A DNA stretch of 64,000 nucleotides. Source: Paramyrothecium sp. XJ0827. Lineage: Eukaryota; Ascomycota; Sordariomycetes; Hypocreales; Stachybotryaceae. The stretch lies in the NCBI GenBank assembly GCA_020881915.1, contig JAJFPB010000004.1, forward strand, positions 3,286,001 to 3,350,000, written 5' to 3'. Positions 1-64,000 of the stretch are shown piece after piece. The position numbers and the translations under genes were made by a program. Positions within the stretch are counted from its first letter, which is position 1. Each line of letters starts with the position of its first letter. A model generated the notes under the pieces. That model saw only the letters and a list, made by a program, of their open reading frames with translations, was not told where the DNA came from and ran no database searches.

Positions 1-1289
1 TTTATAAAGTAGTTTTAAAGCTATAATATTTCTAGTTTTTATTTATTAATTAAATTTTAATAACTAATTTTTTTACTTAATAAAGTAATAAATCTTCTAC
101 TTAATAATACTTTTATTTTAGATTTTCTTAATTTTTTCTTAATTTTCTTTTTTTAAATTAAATATTAATATTATTATTTTTTTTCTTCTTATATTAATTT
201 TATAGCTTTAAAAAACTAATATAAAATATATTATATAATTTATTATATTTTTTAATATAATAATATAGTAGATTTATTTATTAATATATATTAAGATATA
301 AAAAGAGCTAATATATTTAAAAAATAGGGGTTTTTTATTTAAATTAAAAATTCTTTATATTTAATTTAATTAAATTCCCTTAATTTAATATTAATAGTTT
401 ATATATAATATTATACTTTTTTATTACTTAAGTAATTATTTCTTTTTAGTTTTTTATTAATTAGATCTTAAATTTAAGTAATTTTTATAATTACTATTAT
501 ATATTAGAGATTATAATATATTAACTATTAATTTCTTTTTATACTTAAAAAGAAAGCTTATAATTTAATAATATTTTATTAGCTAATATTTTAGTAAATA
601 TATTTATTATATTATTATATATAAATTCTATAATTTATAGTAATTAAGTTTAATTTACTTATTAAATATTAATAAAGTAATATAAGTAATACTTTAATAT
701 TTAATTTATTTTCTTTATTTATTTATTAATTTATAAGTAAAATACTATAAATAATCTCTATTTAATTTATATTTAGTAATATAATTTTAATTAGAATTTA
801 TTTATAAATAGTAATCTTTAATTAATTATAATTTCTTTAAATATATTATATTTAAATTTTATATTATAATAAAAGATTTTTATTAAGTTTATAATATTAA
901 TTTTATTACTTATAAAAAAAAAAAAATATTTAATATATTAATTTATAATTACTAAGATTATATTAATATTTTAGTTTTATTAATTAATAATAAATAATTC
1001 TATAATAAAATCTATTAATATTTCTTTTTATAGTTTTTAAGATATTAATAGAGATTTTAATATTTAATATAAATAGTATTTCTTTATAATTACTTATTAA
1101 TATATAATATAATTCTTAATTTAATTAATTATATTTTTATAAATTTCTTATTAATAGAACTTTTTTAAATTAATTTTAATATTTATACTTAATTAAAGTA
1201 ATTTATTAGTAGATTATTATAATATAAATAAAGTAGCTTTTATTTTATATTTAATTTCTTTAATATATAAATTTAGTTCTTATATTTAA

Positions 1290-1719
1290 TAGGCTTAGGA
1301 AGATTAGTTAACTAAAAATTAGTTATTCTAAATAACTAATAAAAAACTAAAATTTAGTTAATTAAATTTTAGTTATTTATTTTTAGTAACTTTTTAAAAT
1401 CTCTTATATATATATATAAGGTTAGATAATATTATTTATATTATTATCTATATAAATACTAAAATTATTAGCTTTATTATAAGCTATATATTATATCTAT
1501 ATAAATACTAAAATTATTAGCTTTATTATAAGCTATATATTATATCTATATATATAAAGAATCTTATTATATAGCTATATAAATTAACTAACTAAATTTT
1601 AGTTATTCTAAATAACTAATAAATAACTAAAAATTAATTAATTAAATTTTAGTTAGAATAAAAATTAGTTAACTAAAATTTAGTTATTATTTAATTAGTT
1701 AACTAAATTCCCAAGCCTG
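1290..1719. mobile_element. GTTAAC-box MITE (M1)
   Basis: Terminal inverted repeats T-AGGCTTAGGAAGATTAG and AAATTCCCAAGCCTG bound a 430-bp AT-rich body. The direct repeat ATATTTAA lies at 1282-1289 and 1720-1727, a perfect 8-bp target-site duplication. Subterminal AGTTAACT boxes occur at both ends. The body holds a 49-bp tandem duplication (about 1448-1546). No coding capacity, so non-autonomous. Confidence 0.85.
1448..1546. repeat. two-copy 49-bp tandem duplication inside M1
   Basis: The stretch beginning ATCTATATAAATACTAAAAT and ending in AAGCTATATATTAT occurs twice head to tail with no visible difference, so the duplication is young relative to the surrounding erosion. Confidence 0.75.
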
Positions 1720-2159
1720 ATATTTAATAAATCTAAATAAGTATATAAATTATTAAAAAGGTTTTTATTTCTATATTTTAAATATATTATTAGTTCTAAT
1801 TTATTATATTTAAAGTAATATTACTATATTTTATATATAATATTTATTAATTCTTCTAAGGGTTTTTTTCTTTAAATTATTTTATTATAAAGAGCCTTCT
1901 TTATTTCTTTATAAAGAAAATATTATTTATAATTAATATTTTTATTAATTTAATTTACTATTTTTTTATAAATTAATATTTTATTATTATTTTTTTTATA
2001 AATATAAACTTAAAATATTTTTAATTTATATAAAGATCTTTTATTATATTTAAATTAATTTATAACTTAAGATCTTTTTTTTTATAAAGATTTCTTATTT
2101 AATTACTAGAATTATTATTTTTTACTAATATTATTTTTATTTCTTTTAATACTTTTTAT

Positions 2160-2273
2160 TAGGCTTGGGAAGACTAGTTAACTAGAAATTAGTTAACTAA
2201 AAATTAGTTAACTAAAAATTAGTTAACTAGGAATTAGTTATTAGTTAATTAGTTAACTAGTTTCCCAAGCCTA
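2160..2273. mobile_element. GTTAAC-box MITE (M2)
   Basis: A 114-bp copy made almost wholly of TIRs plus repeated TTAGTTAACTA boxes. The left end is T-AGGCTTGGGAAGACTAG and the right end is AGTTTCCCAAGCCT-A. The flanking 8-mers (CTTTTTAT and CTTAGAAG) do not match, so the site is rearranged or the duplication has decayed. A more eroded GTTAAC-like stretch follows to about 2396. Confidence 0.65.
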
Positions 2274-3300
2274 CTTAGAAGCTAAAATTAAGAAAATTAT
2301 TTAACTAAAATTTACTTATTTTAAATAATTAGTAAATAACTAGAAATTAGTTAATTAAATTTTAGTTATTATTTAATTAATTAATTAATTTCTGAGGTTT
2401 TTTAGAAGCTAATTAGTACTAAAAGAGATCTTATTTTAAATTAATTATAATAAATCCTAGAAAGTTAAGTAAAATTCTTCTCTAAGTTCTTAAAATCTCT
2501 ATATTTTTAATTCTTTAGTAAAATAATTTTCTTTATTATTTCTAAATATAGCTAAGATCTTTACTTAATAATAATATTATTATTAGTAAAAAATATTTTA
2601 ATAGTAATAAATATAACTAAATTAATTAAATAATATCTAATTAATATAAATAATATAAAAATTACTAAATATAAAGCCTCTACTAATTTATTATATTAAT
2701 TTATTATAATAATTAGTAAATAATAGTAGTAATATATATATATAATTAAATAATTTCTTCTAGGTTCTAAAAATAAAGAATCTATTATTATTATTATTAC
2801 TAAGGTTATATAATAGATTATATAATTAGCTTAATTACTATAGTAACTTATATAAACTTATACTAAATAATATATATTATTATATTATAAAGATTTATTT
2901 ATATTATTAATTTAAATAAATTAGATTTACTTAATTATTTATTATAATAATAAGAACTTAGTAAATCTTTTTATTTTTACTATTTATAATAAAAGATATT
3001 TAAAGACTTTACTATCTTTAATTAAGGACTTTATTTTTTATATATTTGTCTTAATTTTTAAATTATAGATCTTATTTTTTAAGAAATATAGCTTATTTTT
3101 AAACTTATTTAAATTCTTCTTTATTTTATTAAAGCTAGTTTTTTGGTAGCTCTTAAATTATATAATAGTTTATATTTATTTTTATATTTACTTTAATTAT
3201 CTTAAGATCTTCTATATATATAAATATTAATTAATATTTAACTTTATTACTAGGGGTTTCTTTACTTAAGAGATCTTATTTCTTAAATATTACTTTAGAC

Positions 3301-3362
3301 CAGGCTTGGGAAACTGGTTAACCTATTTTTGGTTAACTTATTTTTGGTTAGTTACCTATTTT
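3301..3362. mobile_element. truncated GTTAAC-box MITE, GGTTAACC type (M3)
   Basis: Begins with an intact CAGGCTTGGGAAACTGG terminus followed by GGTTAACC boxes, then stops where the next element's terminus begins at 3363. No matching right end is visible, so only the left end survives. Confidence 0.6.
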
Positions 3363-4058
3363 CAGGCATAGGAAAGGTAGTTAACTACTAACTAATTAAC
3401 TAAAAAGTAGTTAACTACTAGTAGTTAGTAGTTAATTATTAGTAGTTAGTAGTTAACTACTAGTTTTTATTTAATATTATAAATATATATATTTATTAGC
3501 CTTAAAAATACTAAATATTACATATATTATATTTATATAAATATAAAAAATCTACTTAATATTATAAAATTTATATATATTAAATACTAATAAAAATAAT
3601 TATATTTTAATCTTAATAATCTTATTTTATAATTATATATTTTATTTTTAATATTCCCTTATAGGATATATTTTTATATATATTTAAGGCTTTAAATATA
3701 TATATATAATTATTTAAATAATATAGTAGTTAATTAGTTAACTACTAACTACTAGTAATTAACTACTTTTTAGTTAACTACTTAGTAGTTAGTAGTTAAT
3801 AGTAGTTAACTAATTAGTAGTTAACTAAAAAGTAGTTAACTACTAATTAATTAACTTAAAAGTAGTTAACTAATTAGTAGTTAACTAAAAAGTAGTTAAC
3901 TACTAATTAATTAACTTAAAAGTAGTTAACTACTTAGTAGTTAACTTAAAAGTAGTTAACTACTTAGTAGTTAGTAGTTAATTAGTTAACTTAAAAGTAG
4001 TTAACTACTAGGTAGTTAGTAGTTAACTAGAAATAGTTAACTACTCTTGCCATCCCTG
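3363..4058. mobile_element. GTTAAC-box MITE, AGTAGTTAACTACT subfamily (M4)
   Basis: Left terminus CAGGCATAGGAAAGG, right terminus CTCTTGCCATCCCTG, 696 bp. The right 350 bp is a dense irregular tandem of AGTAGTTAACTACT units joined by AAAAG spacers. The flanking 8-mers (CCTATTTT and CTATACCA) do not match. The element at 31191-31663 has the same layout and reads as a C-to-T/G-to-A mutated relative, with its own intact duplication. Confidence 0.7.
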
Positions 4059-5039
4059 CTATACCACAATACTATTTATAATAGCACTTTTATTACTTAC
4101 CTAATATATAAGTAGGCTTAATTTTTTATAACCTTTTAATACTTCTTTAGGCAATAAATACTAGATCTATTTTATTCTATAAAACTTAATAAGGTATTTT
4201 TTCTCCTTATGTAGGTATTTCTTAGATATAAGATCTCTAATAATAGGGGAGAAAAGTAGATTAGGCTCTTATTAATTCTAGTATATAAGTAATAGCTTAG
4301 CTCCTAGGTTTTTATCTAGCTTTAGTAAGCTTATTTATTACTAGAGATATTATAAGATTATAATATCTCTAAGATTTATAGTTTAATTAAAGTAAATGAT
4401 ACTACCTATTACCTATTTATTAGATTTAATAGAGAAAAAGCTATTTCCCTTAGAAGATCTCTTTAGATTTAGATTTCTTCCTTTAGTTTAATTAAAATTA
4501 TTTAATAAGATATAATTTCTAAGTTACTTTATAGCTTCTAATTAAATATATAATATATAATTATATTACTAATAATATCTTCTATGGAGTCTTAATAACT
4601 AAATATAAATAATAAAATTAAACTTATAATTATTACTATTTAATATAGAATTCTAGAGGAATTTTAAGAAAGGGATTTATTATAAAATAAAAAAATATAC
4701 TACATTAAGAAATTATATTAAAATACCCTTATATATACTATAGTAATACTACTAAACTCTAGCTATATAGTCTTGCTCTTAGAGTAGTATTTTAGTAAAA
4801 CCTTATTTTACTTCCTACTAGTAGGAAATCTCTAGTATTTCTTACTCCTATAGGACTATAGAGGAAAATTTATATTAATTACTAAAACTTATTAATAACT
4901 AAGTTATTTTTATTAGCTATAATTTAGTTTTCTATATATTAATTTAATTAATATATAAAAATAATTTTATAATTCTAAAGAATTCTTATTTATAAACTTT
5001 AATAATTTTAATTTCTTAAGAGATATTTTAAGGATTAAT

Positions 5040-5420
5040 TATTATAATAAATCTAGTAGCTCTTTTATTATTAGTATAATAATAAATATAGGTTTTAATT
5101 ATAATAGGAGTATAAGTAGATTTTTATATTACTATTCTCTAAGTAATTTTATTTAATTTTATTAAAACTAAATAATTTATACTACTATAGAACTTATTAT
5201 TATTACCTTTAGCTTTATTATTACTATTACTATAGTTATAGCTATAAGATTTATTTAAATCTTAGTAATATAATAATATTTTAATAGCTTTATTAAGTTC
5301 CTATTAAAATAAATAACTTAAGCTGTATAAATACCTATAGTATATTATATTTATTATAAAAAGTTTTAGTATTAATTTTATTATTATTATATTTAATATC
5401 CTCCTAGGTACTAAGAATAA
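5040..5420 (-). repeat. dispersed degraded repeat R1, inverted copy
   Basis: Shares long stretches with copies at about 10700-11010, 28160-28411 and 33190-33600 in the same orientation, and with 16948-17214, 28412-28631, 29867-30230 and 30905-31190 in the opposite one. A recurring signature is TATAGCTATAGCTATAAG beside a run reading CTTAGTAATATAATAATATTTTAATAGCT. No coding sequence is readable. A retroelement remnant is likely from the copy number but no LTR ends could be placed. Confidence 0.55.
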
Positions 5421-5600
5421 AAGACCTATTATTACTACTATTACTAAGGTCACGTAACCTATCACGTAATCAGTTTAACTGCCACAGCGGCTTACACGGA
5501 CTTCTAATAACACTTATTACTTTACTACAAGAAGTTCATTTATTAGATTTACTTAACTATCTACTATAATAGCAAGAGCTTAGCTCTAAACCATTTACAC
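5399..5600. repeat. least-mutated copy of an LTR-like dispersed motif
   Basis: This stretch starts with CTCCTAGGTACTAAGAATAA and continues through CACGTAACC and GCCACAGCGGC, keeping CpG sites that the related copies at 2757, 26955 and 32344 have lost. Reverse-oriented traces occur near 26690 and 29815. It is the best template in the window for measuring the mutation pattern of this family. Confidence 0.5.
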
Positions 5601-6010
5601 TTAGCTTATTAACTTAAGCAGTAAGTCTTACTATCTCTACTATCTATAATAAAGGATCTCTAGTCTAGATTATTAGATTTCCTTAGCTAGATACTTAATT
5701 TTTTTATATTTCTTTTAATCTTTAAATTATAGGCCTTATTTTTAAGAAATATAGCTTATTTTTAAATTTACTTACATTTTCCTTTATTTTATTAGAGTTA
5801 TAATAGGGGAATAGTATATATTATTAGGGGGCCTATTTTTAATAAGGGGATAGTAACTAAGATATCTTAATTTATAATCTCCCCCTACCTAAGCTATATA
5901 TATTTATATAGATTTTAAGTATATAACCCCACTAGTAACTTTATCTTTAGCTACTTACTTAGGTATAATATATTACTTTAATTAGGTAGTGGGTATATAC
6001 TCTATTATAC

Positions 6011-6417
6011 TAGGCTTAGGAAACTGGTTAACCAATTAACCAATAACCTATATTTGGTTAACCAATTTTTAGTTAACCTAATATTGGTTAACTTATTATT
6101 AGTTAACCAATTTTTGGTTTAACTTATTTTTGATTAATCTATTATTAGTTAACCAAATATTAGTTAACTTATTTTTGGTTAATTATCTATTTTCCTATTA
6201 TATGTAAATTAATATCTATAATTATATATATATATATATCTAATAGATATCTTATTATAACTCCTATATAAGCTTTAAAAATCTAGTTATAGCTATTATA
6301 ATAGATAAAAATAAGGTAATTTAATATTAGCTAACCAATTTTTGGTTAACCAAATATTGGTTAACCTGATTTATTTTTGGTTAACCAATTATTGGTTAAC
6401 CAACCTTCCCAAACCTG
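6011..6417. mobile_element. GTTAAC-box MITE, GGTTAACC subfamily (M5)
   Basis: T-AGGCTTAGGAAACTGG to CCTTCCCAAACCTG, 407 bp. The perfect 8-bp duplication TATTATAC lies at 6003-6010 and 6418-6425. Both subterminal regions carry TTGGTTAACCAA boxes, the form before CpA-to-TpA change. The core is AT-rich with no ORF. Confidence 0.88.
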
Positions 6418-6432
6418 TATTATACTAAGTAC

Positions 6433-6730
6433 CAGGCAACGGAAACTAATTAACTAGCTAACTAGAAAATAATTAACTAGAAAGTAGTTAACTAGAAAAT
6501 AGTTATCTTCTAGGGCTTATATATAAAATATAAGCTATAATTCTATATATAAATATATCTAAGGCTAATAAGATTATTTAGAAATAAAGATAATATATTA
6601 ATTATTTAAGTAAATAGAATTAAAATAGTTAGTAACTAACTAGTAGTAACTAGAAAATAGTTAACTAGAAACTAATTAACTAGAAAATAATTAACTAGAA
6701 AATAGTTAACTAGTCTTCCCAAGCCTACTA
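6433..6730. mobile_element. GTTAAC-box MITE, CTAGTTAACTAG subfamily (M6)
   Basis: Begins CAGGCAACGGAAACTAA and ends TCTTCCCAAGCCTA followed by CTA. The direct repeats CTAAGTAC (6425-6432) and CTAAGTGC (6731-6738) match at 7 of 8 bases, the difference being an A/G transition; the CTA in front of the right copy is unexplained. It sits seven bases from the right end of M5, and the two duplications share one base. Confidence 0.75.
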
Positions 6731-7312
6731 CTAAGTGCTAATAATACTACTAATAAATTTAAAACTAATAATATTAAAATTAGACTTAGCAGTACTATAG
6801 CTACTTATATAGAAACTATACTACTACTATAAACTTAATTATAATCTTATCTTTAGTAAGTTCCTTAAGCCCTAGTAGTTATACTAATTTATAATCTCTT
6901 TACTAATAGCACTAGTAATTTAGAGAAGAGCTTATTTATTTTAGATTATAAATAATTATAGTAAATACTAATATTAAATTAAACTATATTATTTTAATTT
7001 AATTACTTTAATTAATAACTTATAATCTAATCTCTACCTCTGCCTCTACCTCTACCTTTACTCTATTATAATAATATTAGTAGTAGTATTAGTATTAGTA
7101 TTATTACTAGTAAAGAAGCTAATTTAAGTAAGGTAGCTTATAATAATATAGGTAATATATAAGGTAGAACTCTTAAGTTTAAAGATATAAGCTCTTTATT
7201 ATTTTATAGGATTCTTAGGTACTCTTAGAGATATATAATAATATTAGGATTATAAATTAGTATTAGTAAGTACTTAATATTTTATTATTTAAAATTAGTA
7301 GATTTCTTATAG

Positions 7313-7590
7313 CAGGCTTAGGAAGACTAGTTAACTATTTCCTAGTTAACTCGAGTTAACTAGTAGTTAACTCGATTCTAGTTAACTATTTTCTAGTTAC
7401 TACTAGTTAGTTACTAACTATTTTAATTCTATTTAATTAAAAAATAAATATATTACCTTTATTTCTATATAATCCTACTAGCCTTAGATATATATATATA
7501 TAGAATTATAGTATATATTTTATATATAAGCCCTTAAAGATAACTATTTTCTAGTTAACTATTTTCTAGTTAACTAGTTTCCCATGCCTG
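7313..7590. mobile_element. GTTAAC-box MITE, CTAGTTAACTAG subfamily (M7)
   Basis: CAGGCTTAGGAAGACTAG to CTAGTTTCCCATGCCTG, 278 bp, with the perfect 8-bp duplication TCTTATAG at 7305-7312 and 7591-7598. Two boxes here read ACTCGAGT, so CpG is retained inside this copy. Its core is a reverse-oriented relative of the core in M6 and M14. Confidence 0.88.
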
Positions 7591-9660
7591 TCTTATAGTA
7601 AAATAAAGCTAATAAATTAAACGCTTCTTAAGTTACTACCTTATAGTAAATAGCTTCTTTATTAAGGGCTTATTAATATATATTTTAGCTAGAATTATAT
7701 AGAAATAAAATATAATATATTAGTTCTAAGTTATATAATTAAGATTATAAGGTAATAATAAGAATATAAATTCCTTTATCTTAGGCTCTTTATATTCCTA
7801 TATTACTATTATCATAGTAATTTCTACTTTAAGAGCTTGTAAAGTATAGTATTACTTAGTAATAATAATATTAATAGTAGTATCTATAACTTAAAGAAAA
7901 ATATTACTAAATTACTTATACCTAAGACTAAGAATCTCTTCTTATTACTACTACCTTATAGTTATATTATTATTTCTATAGTCTCTTTACTTATACTTAA
8001 GTATTTATATAATTATATTATAAAGTTAAAGAAGATTACTTATACTTATTATAAGATATAATTTTATATCTTTTTATATAGTTTCTATAGAACTATTAAT
8101 TCTCTATTTAAAGTTATAATATTAGTTAATATAGTATTTTATTTATTATTACTTCTAAGATATATATTTATTAAAAATATAATAAATAATATATAATTAA
8201 TATTAAATATTATTTTTATTTAGTTCTACTTATATTACCTTAAAAGCTAATTCTATATATATATAAATAATATACTACTATACCTAAAATATATTCCCTT
8301 AGTTATAGGTCTTCTTCTTTAATAAAGTAATTATAATACCTTCCTTAGCTTTAGTTTATATAGTATTTTAACTATAAAGATTATTATTAAAAGAATACTT
8401 ATTAATAGTAGCTATTTTATTAATATTAAGGCTATTTAAGTTAAATATATTATTAATTATACTAGAAATAAATTAATACTTAAAGATATAGATATAGATC
8501 TTAGTATTAATATAATAAATATATAATTAAAGTTATATCTATAGAAATACTCCTATAATAGTATTTCTAAGCCTTTTTTAAAAATCTATAATTATAATAG
8601 TAAGTAAGGGAACTTTAAAGTAAATATAGTATATCTTAAGTTATTAATAAAGCTAAACTAAGCTAACTAAGATTTATAATTAATTAAAGTAAAACCTAAG
8701 TTAGCTATAGATTATTAATTTATAATACCTATAATTTAGTATAAAATTATCTTAAAGTAATTAGTTTTATATATATTATTAATTCCTAGGACTTTAGGAA
8801 ACCTTTTTTATATTTTATAATACTAAGAAATTAAGAATGTATTTAAAATACTATATAATAATCTTCTAGGGATTCTTTTTATTAAAATAGATCTTATATT
8901 AAACTTACTACTTTCTTAAAAGATAGATCTATACTTATATTAGTATTAATTTATTTAATATAGCTCTCCTTAATATAATATAATTATTATAGATATTATA
9001 AGTAATAAAATATAACTTATTAGGAGTTATATTATAAACCTAATCTTCTATCTTATAAGTAATAAGACTATAATTTAAAAAGAGCTTTACTTTTTTTTCT
9101 TTATTCTTTTATTCTTTTATTTATTTATAATTTATAATATAGGTAAATAGGGCTAAGAAGAGACTATAATTATATTTATTATAAGTTCTATAGAACTAAA
9201 AATACCTTACTTTCTTTAGTATATTAGTAATAATATAAAATAAGTAATTTATTTTTATAGTTAAGAATTTCCTAATTTTAGTACTTTAAGGAGCTTAAGT
9301 ATAGCTATAATTATAAATAATCTTATAGTATATTAGTTACTTTATACTATTAATTATAATATAGTTTAATAGTAATTTCTTAATAATACTATTAAGAAAA
9401 TAGAAATTCTATAAGAAGTTATATAGTTTCTTAAAATTATTATATATTTTAAGTAGTAGTAGGGGGGAGATCTAATTCTTAAATACCTTATTAAAGAAGT
9501 TTTTATTATTATTATCTTCTATAATATTACTAGATATATTATTAGAGGCTTTAGTATCTTTAATCTTAATTATAATATTAGAGAATTTATTATAATTATT
9601 AAGGAAGTTATTAGTAATTTTAAAGTAGGTATTTTCTTTTATAAGAGCCTTAGGAACTAT

Positions 9661-9825
9661 CAGGCTTAGGAAACTGGTTAACCAATTAACTAATAACCTA
9701 TATTTGGTTAACCTATTTTTAGTTAACCTATATTTGGTTTAACCAATATTTGGTTAACCAAAAATTGGTTAACCTGATTTATTTTTAGTTAACCAATAAT
9801 TAGTTAACTAACCTTCCCAAGCCTG
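9661..9825. mobile_element. GTTAAC-box MITE, short GGTTAACC copy (M8)
   Basis: CAGGCTTAGGAAACTGG to ACCTTCCCAAGCCTG, only 165 bp. The flanks GGAACTAT (9653-9660) and GGAAATAT (9826-9833) agree at 7 of 8 positions. It is an internally deleted relative of M5, built from boxes with almost no core. Confidence 0.8.
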
Positions 9826-9958
9826 GGAAATATAGTTTTAATTATATTACTATTAAGTTCTTTAAATACTAATATAGTATTATTAAGTAACTTTATTAGG
9901 TTAGATACTAATTCTATAGCTAGGGCTTATATTTCTAAAGCTTTACTAAGAAAGTTAG

Positions 9959-10121
9959 TGTCATGCTAGATATAGCACCTTGGGCCTTGACCCTTGTAAG
10001 GCCCCTAGGACCCCTAGCTTAGTCAGCCGAATCCCCCTATATCTAGGAGGAATCCGGCTCCCTTAGATAGCTAGAGGAGACAAGCTTCCATATAACCACA
10101 GACCTGATTCTCAGCGTAACA
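9959..10121. mobile_element. short solo LTR with 5-bp target duplication
   Basis: A 163-bp GC-richer island begins TGTCATGC and ends GCGTAACA, so it has TG...CA ends with imperfect terminal inversion. The 5-bp direct repeat GTTAG lies at 9954-9958 and 10122-10126. An imperfect hairpin with arms AGCCGAATCC and GGAATCCGGCT sits in the middle. Ends and duplication length are those of an LTR retrotransposon. No internal domain is present, so it is a solo LTR. It retains CpG, so it entered or was reduced to a single LTR after most of the erosion around it. A TGTCACGCC fragment at 14092 may be related. Confidence 0.75.
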
Positions 10122-10699
10122 GTTAGTAATACTAGATCCCTAGGAGCTTAGGGCTATTTATATTATATTTATTAGGTAGATATAATATTAAGTAATATAT
10201 ATAAATGCCTTAAAGCTATTTAGGGCATTAATATTATTAGATATTATATAGTACCTTTAATAGAGCCTCTAGATTATTTTTATTAATTTTATTAGTATCT
10301 TAATTATAGGGAAATTACCCTACGTATTAACCCAGTACTATATAAGAGGATAGGCCATAGGGGCCCTAGCGCCTAATTACTATTTCCCTAGCAAAAATAG
10401 GCCCCCTAATAATATGTACTATCCCCCTATTACTACTCTTTTATTAAAGCTAATTTTTTAATAATTCTTAAATTATATTATAGCTTATACTTACTTTTTT
10501 ATTTATTTTAGATATTTTAAGATCTTCTATATATTATATTAATTAATATTTAGCTTTATTACTAAGACTTTCTTTACTTAAGAAATTTTATTTATTAGAT
10601 AGAAGTAACTTTAGATTCAATATAAAAAGGTCTTAATAAATATCAAGATTATAGAAAGTACTTCCTACTTTATTATTTTTAGTAAATAGATTTATAGAA

Positions 10700-11010
10700 G
10701 ATTTTAATTATAATAAGGCAGTAGGGGAATAAGTAGATTTTTATACTAGTATTCTTTAATTTAATTTAACTTTATTAAGGCAAATAATATATATTACTAT
10801 AGAACTTAGTATAATATTAACTTTGGCTTTACTACTAGTATTACTATAGCTATAGCTATAAGGTTTACTTAGACCTTAGTAGTATAGTAATATCTCAATA
10901 GCTCTATTAAGTTCCTTTATATTAGAATAGATAATTAAGCCTTATAAGTACCTATAGTATATTATATATCTTTATTATTAACTTTATTATTACTATATCT
11001 AAGGTTCTAG
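10700..11010 (-). repeat. dispersed degraded repeat R1, inverted copy
   Basis: Contains the family signature ending TATAGCTATAGCTATAAGG and continues to GGTTCTAG, where element M9 is inserted. The sequence resumes after M9 at 11448. No protein is readable. Confidence 0.55.
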
Positions 11011-11447
11011 CAGGCTTGGGAAGACTAGTTAACTAGAAATTAGTTAACTAGAAATTAGTTAACTAAAAATTAGTTAACTAGGAATTAGTTAACTAAAAAC
11101 TAGTTAACTAAAAATTAGTTAATATATATAAATATATATAATAAATTTACTTTATTATATATAAATATATTATTAGTATTAATATTTAGGGTATATTTAA
11201 TACTTAAATATAAAATTAAATACTTATATTTAATATAAGATTTAAATTATATATTTAATTAAAATCTAATTAACTAATTCCTAGTTAACTTAACTAATAA
11301 CTAACTAACTAATTTTTAGTTAACTAATTTCTAGTTATAACTAAAAATTAGTTAACTAGAAATTAGTTAACTAGAAATTAGTTAACTAAAAATTAGTTAA
11401 CTAGGAATTAGTTATTAGTTAATTAGTTAACTAGTTTCCCAAGCCTG
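11011..11447. mobile_element. GTTAAC-box MITE (M9)
   Basis: CAGGCTTGGGAAGACTAG to CTAGTTTCCCAAGCCTG, 437 bp, with the perfect 8-bp duplication GGTTCTAG at 11003-11010 and 11448-11455. The 12-bp termini are intact. The arms are runs of TTAGTTAACTAA boxes, about six on each side. The core has no ORF. It interrupts a copy of dispersed repeat R1. Confidence 0.9.
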
Positions 11448-11882
11448 GGTTCTAGGTATTAGATCTCCCTATTGAATTATTTTTATTATATCTAGGTCCC
11501 TATTTAATATTCTTAAATTCGGGTTATTTTAATAAATTTCTTAATTATATACTATCTTAAGGTAAATACTTTATATTTTAATATATATATATATACCGCG
11601 TAATATACCTAGCTACTACATTAGTAACCTTATTAGTATATAGACTATAGGTCCTCCACTATAAAGATTATAGATTTAATTCCTACCTATAGTACCTATT
11701 TTTCTTAAAGAAAGTCCCTTCTAAGGAAAAATAGAGCTACTATTATTGGGCCTACCCTATAGATTATGTCCTTATTATTATTACTATATTATACTAAAAT
11801 CTATAGGTATTTTTTCCCTTATATAGGTTAATTAAGGTTTTTCCCTAATAGAGGGCCTTATAGAGGGCTTTATAGGCCTAAG

Positions 11883-12303
11883 CAGGCTTGGGAAATTAGT
11901 TAACTAATTGAATAATAACTAATTTTTAGTTAACTAAAAATTATTCTGAATAAAAATTAGTTAACTAATTTTTAGTTATTCATTAGTTATTCAGAATAAC
12001 TAAAATTTATTCAGCTAATATTATTATATATATATAGCTATATATAAAGATCTATTATATATATAAATACTATATATAGCTTATAATAAAGGGATTAAAG
12101 TCTAATATATATAAAAGCTATAAAATAGATAATATAATATAAGCCCCTTATTATATAAGGTTTTTTAAAAAGCTTCCAAAAATAACTAACTAAAATTTAG
12201 TTAACTAAAAATTATTCTGAATAAAAATTAGTTAACTAAATTTTAGTTATTCATTAGTTATTCAGAATAACTAAAATTTAGTTAACTAATCTTCCCAAGC
12301 CTG
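11883..12303. mobile_element. GTTAAC-box MITE (M10)
   Basis: CAGGCTTGGGAAATTAG to AATCTTCCCAAGCCTG, 421 bp, with the perfect 8-bp duplication GGCCTAAG at 11875-11882 and 12304-12311. A second box type, ATTCTGAATAAA/TTATTCAGAATAA, alternates with AGTTAACT. M12 shares this arrangement. Confidence 0.9.
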
Positions 12304-13043
12304 GGCCTAAGGATTACTAAATTACTAGGTAAGTTACTAAGCATACCTGCCTATAGCTTCTAGTTATAGAGGACCCTATAAATCCTATAAATCCATTTAT
12401 ATTAAGTAATAAATTAAATTTAGGTCTTAATTTAGCTTTTTAGGCTAATATATAATTCATAGTATATATTAGTAATTTAGTAATATAAGATATATCATTA
12501 GATTTTCTATTAACTAATTCTAAAGTAGCTAATATCCTTAATTATATTTATTTAATTATAAATAATATAAATAGATCTAATAATATTATTTAATTTAATC
12601 TAGAGAATTAAGATATTAGATTTAGAAGTAGGTACTATAAGTCCCTTATATATATATAAGAGATCTTATAAATTGAATCTATTAAATTTCCTTATTAATT
12701 AAATATATTAATAAGAACTAGAGGCTAAATATTAAGTATTTAGTACCCTAGCTACAGAAAAATATTAAATTTCTATAGATCAGTTATATTATATTATTAT
12801 TATTATAATATTTTTAGATACTATAACTTAGTAGAACTTAATATATTATATACTAGAGGTAATTATTAAACTAAAAAAGCCTCTCTCTTATATATATAGA
12901 AATATAGCTAATAAGGAATTTAAAGATATATTTCTTATTAATATTAATTAAGCTAAAACTAAGGCCCTAATAGCCCTATTTAAGATCCTAATAAGGCCTT
13001 TAATTTAATTATGAAATTAGTTATATATAATACTCCCTAAAAG

Positions 13044-13337
13044 CAGGGTTAGGAAGATTAGTTAACTAAAAATTAGTTATTTATTTTTAGTAACTTTTTA
13101 AAAACCTATATATATATAAGAGCTTATGTAATATTATTTATTTATTTATTTTTATATATATTCAGACTTTTTAGCTTTATTATTTACTATATATAGTACT
13201 TATATATATATAGAATCTTATTATATAACTATATATATATAATAAAATTAATTAACTAAAATTTAGTTACTTTAAATAACTAATAAATATCTAAGAATCA
13301 GTTATTATTTAATTAGTTAACTAATTTCCTAAGCCTG
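13044..13337. mobile_element. GTTAAC-box MITE (M11)
   Basis: CAGGGTTAGGAAGATTAG to AATTTCCTAAGCCTG, 294 bp, with the perfect 8-bp duplication CCTAAAAG at 13036-13043 and 13338-13345. The core resembles that of M1 and M18, so these three form one subfamily. Confidence 0.88.
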
Positions 13338-16300
13338 CCTAAAAGTGTCTTATATATATATACATTATATAGGAACTTAAAAAATATTAAAATAAATATA
13401 TTAAATATATTAAATATATCAATAATTCTAATTATAAAAATTATATAAGTTATTTCTTATATTATATTACTTTTCTTATATTCTTATATATATAATACTT
13501 ACTACTTTATATATTAAGGAATTTCTATAGTTATTTAAGTTCTTATATTACTAAGGGCATAATTAAATTAAAGAAATGTTTTTTAATAAGCTAATAGCTA
13601 GAGGCCATAAGAACATAATTAATTATATGTCCTATTTACTAGGGCTTATATTAGATTCTTAGTATTAATTATAGTATTTTATAAAATCTAATCTCTTAAT
13701 TTACTATTTAAATATTAAATTAGATATAATAAAGTTAATTATTATTAAATATAATCAGTAAGTAAATTCCCTAGCTCTTAGTTATATATATATTTATATA
13801 CTAATATTATTTATAGACTTAAAGGCCTTAATAGGGCTATTAATATTATTATATTTTTTAATAAATTAAGAGATAATAAAATTAGATCTTTATTAATTAA
13901 ATTCTCTTTAAATATCTTAGATAATAGTAAGTTATATATAAATAAAATAACTACTAATAATAAACTATTATTTATTTAAAAGGGAAATATATTCTTAAGA
14001 ATGTAAGTTATTATATATATATATATATTATATTATTACTATTATTTACTAATTACTATAAGAAATTAATATGTTTAATTAATAAAAGTGTCACGCCAAG
14101 CATCGGCTTTCTTATTAATCTCTTAAAGCTATTTATATATATATATTTGCAACTAAGGTTAAGTAATTTCTATTTAGAGTTATAAATTAATATAATTATA
14201 GATTTATATTATAATTACCTTATTATCCTTTATATAATATATGCTCATAAAATAGGTAACTTATATAGCAAATATATATATAGAGTTACTATAGTAATAT
14301 TCTATTAGGCCAAATTAAAGGGCATTTAGCTCCCTCTAGGCTTTACTTATATTTATTTAAAATTACTCTATAAGTATATTAGTCCAAAGTTATAGTAATA
14401 ATCTATAATAATATATATATCTTTTCTCTTTTATACAAAATCCCCTATATTAATTAAGAGCCTTACCTTAAAGTAGTTATACTATCTACTTATATACCTA
14501 GTAATAGTAATCTATAATTATAATATCTTTAAGGGATTTAATAAATATAAATATATCTTAGAAGTAATATATTATACCTTAGTAGAAGATATCTTCTTCT
14601 TCTTTAGTATTAGGCTAAAAGATATTAATAATTTTTATTTTAAACTTAGGTTTTAATATTCTACTAAATTTAATATTAGAATCTATATTTAATTTATATA
14701 AGTTATTACTTAGGAAGAAGAACTACTTTCTTTTAGAATAATTCTAGGGATATTATCTATATTTATTATAATTATATTAGCTATATCTATTATTAAATAA
14801 GTTATTATTATTTAAGTTACTATATAGATTATTATATTATTAATATTATTTATTATACTAATTAACTATTTAAGGTTATAGTATTAGCTATTTATTATAA
14901 TTATTATATATAGATTACCTATTATATTATATTTATAGGAACTTAGATCTATAATACTATCTATAGTCTTATTTATTAAGTTCCCTTAAATAGTATAGAA
15001 TAATTATTAGTTATTAGGGAGGTACCTCTTATACTAAATAATATTTATAGATCTTATAATAATACTATTTATTATTTAGTTTAGTAGATCTAGGATTTTA
15101 TATACTAATAGAAGTATATCTCCTAGCTTATTAGTTATTAAGCTATTACTAAAGTTTATTAGAAAAAACTTCTCTATTACTAAGAGCTTATATTATATTT
15201 TATATTTAATATTCCCTATTATTTATTATTAGTTAAATTAAATACCTAGATCCCCTCTTCTTAGGGTATATACCTACTATATCTAGGTAATAATCCCTAG
15301 ATCTAATTTCTTTATTATCTATAGCTATTTAGGGCCTAAAGGGCTTATTAATTTAGGAATTAATATTAGCTAGTTCCTATAATATAACTATTAATAATAA
15401 TAATTAGTAAAATATAAGAAAATTTATCTTAAATAATATAATAAAGGTTATAAATAATTATAGATCTACTTTAGTAGTAATTATAGAAATATAGTTAATT
15501 AATATTAGAGGTATTAAAGTCTCTATTTATCTTATATTATTATAGTTCTTAGGTAGTTCTATAATTATTACCTATTACTAATTATAAGTAGAAGCTACTA
15601 GCTCTTTTTTAATTATACCCTTTATAATAAATTATAACTAAAATAATATTATTAGCTTACTTATAAATAGTTAATATAGTTATTTACTTTATTTATATTT
15701 TTTAGTAAGTATAAGTAAATAAGGGGTAGTAAATTATTATATTAAAGAAGTAGTAATATAATAGTAAGGTACTAATTTATTTACTAAAGAATTAGAAAAT
15801 AAGTTATATCTTTAGTAAATAATTAATTTAATAGCTTATATAGATTAGATAGTATTTAATACCTAATTAATAATAATATAAACTAATTATAGGTTATTTT
15901 ATATTAGTAGATATTTAGTATTAATCTAATAATTAACTTATAGGTATTAATTATTATACTTAATTAGAAAATAAATATTTAATATATACTAATAGTTAAG
16001 GGCGTAATCAAGTAGAAAATACTTTAAAAAGTACAATAGTTAATATACTAAATATAAAATATCTATAAGCCTATTTATTTATATAGATTACTAAATAGTT
16101 AAGGTAAGTAAACTAAATTAATAGGTTATTAACTAATAAATAATAAGTAATAGGTTCTTAATAAATAGTAATTAATAGATAGTAGTTAATAAATAATATT
16201 AATAAATAGTATTTAATAGATAGTTAAGGGCCTACTACTTAACTTATAGTTAATAAGTAGTATAAAGCCTTTATAGGAGTATAATTACTACTAATTATTA

Positions 16301-16947
16301 TATATTATAGTAAGAAAATAGATATAAAAAGCTTGATCTGTTCTCTATTTATGGAGAACTGACTATGAACTATATAAGAAGCTAATATAAGCCTAATAGC
16401 TTATAATATATTATATAATGTATTATTATATATTAAAAAGCTTTATACTAAGTAATTTCCTATTTTATTTATATTACTTAGGTATTATCTAGCTATATTT
16501 ACTACTATAAAGATTACTTTTTTACTAGTAATAGTATTATTACTAAGTAAAGGTCTTAGTTATATTTAGAAATAATAAAAAATTAATTTATTAAAGAATT
16601 AGAAATATAGGGATTTTATAAACTTAAAGAAAGATTTTACTTAATCTTTTAGGATTTATTATAATTAATTGAAAATAGGGTATCTTTAGAGCTAATTAGC
16701 TTCTAAGGAGTTATAAGATTTTCGAAATTCTATATAAATAGGTAGTAAATAGATATATAGATCTAAGGACTATAATATATATAATAATTATATAAAGTAT
16801 TTATATATATACTTATAGTACTATAAGGTATTTTATATAGCTTATATAACTATAAATAAAAGAGTAGTAATAGGTGTACTATAGTATATTTTTAGGTATA
16901 CTATAGAGAGAATATTACTAGTACCTAGGGCCCCCTACTAGCATTAT

Positions 16948-17214
16948 ATTAAGAAATTTATTAAAATAACCTAAATTTAAGAATATTAAATAGAGATCTA
17001 GATATAATAAAAATAATTTAATAATAAGATCTAATACCTAGAATCTTAGATATAATAATAATAAAGCTAATAAAAAAGATATTTATAATAAATATATTAT
17101 ATTATAAGTACTTATAAGACTTAATTATTTATTTTAATAGGAACTTAATAATAGAGCTATTAAGATAGTACTATATTACCAAGATCTAAATTAACCTTAT
17201 AGCTATAGCTATAG
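16948..17214 (+). repeat. dispersed degraded repeat R1, forward copy
   Basis: Begins TTAAGAAATTTATTAAAATA and runs through an AATACCTAGAATCTTAGATA-like stretch to TTATAGCTATAGCTATAG, where element M12 follows. Parallel copies start near 28412, 29867 and 30905. No coding potential. Confidence 0.6.
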
Positions 17215-17621
17215 CAGGCTTAGGAAATTAGTTAACTAACTGAATAATAACTAAAAATTAGTTAGAATAAAAATTAGTTAACTAGTTTTTAGTTATTTAC
17301 TAGTTATTTAGAATAACTAAAATTTAGTTAGTTAATTTTATTATATATATATAGCTATATAATAGAATCCTTTATATATATAAATATAATATATAGCTTA
17401 TAATAAAGATATTAATTCTAGTATATATAAAAACAATAATATAAATAATATTATATAAGCTTATATATATATATAAGAGCTTTTAAAAAGTTACTAAAAA
17501 TAACTAACTAAATTTTAGTTAACTAAAAATTAGTTAGAATAAAAATTAGTTAACTAAAATTTAGTTATTTACTAGTTATTTAGAATAACTAATTTTTAGT
17601 TAACTAATCTTCCTAACCCTG
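17215..17621. mobile_element. GTTAAC-box MITE at a breakpoint (M12)
   Basis: CAGGCTTAGGAAATTAG to AATCTTCCTAACCCTG, 407 bp, same internal plan as M10. The left flank is AGCTATAG, part of dispersed repeat R1. The right flank is GGCCCCTA, part of the triplicated segment. The two flanks belong to different repeat families and do not match, unlike most copies. This suggests recombination between two elements rather than a simple insertion. Confidence 0.75.
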
Positions 17622-18611
17622 GGCCCCTAAGACCCCTAGGGCCCCTATATCTACTACTAGTAGCTTAGTAGCTACAATAGCTGCCTTTTTTGAGCCTAAA
17701 TATTAACTAGTACCTATATTAGTATATATATTTACAAATAATCTAGTTACTAGGGCTCTTTTACCTTATAATAATAATAAGGAAAGAGAGGTCCTATATA
17801 AATGTACTATATAAGTTCTTTATTTCTTTATTATATTATATTATTTCCTTTTCTTTTTATTATAAATATATATATAAGGCTTTATTACTATATACTAATA
17901 TATATATATATATATAGATGAAATTTTTAAGCTACTTATAAAGCTAGAAAATTAAGCTTAATACATTTAAATCTAGCTAGGTATTATTAAAATAATTACC
18001 CTGAAATTGCCTATAATAAAAAATCAGAATTAGTTAGAAAAAGAAGTAAGTTATATTCTATTTTCCGTATTTTCCCTATTTTCTATATAATATATATAAT
18101 ATATATATATACTAATTTAATATAGAAGCCGACCTCTTAAGCCTAACTACTACTAGCTCTATAATACCTTAAACCCCTAGTAAATGCCCTAGGGATATTA
18201 TAGCTATAGTAAATTGATTTTCTAAAAAGGAAGCCCTTAATAGGGTCCTAAATTTCCTTATAGAAAATAATATCTCTTTTAATATAATAGATTTACCGGC
18301 TTTTTAAAGCTTATTATTATATTATAATAGATAAGTAAGGATTTTTATATTAATTATATCTATACTTCCCTATATATAATTCCTTTCTAAGCCACTACCC
18401 TATATCTCCTAAATTACTATAATCATTCTTATTTACTTAGTTTATTATATATAAGCTAATATATATATATATCTATTTAGTGAGGCCCCTATTATTAATA
18501 GGATGAAAATACGATTATTATTATCTAATACCTTCGAAAAGGGCCTAAGGGCCCTAAATAGCTAATTTGAAGATAATATTCGAACTAATGGGGTATTTTC
18601 CCTTATATTTG
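17622..18611 (+). repeat. triplicated transposon-like segment, copy A (inverted)
   Basis: Reads as the reverse complement of about 23345-24560. Shared landmarks are GGGCCCTAAATAGCTAATT (18560s), GCCTATAATAAAAAATCAGA (18010s) and GGGCTCTTTTACCTTATAAT (17750s). It is truncated on the left by M12 and on the right by a TIR fragment of a second family. A broken reading direction (plus) holds short peptides such as PLIYRSNKKSELVRKRSK-like runs interrupted by stops. It is probably the remnant of an autonomous DNA transposon; the superfamily is not established. Confidence 0.65.
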
Positions 18612-18663
18612 GGGACTAACTCCGTGCCCACTATAAATCAATATTTGCCTACTACTTTTGTAG
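18612..18663 (+). mobile_element. isolated TIR fragment of the 26-kb element family
   Basis: Matches the left terminus of the 25980-26522 element over about 52 bp (CTCCGTGCCCACTATAAATC is identical), with differences mainly of C-to-T/G-to-A type. It lies exactly where copy A stops resembling copy C. No partner terminus was found downstream. Confidence 0.6.
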
Positions 18664-20800
18664 TAAATAAGACTAAGCTCTAATTTCTGCTCTACTATAT
18701 ATTTTTATAGGAATTAATAGTATATTAATCTCTTTAATATCTTATATATAAAGTATAAGATTATATAATATAGTCTTAAAATATAATATAAAAAGCTTAA
18801 TTAATTATATTATATTAGCTTATTATTACTACTACTATTAAGATCTAATTTACTAAGTAATTACTTTATAGTAAGTCTCTTTAGTAGTAATTTAATTAGT
18901 ACTTAATATAAACCCTTATTATTATCTATAATATTACTATTTTTCTTATTACTTTAGCTAAGTAAATTAAAGCTAGCTATAAAAATATATAAAGTTACTT
19001 ATAATATTTATATAGCTCTTATTTCTAGTAATTATTGTAGTAGAAGTTTATTATAATTAATCTTAGTAATTAATATTTACTAATATACCCTTAGTATCTC
19101 TATATTTACCTTATATATATTTAATTAAAAAAGCTATTATAATTTAACTTTAGTAGTAATATACTTTCTAAGAAATATTACTATAGGTACTATAGAAAGT
19201 AGTAATATAATAACTATAGTTTTTTCTACCTTAAGTCTCTTAAGGGCCTTAATATATTTAAAAGTAACTAGATCTTATAAACTTAAGTTATTTAGTATTT
19301 TCTATAGAATAAGGGTACTCTTAGATTAGCCCTTACTTCTAATAATAAAGGGCTCTAATTAATCTAAAAAAGCTACTTTATTTCTCTTAGCTTAAATATA
19401 GTTCTAATATTAATAAGAATTAATATAATATAGAGATATAAATTACTTATTTTTTTATAAAGTAATAAGGTAATAGTAGTAAAATAAATTATATATAATT
19501 ATAATCTTATAAGGTAATAATTTCTAGTATTTTTATAATATAATATTATTATTAAGTTCTTCTAATAATATTCTTATTTCTCCTTAAATTAATTTAAGTA
19601 CTATTAATAAAATCTTCTAATAAATAAGAGTATAAAGAATATTTAAAGAGAAGATTAATATTTTATTTATTCTAATAGCTCTTTTTAATTTAATACCTAT
19701 ATTTTTTTTTAAAGAAAAGTAAGAGCTTCTTAAATATAATACTAAGATTATTTATATTTATAGTAATATATTTCTTAATTATAATATAAAATAATTTAAT
19801 AATAGAAGTAATTAAATTACTAAAATAATAATATTTATTTATAAAATAAACTATAAGCTTTTCTTTTTATAGCTAAATTTAGATCTTAAAAGTATATTTC
19901 TTAATATTAACTAGTTAATTAAAAATTTTAATAAATATAGTAAATTACTTATTAAATAGTTCCTTAAAGCAATTATTAATAAGTATAACTTAAGTTATAA
20001 AGAATATATTAAAGCTAAGATCTTAAATAATCTCTTTAGTAATTAAATTCTTTATTATTTTAAAGAAAAAGTTCTTATACTTAATAAGAATATTCTTATT
20101 AATATATTAATAATAATAAAAATATAAAACTTCTTATAAAATAGTATTTATATTAAAAGTCTTTATTAAAGTAATCTTATAATTAGTAACTATAACTTAG
20201 GGTTATTTAATACTAAATTCTTTTATTAATATTATTATTTATTTAATAATTTAAATATATTATACTTTAGTTTCTTTATTTATAAATATAGTAATAATAT
20301 AGAAGATTTTATATATAGATAGTATTTTATAAATATTAAATATTAATATCTTATAGTAATTTATTTTATATATATTATTAAAGAACTATATATTTAAATA
20401 ATTTTTTAAAAGCTAGATTTCTAATATTAGTATAATAAATAAAAAAAGAAAGTAATCTTTATTATTTATTAATTCCTAGATCTATATCTTATTACTCTCT
20501 TATAGTATATTAAGTTAATTAAAGAAATATTATATAGAGATTTAGTTAACTAGCTACTTAAGATTATTATAATAGGATAATAGGCTTTAAAAAGCCGGCG
20601 AATCCATAATATTAAAAGACATATTATTGTCTATTAGGAAATTTAGGACCTTATAAAGGGCTTCCTTTTCCGAAAATCGATTAGCTATAGCTATAAGGCC
20701 CCTAGAGCATTTACTAGGGGTCTAAGGCGTATAAGAGCTAGTAGCTATAGGGCTTAAGAAATTGGCTTCTATAATATATTAAATTAGTATTATTTATATA

Positions 20801-20840
<40 letters not shown>

Positions 20841-21138
20841 AAAATAACTTACTTCTTTTTCTAGTAGATTTAGAGGCCTTATTATAGGCTATATTACAAT
20901 GCTTTTTCTTATAATACCTCGCTAGATTTAAAATACCGGTTATAAGCTTACTAGCTTTATAAGTAGCTTAAAAATCGCACCTATAAATATATATATAAAT
21001 TAGTAAATACTATATATATATTAGGAAAACTTATATATTATAATCGCAATGAATTTCCCTTTCTTTAAATTCGATATAGGGTAATAAGACCCTAGTAAAT
21101 AGGTTATTTGCAAATATATATACAGAAGAAGCCAATAG

Positions 21139-21348
21139 CTAATATTTAGGGTTAAAATAATTAGCTATAGAGCTACTAGCGGCATCCGAGCTTCTAATAG
21201 ATTCCGAGGGCCTATTAGAGGCCTCTTCTAAATCTATAGTAGAATTATAATCTACTATAGATATATTAGAGGCCTCTATAGCATCTGTAGGCAGCTGGGT
21301 ATTGGGTAGGGAAATAGGGGAGCCCTCAGAGGCACTAAGAGGCTCCAT
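21139..21348 (-). pseudogene. N-terminal fragment of an unidentified transposon-type protein
   Basis: A 69-codon ORF rich in Ser, Asp and Glu ends at a stop directly after FNPKY. Upstream, the frame continues as SDYSDD, preceded by ATA; in copy C the same place is ATG. The true start was therefore probably lost by G-to-A change. Copy C lacks the ORF but aligned codons continue past the stop as a basic region. An acidic, disordered N-terminus before a DNA-binding region would fit a fungal DNA-transposon protein. I do not recognise the family, and no catalytic motif is visible. Confidence 0.5.
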
Positions 21349-21485
21349 ATCGTCCGAATAGTCAGATATTGTAAATAGATATATATATATATATATATAA
21401 TATATATATAAAAAGGGTAGTTATAATAGATAGATAGTAGTGGATAGGTTACTAGATAATTCTATAGTGAAGATAGAATTTTAGG

Positions 21486-21749
21486 CAGGCTTGGGAAAGT
21501 AGTTAACTACTAACTACAAAGTAGTTAGTTAGTAACTATAAAATAAATAAAATAATAATTATTAAATTAACTATTAAGGAAATTAATTTTAACTTTTTTC
21601 TTAAAGTATATTTATAAGATAAGGGACCTAATACTATATTTTATATTATTATATTTAATAAAAAGGTTTTAATTAAATAATAAAATTAATTAAAATTAAT
21701 TCTTTACTAACTACAAAGTAGTTAGTAGTTAACTACCTTCCCAAGCCTA
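21486..21749. mobile_element. GTTAAC-box MITE, AGTAGTTAACTACT subfamily (M13)
   Basis: CAGGCTTGGGAAAGTAG to CTACCTTCCCAAGCCTA, 264 bp, with the perfect 8-bp duplication ATTTTAGG at 21478-21485 and 21750-21757. It is inserted in copy B of the triplicated segment. The matching place in copy C (about 24770-24780, ATTCTTAGAG) is uninterrupted, a paralogous empty site. Confidence 0.92.
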
Positions 21750-22435
21750 ATTTTAGGGAAGGAAATAGAGGTTCTTTTATAGAAATTAACCTCCTACTAA
21801 TTCCTAGAGATTCTTTTCTCTTCTAGAATCTAAGTTTCCCTATTTCTAAGCATTTCTAAGTATTAAAAATCAATTCCTAAGCATTAGAAATCAATCCCTA
21901 TAAAATAGGAAGGGATTTACAGGTTATATAACTGCCTGCAGCCGGCAATTAAATTTTATAGTAGGAAATCTATCTGCCGGCCTTGGCAGCTAAAAATCCC
22001 CTGCTATTATTATAGGAATTATAATCAGAAATTGCCCAAGCCTATAGATCTTTTCCTAACTAGGAAAGAGTATATATTAAAATATATAATAGATATATTA
22101 TTAGTATATAGATTATTTCCTAAAATTATATAGGAAATTATATATAATATTAAAATATAAACTATATTATAGTATAAGGTTATTTTTCTATATTTTTCTC
22201 TATTTTATATATAATATTATAGCTTATATTAGATCCTAGTATCTCTTAAGCTCTAATTCCTTACTTTAGAGACTTTTAGAGATTTCTATATTAAATATAT
22301 ATATTCTAGGGTCTAGGGTAGTTAATATAAGCTTAGAAAACTCTTATAGAGTAAATAACTATATTATATATCTTTATAATATTTTATATATTTATATATA
22401 TTATCTATATATATATTTGAAAATTATTTAAAGTA

Positions 22436-22725
<290 letters not shown>

Positions 22726-22728
22726 AAT

Positions 22729-23064
22729 TATAACTAGTTAACTGGAGTCAGGCATGGGAAACTAGTTAACTAGAAAATAGTTAACTAGAAAATAGTTATC
22801 TTTAAGGGCTTATATATAAAATATATACTATAATTCTATATATATATATATCTAAGGCTAGTAGGATTATATAGAAATAAAGGTAATATATTTTTTTTAA
22901 TTAAATAGAATTAAAATAGTTAGTAACTAACTAGTAGTAACTAGAAAATAGTTAACTAGGAAATAGTTATAACTAGAAACTAGTTAACTAGAATCGAGTT
23001 AACTAGTCTTCCCAAGCCTGACTGGAGTTAACTAGAAAATAGTTAGCTAGTCTTCCTAAGCCTG
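22729..23064. mobile_element. outer GTTAAC-box element split by M14 (M15)
   Basis: Remains of an older element: a left piece with TAACTAGTTAACTGGAGT before 22749 and a right piece from 23021 that ends GTCTTCCTAAGCCTG at 23064. Removing M14 and one copy of ACTGGAGT restores continuity of the box array. The left terminus is missing and probably lies beyond the ATT microsatellite. Confidence 0.6.
22749..23020. mobile_element. GTTAAC-box MITE nested in another (M14)
   Basis: CAGGCATGGGAAACTAG to CTAGTCTTCCCAAGCCTG, 272 bp, with the perfect 8-bp duplication ACTGGAGT at 22741-22748 and 23021-23028. It is inserted inside the box array of M15. The core resembles those of M6 and M7. One box reads AATCGAGTT, so a CpG is retained. 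Confidence 0.9.
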
Positions 23065-23344
23065 ATATTCTGTAATACTAGAATAAGGGGATAAGGCAAA
23101 TAGGAATTCCTTATAAATATTAAGGCCTATATAAGCCACTTGAAGTTTATTAAAGCCTAAATAGTAGTTAGTTATATATATATATATAAATATAGATAAT
23201 ATAATAATATAATAGTAAATAATATAATAGTAGATAATATAATAAAATAAATAACTTACTTATAAGCTTATAATATAAGGTAAAATTACTATCTAGGAAA
23301 ATAGTAATAATTCCTAGATAGGAAGCCCCTATATTTAAATACCA

Positions 23345-25090
23345 TATATTAAATATAAGGGAAAATGCCCTATTAGATCGAATATTATCTTCTAATTAAT
23401 TATTTAGGGCCCTAAGGCCCTTTTCGAAGGTATTAGATAATAATAATTGTATTCTTTTCCTATTAATAATAGGGGCCTTACTAAATAGATATATATATAT
23501 TAGCTTATATATAATAAACTAAATAAATAAGAATAATTATAGTAATTTAGGAGATATTAGGTAGTAACTTAAAAAGGAATTATAGCTAGGGAAGTAATAT
23601 ATAATTAAAATAAAAATCCTTACTTACCTATTATAATAGGATAATAGGCTTTAAAAAGCCGGCGAATCTATTATATTAAAAGAGATATTATTTTCTATAA
23701 GGAAATTTAGGATCCTATTAAGGGCTTCCTTTTTAAAAATTAATTTACTATAGCTATAATATCCCTAGGGTATTTACTAGAGATTTAAGGTATTATAGAG
23801 CTAGTAGTAATTAGGCTTAATAGATTAGCTTCTATATTAAATTAGTATATTATATTATATTATATTATATTATATTATATTATATTATATTATATTATAT
23901 TATATTATATTATATTATATTATATTATATTATATTATATTATATTATATTATATTATATTATATTATATTATATTATATTATATTATATTATATTATAT
24001 TATATTATATTATATTATATTATATTATATTATATTATATTATATTATATTATATTATATTATATTATATTATATTATATTATATTATATTATATTATAT
24101 TATATTATATTATATAGGAAATAGAGAAAATAAAATATAACTTACTTCTTTTTCTAACTAATTCTGATTTTTTATTATAGGCGATTTTAGGGTAATTATT
24201 TTAATAATACCTAGCTAGATTTAAATATATTAAGTTTAATTTCCTAGCTTTATAAGTAGCTTGAAAATTATATCTAGATATATATATATATTAGCATATA
24301 ATAATAAAGCTTTATATATATATAGAAAAAAAGAAAATATAATAAAGAAATAAATAACTTATATAGTACATTTATATAGGACCTCTCTTTTCTTATTATT
24401 ATTATAAGGTAAAAGAGCCCTAGTAAATAGATTATTTATAAATATATATGCTAATATAGGTGCTAGTTAATATTTAGGGTCGAAATAGGTCGCTATTACA
24501 GCTACCAAGCTACTAGTAGTAGATATAGGGGCCCTAGGGGTCTCTTCTAGGTCCCTACTAGAATTAAATTCTATAAGGGAAATAGTTAAGGCCTCTATAG
24601 GGTCCGTAATTAGCTAGGTATTAGGCATAGAGGCCTCAGAGCCACTAATAGATTAAAGGTCGTCCAAATAGTTAGACATATTAAATATATATATATAATA
24701 GATATATATAAAAAATAGGGTAATTATAATAGATAGATAGTAGTAGAGTAAATAGATAGTTACTTAGTAAAGAAGAATAGGATTCTTAGAGAGGAATTAA
24801 GTCTTCCTTTATAGAAATTTTCTTCCTACTATTTCCTAGGAATTCCTTTCTCTTCTAGAATCAAAGATTTCCTATTTCTAAGCATTAGAAATTAATTCCT
24901 TCCTATTTTATCTACCTGCATTTTTAGCTGCCTTAGCATTAATAAGGAATTTAGAATTATCCTATAGTAGGTCTTATAGTTATTATAGCTAATGCGGGCA
25001 CTAATAAAAGTCCCTCTAGTAAATGTAGCTAGTTATATAGCTAAAACCGGATATTAGCCGAATGTAGATCTTTTCCTAATTAGGATATTA
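23345..25090 (-). repeat. triplicated transposon-like segment, copy C
   Basis: Parallel to copy B and inverted relative to copy A. Landmarks are GGGCCCTAAGGCCCTTTTCG (23410s), TTTAAAAAGCCGGCGAATC (23650s) and AGTAGTAGATATAGGGGCCC (24520s). A 269-bp (TATAT)n array has grown inside it at 23846-24114; copies A and B have only short AT runs there. Reading frames are all broken. Confidence 0.65.
23846..24114. repeat. (TATAT)n pentanucleotide array
   Basis: About 54 copies of the five-base unit TATAT with no visible interruption, lying within copy C. The purity points to recent expansion. Confidence 0.97.
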
Positions 25091-25137
25091 TATATATTTA
25101 TAGAGATTTATTTTTAAATATATTTATATAGATTTTT

Positions 25138-25440
25138 CTATATTTATAGCTAAAATATTAGCTAATTATATAGCTATTTAAACTAAAGTATAGTTTAGAG
25201 CAAATTAGAGCTTAAGGAATTATTTAATTTTAAAAGTACTATATATATCTATACTATATATATATATATATATAATAAAGATATTATATATATTATAATT
25301 ATATATAGAATTTATATAAATATTTTTAGTTCTATATATATTTTCTTTAGCTAGTTATATAGCTATTTAAACTAAAGTATAGTTTAGAGTAAATTAGAGC
25401 TTAAGGAATTATTTAATTTTAAAAGTACTATATATTACTA
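25138..25440. repeat. direct duplication of about 95 bp, spaced about 200 bp
   Basis: The stretch from AGCTATTTAAACTAAAGTAT to AATTTTAAAAGTACTATATA occurs near 25165 and again near 25360 with only one or two differences. Alternating AT dinucleotides lie after each copy. Confidence 0.8.
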
Positions 25441-25552
25441 TATTATATATATATATATATATTAGAAAACATTATATATATATTAGAAAACATTATATAT
25501 ATTATAGTTATATATAGTATTTATAAAGTTATTTAATATATATATATATATA

Positions 25553-25753
25553 ATAACTAATATTTGGTTAACTAAAAATAAGTTAAACAAAATAAGTTAA
25601 CCTATATTTAGTTAACTAATAATTAGTTAACCTATAATTGGTTAACTAAATATTGGTTAACTTAATATTAGTTAACCAAAAATAGGTTAAACCAAAAATA
25701 GGTTAATCAATTATAGGTTATTGGTTAATTGGTTAACCAGTTTCCCAAGCCTG
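25553..25753. mobile_element. 5'-truncated GTTAAC-box MITE (M16)
   Basis: Contains a long run of TTGGTTAACCAA-like boxes and ends GGTTAACCAGTTTCCCAAGCCTG at 25753 (boxes and terminus read together). No CAGGCTTGGG terminus was found at the left, where a TA microsatellite begins, so that end is lost. Confidence 0.65.
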
Positions 25754-25979
25754 CTATAATTACTACTACTCTTTTTAGTACCTATATTATATAATTTAAT
25801 ATATAATTCTACTATAGCCCTAGGGCTTTAGTACCTTCAGTAATATAGAGATTTATATAAGTTTAGTATAAAGAAATAAAATATCTTTAGTTATATATTT
25901 AATATAATAGGCGTTTTATATAAAGCAAAAGTAATATTTTTTTGACTTGAAAATAAAGTGAAATAAAACAATAATGAAA

Positions 25980-26522
25980 GGGACCCACTCCGTGCCCACT
26001 ATAAATCGATATTTGCCCACCACTTTTGTGGCTAAGGTGGCTAAGTAAGTATATTTTTTATAGCTAGTATTTCCATTAATAATTAAAATATAAAAGAATT
26101 AATTTAAAATTAAATAGAAATAATATAAATATATATTAGTACTATATAATATTATATAAGGTCCTATTATATATTTATATATTTTAGTAAATATTTTATA
26201 TAATTTCTATTATTTTTATATACTTAAGATCTTCTTAGAAAGTTTAAAGGTATTTTCTAAATCTCTATAGCTTTAATATTAAATAAAAATATAATAATAG
26301 AATTAAAATCTGTAGTAATTAGTATATATATATATAAGTAATATAGCTATATTATATATATTTCTTTGTATTTTATAATACTATATATATTTAGATATTA
26401 TAATAAGAAAACATAGGAATTTAAAAGATATTTAGCCCTCTTACCTAATGTAGTTAGAATACCTCTCTAGCCACAAAAGTGGTGGGCAAATATCGATTTG
26501 TGGTGGGCACGGAGTCGGTCCC
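25980..26522. mobile_element. second TIR element family, 55-bp termini
   Basis: Inverted termini of 55 bp at 25980-26034 and 26468-26522 begin GGGACC and share CTCCGTGCCCAC and ATCGATATTTGCCCACCAC, with about three mismatches. The flanks TAATGAAA (25972-25979) and TAATAAAA (26523-26530) match at 7 of 8, the difference being a G-to-A change. The 430-bp interior is AT-rich without an ORF. The 8-bp duplication fits a hAT-like element unrelated in terminus to the GTTAAC-box family. The termini are unusually GC-rich for this block and keep their CpGs. Confidence 0.8.
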
Positions 26523-27563
26523 TAATAAAAAAGCTAATTAATTAAATAACTTAATAATATTATAATAACTTCAAAATATATTTTAATTTCTAATAAGTAT
26601 TATTCTTTTAATTTTCTAGGGAATTAAATTATAAACCTTTTTAAAAGTCTATAACTTATTATATAATCTTAATAATAGTAGTAATAACAGGTCTCTTATT
26701 CTTAGTACCTAGGAGTATAATATATTATATAATATTATAATATATCTATATTATATTCTATCTAAGTAATAAATATCTTATTAAGAGATTTACTTTTTTT
26801 TCTTTTTTTCTTTAATACTTTTATAATTATATTAATCTCTTCTCTTTTACTATTATTATATCTTTTTATATATAAAGACTTTTTTATTTAGCTCTTTATT
26901 ATATTTATTATTTCCTTACTTATATTTACTTAGCTTTACTTTTAATTTTTATTTATTATTATAATAAATAAGCTCCTCCTAGGTACTAAGAATAAAAGAC
27001 CTATTATTACTACTATTACTAAGGTTATATAATCTATTATTAAGAAATTTATTAAGATAACCTAAATTTAAGAATTTCTAATAGGGACCTAGATATAATA
27101 AAAATAAATATAATCTATTATATAATTAATTTAATTACTATAGTAACTTATATAGATCTTAGATAATATATATTATTATACTATAAGAAATTTATTACTT
27201 CTTAAGAAATAGATATTATTACTTAAAATAAGTTAGATTTATCTAAGTATCTCCTATAATAGCAATAGCTTTAGGGATATATATAGGCCTCCTCTAATTA
27301 ATTTTTAAATATCTTATAAATCTTTTATCTAATCTCTTATTTAAGCTCTTAAATATCTTTCTATTAGCCTTACTAAGCTTTTTATTTCTAGATTAATTAG
27401 CTATATTTTAAATATAACTTAGTTCCTACTTCTTAACTAGATTTATAGTACTTTTCTTTAATTATTAAATCTTATTAATAATTAAACTATCTTTAATATT
27501 TACTTTAATTATAACTTAGGCTTCTATATATTTAGAATTTAATTAATATATAGTAATACTTAT

Positions 27564-27720
27564 TATTATGGATTTGGGTGGACAAAGCTGATACTAACTT
27601 AGCATCCGCTTTGGACACTCCTTTAAAAGCGTGCTATATTCCATAGCACGCTCCTAAGATAGATAATAACAAGAAATACACCAATCCTACCTTCCCTTCC
27701 TACGCGTACAGAAAAGCCCT
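27564..27720. mobile_element. GC-richer insertion with a 10-bp hairpin
   Basis: This island of about 155 bp begins near TATGGATTTGGGTGGACA and ends near CCCTTCCAATAATTATT, and it interrupts a sequence that is continuous at 33120-33160. It carries the perfect hairpin AGCGTGCTAT-(5 nt)-ATAGCACGCT at about 27627-27651 and an ACGCGT site. TGG...CCA-like ends recall an LTR, but no clean duplication could be placed. Another short insertion type remains possible. Confidence 0.5.
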
Positions 27721-27755
27721 TCCAATAATTATTCTTAAGGGTTCTTACTTATAGG

Positions 27756-28074
27756 CAGGCATAGGAATTAGTTAACTAATTAACTAATAACTAAGATTTA
27801 GTTAACTAAATCTTGCTTATTTTTAGTTAGTAAAAATAGAACCTATTAAATTAAATCGAATATTAAAATTCAAATCCTTATATATAAAATAATCTATATA
27901 TAGTATATACTAGATAAATAGCTATATAATAATATAAATATAACCTTATATTAAAAATAGCTATTTATTGTTTATTAGGGTCTTATTTCTAATTAACTAA
28001 GATACCTTATAATTAACTTAAAAAAGCCTCACTAACCAAGATTTAGTTAATTAGTTAGTTTTTTCCTATATCTG
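27756..28074. mobile_element. GTTAAC-box MITE (M17)
   Basis: CAGGCATAGGAATTAG to TTTTTTCCTATATCTG, 319 bp, with the perfect 8-bp duplication CTTATAGG at 27748-27755 and 28075-28082. The boxes are sparse and the core differs from the other subfamilies. One Cys-rich-looking stretch near the ends is just the terminal motif. No ORF. Confidence 0.82.
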
Positions 28075-28159
28075 CTTATAGGCTTTATAGTAGATTCTAG
28101 CTTAAGAGAAAGTATTTTAAGGATTAGTTATTATAGGTCTTTTTTATTATTAGTATTAG

Positions 28160-28411
28160 TAATAAATAGAGATTTTAATTATAATAAGGTAGAATATAAG
28201 TAGAATTTTATATTACTATTCTTTAATTTAATTTAGCTTTATTTAGACTAAATAATATATATTACTATAGAACTTATATTAACTTTAGCTTTATTACTAC
28301 TATTACTATAGCTATAGCTATAAGATCTTAGTAGTATAGTAATATCTTAATAGCTCTATTAAGTTCCTATTAAAATAAATAGCTTAAGTTTTATAAGTAT
28401 CTATAATATAT
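28160..28411 (-). repeat. dispersed degraded repeat R1, inverted copy
   Basis: Runs through TATAGCTATAGCTATAAGAT and ends AAGTATCTATAATATA, where it meets the forward copy starting at 28412. The two copies form a large interrupted inverted repeat. Confidence 0.55.
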
Positions 28412-29165
28412 TAAGAAATTTATTAAAATAATCTAAATTTAAGAATATTAAATAGGAATATAAATATAATAAAAGTAATTTAATTAAGATGTTAAATATC
28501 TAGAACCCTAGATATAGTAATAATATAGTTAGTAATAAATGTATTTATAATAAATATAATATATTATAGGTACTTATAAGGCTTAAGTTATTTATTTTAA
28601 TAGAAATTTAATAGAGCTATTAAGATATTACTAGGGTTAGAAAGATTATTTAATTAAAAATTATTTATTCTAAATAACTAATAAATAACTAAAATTTATT
28701 TAGTTTTTATTTAAAATAATTTTTAATTAATTAAAATTTAGTTATTTATTTTTAGTAACTTTTTAAAAACCTCTATATATATATAAGCTTATATAAGATT
28801 ATTTATTTCTTTATTTTTATATATATTAGAACTTCTTAGCTTTCTTATTTACTATATATAGTACTTATATATATATTAAATCTTATTATATAACTATATA
28901 TATATAATAAAATTAGTTAACTAAATTTTAGGTACTTTAAATAACTAATAAATAACTAGAAATTAGTTATTATTTAATTAGTTAATTAAGTTCCTAAGCC
29001 TAGATATTACTATATTACTTATATCTAAATAAACCTTATAACTATAGCTATATTAATACTTATAATAAAGCTAAAGTTAATATTTATATTCTATAATAAT
29101 ATATATTATTTACTTTAATAAAATTAAATTAAATTACTTAAAGAATAGTAATATAAAATACTACT
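28412..29165 (+). repeat. dispersed degraded repeat R1, forward copy split by M18
   Basis: TTAAGAAATTTATTAAAATA to GATATTAC at 28631, continued after M18 from 29003. Together with the preceding inverted copy it gives opposed AAGTTTTATAAGTATCTATA and GGTACTTATAAGGCTTAAG arms. Confidence 0.55.
28632..29002. mobile_element. GTTAAC-box MITE, heavily mutated (M18)
   Basis: T-AGGGTTAGAAAGATTA to AAGTTCCTAAGCCTA, 371 bp, with the perfect 8-bp duplication GATATTAC at 28624-28631 and 29003-29010. Many boxes have lost the central GTTAAC (for example TTTAATTAA), so this is an older copy of the M1/M11 subfamily. Confidence 0.82.
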
Positions 29166-29866
29166 TATTTCCTTACTACCTTATTATAATTAAAATCTTT
29201 TATAGATCTCTTTATTAAGAATACTAAAGTAGGAAGTACTTCCTATAATTCTAATATTTATTAAGATCTCTTAAGTTTCTATAATAAATCTAAAGTAATA
29301 TCTAATAAATAAGATCTCTTAAATAAAGAAAACTAATAAAGCTAAATATTAAATAATACCGAAATATATAGAAGATCTTAAAATAATTAAAGTAAATATA
29401 AAAATAAGTATAAACTATAATATAGTTTAAGAGTTATAAAAGAAAATTAGTTCTAATAAAATAAAATAAAACTTTAAATAAATTTAAATATAAGTTATAT
29501 TTCTTAAAAAAATAAGACTTATAATTTAAAGATTAAAAGAAATATAAAGAAAATAAAATACTTAACTAAGAAAATATAATTTAGAATATATTTCTAAAGA
29601 TCTTTTATTCTAGATAGTAGAAATAGTAAGATTTATTACTAAGCTCTTATTATTATAGTAGATAATTAAGTAAGTCTAACTTATTTAAATTAACAATATA
29701 AGTAAAGTTCTTATTCTATAATAATATACATTTATATATAGATCTATATAAACTATTATAGTAATTAAACTAATTATATAATCTATTATATAGTTTTAGT
29801 AATAGTAGTAATAATAGATCTTTTATTCTTAGTACCTAAGAGAAAATTAAGTTCTATTAAAAAATT

Positions 29867-30240
29867 AAGAAATATATTAAAATAACTTAAATTTAAGAAT
29901 ATTAAAGAGAAATATAAATATAATAAAAATAATTTAATAAGAAGATCTAATACCTAGAACCTTATATATAGTAATAATAAAATTAGTAATAAAAATTTCT
30001 ATAATAAATATAATATCCTATAGGTATTTCTAGGGCTTAAGCTATCTATTCTAATATATAGGAACTTAATAGAGCTATTAAGATATTACTATATTACTAA
30101 GATCTATATTAAATAAATCTTATAGCTATAGCTATAGTAATATTAATAATAAAGTAAAAGTTAATAATACTAGATTCTATAGTAATACTAATAATAAAGC
30201 TAAAGTTAATAATATTAGGTTCTATAGTAATATATATTAC
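29867..30240 (+). repeat. dispersed degraded repeat R1, forward copy
   Basis: Begins AAGAAATATATTAAAATAAC and runs through TTATAGCTATAGCTATAGTA. The tail unit of about 60 bp, AATACTAATAATAAAGCTAA and onward, is repeated twice in tandem near 30150-30230. Confidence 0.55.
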
Positions 30241-30904
30241 CTGGCTATAATAAAGTTAAATTAAATTAGATAATAATAATATAAAATTTACCTATACTTT
30301 ACTTTATTATAATTAAAATCTTCTATAGATCTATTTATTACTAATATTAATAATAAAAGATCTACCTAATTGATAATAAATTCTTAAAATACTTTCTCTT
30401 AAGAAGCTAGAATCTATATTAATGCCTATAAATAAGAACCCTTAAGGATTATAAGATTATTTCTATATATTAATTAAGTCCTAAGAAAATAAAAGTTATA
30501 ACTAAAGAAGATATTAAAAATAACCTAAATATTAATAAGATTTAATAACTAAAGAAAAATATTATTAATTTTATTAAGTAATAGAAACTAAATTATATTT
30601 AAAATATAATTAATTAATATAAAAAAGGAGATCTAATAAAGCTAAAAGAGAATTATTTAAGATATTAAATAAGAGATTTAAAAAAAATATAGGACTAAGT
30701 ATTAGAATTAGAATATTAACTTAAATTAAAGCTCTTATTATTATAAAAGATAATAAAATAAATCTAATTTATTATAATTAAAAATAGCTATTTTTATAAG
30801 ATTATAAGATTAATTATTTTACTTAATCTTATTTATAGCTATAAAGATAAATAAATTTCTTATAATATAATAATATATATTATTTAATATAAGTTTATAT
30901 AAAT

Positions 30905-31190
30905 TACTATTAAGAAATTTATTAAAATAATTTAAATTTAAGAATATTAAATAGGAATATAAATATAATAAAAATATTTTAATAAAGAAATTTAATACCT
31001 AGAATCTTAAATATAGTAATTATAATATTAATAATAAAGATATTTATAATATAATATATTATAAGTACTTATAAGACTTAAGTTATTTATTTTAATAAGA
31101 ACTTAATAGAGTTATTAAGATATTATTATATTACTAAGATCTATATTAAATAAACCTTATAATTATAGCTATAGTAATACTAGATATAGA
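30905..31190 (+). repeat. dispersed degraded repeat R1, forward copy
   Basis: TTAAGAAATTTATTAAAATA to TATAGTAATAC, where MITE M19 is inserted; it resumes at 31664 with AGTAATACTAGTAGTAAAGC. Confidence 0.55.
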
Positions 31191-31663
31191 AAAGTAATTA
31201 CCTACTAACTAATAAACTAAAAAGTAATTAATTACTAGTAGTTAGTAATTAATTATTAATTTATAATTAATATTATATTTTTATATATATTTAAAAATAC
31301 TAAATACTATATAATATATATATATATAGATATAAAAATATACTTAATATATTAGAATTAATATATATTAAATACCAATAGAAATAATTATATATTAATT
31401 TTATTAATCTTATTGATTTTATTATATAATTATATATTTTAATGTTAATTTTCCCTTATAAATCCTATTTTAATATATATTATAAGCTTTTTATAAATAT
31501 ATATATATATATTTAAATATTATAGTAGTTAATTACTTTTTAGTTAACTAATTAGTAGTTAGTAATTAATAGTAATTAACTATAAAGTAATTAACTAAAA
31601 AGTAGTTAATTACTAGGTAGTTAGTAGTTAACTAGAAATAATTAACTACTCTTATTATATCTA
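31191..31663. mobile_element. GTTAAC-box MITE, RIP-mutated M4 relative (M19)
   Basis: T-AGATATAGAAAAGTAATTA to ACTACTCTTATTATATCTA, 473 bp, with the perfect 8-bp duplication AGTAATAC at 31183-31190 and 31664-31671. Aligned to M4, the termini differ almost only by C-to-T/G-to-A (CTTGCCATCCCTG becomes CTTATTATATCTA). Confidence 0.82.
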
Positions 31664-32409
31664 AGTAATACTAGTAGTAAAGCTAAAGTTAATATAGATT
31701 CTATAGTAATATATATTATTTACTTTTAATAAAGTTAAATTAAATTATAGTAGTAAAATTATTTAAAAATAGTAATATAAAAATCTACTTATTTTCCTTA
31801 TTATAGTTAAAATCTCCTATAGATCTATTTATTATTAATATTAAGAGTAAAAGAGCTACTTAATCTACTATAATAACTAATCCTTAAGATACTCTAATAG
31901 TTATTAATTAGTCTTTAAAGCCTATAAATAAGAATCCTTAAAGATTATAAGCTTTTAAATTATTTCTATATAATAATTATATTACTATATAGAAATCTAA
32001 GTTATAATTAAAGTAAATATTAAAAATAACTTAATTATTAATAAGATCTTATAATTAAAGAATAGTACTATAAATCTAATTTAAAAAAATAGAAAGTTAG
32101 TTATATTTATAATATAATTAATTAATTTAAGAATAAGAAGCCTAATAAAGTTAATAAGAAGATATTAAAGAGCTTAAATAAGAGATTAGATTAGAGATTT
32201 AAAAAGATTTAATAAAATAGAACTCCTAAAGCTCTTATTATTATAAGAAATAATTAAATAAATCTAACTTATTTTAATTAATAATATTTATTTTATATAA
32301 ATAAAGTTCTTATTATATAATAATATATATTATAGATCTATATTTCTCCTAGGTACTAAGAATAAAAGACCTATTAATATTACTATTACTAAGATTATAT
32401 AATAGATTA

Positions 32410-32478
32410 TAGGCTTAGGAAATTAGTTAACTAATTTCTAGTTAACTAAGTTTTAGTTAACTAATCTTCCTAAGCCTG
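32410..32478. mobile_element. minimal 69-bp GTTAAC-box element (M20)
   Basis: T-AGGCTTAGGAAATTAG to AATCTTCCTAAGCCTG with three or four AGTTAACT boxes and no core, flanked by the perfect duplication ATAGATTA at 32402-32409 and 32479-32486. The termini and boxes alone therefore appear sufficient for insertion. Confidence 0.9.
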
Positions 32479-32608
32479 ATAGATTATATAATTAGCTTAA
32501 TTACTATAGTAACTTATATAGACTTTAGATAATATATATTATTATATAATAAGGAATTTATTTATCTTTATAGCTATAAGTAGAATTAAATAAAATAACT
32601 AATCTTAT

Positions 32609-32799
32609 TATGTCATAATTCATAGGTTACCAAATCTGGCCTATAAAAGGCTAAGATTAATAGTAGTAGTACTAAATATATTAACCTTAATTAAATATTA
32701 TTATTTAATCTTAAGTTTACCTTTTCCTTATAGTATATCTATCTTTCCTTTAGCTATATTTAGTAGCCTTTATATTATATCTAATATTATATATAATAA
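32609..32799 (+). mobile_element. LTR-like insert with TATA box
   Basis: An insert of about 190 bp starts TATGTCATAATTCATAGG, carries CCTATAAAAGGC (a TATA-box-like centre in a short palindrome) near 32640, and ends ATATAATAA. ATCTTAT flanks both sides (32602-32608 and 32800-32806). This fits a copia- or gypsy-type solo LTR whose ends have mutated. The 7-bp flanking repeat is longer than the usual 4-6 bp, so the exact ends are uncertain. Confidence 0.45.
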
Positions 32800-33189
32800 A
32801 TCTTATAATATTTTAGAAAATAGATATTATTAATTAAAATAAATTAGATTTATTTAATTATTTCTTATAATAATAAGAGCTTTGGAGACTTTATTTTATT
32901 TAATTCTTTTCAAATTTCTTATTTTACATATTAAATTTCTTCCTAAGAGACCTATTTAGTTTCTTTTTCTTATAGTAATTAGCTATATCTTAAATATAAT
33001 TTAGTTTTTATTTTTTAATTAAATTAATAGTACTTTTCTTTAATTTTTAGATCTTACTAATAATTAAGCTATTTTTAATATCTCCCTTAGTTATAACTTA
33101 ATCTTCTATATATTAAGGATTTAATTAGTATATAGAAATACTTTATAATTCTTAAGAGTCCTTACTTATAGGCTTTAATAATTCTAGCT

Positions 33190-33600
33190 TCTTAAGAGAT
33201 ATCTTAAGGATTAGTTATTAGTCTCTTCTATTATTAATATTAGTAATAAATAGAGACTTTAATTATAATAAGGTAATAAAGTATAAGTAGATTTTTATAT
33301 TACTATCCTTTAAATAACTTTATTACTATAATTTAATTTAACTTTATTAAGACTAGGTAATATATATTATTATAGAACTTATATTAACTTTAGCTCTACT
33401 ACTAGTATTACTATAGCTATAGCTATAAGATTTATATAGATCTTAGTAATATAGTAATATTTTAATAGCTTTATTACGTTCCTATTTAAATAAATAGCTT
33501 AAGTCTTATAAATACCTATATTATATTATTATTATTATAAACATCTTTATTATTAATTTTATTATTATTATATTTAAGGATCTAAGTATTATATTATAGT
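33190..33600 (-). repeat. dispersed degraded repeat R1, inverted copy next to the palindrome
   Basis: Contains ATTACTATAGCTATAGCTATA and the downstream TTAATAGCTTTATTACGTTCC. It ends in TTCTTCTAGGTACTAATAAT, which forms the left arm of the large palindrome that follows. Confidence 0.55.
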
Positions 33601-34090
33601 ATTAATATATAATTATTTAATTCTTCTAGGTACTAATAATTTAATAATTTAATAATTTTAATAAATTATTAAATTATTAAATTATTAAATTATTAAATTA
33701 TTAAATTATTAAATTATTAAATTATTAAATTATTAAATTATTAAATTATTAAATTATTAAATTATTAAATTATTAAATTATTAAATTATTAAATTATTAA
33801 ATTATTAAATTATTAAATTATTAAATTATTAAATTATTAAATTATTAAATTATTAAATTATTAAATTATTAAATTATTAAATTATTAAATTATTAAATTA
33901 TTAAATTATTAAATTATTAAATTATTAAATTATTAAATTATTAAATTATTAAATTATTAAATTATTAAATTATTAAATTATTAAATTATTAAATTATTAA
34001 ATTATTAAATTATTAAATTATTAAATTATTAAATTATTAAATTATTAGTACCTAGAAGAATTAAATAATTATATATTAATACTATAATAT
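33591..34090. repeat. palindrome enclosing an (AAATTATT)n octanucleotide array
   Basis: The left arm 33591-33645 (ATATTATAGTATTAATATAT... TTCTTCTAGGTACTAATAAT) is mirrored exactly in reverse complement at about 34036-34090. Between them lie about 49 copies of AAATTATT. The unit orientation flips near 33653: the first three units read AATAATTT. The array thus belongs to one arm of an inverted duplication and could form a very large cruciform. Confidence 0.9.
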
Positions 34091-34616
34091 ATTATATATT
34101 TTTACTTAATTATTTCTTAAAATATTTTTAAAAAGTTTTAAATTTAAAAAAGTTTTTAAATTTAAAATACTTAAGTAATAAATAAATATTAATTTATTAA
34201 ATATAAATATTAATTTCTATATAAATCTATATTTATAGATATTTTTCTTATTCTCTTATTTATTTTTAAATCTACTATATACTTATAGAGATATATTATT
34301 ATCTTTCCTAATATAGCTCACTAGATAAGGGGTCTTATTAGTAAGATTTATAGCATACCTAGTAATTACAGTACACCTAATAATATACTACAGTACATCT
34401 ATCACTACTCAATTAGATAGTCTGTAACATTTGCTAAGCTAAGTCAACCCCCTTCTGTCCTGGCCTTGGTGCCCGCTACTTCGCTTGCCACATACGGCCA
34501 AGAGATAATATCAAGAGACAACATCACAAGATCGTCGGGAGTGGTGTTATTAATCGTCTGAACAGATGCCTGTTTTAACAGACCGTATTTGAATCTACTC
34601 CTCTAGCGCAAATTTT
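34091..34616. other. boundary between AT-rich block and gene-rich DNA
   Basis: Composition passes from AT-rich to mixed (34,310-34,430, with repeated ACAGTACACC/ACAGTACATC motifs) and then to about 50% GC from about 34,430. The last 190 bp are probably the 3' untranslated region of the tyrosyl-tRNA synthetase gene. No coding sequence seen. Confidence 0.7.
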
Positions 34617-36042
34617 CTATTTGTCAACTACCTCCGGGCCTCTAATGGGTATTTCCTTATCCTTTTGGAGGCCTGGATGCCGAGAACCCTTGTCTTTAAC
34701 CTTCTTTTCTTTCTTAGGTGGAGGAGGATAGCCTTTCAGTGCTGTCTCTTGCCATTCACTGGAAGCCTGGTATGCGGCCTGGATTGGGGCAAGTAACTCG
34801 TTCAGAGCTTCTGCCACTGCTGGCTTGAGGAGTTGTGGTGTTAACTGCTGAGATTAGCGAGGTTCACGTACGATCCAGACAAGGCATTCCACATACCACA
34901 TCATTCCTGTAATCTTCGTGCATCTGAGTTATGGCGGTATATACCAAGGGCTCCAGACCATCTCGTTCGCGTTTCACACGGAACTCCCTCTTTCCCTTCA
35001 GGGCGGCAGCGGGCAGGAGGACAAATTCGATGAAAGCCAAGACACCGTTCTCCTCGACAATCTTTGGAGTGGCAACTGCTTTGCGGATCTTCTTCGCGAC
35101 GGTTTCCGGCGAGTCAAGGAGGTCGATCTTGCTGTCTAGCCACCTGTCAATGAAACCCACTAGTTCAACGTTCGGGAGCACAAACCCAAGTCACTTGAGC
35201 TCATCTTCCCACCATGCAAACCAGGCACCATGGGGTTAAGCAAATGGGCACGCTGTTCAAGATCAGTAAGAAGCTAATCGGCTGAAATGATCGAAATCTT
35301 GGTATACCTCTCTGTATCCAAGCTTGGGGAGCCACTCTTTGGCAGCAACGAAGAGCTTGCGCTGGTCGACACCTAGGAATCAAATTTCAGCCTGTATTGC
35401 GACCGGTACTCTCGAGAAACCCAAACCTCCAAATTGAGCATCGCAGTCCAAATATTGCTCATCCAGCACCTGAAGTATGGGGTAAAGAAGACTGCTCAGT
35501 GGCGCATTATCGGACTGCTTCACGACTTCGGCACCAGCTCGCTTGGCGTCGTGTTCCGAGATCAGCGAAGTAAGCTTGTAAACATCCATGACATAGTCTG
35601 GGCTCTTTTGGTAAGAGCTTCCCAGAACAACACGAAGCTTCTCAACGGAAACACCGACTGCTTGTAACATGGAGAGTACGATGTGGCGATAGAATTCTGC
35701 ACGATGCTGTACGAGCTCAAGAGGTGCTTTAAGGTTGTCGAGGAATCCGTGGATGTCGGCTAAAAGGATTGTCACATCGCAGCCAGCAGCTAGAAGCTGG
35801 GCAATCTTTATCGCAGGCACAAAATAACCGCAGTGAGGACGTCCGGTGGTAGCACTTCCTGTTCAATCATTAATACGCCATCCATTGATACCTCGGGATT
35901 TCGCGGTGGCAGCACACTTACCCCAATATATCTTGGGACTGCCTCCTTCGTTGATAATCTTCTCAATGATTTCTGGGTTCAGAATCTCGGCAAGATTCTC
36001 GCGGATCAAGGCCAGCCTCTCGGCTGCAGCCATTTCGGTCAT
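34617..36042 (-). CDS. TYS1: cytosolic tyrosyl-tRNA synthetase
   Basis: Charges tRNA-Tyr with tyrosine in the cytosol (class I synthetase). Six exons in transcription order: 36042-35922, 35858-35427, 35372-35308, 35252-35186, 35135-34897, 34844-34617; all five introns are 50-63 bp with GT-AG ends and keep frame, giving 383 residues, close to the yeast enzyme's usual length. The HIGH-type signature is PHCG (residues 48-51) and the KMSKS-type loop is KMSSS (222-226), followed by the family sequence SKIDLLDSPE. The C-terminus is lysine-rich (PPPPKKEKKVKDKG), as usual in fungi. The ATG chosen gives MTEMAAAERL; the open frame upstream has no earlier ATG nearby. It is the first gene inside the GC-rich region, with its stop about 190 bp from the AT-rich boundary. 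Confidence 0.95.
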
Positions 36043-36778
36043 TTTGCCCGCAATCAATCTTCGCGAAGACTGACTACCCCCGCCAAAGATTGAGTGAGGT
36101 CTGTCGTCTCGGGAATTGACGAGTCGTTTGAGTCACAGTAGAATGTAGAGTTTGGCGGGGTACTGGGCTGCCCCGCCATCTGTCAGTGGTTGTTTCAACA
36201 CAAGCTTTGTGCTCACGTAAGGCACGGTGACTGCATTGAAAGGCATGCAATAGTGTCGTCCGTTACAACGAGGTCTTAAGGAAAGGACTACATACTTTTC
36301 ATATGAGATTGTATCTGAATACATCAAAACAAAACTGACATGCAATCTCAGGCTCGGACTCATATTTCCCTTTGAGACTCACTCTAGGACAGTGCCTGCG
36401 GCCTACTAGATCTCGTTAGGGGCTGCCATGTGGTTTGGCACTCACGAGGACAGAAACAATATTTCGTCTGAGGTCATGGGACTAATTTGGCAGTCGAACT
36501 TGGTCGATAATCCAAGAAATTGAATGCAAGTGACAACGACCAAGGAACTGGGCCCGTGATGTTATAGTGTAATGTATTGACCCATCTTCAGAATTTAAGA
36601 CTATTACAATTGCGACTCGTCTTGGGTCACCGGCTGCCCCATCTGACCCGTGGCTGTTGTATCAACCTCTATTGTACAGGAATCCCGGCTAAATAAGATA
36701 TATTCACAACCGAAGCGGGCTGAATCGCTTTGCTTGCGGATAGAGCTCCCACGGTTGGTTGACATGGCTGAGCCCATT
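36043..36778. other. intergenic: TYS1 promoter and KGD2 3' region
   Basis: 736 bp between two genes transcribed in the same direction. It should hold the 5' region of TYS1 and the 3' untranslated region of the E2 gene. Short ORFs here (for example 36133-36363) have no recognisable similarity and no fungal gene structure. Confidence 0.6.
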
Positions 36779-38253
36779 TTACAAGAGCATACGCCTGGGG
36801 TCTTCGATGTACTCCTTCACCTTAACCAAAAACTGCACAGCTTCCCTGCCGTCGAGCAGACGGTGATCATAGGTAAGAGCAAGGTACATCATAGGTCGAA
36901 TTTCGACTTTGCCGTTGACAGCCACAGGTCTCTCCTTGATGGCATGAAGACCGAGCACAGCGCTTTGAGGGAGGTTGATGATTGGGGTACCCATAAGAGA
37001 GCCGAATACACCACCGTTGCTGATGGTGAATGTGCCACCAGCCATGTCCTCGATGGTGAGTTTTCCGTCGCGAGCCTAAGTTCCATCTCGCATTAGTGGC
37101 AAGTTCAAGGGATGACGTTCAAGTATAAGTACCTTCTTGCCCATGTCGGCAATCGATTTCTCGATTCCGATCAAGTCCATTGACTCAGTGTTACGGACTA
37201 CTGGAGTAACGAGTCCCTTTTCCGTGGCTACAGCGACGCTAATGTCGACATAATCTCTGTAAACAATGGTGTCGCCTCCGTTCGGGCCCTCGATGGATGC
37301 ATTGACGGCGGGGATATCGCGCATGGCCAGAACAGCAGCGCGGGAAAAGGCGCTCATGAAGCCCAGCTTGACACCTGTCTTCTTAAGCACATCGTCCTTG
37401 TAGAGCTTGCGGAATTCCATAATGTTTGACATGTCCACTTCATTGAAGGTTGTGAGGGAAGCGGCAGTATTTTGGGATTGTTTTAAACGCTCGGCGATAC
37501 GGAGTCGCATGCGGTTCATCTTGACCTATGGGCCTGTTAGCTGGCAGGTATGTGTATTTAGCGAAACGAGACCACTGACACGTCGCTCCTCGCGGCTTCC
37601 CGTGGACGGTGCTGATGCTGATGCCTGCTGTTGCTGGGGCTCTGGCTGCTTGTTTGCCGGCTGCTTCTTCTCAGCCCCCTTTGTGGGCTCCGGCTTGCTT
37701 GCGGGTGGCTCTGTGGGCTTGGGCCCGGATTTAGATTCGGTTTGGGTCTCTTGTTTCTTTGGCTCTGGTTTTGATTCGGGCTCCGACTCCTTGGATGAAG
37801 CTTCGCTCTTTTCAGGCGATGACTCGGACTTGTCACCTGAAGAGGCGCTTCCACCTAGTTCCAGACGAACCAGGTCCTGGCCTACAGTGACGGTGTCCTC
37901 CTCGCTGACAAGGAATTCCTTGATGACACCCGCTTCGGGGGCATTGACCGCGACATCGATCTGTGTTCAGTCAGCTTGGCGTTTTTGGTTTTAGGGCGGG
38001 CGGGTGGCATTACCTTGTCGGTTTCGATGGTTGCGATTTCTTCGTCTTGTTCAACAAAATCACCAATGGATTTGGAGAACTGCTTGAGCGTGCCCTCGGA
38101 TATCGACTCGGCCATCTGAGGCACCTTGACCACCCTGTCAGCGTAGTTTCGAACAGTCTGCATCATGGCTGGCGTCATGACGAGGTGATTCCGGGGCCTC
38201 AATGGACGCAGCGCCACCAATCGGCTGGCGGTAACGAGGCGACGTGAGAACAT
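36779..38253 (-). CDS. KGD2: 2-oxoglutarate dehydrogenase E2 (dihydrolipoyl succinyltransferase)
   Basis: Core of the mitochondrial 2-oxoglutarate dehydrogenase complex; transfers succinyl groups from lipoamide to CoA in the TCA cycle. Exons 38253-38014, 37960-37580, 37525-37133 and 37075-36779 give 436 residues. Residues 1-40 are an Arg-rich mitochondrial presequence. The lipoyl domain follows, with lipoyl lysine K80 in IETDK, exactly the last codon of exon 1. Next is a Glu/Lys/Pro/Gln-rich hinge of about 85 residues without an evident E3-binding domain, as is usual for 2-oxoglutarate E2s. The catalytic domain (about 207-436) ends with [12 protein letters not shown]; His408 and Asp412 are the expected catalytic pair. 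Intron 2 uses a GTCAGT donor, so its placement rests on frame and homology. Confidence 0.95.
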
Positions 38254-39457
38254 GGTGAGGGCTTCGACGTTTGACAGGATAGCAAAGAGCTGTGCGGTGG
38301 AAATTGACCGCGATGAGAATTGGTGTTGTTGACAGCAAGGCAGAATTAGAAGCGGCCGAACGGATTGCTCGAAATAACTCGACCTTGGGAGAGCTTAGCC
38401 GGAAGGTCAAGGAGAAAAAAAAAGCGGTACCTGAGAGGTCCGTTCCTCGGTAACGCGTCAATGTACCCAGGGGTCTCTCACTGTAGCGTTCCTGTCTGCT
38501 TGTACCTGTCGGTACGAGCTGCAAGCATGCGTAAAGTATCATGGCTAGCGCTCTGACCCGAATCTGCGGCAGCTTCAACTGGGCAGGGGTGATTTGGGGC
38601 CGGCTTCACCCGCAATGACCCAGCTCAATTAGTGCGTGCTTGGAATGGTAGACCTGTCCCGTATGGCTTCGGATTTGCACGCAGGCTCTCAGCACGCAGG
38701 GTGAGCACAGCTTCATCGTAGTATTCTATATTCTAAGTTCTCGATGTTGCTTTCCAGCTCGCTGGGGCCCCGAGCTGCAGATTGCACTTGACTTGCAGAA
38801 AGTGTGATTTGAGATTGCCAGTCACCATAAAGTGCATTTTATGTGAATGCGTGAAGCTGAGGATCTCCAGTAATAACTAGGACGGCCTGCGTCGTTCCAG
38901 TGCTCCCCTCGTTTTGGCAGACCTACCCTACATGTGGCCAGGCGAGATAGTTGAAACGAACTAGGCAAGCTCAAAGGTCGCCCCTATACGGCCTCCTTGT
39001 GCTCTCCTTGCTTCGTACATCTATCGATGCTGTCAATGTGTGAAGCCTGTTGTGCATGAATAGGGGATGGTTGTGATTCCAGTAAATCTGTTAATTGTCC
39101 TTTATTTGCCTGCTTCGTGCTGGCAGTACTTACAAAATCGGCCAATAGAGGAGCTGTCAATACCCGACCGTCATCGTCACGGCTAAACCACGGGAAAATA
39201 CCGGATATTGCATGGCAGAGGCACCAAGGCACTCCATGACTACTGCAATCCACAAGCGACTACACGGTTTGGAAGCTGAGGGACGAAGCTCACCATTGCT
39301 AAGTTCGCGAGGCAGACCAGGCCGCAGAGACCATCAATCGACACCGCCCGCGCACCAATTGCAGGGCTGTCATACCCGAAACGACAAATCTTTGTCCGTC
39401 TAGCTCCATCCGGCAGCCACCGTGATCCGAATTTGGCGACGAAACCTGTCAATCGCC
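38254..39457. other. divergent promoter region KGD2 / NDUFB9
   Basis: 1.2 kb between two head-to-head genes that both encode mitochondrial proteins. I see no conserved coding sequence; ORFs up to 89 codons lack recognisable similarity. Shared regulation is possible but not demonstrable from sequence. Confidence 0.55.
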
Positions 39458-39999
39458 ATGTCGTCGCGACGAGCAGCATTGTCAGTCCAACGAGCCATTG
39501 AGCTTCTCTACTACCCGTACTGACACCGTTCGATAATCAGGTCGCTCTACCGCCGCTCATTGAAGCTGGCGCTGGACTGGGCTGTACACCGACACCTATG
39601 GCGTGGACAGGCGCTCTACATCCGCTCACTCTTCGAAGCCAACCGAAACGTAACAGACCCAAGACAACAAAGGGTAACGCCACACGATCGCGCACAGCAG
39701 ACAGGACACTGACGCGGACCCAGGCACTGCTTTCAGAAACCGAGAAGCTGTTGGAAAGCTGGAAACACCCCGACCCCTACGTCCACCCCACTGCTCCTGG
39801 AGGTAAGCGAACTGGTCCACGAGGTGCTTTTGTAGGTGGAAGCTAATCTGATTTGCAGGATCCAAATACGAGCGAAACTTGCCATCTCCAGTTCTTGACC
39901 GTGAGTACCCATACACAATTTGGAAGCTAGGTCCTGTAAGGTCTCAACAGGCACTAATGTTACTTCACAGCACCACCATTCGCGGCAAACAAACATTGA
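39458..39999 (+). CDS. NADH dehydrogenase (complex I) LYR subunit B22/NDUFB9
   Basis: Accessory subunit of mitochondrial respiratory complex I, of the LYR-motif family that binds acyl carrier protein. Five exons (39458-39480, 39541-39673, 39724-39802, 39859-39900, 39971-39999) give 101 residues. The introns are 50-70 bp with GT-AG ends; the first donor is GTCAGT after seven codons plus two bases. The LYR motif is residues 10-12 (SLYRRSLKLA). The family signature RGQALYIRSLFE is followed by a TEKLLESWKHPDPY stretch typical of B22. It ends PPPFAANKH. The first exon is very short, so no long open frame starts at the true ATG. Length is normal for fungal orthologues. It diverges from KGD2. Confidence 0.9.
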
Positions 40000-40446
40000 G
40001 GCAATTGTAAACAAGTAGGCAAAACAGGGAGCTTGTACATAATAAACTAGATTTTGGTAGCCTCAATGCACCTGTTGTAGACGCAAGAATATCAGATGGC
40101 GCACTTGCGACTCTTTACAAACGGACTGACTACAAGAAAACCAACGGTATTATGGATCAAACCAGTGCATGAGCAGCCACCGCAACATGGCTGCTGAATT
40201 TCCTCAAGCCAACACGCGCCATTACAAAAGCAAAATGCACGACACACGAGACACACGATTCGAACTGCACTCAAACACCAAAGTTTTGACTTATGTTATT
40301 CTCATTCATGACCATAGCCGTGGGGGATTATTGTACAACCCTGACGCAAAAATATAAAGAGCAACCGTGAACCCTGAACCGTGACCCCTTGTCATGACAA
40401 CCCAAAGCAACCAACATTCGCAAGAAAGCAGAACCAAAAGACGCAT
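40000..40446. other. convergent 3' regions, NDUFB9 and H2A
   Basis: 447 bp between two converging genes. Holds an AATAAACT-like poly(A) signal candidate near 40040 for NDUFB9 and the 3' untranslated region of H2A. No gene seen. Confidence 0.5.
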
Positions 40447-40972
40447 TTACATGTCCTGGCTCAAGTTCTTGCCAGCCTTGCCGCTCTTCTTCGGCAGGAG
40501 GTCTAGGAGGGTCTATGTTAGCGCGTGTGCGGATGTACCAGGAAGCAGACGACTCACTTTGGTGGATGTTAGGCAGGACACCACCCTGGGCGATGGTGAC
40601 GTGGCCCAGGAGCTTGTTCAACTCCTCATCGTTTCGGATGGCAAGCTGGAGATGACGGGGGATGATACGGGTCTTCTTGTTGTCGCGAGCGGCATTGCCA
40701 GCAAGCTCGAGGATTTCGGCAGCCAGGTACTCGAGGACGGCAGCCAGGTAGACGGGAGCGCCGGCACCGACACGCTGGGCGTAGTTGCCCTTGCGCAGGA
40801 GACGGTGGACACGACCAACGGGGAACGCGAGACCAGCCTTAGACGAACGGCTGTGTAAATGTGTTAGTAGGCGAGGTCGTGCAAGACGCGTTATGCGACA
40901 AATGGGTTCAACTTACGACTGAGCGTTCTTGGAGCCAGAGGCCTTGCCACCAGACTTGCCACCGCCGGTCAT
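40447..40972 (-). CDS. HTA1: histone H2A
   Basis: Core nucleosome histone. Exons 40972-40917, 40850-40558 and 40502-40447 give 134 residues. The N-tail [20 protein letters not shown] and the acidic-patch region ([17 protein letters not shown]) are canonical, and [17 protein letters not shown] is unchanged. The tail ends [14 protein letters not shown] at 131-132 is the PI3K-like kinase site that becomes gamma-H2A after DNA breaks. Most fungal H2As end SQEL; SQDM still fits SQ-acidic-hydrophobic. Two introns of 66 and 55 bp. It is head-to-head with H2B (2.0 kb apart), the usual fungal arrangement for co-ordinated S-phase expression. Confidence 0.97.
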
Positions 40973-42941
40973 TTTGATTGATTTGGAAAGGTGAAGGGTT
41001 GGGTTGAAAAAGTTGTCAAAAGTACGTCAGATTATGACCGTTGGACTGAGTATGGTAGCTGCGGGAAGATGGCAATGATGAAGTTAGGTGGAAGAATAGA
41101 GGTCAGCGGGGGGCGTGGAGGTTAAGTAGTTTTTGGCGCGTTGCAGCCGTGATCACGAATCACTCAGCTGTAGCGCGGATTTTGCGCTAGGCCGTATTCG
41201 GAAAATGGGTGTACCGAAATAAAAACAACCAGCCAGAGGTAGAGATTGCGGGAAAAGGTAGTGACAGGCGTGCAGAACCCACAGTTGTCCCACAGCCGCG
41301 CTAAGGACCATAGGAACATAGACGCGACTCTCGGCCACGACACGGTGCTCACGCCACCCACACAACCTCCTGTGGCTTGTGCTGTTATCCTGCGCCTGCC
41401 ATTTGCGCGATGTGAAAGATGAGGCGAATGGACAGATCCCATCCGCTTCCTTGTCCGCTGCATGGCCCCATTCTCTATTCGGACACTCTCGCTGTTTCAC
41501 TAATTCACGAGACTCAGTACTAGGTAGCTGGGACACGTTTTCTGGTTCACCTGGCTAGATATTGCGCCTCTGCCTCAGTGGCTTCTCTCAGTCAGCAGAA
41601 TTGTAGATGAATTAATTTCTTAAGAATAAAATAATAATGAACTGAAGATAGACCTGTGGGGTTTTGGAACTGTGGTTGCCCGTACTATATTGACCTTACT
41701 GCCAAGCTCACTGAAGTATTGCCAGTGATGACCAGGTTGTGATATCCTTCCCATGGTTGACTATCCTCCCCACTCACTGTATGGGTATGTGTACATCACG
41801 AGATTATGACATTCGTTGTATCTTTGCACCCAGCTTTTCACTGCGAGGAGTTAGTGCACGATTTCCACAGCAGGATCCTGTAATAGCTACAGTACGTCAA
41901 AGGTTTCGTATGCTTCGTGGGTTTTGTCTTCATGTCGAAGAACCCCGGTAGTTGTGGAGGTAGAAGCACTTGTGCATGCAAGCACCTGCGCATGCTGGAT
42001 GACGACACTCAACAGTCGTCCAATGGCTACAGTTGACCATCAGTGGACACCTCGCTGTTGCTTCAGCAAGCCCATCAGCTCGAACTTGCCAAATTGGGTA
42101 TGGCTGAATCTGAAATCTAGACCAATCAAAAAAAGAGGGTTTTGTCAACAAGGATGTTCGAATGAGGAATTAAACGGTATTTCCGGTTTTAGGCATGGAA
42201 AATGACTTGGAATTATTATGCAGTGCTGTATCCAGTTTGGAACAGCGATCCCCGGCTCCACCTGTCGCGGCAATGCAGCTCAGTAAGACATTGCAGGTTC
42301 GACCTGCAACACCACAGGTGTACTGCACTACAGCAATAATTCCAGAAGTGTAGATACCAGTGCAATATTTGCTCGTCGAATCAAACAACTGCCCACTTGT
42401 AACCCAGCAGACCTTGAAACTACAACGATTACCCGTTGAAAATGTATCTTGCAATAATCTACAGAAGAAGTGACAATTATTGAGTGCATTTCCAATCGCA
42501 GATGACCAAGCCCTGGAATATGCTTCGTTGCATTTCGCAGATTTTGGTTTACGCCATGCATAGGGTAGGTAAAGGGATTGAGTGCATGCTGCGCATCGTG
42601 TGCATCCGGGTCGAAATCACCAGCCACACATGGTTGGGGAAATACCCCGAAAGAGGTACGTACCCTCAGCGCGACAAGGTGAACGCGCGCAACCGCGACG
42701 CCCGCCCGCCCACTTCTGCACCACCATTCACCCCCCAGCAATCAGTAACCGGCTGCGAGCATAGCGCGCCCAGCTACAAAAACCCAGCCCACCCCCAGAG
42801 CCCTCTCCCTCCGCCTTCAACCTCTCTTCTTTCATCCACCACAACTGCTGCAACCGTAACCTCCAACTCACTCGTCTTTTCGACCCAACTTACCAATTTT
42901 CTCAAACCACATCTTCACCCAAATTTTTCATCACCGCACAA
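40973..42941. promoter_or_regulatory. shared H2A/H2B divergent intergenic region
   Basis: 1,969 bp between start codons, unusually wide for a divergent histone pair. The H2B side has a pyrimidine-rich leader (about 42800-42850, CCCTCTCCCTCCGCC and onward), common in highly expressed fungal genes. An AT-rich patch lies near 41610-41640. I find no certain extra gene; ORFs of 70-137 codons on either strand lack recognisable domains. Confidence 0.5.
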
Positions 42942-43502
<561 letters not shown>

Positions 43503-43853
43503 GCAGGTCGATGCCAGTGCTTATCAATTCGAGCCTTTTTGAATTCGTGTTTTTTGCGTGGCATTAGGGTGTCATGATCTGAGATCCCGCAGAGGGCGCT
43601 TCACGCGCCCCGAGTATATGGGAATCTTTAATGCGTTACGGATGGTTTTGCTTTCTGGGGCAATGTCTTCACAGGGTCAACGGGGTTCGCGGTTGTACAA
43701 TAAACATCGAGAATAGGGAACTCGATTCAATGAATTCTTGCACATTCTAACCTTGTTCGCACAACACTGGGAAGCACCGCGCCGAACTAACGTGAACAAA
43801 AGGTGGTTCTAATTGACAGCGCCAACCAATGCAATGGTCTCGATATCGACAAT
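43503..43853. other. convergent 3' regions, H2B and SQS1
   Basis: 351 bp with the H2B 3' untranslated region and an AATAAACATCG poly(A) candidate near 43700. No coding sequence. Confidence 0.5.
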
Positions 43854-45984
43854 TCAGGCCAAGCCGGCCTTGCTCCGCTTCATCGTATGTGTAACAGGCT
43901 GCAGAATCCCCTTGTTATGCATGGCTCCAAGAGCGGTACCGCTGCTCCAACCCATCTTTTCCAGCATAGCACGACCGCGATTCTCTACACCCAATTCTGG
44001 CGCCGCTGCACCAACAACCTCCCCATCACGATATGTCGCGGCGGCATCATTTGTTCGAGCTGGTGGTAGTCGTGGGCCACGCTTGGTCTTCCCTTTGAGA
44101 TCCTGGCGGGGGAAATATCGACGATTGATTCGGCTGACTGCCTGGTCAAACGTTGATTCTACGTACTGTAGAGTACGGAGCGTGCGATATATGGTCGTTC
44201 TGCGTTGATCAGCCTTGCCTGTGGACTTTGATTTAATGTTGAATTTATTGGCGAGGTCGTGAATCATCTTTCGCGCATGCGTATCCATTGGTGGAAAAGT
44301 AAGACTAGGTTAGTGTAAGTATATTTCTGGCAGTAGAATAGAACGGTCGTGGGATGAGGTTAACTTACGTCTCTTGGGCACCTTGCAGGAAAGATCTCAT
44401 CTCTTCACTGACTTCCTCCAAGCTCATTCCTTGAGGATATTTGATACGTAGATCACCTGGCTTCGTCTGTCCCAGCAGGCCCAACGCCCGCAGCTCTTCA
44501 CGCTGCTTCTTGCGTTGAGATTTTTTAAGTCGATCATTTTTCCAAGCTGCTTGCAACGTTTGCTCCAGTTCAGAATCCGAAACTCCGAATGAAATCTGTC
44601 CGCGGGCTCCCTTACGTTTCCGGCGGCGGAGGCTTGGTCGTTCCCAATCCATGAAATCAAAATCCCCAGCTGGACTATCATTTTCGTGCGCTGGCGATTC
44701 TTCGGACGAGTCACTGCTGCTTGAGTCTGAATCATCAGAGCCGAACATTGCTGCCGGGCCCAGAATCTGATCATGCCCTGCAAGAAGCTGTTTGAGTGTT
44801 TCGTCGTCAAGTTCGCTCTCTGAACGATACACGTCCGAGGGCAGGGCAGTGGTATCCTCAGCAGAAAAGGTTGCATCTCGTGCCTTCAAACCACCCCGGC
44901 CGATCTCATGACCACTGTTGCTGCCTTTGTCTGACGCATCCGAGTCTGACGCAACATCGGTATCCGTGCCACCTAAATCCCGTCCACTGTAGGCTGTTTG
45001 CAATAGAAAATCATCGGTCTCTCCATTCTCCCGCATGTTGGCGATATAGTCAGCGATTAATGCATCCTCCTCGTCTTTTCCCGTTCGCCCATCTGTTACT
45101 GCTCGCTCACTTTTCTTTCCACTCTTCGGGTTGCGGCTTTGGCGTCGAGTCCGACCGACATGCAGCGTTTGCGTTGGCTTGATAATCTCGTTCTCAACAA
45201 CTTGAATCTCTGCGTGAATCTGGGCAAGTGACATTTGGTTGAAACTGCCTTCCCTCTGTCGGATATTGCGTCCTTTAAACAGAATAACTTCCTCATCACT
45301 GGAGCCTGTGCTTTGAGATAGTGCTTGGGTTGGACTCGGTACTTGTTCGTCTGGAGGGTCTAATGGAGCTTCCCCAGTAACGTCAATGACGAAGAGCGGC
45401 TGCCGCACTACCGGTGCTTCTACGCCCCTTGGAGTCACAGGTGTAGCTGGTTCGCATTGCAAGTCCTGCAAGGTCTCCACAGGGGTAGACTCCTCCCGAA
45501 GTCCTTGAAATGTTGGCGACAACTCAGGTTGCGGGAGCTGCACCACCTCTTGAGGAACTACTTCAGCTGTGCGGGTAGGCTTGGAGTCGTCTTGATTGCC
45601 AACAGTTGTCTGAACGATGAGATCTTCCAATTGCTTAAGAGGCTCGCTCGTGCCAGCACTGATGAATGAGATTGGTTTACTTCGAAGACTGTTACTGCTG
45701 CTCCAAAAAGAATGATCTCGCTGAGATGTTTGACGAGCTTCGTCCGCCAAAGTGAAACCCCCAAACGCTAGTGAAAAATCAGTAAACTGTTATAATTTTG
45801 AGACGCCAAATTCGTAGCACAGAGTGTACTGCAGTCGTGTTGTCGAGAATGGGAGCTCACATGTGCCATGAGGCTTTGAGGGCTCAAGATATGTACGATC
45901 TTGAGTAGCGAAGCGACCGCCACGGCTGCTCCGGCCACCACGCCCACCTCTAGAGGCTCTTGCTCCTCTGTTATTTCGTGGCAT
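43854..45984 (-). CDS. Sqs1/Pfa1-like R3H and G-patch protein
   Basis: Probable G-patch cofactor of the DEAH helicase Prp43, acting in ribosome biogenesis and splicing (role known from yeast Sqs1; assignment here from domains). Exons 45984-45861, 45767-44369 and 44304-43854 give 657 residues. The N-terminus is an RGG-type stretch (RGARASRGGRGGRSSRGGRF) leading to SFGGFTLADEAR. The middle is acidic and disordered (repeated DSD/SDE clusters). An R3H domain covers about 510-575 (MDTHARKMIHDLANKFNIKS), and a C-terminal G-patch about 615-657 has GRAMLEKMGW and GILQPVTH. Exon 1 is short and basic; the start follows from frame and the RGG tail common to the family. Confidence 0.88.
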
Positions 45985-47440
45985 TCTGATGAAGTTTAGG
46001 AATCGCGAAATGCCATGTTGTGCCAGAGTGATGTGGCGGCAGTAGTATCGGAATTCATCCAGTGGCAAACACTGGAGCGCAGGTTGTGAGGTGAGCGTAG
46101 TACATGCCTTCTGTAATGCCTTAACTCCTTACCTTATGTCATTGCGAACGCAACAGGTACAGTGGGGAGGGTGACCTGTATCCCCACGTATCTACTAACC
46201 TAAGGCACCTAGACCAACGATATTCAAAGTGCTTATAGCACTACCTTACCTTAGGTAAAGCACAGGGTCGCTTCTTGCAGCTGGAGCGGCACACCTCAGG
46301 TCAGTTTAAGGCATTGGGAGAAAGCTAGAGAACAGTAACTGAACGCACAGGTAAAGGCACTTCTCTTCACTCCCGGTAGCTGCCTACCTTAACTATTTTT
46401 TTTGTGCCTCTGAAGTGCTAGTTGGATTCTTTTTGTGGTAGCGACAGTCGCGTTCTATCAACGGACCTCGAGTGGTTGGTTGGTAAGGATTGCTGCACGC
46501 CTGGCGCTCGCCCTAGATTTTCGAGGTACCTCACAAGGTATCACCCCGTTTCACAGCCGCCATGCCCCAACAGGCCTGAAACAACTTTGCTGCATCGCCA
46601 ACGCACTGCACAAAAGGTAGCAATAGTTGGTAGTTGATACACTTGCTCTTCATGATGTATGATTAAGATGTACTTCGGTCTTCATTTTTATGAATATGAA
46701 CAAAGGTGACTAGGATACAACGATTTCTTCCCCACCTTACAGCATCAACCTTCTGGAGCGCCAACTTAGGTCCTGACGTAGTGCTAAACCTACCAGGTAG
46801 GTACCTAAGCTAGACAGGTACTTAAGGTAGGTAAGGTCAGGCATCACCGAACAGGTGGACACCCCCGGTAAGGTAGCTGCCTGCCTCTCAACGTGGGCGC
46901 AACACAGGTCAAGGAGATGCCGAATAATTCGCTATTGGTTGAGTGTCCTCGGTAAGAACGGCTCTACGTAACGCAGGCTGCATCCTGGCAAGACACATCG
47001 TATTTTGACGGCGTCCTATGCAGTTATTCTGCTTGAGAATACTGAATCTTTTTAATTTGAGGCAATGTTCGGCCTGGTTGTTCCTGGTTTCGGACTGGGA
47101 TTCCTTGGTGTAAGTGCGCCGTCTACCTTACCTTATCTCTCATCGCCTACTCTCATCGCCTACCAAGGTAAAGAAGGTACCTGAGTTACAAGTAGCAGGT
47201 ACCTCAGTACTGTATCTACCTTGGCTGCCTGCCACACCTCTCTCGGCCTCGCTCCCCTCCATCTCATATTGCGAGTCACGGGACGGGCGCATCATCAACC
47301 ACATATCACGTACAAAGAACCCCGTATCCAGCTGACGCCTTAGTATTCTAGATCTGCTGCCGACTGTCCACTCACTATTTTCTAAGTTCTTCACCCCCTT
47401 CCTGTAACTAGGAGAAAGCCGGGACTCTTCGACATCATAT
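45985..47440. other. divergent intergenic region SQS1 / ATG4 with TACCT motifs
   Basis: 1.46 kb holding a dense scatter of TACCTTAGGTA-like words, for example near 46243 (CTACCTTACCTTAGGTAAAG), 46788-46835 and 47118-47215. A 15-codon start-like frame at 47065 (MFGLVVPG) ends at a GTAAGT and has no convincing continuation. No gene is called. Confidence 0.5.
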
Positions 47441-49002
47441 ATGGAGTCCGCTATGGCAAACGTCGACCTTGGCCCCTACCGACGTATTGTGCAACTGTTC
47501 TGGGATCCGGAGCCTGTCAATGACCGCAACCTCGATCACCCTGTATGGTGTCTCGGTCGCTCTTATAAGCTTACCGATGCGAAACGCCCTCGAATCGCCA
47601 ACGATGAACCAAAACGCGAGGGTAACGATATACAAGCGACTCCCAAGCCGGCTCTGGGAGTCTCGCCCCCAAGCGATGCCATCCAGAACAACACAGCAAC
47701 AACCTCTATCAATGCACCTGAAACCCCACCAGACTCAGCATCCAGCAGCTTCTCCTCATCTTTAGCATATGAAGATCCTGGACAAGAGGGCGGGTGGCCG
47801 CAAGCATTTTTGGACGATTTCGAGTCGCGGTTCTGGATGACGTACCGATCCGACTTCGAATCTATACCCAGGTCCAACGATCCAAAAGCTTCCTCCGCCC
47901 TGTCCTTCTCCATGAGAATTCGAAGCCAGATTGTAGACCAGACGGGATTCTCATCCGACAGTGGTTGGGGCTGTATGATTCGATCTGGCCAGAGTCTTTT
48001 GGCTAACACTTTGGCAACACTTCACTTTGGACGAGGTATGAACAAGCTTGACACGGCATCTCTTAAAAGATCGTGCTAACATCTGCGTCTAGAATGGCGC
48101 CGTGGGCACAATCCTGAAGCAGAGCGGGGTCTCATCAAATTATTTGCGGACGACCCTAAAGCACCCTATTCAATACATAACTTCGTGCGCCATGGAGCGA
48201 CTGCTTGTGGAAAGTACCCAGGGGAGTGGTTTGGCCCATCTGCTACTGCTCGCTGTATTCAGTAAGCCTTGCGTCCTGGTTCATGTATCTTGTGCCTTCA
48301 AAGTTTACTAATTTACACGCAGGGCATTGGCTAATGCCCACGAATCATCTCTTCGGGTCTACTCTACTGGAGATGGTGCAGACGTTTATGAGGATAGTTT
48401 CTTGAACATCGCCAAGCCCGATGGGGGCCAGTTCTGCCCGACTTTAATCCTAGTTGGGACGCGCCTTGGTATTGACAAGATCAACCCGGTCTATTGGGAG
48501 GCGCTGGTCGCCTCACTGCAAATGCCACAGTCTGTCGGGATAGCTGGGTATGTAAAGCTCTATTGAGCCAGAACCACTTTCTTCTAATTCAGTGTCTAGC
48601 GGCCGCCCGTCATCATCCCACTACTTCGTTGGAGCGCAGGGTGCAACTCAAGGCGCCCACCTTTTCTATCTCGATCCGCACTACACCAGGAAAGCGCTAC
48701 CGTATCACGAGGCGCCTGCAGACTACACAGATGATGAGGTAGACTCATGCCATACGGCAAGACTGCGGCGAATTCATGTACGGGAAATGGACCCCAGCAT
48801 GTTGATAGGCTTCCTTATTCGCAATGAGGAGGACTGGACTGAGTGGCGACGGTGCGTCAAGCACGTCCAAGGGAAAGCCATAATCCATGTCGCGGATCAG
48901 GATCCCGTGTTACAAGGTTCGGGAGAAGGCAGGGCGGGGGCGATTGATGAAGTCGAGATACTGAGCGACGATGATGAGAACGATGCCACGCCTGACACGT
49001 AA
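47441..49002 (+). CDS. ATG4: autophagy cysteine protease Atg4
   Basis: Processes Atg8 at its C-terminal glycine and later releases Atg8 from phosphatidylethanolamine in autophagy. Exons 47441-48035, 48093-48261, 48323-48547 and 48600-49002 give 463 residues. The nucleophile is Cys178 in SDSGWGCMIRSGQSLLA; the Asp/His pair is in YLDPHYTRKAL (Asp355, His357), preceded by GGRPSSSHYFVG. Residues 60-115 are a low-complexity Pro/Ser/Thr insert typical of filamentous fungi. The C-terminus is acidic (EILSDDDEND). A second ATG lies at codon 5; the first is used because the frame is open from there. Converges with the J-protein gene, 343 bp apart. Confidence 0.95.
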
Positions 49003-49345
49003 ATTTAGGCCGACTTTTATCCCATTCCTTGGTGCTATTGGGTTTGCACTTTCCAAACCGATGAGATTGATGATATCCACCCCAATCAACACAGTCGTGT
49101 CTAATGCATTCGGGATCCAGTCTCAAAGGATAGCCCCGCAAGTGGTATCCGTACTGATCTCCCTTTGCTGGTCGCACACAGTAGAGCGAAGCATGCAATT
49201 TCTTTCTTCTTCGTTTTGGTTGATGAACGGCAGGGAGGTGTTCGCAGGCGTTTCTTGAGGATTGTGAGCATTCGATAGAGTAGTGACTTTTGCAAGGCAC
49301 AAGTGAGCCACTCGCCAATTATTCATTCTAAAATAAGTGATCTCT
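49003..49345. other. convergent 3' regions, ATG4 and JJJ1
   Basis: 343 bp between two stop codons. ORFs read here on either strand overlap the real genes and have no domain of their own. Confidence 0.5.
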
Positions 49346-51066
49346 TCAACGACGCTTCTTTCCTCCAGCAACAGGTTTCGCCACTGGCGCTGCATGGTCT
49401 TCATCACGAATGTGAGCGAAGAGCTTGGACCTAGAAGAAAATGCCTCATTACAGACGGAGCAACGATACTATAAAAGTTAATAATGGAAGTCTGGATGGA
49501 GGAGGTCTGCTATATGCCTACCTCATCGTTGTCTTGTGTGCGAAGGGCGGCTGCCTTCTTTTCTCTCTTCGCCTTGGCTTTGCCGACCTTCTTCTTTGGC
49601 GCAACATCCTCGACTGATAAATCATTTGCAGAAGCCGATAGTGCGTTATCAAGCGTGTCATCCAATGGGCCTGGTTTGGTATCGCTTGGCGGATTTGATG
49701 TGAGACGATCCTCCACAGCACTCCTGGGAGCGTAATCATCACTGTCCAGCGCATGATTCGAGCTCCGAGAAGAGCGGCCGCTGTCAGCTTCATCATTAGA
49801 ATCTTCTGACTTCTTAGTATTCGACTCGGCAGGTACGTCTGGACTGGGGCTGGCCAAGCCAGAGGAGCCTGGAGGGGTTTCCTTGAGAGTTTCCTGTCCT
49901 GGACCTGCCGGCTCCTCTAACTCGAGATCAAGTTCGGCACCCTCTTTCTTCATCTGACGACGCAGCTGCTGGACAGCTTTCACATGTTTCTTACTTCGCT
50001 CATGGGCCTCCAGCTGATTCTCACTTTTGAAGGTTTTGTTGCAAACGACGCATTCTAGCACTTCGACTTCCGAAACCTCCTCGGATTCAGAGAATTGATC
50101 CGAAAGGGGGTCGTTGTCTTTGGACCGAGCCCATTCTGGGACCTCGTAAGCAGCGAGCTTTTCTTGGTTTGCGGCACGCGAGCGAGCGGCTTGGGCGGCT
50201 GCCGCATCGCGTAGCGACTTTTGACGCTCAGCATCACTCTGAGTATTAGGGATATAACGAGTATCGCGCTTTCGCACAAAGGTGACAAGGAACCGAACTG
50301 CATCATTGAACTCGCGAATGGCGTCGTCGCGGCATTTTCGATTTTCTTTCTCCATCAAACGACGAACTCGCCGATCAGGAGCGTCGGAGAGCCGATACTT
50401 GTCTTTCCACGAGAATGACTTGACTGTAGAGAAACTAGCCCAGCAAGCGTAGAAAGGTCGGACAACGGTCTCATATCCATCGTCTGAAGAGCCAAATGTT
50501 GGGTAATCAACGCAATCAACGGCGTCGAATTCGGCGGCAGCCTCTTCCTCCAGAGCTAGGTGCTCGAATGTCTCTCTAGCAATACCAAAGAAACCGTTGG
50601 TCTCGTCAGTGAAGGGAACAGTGGCATTGAATTTCCGAATGAGACTCATGATCTCCTCAGTGGAGGTTAGGCGGACATTGCGGAAGGTGGGTGGTTCGTT
50701 GCCATCTTGCTGGCCGTCCAGTCCATTCAAAATGGCATCTCGATGTGAGTCGTACCATGCACGCTCCTGAGGATCGGAGAGAACCTCATATGCAGACTGG
50801 ATTTCAGCAAACCTCTTGGTAGCAGATTCGACATCATTCAGGTTGCGATCCGGGTGAAGCTCTAGAGCCCTCCTGCGGTAAGCCTTCTTGATCCTTCAAG
50901 TCGTGTTAGCAGGTTTTGCAGCTGTCGCGTGCATAGAAAATTTGGGAACTTGCTCGTCATCGCTTGCCAGGCGCTCGACGCCAAGGAGGTCATAGTAGCA
51001 AGTCTTTGATTGTTGTTGAGTGGCGCCAGCGGCGTCTCCTTGACTCGAAGACTGGTTGCCTCCCAT
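49346..51066 (-). CDS. JJJ1: Jjj1/DNAJC21-like J-protein, 60S ribosome biogenesis
   Basis: Hsp70 co-chaperone that in yeast helps release Arx1 from pre-60S particles (role from family). Exons 51066-50954, 50893-49522 and 49468-49346 give 535 residues. The J domain begins at YYDLLGV (about 24) with HPD at 51-53. The first C2H2 finger (C-x2-C...H-x5-H, about 319-342) is [18 protein letters not shown]. Acidic/Ser-rich and Lys-rich stretches follow. A second finger, [10 protein letters not shown]...HIRDEDH (496-520), is encoded by the last small exon and is missed if intron 2 is read through. Intron 1 (50894-50953) uses a GC donor (GCAAGT) and AG acceptor; no GT site restores DDEIKKAYRR. Confidence 0.93.
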
Positions 51067-52790
51067 AGTGGTGGCAGTTACCTCAACAATGAATGAATTC
51101 TTGAACGATAAAATTAAGGCAAGCCAGTGAGGAGATGTCGGACACCAAAGTTAGGTAGTCTTCGACGCCGGCAGTCGGGGAGCTCAACTACCTTAAAACA
51201 CCGACAAAAATAACGTGCAAGCTCTGCAAGCTCGGCTCACTGTACTAATCAGTATCAATGAAGGGTCGGTTGATTTTCACATGAACTGAGTCACCCGCAG
51301 GTTTTCGATAGACTCATTATGAGAAATATTACTTGACCTCATGGCTTGAGCAGGTAATGCTAGGTACCTTGTCTTACTTAACAAAGTCGTGAAACCCCAA
51401 AATCCCTAAGTCGGAGTACTTCCAGGTACATTGAGGAACCATTTGGGCCTAGACGACACGACGAGATCCACGGGATCGCCCCATCCCAAGTTATTCATAG
51501 CCAAGGCGGTGCTTGGCAGACCAGCTTGAAGCGACCAGATAAAGGTGCAAGATGGTTTTTTTTTTTTGGGGGGGGGCATTACTTCAAATTGGGTACCTTA
51601 GCAATGGAATTATATGCTGCAACTGCTTTACCATATCACAGTAGCACTGGACATTTGAGCTCACCTCTGCATCCTGCTGCGGGGGTGGCCATACCGCAAG
51701 GTCCCTACCTATCAGTAGGCACCTTGCTTTTCAAGAACCTACCTACCTAGGTAAGTATCTTAGATACCTTAGACGGTGTCGAAAAAAGCGATGCCACACA
51801 AAAGCAGCTGTTTGGGTCCCCTAACCCTGACACACGGGCTTTTTCTCTTTGTCGACGGTACTTCCTGGGATTCTTATTTAGGCGCGATTTCGACTTACGG
51901 TAGGGTAGGTAGGCTTAGCTTGCGGCGTCCGCCCGCGTCGAGGTGCATCATCGCAAGGCTTTGGGAACTAAAAGGTAGACTTGATGCGCCTCGAATAGGG
52001 TACTGTACTTCGTTTAATTTCGTTTTATTTCATTCTTGTTCCTGTCTACATCTCACATGTTATTCTTTTGATGCTCCATAAGGTAGTATCTGTCCTATCC
52101 AACAGCGAGGCGACGTGAGGTACTGGCGAAATTTTTACAGTATATGCATGATCTACCTACCTTACCCAGCTCGGCTCGGATACCTTATTGAACTAAAATA
52201 TCGTGTCCCCATCTATTTCCCTGTTTTCTTTTCCTCCGCAAGATACTGTTTACTTTAAGAGTTAACCAACCGTGCACCGTTTGTCTGTGGCGCTGGACTG
52301 GTCAGGGCAGGACCCAAGCTTCAGCGTCCGGGTGGCACAAACTCAGCCAATCTGGGATGCGGTCAAGCGGTCGTCACAGTTGATTCGATGAAGGACCCTG
52401 GCGCCAGCTGATCCACGAGCTGCGCTCCCGAGAGCCTAGACCGAGAATCTGTGGCCACTAATGAGGCAAAATGGCACATGGGAGGAATCGAAGCTAAAGA
52501 GGTAGGACCTCGACTTCTTCGCCAAGGTCGGGCACCATAACGGCTAGTGCATACAAAAGACTTCTCGTCCTCTTCGCAAACTCCCAGGCTGTTGAACACT
52601 ATCACCAGTGCTACCCACGCACAACCCATGGTCTTTGCGCTTGCTTCTCCTTGACGAACACACTCTGTTGTACCAACCACCCCGACCGCCGATCGCTTGT
52701 CTCCCCTGCCCCACGCTGAAACCCCATGCATGCCTTGCAGCTGCACATTTGCTCTCCGTTCCAGCCTCAGCGTGACCTGTCTCGCCTGCC
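51067..52790. other. divergent intergenic region JJJ1 / SPX-RING
   Basis: 1.72 kb with a T12G9 homopolymer tract at 51556-51576 and several TACCTA/TAGGTA clusters (51355, 51590, 51735-51775, 51900, 52150). Short ORFs occur on both strands without recognisable similarity. Confidence 0.5.
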
Positions 52791-54438
52791 ATGAAGTTCG
52801 CTCATAGCTTCAAGGATTCTCTCGCCAGCCAGAGTAAGCATGAAGCTATCTGCTGCCTGGATCGCTGCCCTAAACTTGGGGACCGCTCGTTGCTGACCCG
52901 GACTTCCCACCCCAACCACAGATTTCCCTTCTCATTGGGTTGATCACGCCATTCCCTACGGCCAGTTGAAGAAATGCTTGAAACACGTTCAGCGCGAGCT
53001 TCAAGAATACGGCCTCGATCCCGAGACACTTAGAACACTGCTAAAACCCCCCGAGGGAACATCGCCCGTCGCTCTCAGCTACCACCTTAAAAGTGCGCAC
53101 ATCCATAACTTCCATCGAGACATGCAAGCGAGTACTTAGCAACTATGAGGCAAGCTTGCTAACATTTACGTCTTCAGCCACTGCCGAGTCGCATCAAATC
53201 CGGCCCCGACTGACGGTCACCCTGCACCTCCAAGATGGCGTCGTGGTTGATGCCTCGCTGACGCCGGCATCTCGTCGCTTCCTCGACCGAATTGTCCACG
53301 ACTTGACCGCCAAGCGCAAACCGGAACTCGACCAAAGCCCTGAAGACTCTACTCTCGCGCCCGCCATCGACATAATCGACCCTCCTATATCGACCACACA
53401 AGCCCTGGCTGCGTTACGAGGTGGCTATGAAACCATTGAATTGCCTCTTGTCTTTGATGGCGAGTTCTTTGCACTGCTGCAGAACGATGTGGATCGACTC
53501 GACGAGCTTCAAGCCCAGGAACGTAAAAATATGGCTGCAGTCATCGAAGAGCTTGGAAAAGAAGTCTCGTCGGTATCCCAGCCAAGCCGTTTTTCACGAA
53601 CTGATCTAGCACGGTGGCGACACATCTTCGAGCTTTATCTGGATGCTCAAGTATTCTTTGCTACAAATGAACAAGACCACGGCCTTAGGTCTAGCCAAAC
53701 TGCCCTGAAGCAGCTACAGTGGTTTCAGAACGAGGTGGAAAAACGGTCACTGGCCAAAGGCTTCAAGCTTCGCGAAAGTCGAGTTGCTTTTACGCGGTTT
53801 CTCAATCTCAATGCCAGCCTGTTGACAAACCTTCAGTTCCAAGAATTGAATCGTCTTGCCGTATACAAAATCCTGAAAAGTAAAGTTGTCCTACTAATCC
53901 CGCGCTTGCAGTCCTGAACCTGGCACTGACATGTCTAGAATTCGATAAGAGAACCTCATTAGGAGTATCTGCAGAATTTCCGACGGCACTACGTTCTGAT
54001 CGCCTCTTGACCGGAAGTATCGCCAAGGACATTTGTTCCGAAATTTCGCAGAATCTTGTATCGGTCGTGCCGCAGATTAATGATTACCTCTGTCCGATTT
54101 GTTTCTCAATTGCTTACCGACCTGTGCGCTTGGCTTGTCAACACGTATTTTGCATACGCTGCATAGTCAAGATTCAACGCCGTCGAGAGAGGCACTGTCC
54201 CCTATGCAGAGCGGACGTTGTAATGGACGCGTGCTTAGGTATGTCCGAACGTTTCGTGGCCACCGCGCCTGGATATGTGTTAACGAGAGCTTCAGACAAT
54301 CTCGACTGGGATCTAGCCAAATATTTGAAGAAATATTTCCCGAAGGAGGTGAAAGAAAAGCAACATGCCAACGAAATTGAGCGCTATATCGAGGATTATG
54401 GCGTTGAACATATTAGCCAACCATGCAGTATCATGTGA
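52791..54438 (+). CDS. SPX-domain RING E3 ligase with CaaX-like end
   Basis: Likely phosphate- or inositol-polyphosphate-responsive ubiquitin ligase (inferred from domains). Exons 52791-52833, 52922-53092, 53178-53879 and 53939-54438 give 471 residues. The N-terminal MKFAHSFKDSLASQNFPSHW and YGQLKKCLKH define the SPX start; the domain continues to about 320 (KRTSLGVSAEFPTAL) with a long insert. A C3HC4 RING spans Cys357 to Cys395 (CPIC...CQHVFC..C...CPLC). The last four residues are CSIM, which fits a prenylation CaaX motif. Exon 1 is only 43 bp, so the start depends on splicing; the reading MKFAHSF is strongly family-like. Known fungal members include the S. pombe SPX-RING protein Pqr1 and RING-14-like proteins. 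Confidence 0.9.
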
Positions 54439-54790
54439 GGCTACGGGCTTTGATGCTGCATTGTATCTTGCCACCGCCCTTTCTTAATGGTCTGGGCAAT
54501 CCATCCAGCCCAGCCTGAGCTGTAGATCTGCATTCAGGGCTTGAGTTTGCACTGATGTAAGTCTGTCTATTTAACATTGTCTATCGAGATTATTTACACC
54601 TTGACTAACTTGACCAAGATACCTGTCATGATTACCCCAAGACGTCGTTTGGAGGGCGAAATTCTCGTGGATATTCAGAAAATTGAATCCCCTGCCCACC
54701 ATCCCAAACCACACCGTCCGCTGAGGCGTGAGCAACAGAAAACGTGCACAGTGTGTGACGAAGCGTCTGGTCGTCGTTCTAGTGTTAGAT
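54439..54790. other. convergent 3' regions, SPX-RING and STR2
   Basis: 352 bp between the two stop codons, expected to hold both 3' untranslated regions. A 99-codon frame (54577-54876) is not supported by any recognisable domain. Confidence 0.5.
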
Positions 54791-56810
54791 CTAAAGAACC
54801 GACACCGCCTCCGCGGCTTTCAGGGCTTTTTGGAAAGTTTCGCGTAATTCTCCCGTTTCCTCCAGTCCTACACTAACTCGGACAAGATTTGGGTCAACAC
54901 CACACTCAGCTGCCCACGGCATTTCCTGGTAATGCGCCAGCAATACATAAGGAGAGCAAAGAGTAAAGTTGGTCCCCAAGCTTGGTCCTTTAGCGATTTC
55001 TATCGCATCATAGAATGCTTGAGACTGCTGCGGGTCGTTGAAAACAATGGACAATAGGCCGCCATAGCCGCCGTTGGGCAAGCGACAAGCGTCGTAACAG
55101 GGTCGGGACGGATTGTACTTGGGGTAATATAGGGCTTTGACTAGGGGGTGATCGCGTAGAGTGTCGCAGATAGCCTCCGCGTTAATGTTGATACGGTCGA
55201 CACGTGCGATGAAGTCTCTGCTGTTTCGCTCCATGAAGATAACGTCTTCGGGCCAGTACGTGTCCTCGTAAATTTCGCCCATGGTTTCCTTGAGCTGGGC
55301 GTAGTACCTCCCATCTGGATTCAAAATAGCACTACCTCCCATAACATTGCAATCGCCGGAGAAGATTTTTGTCAGACTGCTCACAACCATATCGGCCACG
55401 TGCAATACGTTAATATTGACGAAGCTGCCGATTGTCTCATCGACAACCAGAGCAAAATCATACTCATCAGCCAGTTTCCTAATGCGTTGCAAGTCTGGAC
55501 AGGACAAGAGGGGGTTTCCGGGGAACTCGCAGAATAAACCGAGGAACCGCTCGCCACGCTTGAGACGCTCCTCCAAATCATCCAGTTCCGCAGATGATCC
55601 ATGACCGTAGAACAGACATCCGGGCCCGAACTTCTGCAGGATCTTGAGGGTATCAACATAGGGGAAGCCATAGTTGATGCTCTTGAGAGGCCCTCGAGCG
55701 GCTAGAAGTGCACGGTGAGCATTGTAGATGGCATTCATACCCGCGGGAAATAAGTATACGTCGTCCTCACGAAGGCTGACAACGCCTCTGGTGTTGGTGG
55801 CCATGGGAGGCAACGCGGCTTCGTCCAGGTCCACCTCGCTGGTGAGAGAACCAGCGATTCTCCTTCGAATAGCTGACTTGGCTGGTTCGACAAGGGACAA
55901 ATTGAGGTTCCTCCCAAATCGCTCTTCCAAAAAGAGTGAGCTCTCCCGAGATTCCACAGGATCCTCCACGGGAGGGGAAGTGCGCTTCGACGTAGCAGAA
56001 GAAATTCCATCCACGGAGCCGGGCCGTTGGTATCGCTTCGGTCCACGCAGGGGCCTGGTTTGTGGAGTTCCGTTGGTGGGCGAATGCGACGCGGTGGCCG
56101 GTACCATCAGATCAGCTGTGAGCAAGGCATGGCAAAAGTCGGCACGTCGGCTGGAGACACCATCTCCAGTATGCTGCCAGTACTGCTTAGCCAAGGGGAA
56201 GGCATTTTCTGGGAATAGTACAGCAGACACGGTTGGTGACAGCTGTTTGAGCAGAGGTGAGAGCTGCTTTGAAGCATCCAGCACAAGATCAATGATGTCT
56301 GCGTCTGCCAGGTTACCGTTCGTAGTTCGCGAACGTATAAAGTCAAGACAACGTCTGGCACAAGAAGGGGTAGGAAACAACATGGCCTTCTGGCCTTGTT
56401 GTCCATACTTGGACAAGACGTCCTGCGCTAGGGCCTGAATGCTCTTATGGATGAAGAAGCTACAATACACAGCAGTTTAGCCAAGTAAATCCGACAAACA
56501 GCGAGTGAAGGAACCACCCTCGAATATCTTTGGGAACTTACCGTGGGTACCCAGTATTCATGCGGTCAACAACCCATGGCTCACCTTCTTCGTAGCCAAC
56601 ATTGGATTGCCATGTGGGCAATGAAACGCTCACAGCCTGAGAAACTGGTAAGTAACTTCGATAAGAAGAAAGAAGAAGGGATCAAAAGAAAAAGAAAATA
56701 ATAAGAATAAGAAACTTTGCCCGCCAATACAATGTCGGTGCGACGAACTTGGAAAGACTCACGTGAGCAGTATCTGGGGGGATGGACTCGCCCAACTCGA
56801 ATGTAGGCAT
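54791..56810 (-). CDS. STR2: cystathionine gamma-synthase (Str2/Met-7 type)
   Basis: PLP enzyme that makes cystathionine from an activated homoserine and cysteine, in transsulfuration towards methionine. Exons 56810-56763, 56636-56542 and 56459-54791 give 603 residues, near the size of fungal Str2. Motifs: the start [20 protein letters not shown] with [11 protein letters not shown]; a long N-terminal extension peculiar to the fungal family; DETIGSFVN (PLP pyridine Asp388); and SSLTKIFSG with PLP lysine Lys412. The C-terminal SVGLEET matches the substrate-binding Arg region. Exon 1 is only 48 bp and intron 1 is 126 bp; both are defined by clear GTGAGT and CTCAG sites. The long last exon alone would start mid-protein. 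Confidence 0.93.
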
Positions 56811-57998
56811 GATCGAACAGGACCAGGACGGGTCAAGCGGCCCCAATTGACAGTACAGTGGGTGTCGTCTGCCGGTGCGAGGCAAGCAGCTTTGAGTTCC
56901 GTGGCGACTAGAGGTACTCGGGGCAGCGAACTTTCAAGGTTGGCTGGCAGTTGGTTAACGATGGAAAAGCAATGGGCCAGGTTGAAATTGGGCCGGAGGA
57001 GTGCAGAGGTCAGGCACGCTACAGCACAGCTACCTTAGTAAATCCTTAGTCCCTTGTGCGATAGACTACCTACCTTACCTTATCATGCTCACCTTAGCCT
57101 CGCTGGCTTTGACTTTGCCTCATGGTAGCGCGACCCCACGAAACCCGAACGCAGGTCTCCGGAGGGGCGGCCGAAGATCGGAGTGCTTTTTGTGCTGGAG
57201 TCACGGGGGTGGGGCGACGGAGGAGTCAGGACCAACCGTCACGAAACGAACGCATCAACATGACCACAGGCACGGAATATTTCTCGTACTCCAGTCATGA
57301 GTGGGTGAAAAGAGGGAGAGAGGGGTTGTGGCAATGCACGACGACGCCCTGGCTACGTTACCTACCATGGCCTTCGAATCGGCTCCGACTGCAGGAGGTG
57401 CTCAATGCGACCCTCCTCCAGTCCTCGAAATAAGGACCGAGCCCGCTGCATCATGCGCGGATCGGCGCGTCGGAGGACTGCTGCATTGGCCGGCGTCTAC
57501 TGCGCGAGGCAAAGCGTTTTGTTTTACGAGATATCTTCAAACCGAGGACCAACTGCTCTTCTCTGCCTTTCGAAGATCTTTGAAGCCTCGCATGGCCATG
57601 AGTCTGAGTAGAACCCCCACTCAGAATTTAGCATAAAGCAACTGCACTGTGTATAGACCCTAGCTTGATTCCCCTCAATGCCCATTTCGTGAAACCTGTA
57701 TTCAAAATACGCCCTCCATGCCTGCAATATTACCGACTGAGACGGATCAGAGGCGCCGAGTTGCGCGAACATACATCGCCATGTCATGAATGAAACAAAA
57801 TATGCAACCCGCAGGAAGGGTGGGACGAGCCAAAATAAGAGCAAAGCAAAGCATAATAAAACAAAACAAACACCCCCTCCTCCTCCCTCCTTTCTCGAAA
57901 GGAAACAAAGCAGAGGGGCAAAATTGAGAAAGTAAAGGACTCGAAGACCAGGCCAACGATTGATCTTGAGGGGGACCAAGAAGTTGTCCATTACTCGC
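56811..57998. other. intergenic region upstream of STR2
   Basis: 1.19 kb with the STR2 promoter and the 3' region of the VOC-protein gene. CTACCTACCTTACCTTATC near 57067 belongs to the window-wide TACCT motif. ORFs of 60-111 codons on the plus strand have no recognisable similarity. Confidence 0.5.
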
Positions 57999-59816
57999 TC
58001 AACGATGGTGCCTGTGGCTTCGTCGACTGCTCTTACTACCGACACAGCTAATGCTGTCGCTCGGTGCCAGACTGACCAGGTCGTCATCCCAATTGGCTTG
58101 GCTGCTTCCCACTCCACTCGTTGGCAGAGGCACGTGTCTGGCTGAGGCTTGGCTACGAGTTCTACTCGATGACCTTCTGCCGCCTGCCTGACTACCAGAA
58201 ATGGGAGGCCTGGGAACAGACGCCCGACTGCCTGCTCTACTCCTGACCACAACCTCGTGCTCCATGTATGGCTCCTCATCAAACGGCACCCTCACTCTGG
58301 GCGGTCGAGTCGTCGAGGTCGAACGGTGAGTCCGTGCCGAAACATACGACTCGCGGTCTGCTTCGTGAGTCGACCGGTGTGAACGTGAGTGTGTTTGAGA
58401 TTGGGAAGACCTTGGTACTGCACTATGCCGCGAGGGAGCATGACTTCGCATACCACCTCCCGAAAGAACATACGTCGTTGGCTCACGGCCCAGAGGCGTC
58501 TCACTGCGGGACCGTACACTGACTGTTCGGCCAGTCTGGTGTCTAGATGAGTGGCGGCTGCGGCCATCGTAAGCTTCGTCAACATCTCGGGCGTGCGAAG
58601 CAGGCTTGCCGATACTGGGCTCATAAACACGTGTTGTAGGTGGTAAATATCGTGGCGGTGGCCACACATTCTCGAAATCCTCGACCACATCGGCATACGC
58701 TACCCTCCAGGCCGCATAATCGTCGACGCGCTTCCTAGGAGGATAGTCGTGTGCGGTGCCACGGGCGTGATAGTCATCGACAGGTTTCCGTTGACTCGCT
58801 GCGCTGAAAGTCGAGCCCCGATCATCGTAACGGCTCCTCCTGTCTGAAGGGATCTTTTCAGGGAACGTGGCCCGGCGGGGTAGCAGGGGGGCGGCATCGA
58901 CCTCTTGAACTGGCTTTCGTTCTCTATCTTGAGATACCAGGCCGTATGTGACAGCGGCACCAGCCGCAACGCCTAGCAGCGCACCGAGTACGGTTGTTGT
59001 ACTTAAGCCGCTAGTTAGGGAGCTTTGTCGCGGCGAGTCGGACTGTATTGGCTCGGCCTTGGCGACCTGACGCTGAGTTGATGGATGTGGCGCCGTTGCT
59101 GATGACAACGATACATTGTGAGGCCGGGCAGAGGACGTTGATGCTGAGTCGTGAGTGAGGCTCCGGCGAAGTGGGTAAGATGTGTGTTCGGAACGGCGAG
59201 ACATTGCATAGGCGTGTTCCGGGCGGTCCTGCTGCTGATGGTGATGATACGGGGGAAGAGAAGGAGCAGGACCGAAAGCCTGGGCAGATGCTGCTGTGGA
59301 AGGAGGCCGTGTAGAAGCAATGTCGTAGTTCCAGTGGAGGATACGGCCAGCCTCTTGGCGGGTAGACCGTGCGGTGCGTGAAGCGGAGCCAGCGTATTGA
59401 ACAGTATCTTGGGCGGAATAATCGTCAGGATAGAATGCCTCCATCTTGTTGCCATTCAGGTCGTAAACGACGGCCCGACTCACACCGCCGTCAAAGCCCA
59501 GCCAGGGGCGCTGGCCCCCAGGGAGCAGCAGTGGCGGATTGGCCCTCAGCCCGCAGCCATGGAAATCAATAACGGCGGACCGGGACGGGGCGGTGAGAAC
59601 CAGTGATGAGAGCCTAAGCGGGCCCAAAGGCGTGGGGTTCTGGCGGATCTGCAGCACGGGTTCCCCGTCAAAGCCGTACGTTACCGACGCTGGCGGGTCC
59701 TGATCATCGCCAGTGGGCTCAAGGTCAATGTAGGATAAGCCCAGTGGTTGAAGGACGGCTGAGTAGAAGGAAGAAGCCGATGCGAGGTGCGACACGTCGA
59801 CATACGGTACGACCAT
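57999..59816 (-). CDS. VOC (glyoxalase-like) domain protein with membrane segment and disordered tail
   Basis: One uninterrupted frame of 605 codons from ATG. Residues 1-135 look like a vicinal-oxygen-chelate domain (PYVDVSHLASASSFYSAVLQPLG, GFDGEPVLQI, RAVVYDLNGNKMEAFYP), the fold used by glyoxalase I and related enzymes. I do not see the full set of metal ligands, so activity is uncertain. Residues 150-270 are low complexity. A hydrophobic run at 273-294 (TTTVLGALLGVAAGAAVTYG) can span a membrane. The remainder is Ser/Arg/His-rich and probably disordered. The combination suggests a membrane-anchored protein exposing a regulatory tail. Substrate unknown. High GC and absence of introns differ from its neighbours. 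Confidence 0.75.
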   Translation of the reverse strand: MVVPYVDVSHLASASSFYSAVLQPLGLSYIDLEPTGDDQDPPASVTYGFDGEPVLQIRQNPTPLGPLRLSSLVLTAPSRSAVIDFHGCGLRANPPLLLPGGQRPWLGFDGGVSRAVVYDLNGNKMEAFYPDDYSAQDTVQYAGSASRTARSTRQEAGRILHWNYDIASTRPPSTAASAQAFGPAPSLPPYHHHQQQDRPEHAYAMSRRSEHTSYPLRRSLTHDSASTSSARPHNVSLSSATAPHPSTQRQVAKAEPIQSDSPRQSSLTSGLSTTTVLGALLGVAAGAAVTYGLVSQDRERKPVQEVDAAPLLPRRATFPEKIPSDRRSRYDDRGSTFSAASQRKPVDDYHARGTAHDYPPRKRVDDYAAWRVAYADVVEDFENVWPPPRYLPPTTRVYEPSIGKPASHARDVDEAYDGRSRHSSRHQTGRTVSVRSRSETPLGREPTTYVLSGGGMRSHAPSRHSAVPRSSQSQTHSRSHRSTHEADRESYVSARTHRSTSTTRPPRVRVPFDEEPYMEHEVVVRSRAGSRASVPRPPISGSQAGGRRSSSRTRSQASARHVPLPTSGVGSSQANWDDDLVSLAPSDSISCVGSKSSRRSHRHHR

Positions 59817-62005
59817 GCCTGCTCATAATAGTATGACCCAGGACCTTGATTCCGACGAGCGGGAAAGCGCCTCTCCAGAGTGGCTTGTGTGTGTGGCAGT
59901 GACAATGCCTATGGCTGTGACCACAACCGGGTCTGCAATAATAGCATGGAGGCGTCGAGCTGCTGCTTGCGGCTGTGTGGTCAGCGAGGGGGGGAGCGAG
60001 AGAGACGAGTGAAGGCAAAGGAAAGGAAAGGAAAGGAAAGGAAAAGGGGAAGAGGAGGAGGAGGAGGAGGAGGAAGAAAGAGTACGCGATGGAGCTACGG
60101 GCGGTTGTCGTCCAACCGCGTGACTGTCACTTACCTTACTTAAGGGACGATGACGGAGCTGAAGAGCCAGTCGCTGCAAGTAAAGCAAACTCGCATTGCT
60201 ATGGTACATGGTCTCAACCCCATTGTGGCTTCGGCAGACAGCTCATGTATCACTTGCGAGGTGCCCGAGCTTAGGCACAGTTAGGCTTCTTGTTCAGAAA
60301 TCGCCAATTATAGACGACGAATCAATGGAGTGACTTGCTGGACCCAGCCGAGCTTGGTTCAGCAGTCCACATCCCTTCGGCTAATACCTGACTTGGGGGG
60401 TACTATCGCCTCTCTTCGCTCCACTCTGCATGCGCAAGACACCCTTGGTGCCTCGTTACATTGCCTACCTTGCCTACGTGCTTACCTTGCTATAGGCAGG
60501 CTCCTTGTAGGGGATCATGCAAACCAAGGCAACGAGGCTGGATTGCAGCAAAGAGTTGCCTTAGTTTTAGCGGCTGAGGCACGTAGGGCATCCCCCATAG
60601 AAGCTTGTGCATGGCGACTCGACTTGCATATGAACAAGCTTCTATACCAGAACACCACCGCACTTCCGCCAGACCTGCTCACCAAAATGAAACAGAACAA
60701 AAGGAAAGTATGGGAAACCGAGAGCAACAACAGCAACAAATGCACCTGCATTTTCAGCTTTAATGATCCGCATGATTGCCTAGGAGACGGGATGTACCAA
60801 GAGGCCCTCTTTTACAGCCCAGATGTTATTACCCATCATTGCTGCTCCAGCAGAACCGTTAGCGACAGGAAAGCTCAATAGTCCGCGATTCTCTACCCGG
60901 TACGCTTTGGATTCGTCTCAGCCATGGTGGCCTGGGCAACCGAGCGGTTGATTCTACTTCCTTCGCTCTGAAGCTACCAAGCTCCTAAATCGATGAAACA
61001 TCAGATGAGGATGGCAGAGCAAATATGCAGCATCATTCGCTGAAACTGCTCTTTCCTATGCTTACTTCTACCAACCCCTCTACCATGTCAGTAGTGAATA
61101 CTTGTTCAATAGTGAACACCTTCCATCGTAGAATGTCTGAGCCCAACCCTGGGTTTAGCCACCTCGTGTAACCGAGATTTGGGCCTTGCCGTGTAGGACT
61201 CACCAGTAGTTAAACTTACCCTAGGCAAGACATCCCACCTTGGTTCCAATTCAAGACACCGGCGATGTTAAAGTATGCAGTCATCCTGCCGATATACTCT
61301 GCTGCAAACAACAGCGCGCGTTCATTTGTTCCTCGACTCTGACAGTAGACATGGGAGGTAATGTCGGGCCTAATACAGACATCGTCTTTATGGATCCCTT
61401 CGCGGTCACACTAACCAACCTGCACAACGTACAATTACCCAGGCTGATGATTCAGAATACACCCAAAGATTTTATTACTTGACGCAAAGCAACGGAGCGC
61501 TAGCCGTACCAGAAAATAACCATGGACCTTTTGAAAACTCCCTTTACCGTGTTCTCCAAACTGGCTCAAAGGAGATCTTTGCGACAGTAAGCGACCGGTA
61601 CCCCCCTGTCCTTTCCTGTATACTAGTAGAGAAGAGAAAGTAATAAAATTAAAACAGATCGAAGGAGACATGGACGCCAAATAAACGACTTATACAAGGT
61701 ACTAGGCTTGCGCGTTCGGCAATGCGGCGTGACTTGCCAAATCCACATATCATTCGGTACGCAGGCTGCTGTACGACATAGATGGAGTGGCTTCCTGGAA
61801 TAACAAGCGGCCTCACCTCTCAAACTGAAATCATGCAGCCGCCCGCTCAAGGGACGTGAGACAATGCGCCGGCCCCATTGTGCTCATTCTGCCTCATCCC
61901 GATCGTGTTTTGACGCCTATGCAGCGAACATCAAGTCCCACATCACCTTGTTAGGACACTTTCTCCAAGCTACTGGTGATTTCTCATCCAGACGACGCGT
62001 ATCCA
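59817..62005. other. 2.2-kb region without a supported gene
   Basis: Contains the VOC-gene promoter, a purine microsatellite (60016-60075), TACCT-type motifs near 60130 and 60470, and an open plus-strand frame (60330-60881, 183 codons) that opens with GTG and has its first ATG only deep inside. No domain is recognisable, and an unannotated non-coding or spliced transcript cannot be excluded. Confidence 0.45.
60016..60075. repeat. (GGAAA)n and (GGA)n purine microsatellite
   Basis: Five to six GGAAA units run into a GGA/GAG run on the plus strand, about 200 bp upstream of the VOC-protein start. On the coding strand it is a pyrimidine tract, as often seen in fungal 5' leaders. Confidence 0.9.
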
Positions 62006-62920
62006 CTACATAATATCCCAAGCATCTTCGGCTGCGTGGCAGAACTTGCTGCACGCCACACTGGCCGAGAGCGACCAGCTGCTGATGGCGATCTTCTCGT
62101 CCACCAGCGAGTCTGCGAAATTATCCGCACCCTTGGCCATAGCACCAACGAAGACGCAGATACTCTCCTTGGGACCAACGCTCTCGACGTAGTCACGGAG
62201 CCGCACAAGAGGTGCCTCAAAGCTCAGGGTCACCTTGCGACAGTTGGGCGGCAAGTGGTCAGTGATGGGATTCTGGATCACCCGCAGCAGCTTGTCGTTG
62301 GAATTGGTGGAGCGGATTGACAGCCGGTGAAGTAGCTGAACCATCAGACCGGCGAATCGCTTGAAAGTTCGGGGAATTCGGACCGAGGGGGAAACTTCGA
62401 TGAGAACGCCCTTGGCAGTATGTATGTAGATCTGGAGCTTTCCAGCCTTGTTGATGGGGGAGTCAAGGAGCGTCAAGAGGCACTAGACAAGAACATGTCA
62501 GCATGTTGAATGCAGACTGTGGGTTATCCAGAGGTTGAACCTGGTGTGTAATATCGGGACGAGCATCACTGATGTCGCGGTTCATCTTACGGAGCACGCC
62601 GATATGCTCATCGCTGTTGAGGAGAGAGTATTTGTCCTCGCGATGCATGCCCGTGCGGCTGGCACCACCATGGGAGGCTTTGTACGTCTCTAGGCTGGCG
62701 TTGGACAAGACCACGATGAGTCGCTGCGAGTCTTTATCGGTCGCGGGGATCGGCGTCTTCTGTTCGGCTACGAGCTGCGGCAGCGCTGGCGGCGGCAGCG
62801 ACTGGGTTCCTAGAGACGGAGAGTCAGCACAGAGTCAATACCGTAACTGACAATGCAGAGGCGGGCAGAATGCTTCTTACTGGGCCGCTTGACACCAGAT
62901 CGGCGCTCCGGGGACGACAT
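62006..62920 (-). CDS. EMG1: Emg1/Nep1 18S rRNA pseudouridine N1-methyltransferase
   Basis: SPOUT-class methyltransferase that modifies a hypermodified pseudouridine of 18S rRNA and is needed for small-subunit assembly in the nucleolus. Exons 62920-62881, 62809-62541 and 62482-62006 give 261 residues. Family motifs: [53 protein letters not shown], a central [20 protein letters not shown], and the knot region [14 protein letters not shown]...[20 protein letters not shown]. Introns of 71 and 58 bp. The start gives [13 protein letters not shown]. Upstream ORFs to 63,473 belong to the promoter or another gene. Confidence 0.95.
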
Positions 62921-63514
62921 GATCTAAATATTTGGTGAGGACAGCACGGCGAGCAGTGTAATGGCTGGCGAAATCGTCAAGAAAAAATCCGGCAAACAAT
63001 GAGAAGCGACTACTGTCACAGTCAATTCCGGGTTGTCGGCGCAGCGGGTTGGTTGTGTGAGGATGCCCACGCCTTTTTTTAAACAATGGAATGGTGGGAG
63101 AAGTTTGATGAGGGGCTACCACGAGTCGGATAGAAAACCCAAAAGATAGTGACCGTTATGTACCTTCCGAGTGGAGCCAAATCAGCGCCGTAAAACTGGC
63201 GCCGAAACCTTCCATGCGATCGAACCCTGCTGGACCCGACTGACAAGTCGCCCAAAGCATACCCTCATTGGACGATCGTTCAGGAACTACTTGTCCACTA
63301 AGCCAACTTTTGCAAGTGTGCCATTGCCAGATGTTCTCGCACCAAGGCCTTCTCCAGTTCAGACTTGTCAGCATGGGCCATTCTACGAATAGCAATTCCC
63401 TTTTTGCCTCTTTTTGTTTTTCATTCTTTCTCCTTCTGCGGGATACTGTAGATTCAAGCAGTATGGCCGACATCCCTCTGAAGTTGACTCAAATGTGTGC
63501 AAGCAATTTGTCGG
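62921..63514. other. intergenic region upstream of EMG1
   Basis: About 590 bp. A candidate pyrimidine-rich leader (63,397-63,440) precedes the possible small gene. An ATG at 63463 opens a 57-codon frame that ends at 63636 and has no recognisable domain. Confidence 0.4.
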
Positions 63515-63779
63515 ATGTTTCTAATCACTGCCGGCGAACATCAAGGCCAACCTTCGGCAAAATTTCGCGCCGAAAGATCGAACCGTTATGCAGCCAAGGT
63601 AGGATGCGAGCCTCCCTACCCTCCCCTACTTCGTAAAACCCTCTTGACGTTCGTTTCGATGTGGCACGATGTCAGCCTGATTCGTCCCCTTAATGATGCA
63701 AGTTCTTTTGCAGGACCTCCCTCAACGCAAGCGTCCAATGACCCTCCCTGCACAGAATGATAATCATGAAATATTTTGA
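63515..63779 (+). CDS. possible small spliced protein of about 49 residues
   Basis: Tentative. Exon 63515-63598 (MFLITAGEHQGQPSAKFRAE and onward, ending NRYAAK), a 115-bp intron 63599-63713 with GTAGGA donor and TTTTGCAG acceptor, then 63714-63779 (DLPQRKRPMTLPAQNDNHEIF). The splice keeps frame, and the basic RNRYAAK/RKRP composition looks protein-like. I do not recognise a family. A different first exon upstream (for example starting at 63463) is possible. It could also be chance. Confidence 0.25.
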
Positions 63780-64000
63780 GTCAATCACATCGAGGTTCGT
63801 GCATGAACGGGAATTCATTACGTCGATGGAATGGCCCGCATACTGTAATTCTCCGGCTTTGTCACAAATAACCTCGCCCGAACTGGTTTGCCGGAAGAAG
63901 TCTATCCTTCATTCCGTATCGGCCATGAATCCAAACACGTTGTATTGTGTTAGAGCTAGCGGTGGACGGTATTACTGTAGCCTACCTTAGACAAGAATCA
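63780..64000. other. window end, no gene seen
   Basis: About 220 bp, ending in a TACCTTAGAC-type motif. A 77-codon frame crossing it (63757-63990) is not supported. Confidence 0.4.

Follow-up and report, generated by a model that had tools for sequence, protein, structure and literature searches.

The left part of the window, by which we mean the whole 64,000-nucleotide stretch of Paramyrothecium sp. XJ0827 DNA analysed here, is an AT-rich block in which no open reading frame of 100 amino acids was found. Its GC content in 2-kb steps is 9–24%, compared with ~51% to the right, and its observed/expected ratios for CA, TG and TA are 0.18, 0.15 and 1.37, compared with 1.12, 1.14 and 0.70. Copies within it bear the mark of RIP, a directional C-to-T change at CpA. 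The block holds many short elements, together with decayed pieces of relatives of a full-length hAT element on contig C7. The features are as follows (strand given where assigned; TSD, target-site duplication).

1..34400: AT-rich stretch with RIP mutations and no long ORFs, the right part of a block extending left to ~C10:3279000
1290..1719: non-autonomous element, TSD ATATTTAA
2160..2273: element, both termini present, TSD absent
3301..3362: truncated element, left terminus only
3363..4058: 696-bp element with 15/30/60-bp box arrays, no TSD
6011..6417: non-autonomous element, TSD TATTATAC
6431..6727: element with diverged left end and doubtful TSD
7313..7590: non-autonomous element, TSD TCTTATAG
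9661..9825: non-autonomous element, TSD GGAACTAT/GGAAATAT, 7/8
11011..11447: non-autonomous element, TSD GGTTCTAG; clean empty site on C8
11883..12303: non-autonomous element, TSD GGCCTAAG; 97–99% copies (partial or whole) in the blocks of other contigs
12785..14060, + strand: decayed hAT transposase relic
13044..13337: non-autonomous element, TSD CCTAAAAG, within the hAT relic 12785-14060
17215..17621: element adjoining a hAT relic, both termini present, TSD absent
17617..18611, + strand: RIP-mutated hAT relic, 84% identity to C7 element positions 1201-2162
20565..21854, − strand: hAT relic (73–80%), split by element 21486-21749
21486..21749: non-autonomous element, TSD ATTTTAGG; clean empty site on C8
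22749..23020: non-autonomous element, TSD ACTGGAGT, within the apparent remnant of another copy
23067..25753, − strand: largest full-length-type hAT relic of the window, terminus CAGGCTTGGGAA, box array 25567-25737
27756..28074: non-autonomous element, TSD CTTATAGG
28632..29002: non-autonomous element, TSD GATATTAC
31181..31663: strongly RIP-mutated element, TSD AGTAATAC
32410..32478: 69-bp element, TSD ATAGATTA; empty sites including C7:2413306-2413423

An initial annotation had described about twenty elements here, twelve of them between identical 8-mers. The count was fair (13 elements with duplications plus about seven that are truncated, nested or undated), and all twelve duplications proved real. 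At 11 of the positions identical 8-mers flank the RIP-aware termini with the starts as listed; the twelfth copy, placed at 31191, begins 10 bp earlier, as element 31181-31663 with exact AGTAATAC at both flanks. The thirteenth duplication belongs to element 9661-9825, where one base of the eight differs. Of the length range originally given, 69–696 bp, the lower end is correct and the upper belongs to an element without a duplication (3363-4058). In 290 kb of sequence from the same genome, 34 elements had exact 8-bp duplications, which with that of the full-length C7 element make 35 different 8-mers; element lengths ran from 69 to 790 bp (n = 42).

The flanks of 32 of 50 terminus pairs were equal over exactly 8 bp, where shuffling the mates gave 0.14. 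Over the same 50 pairs no match occurred at flank lengths of 4–7 or 9–13, and shifting one flank by 1–5 bases left 0 or 1 match per shift (179 pairs, window). The other 18 pairs had no exact duplication, so the objection that termini might turn up without duplications is partly borne out; lone 12-bp termini outside the AT-rich blocks occurred at about the chance rate. A recount of the twelve strings agreed that eight have A at position 7. The hAT preference nTnnnnAn, with which this had been linked, is present but modest, T at position 2 plus A at position 7 amounting to 41 of 70 against an expected fraction of 0.41 (p = 0.002). Rfam and tRNA searches gave no match. The pattern CAGGGATGGCAA-N4-GTTAAC, considered as a separate large family, occurred at 19 places, 14 of them known CAGGCATGGGAA ends, and was set aside.

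In the arms of the elements a single 12-bp palindrome with GTTAAC at its centre is repeated in arrays, mostly at spacings of 15 and 30/31 bp. The window contains 113 GTTAAC, compared with a shuffle mean of 15.9, in agreement with the box arrays first reported. Of the 108 that the AT-rich block contains, 107 fall within the 18 intervals drawn as elements, a figure that is partly circular because some intervals were drawn partly from boxes. Among elements with at least three boxes (31 of 43; the 12 with fewer were excluded), paired changes keep the 12-bp box palindromic, and this symmetry suggests a candidate dimer-binding site. The idea that boxes are immune to RIP was dropped, since heavily mutated copies, 31181-31663 for example, retain just two GTTAAC.

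Clean empty sites were found elsewhere for 17 of 35 insertions, that of the full-length C7 element included. For these 17 they exclude a larger repeat unit as the explanation of the duplications, and on the same evidence we rejected segmental duplication as the mode of spread. Instead of transposing, the elements might have been carried between centromeres by recombination or gene conversion, as the many repeats common to the blocks would allow. We give this almost no credence, since there are 35 distinct duplications and the 17 clean empty sites contradict it for the tested copies.

No autonomous partner was known from the initial annotation, which proposed a search for a full-length hAT with like ends. 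That search found one of 5,099 bp at C7:2444677-2449775, with the duplication GTTATAAC, an empty site, and ends carrying 7 and 9 GTTAAC boxes. Its intron-rich transposase gene encodes a Dimer_Tnp_hAT domain (PF05699; Pfam E 9.7e-22). Among PDB sequences the protein matches four transposases, two of which carry the name Hermes (E 4.4e-15 to 1.2e-14), and it has relatives at 41–45%, among them one from Sarocladium strictum. In the best alignment domain, the E of ...AAIEAIF... falls on Hermes ...AASERTF..., and the aspartate stretches give only weak matches; the catalytic residues of Hermes are D, D and E. A Cys/His pattern was seen by eye in the transposase relatives P0121 and P0127. Pfam reported no BED finger in these two, nor in the translated C7 copy, where the first junction is damaged and the residues spanning it are unreliable, and no chromodomain was found in the C7 transposase by the same means. 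An earlier reading of this transposase as intact was withdrawn: its first exon junction has lost, by a RIP-type change, any donor usable in the phase required. A usable first-intron donor is preserved in another copy. Because its own donor is lost, the C7 copy is probably non-functional, judging by its sequence.

Short and non-coding, with terminal inverted repeats, duplications and a parent-type element on C7, the short elements have the features of MITEs, and their 8-bp target-site duplications are those of hAT elements. That they are hAT-type MITEs, as originally read, is confirmed by the duplications, by the empty sites, and by the presence in this genome of a full-length hAT whose ends and arrays resemble theirs. 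RIP has acted on the longer copies as well. In relic 23067..25753, which is 82–89% identical, in pieces, to C7 element positions 1-2457, RIP sites were changed at 44 of 72 and 23 of 30, with 2 and 0 reverse changes; two copies on C4 showed no RIP direction bias (10 vs 10; 7 vs 11).

Across the genome, nine large contigs each had their family matches in a single short, AT-rich block in the interior, and the small contig C4 had them in two; C7:2.40-2.47M, C8:3.45-3.50M and C10:3.28-3.32M are three of the blocks. As a block we took consecutive family matches separated by under 15 kb, extended by 15 kb, and we assigned matches to inside or outside from coordinates; rows are matched pieces, so that one copy can give several. 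All 59 strong family match rows (E<1e-20) lay inside blocks (best 40 of 61 candidates scored; part of the 183 matches listed), as did all 100 listed of 127 terminus-plus-box matches and every MITE match listed (best 40 of 121 candidates). All transposase rows ranking above the first outside row (26% identical) were also in blocks (best 123 of 260). As controls we took two further decayed repeats from the same block (all 40 rows of one, the first 45 of the other): 18 of 40 and 22 of 45 rows were inside, 22 and 23 outside. The family differed from them with Fisher p of ~2e-11 and ~6e-11, the rows being not fully independent. These statistics are partly circular because the elements themselves located the blocks, which the control repeats reduce but do not remove.

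Among the matches listed, nearly all copies lie in one block per chromosome, the exceptions being C4, with two, and C1, C2, C3, C5 and C6, with none; these five could be fragments of arms, or chromosomes that lack the family. A 12-bp terminus search found 287 places genome-wide, compared with 43 for a reversed control, and 26 of 100 listed places were single termini on arms. The one facing pair fetched among these, the exact termini at C7:4669097 and C7:4671769, would have been a counter-example but was rejected for its unlike flanks, lack of a duplication and lack of a box. Since the searches scored the best candidates only, some copies outside could have been missed; as far as searchable, the lineage seems confined to AT-rich, centromere-like blocks. 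From their position, number and composition, these blocks are most likely regional centromeres. The restriction to them is new relative to the initial annotation.

What produces the confinement is less certain. As is generally expected of transposable elements, the hAT might insert everywhere, its arm copies being lost by selection or deletion and those in gene-free blocks, such as this one without any 100-aa ORF, surviving. We find this unlikely: RIP-mutated AT-rich stretches outside the blocks (two fetched) hold block repeats, yet no family match is listed there, and C2, C4 and some arms abound in other hAT lineages, so hATs in general are tolerated in these places. The same two places, with 17–20% GC, CA at 0.01–0.04 of expectation and no GTTAAC, are equally AT-rich. 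This, with no family match listed outside blocks, makes it very unlikely that mere preference for AT-rich target DNA accounts for the location, even given the weak T2/A7 bias of the duplications.

hAT elements are known for linked transposition, and reinsertion nearby in the nucleus, with no chromatin preference, would let clustered centromeres exchange copies. Consistent with such hopping, MITE matches on different contigs are 97–99% identical, and fungal centromeres co-localise in the nucleus (PMC7482064). Flanking arms should then be seeded too, but the few flanks fetched, including the right half of the window, hold no duplication-bearing element; we consider this account possible but doubtful.

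Our preferred reading, with a probability of roughly 0.8, is that the elements are MITEs of a hAT lineage, its best copy the 5.1-kb Hermes-type element, found only in putative centromere blocks. Transposase from an intact relative would bind the arrays of the 12-bp GTTAAC-centred palindrome and cut at CAGGSWTGGSAA ends. Insertions are left with 8-bp duplications, and in the blocks copies lie nested in each other, many of them worn down by RIP-type mutation. The confinement would arise because centromeric chromatin is targeted, or because copies jump among centromeres clustered in the nucleus. A bolder version, which we regard as speculative and rather improbable, is that the transposase recognises centromeric chromatin and that the symmetric palindrome arrays seed centromeres with dimeric-protein sites, much like CENP-B boxes, so that a DNA transposon would target and help build fungal centromeres.

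If the confinement is true, the lineage would be a DNA-transposon counterpart of centromere-loving retrotransposons. In the compared parts of the literature (PMC7482064, PMC12542154), the centromere-specific elements are retrotransposons, one with an integrase-fused chromodomain. A cut-and-paste element in which no chromodomain was found by Pfam would then represent another route to the centromere, by a new targeting device or by hopping between clustered centromeres. That question is testable because each insertion is marked by an 8-bp duplication and an empty site. The elements could also act as sequence markers of putative centromeres in Paramyrothecium sp. XJ0827.

The family shares with Hermes and the hAT superfamily the 8-bp duplications, short terminal inverted repeats, Dimer_Tnp_hAT domain and Hermes sequence match. 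Hermes is described as having a quasi-palindromic subterminal repeat pair bound by two BED domains, and the target preference nTnnnnAn (PMC10368747). Unlike it, the family has arms built of one repeated palindrome, an intron-rich gene and a distribution limited to centromere-like blocks. In that distribution it resembles VdLTRE9 of Verticillium dahliae, a repeat degraded by RIP that is concentrated in a single AT-rich block of each chromosome, with 204 of 215 copies reported at centromeres (PMC7482064). VdLTRE9, as described there, is LTR retrotransposon-like and has CenH3 data, whereas here a DNA transposon with MITEs occupies putative centromeres. Beelzebufo/Kyoko of Asterochloris and Cereba/Quinta of wheat, according to the compared part of PMC12542154, are also retrotransposons, unlike the hAT here, and the integrase-fused chromodomain is that of Beelzebufo. 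Each pair joins an autonomous and a non-autonomous partner, both centromeric, and the same partnership is seen here in putative centromeres.

The assembly holding the window comprises 51.8 Mb in 15 contigs (C1-C15; the window is C10:3286001-3350000). GC content in the first 34 kb of the window is 9-24%, with no open reading frame of at least 100 aa there; the remainder is ~51% GC and carries genes. For one metabolic enzyme encoded there, the closest named relatives are from Hypocreales at about 72%, and the top match overall is a JGI protein at 80%. Observed CA and TG in the AT-rich block are 0.18 and 0.15 of expectation (1.12 and 1.14 on the right side), a strong depletion characteristic of repeat-induced point mutation (RIP). 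The block also contains long, nearly pure tandem arrays at 22434-22736 (12-bp unit), 23846-24115 (5-bp) and 33658-34047 (8-bp), with 92-100% matches.

The 12-bp ends of the short elements in the window occur as variants, including CAGGCTTGGGAA, CAGGCTTAGGAA and TAGGCTTAGGAA, as RIP predicts. Twelve copies had been reported to carry 8-bp duplications. When RIP variants of the ends are allowed for, exact 8-mers flank 11 of the 12, and the twelfth is an element at 31181-31663 with exact AGTAATAC. Across 290 kb of own-genome sequence (the window and parts of C10, C7, C4, C8 and C12), duplications are exact in 34 elements and have one mismatch in 5. Allowing up to 2 mismatches yields 50 terminus pairs, of which 32 have an exact 8-bp match, against an average of 0.14 for shuffled mates; 18 lack an exact duplication, and flank lengths of 4-7 and 9-13 gave no match in any pair. 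We also searched the joined flanks of 35 insertions against the same stretches. A clean empty site was one of ≥85% identity that extends ≥30 bp to either side and is gap-free within 20 bp of the junction; 17 insertions have one, nine have only poorer junction-spanning matches and nine have none.

The initial annotation had left these elements without a proven autonomous partner, and suggested looking for a full-length hAT with the same ends. A full-length hAT with similar ends is present on C7. Screening the genome for the hAT dimerisation domain produced 150 scored hits, mostly on C2 and C4, with 11 inside element clusters, one of the 11 in this C7 element. The bulk on C2 and C4 comes from other hAT lineages, many with long open frames; these two contigs may be accessory chromosomes or pieces of a single one.

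hAT copies and a separate repeat
C7:2444677-2449775, full-length hAT of 5,099 bp, 8-bp duplication GTTATAAC, termini CAGGGTTGGCAA and CAGACTTGGGAA
Window 12785-14060, relic of the C7-element type
Window 17617-18611, relic of the C7-element type
Window 20565-21854, relic of the C7-element type
Window 23067-25753, relic of the C7-element type
C7:2451537-2454359, C15:1376769, C14:1622206 and C12:2705071, hAT matches of an apparent second lineage, 73-75% identical to the C7 element, in clusters only
Window 25979-26523, separate inverted-repeat element whose two 77-nt arms are 83% complementary and enclose 391 nt

The C7 element has 7 and 9 GTTAAC boxes in its arms and an empty site at C4:228225-228344. 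Its gene model has 11 exons, with nine of the ten introns short, GT-AG and frame-keeping, and its translation matches Dimer_Tnp_hAT and the known hAT transposon Hermes; relatives match at 41-45%, a single named one coming from Sarocladium strictum. The first exon junction is damaged, its donor lost by a RIP-type change and retained in a C4 copy, so that the C7 element, the best-preserved copy found, is probably not functional. Some MITEs (short non-coding derivatives) sit within parent-type copies: for the MITE at C7:2422255-2422654, the empty site lies within the C7 element (C7:2447483-2447602). In two pieces of the largest relic (23067-25753), RIP-susceptible sites of the C7 copy are changed at 44 of 72 and 23 of 30, with 2 and 0 in reverse; two C4 copies are without RIP bias (10 against 10; 7 against 11). 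In the separate inverted-repeat element, CA/TG are commoner in the ends than around it, and similar letters occur near window 18605-18670. Elsewhere, in C4:900001-910000 (L012), transposase frames flank a hAT copy: that at L012:1411-2709 matches DDE_1 and HTH_Tnp_Tc5, and that at 5666-7404 looks similar.

The boxes are spaced mostly at 15 bp (84 intervals) or 30-31 bp (48 intervals). The three bases on either side of GTTAAC vary by subfamily yet remain complementary, in versions that include TTAGTTAACTAA, TTGGTTAACCAA, CTAGTTAACTAG, TAGGTTAACCTA and TAAGTTAACTTA. In the 31 elements that have at least 3 boxes, pairing of the consensus flanks holds for all 31 at the first position, for 30 at the second and for 26 at the third. 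In 2000 reshufflings across elements this pairing was never attained; because the elements have common ancestry, the shuffle exaggerates their independence. RIP could have produced TTA...TAA from TTG...CAA and CTA...TAG from the CTG...CAG form, but not the TAG...CTA and TAA...TTA versions. These paired changes point to a dimeric protein as the putative reader of the box. In Hermes, two subterminal repeats make a quasi-palindrome to which two BED domains bind (PMC10368747), and by this analogy the transposase would be the likeliest reader.

Terminus-plus-box matches number 127 genome-wide (3 for the reversed pattern). Each of C7-C15 has a single interior cluster and C4 has two, and these contain all 100 of the matches listed. 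Among the candidates scored, which were a part of the total, 59 of 59 transposase DNA rows at E<1e-20, every listed match of a 421-bp MITE, and all transposase protein matches that rank above the first one outside (another hAT, on C2, at 26% identity) lie inside clusters. Matches listed at 72-78% identity, apparently from a second lineage, are confined likewise. As controls we took two further decayed repeats from the window's AT-rich block; 18 of 40 rows lie inside clusters for one, and 22 of the leading 45 rows for the other (Fisher against 59/59, 2e-11 and 6e-11, with non-independent rows). Two places that the first control matches outside clusters, C1:89001-92000 (17% GC, CA 0.01 of expectation) and C12:4516801-4519200 (20% GC, CA 0.04), contain no GTTAAC, so RIP-mutated AT-rich DNA without the family exists outside clusters. 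Counting against confinement, the bare 12-bp terminus, its allowed variants included, is found 287 times (43 for the reversed control), and 26 of 100 listed places are outside clusters, roughly the chance rate. One facing pair of these outside places, on C7 near 4.67 Mb, was rejected as an arm copy: its flanks are unlike, it has no box and it is 55% GC.

Clusters span ~25-70 kb on contigs of 3.2-6.5 Mb (C4, 1.0 Mb), and none was seen on C1, C2, C3, C5 or C6 among the matches listed. C4 (1.02 Mb) carries two, at 203000-235000 and 870000-919000, one of which might be an additional or a former centromere block. At the 30 contig ends, CCCTAA forms a clear array only at the start of C13 (12 copies), with 1-3 copies at three ends and none at 26; by eye, about half of the ends share a subtelomere-like sequence (C3, C5, C7-C15).

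Given how many there are, where they lie, their composition and the absence of genes, we infer that the clusters, located via the elements themselves, are putative RIP-mutated regional centromeres. They fit the RIP-mutated regional type of Verticillium (PMC7482064). Searches of an open-access library listed no title or abstract opening on a fungal hAT confined to centromeres, and any claim of novelty is limited to that scope. By its ends, duplications and transposase, the family is a hAT with MITEs, in line with the hAT reading of the initial annotation. What is unusual against known elements is its confinement to clusters together with arms taken up by one palindrome, the latter as originally claimed.
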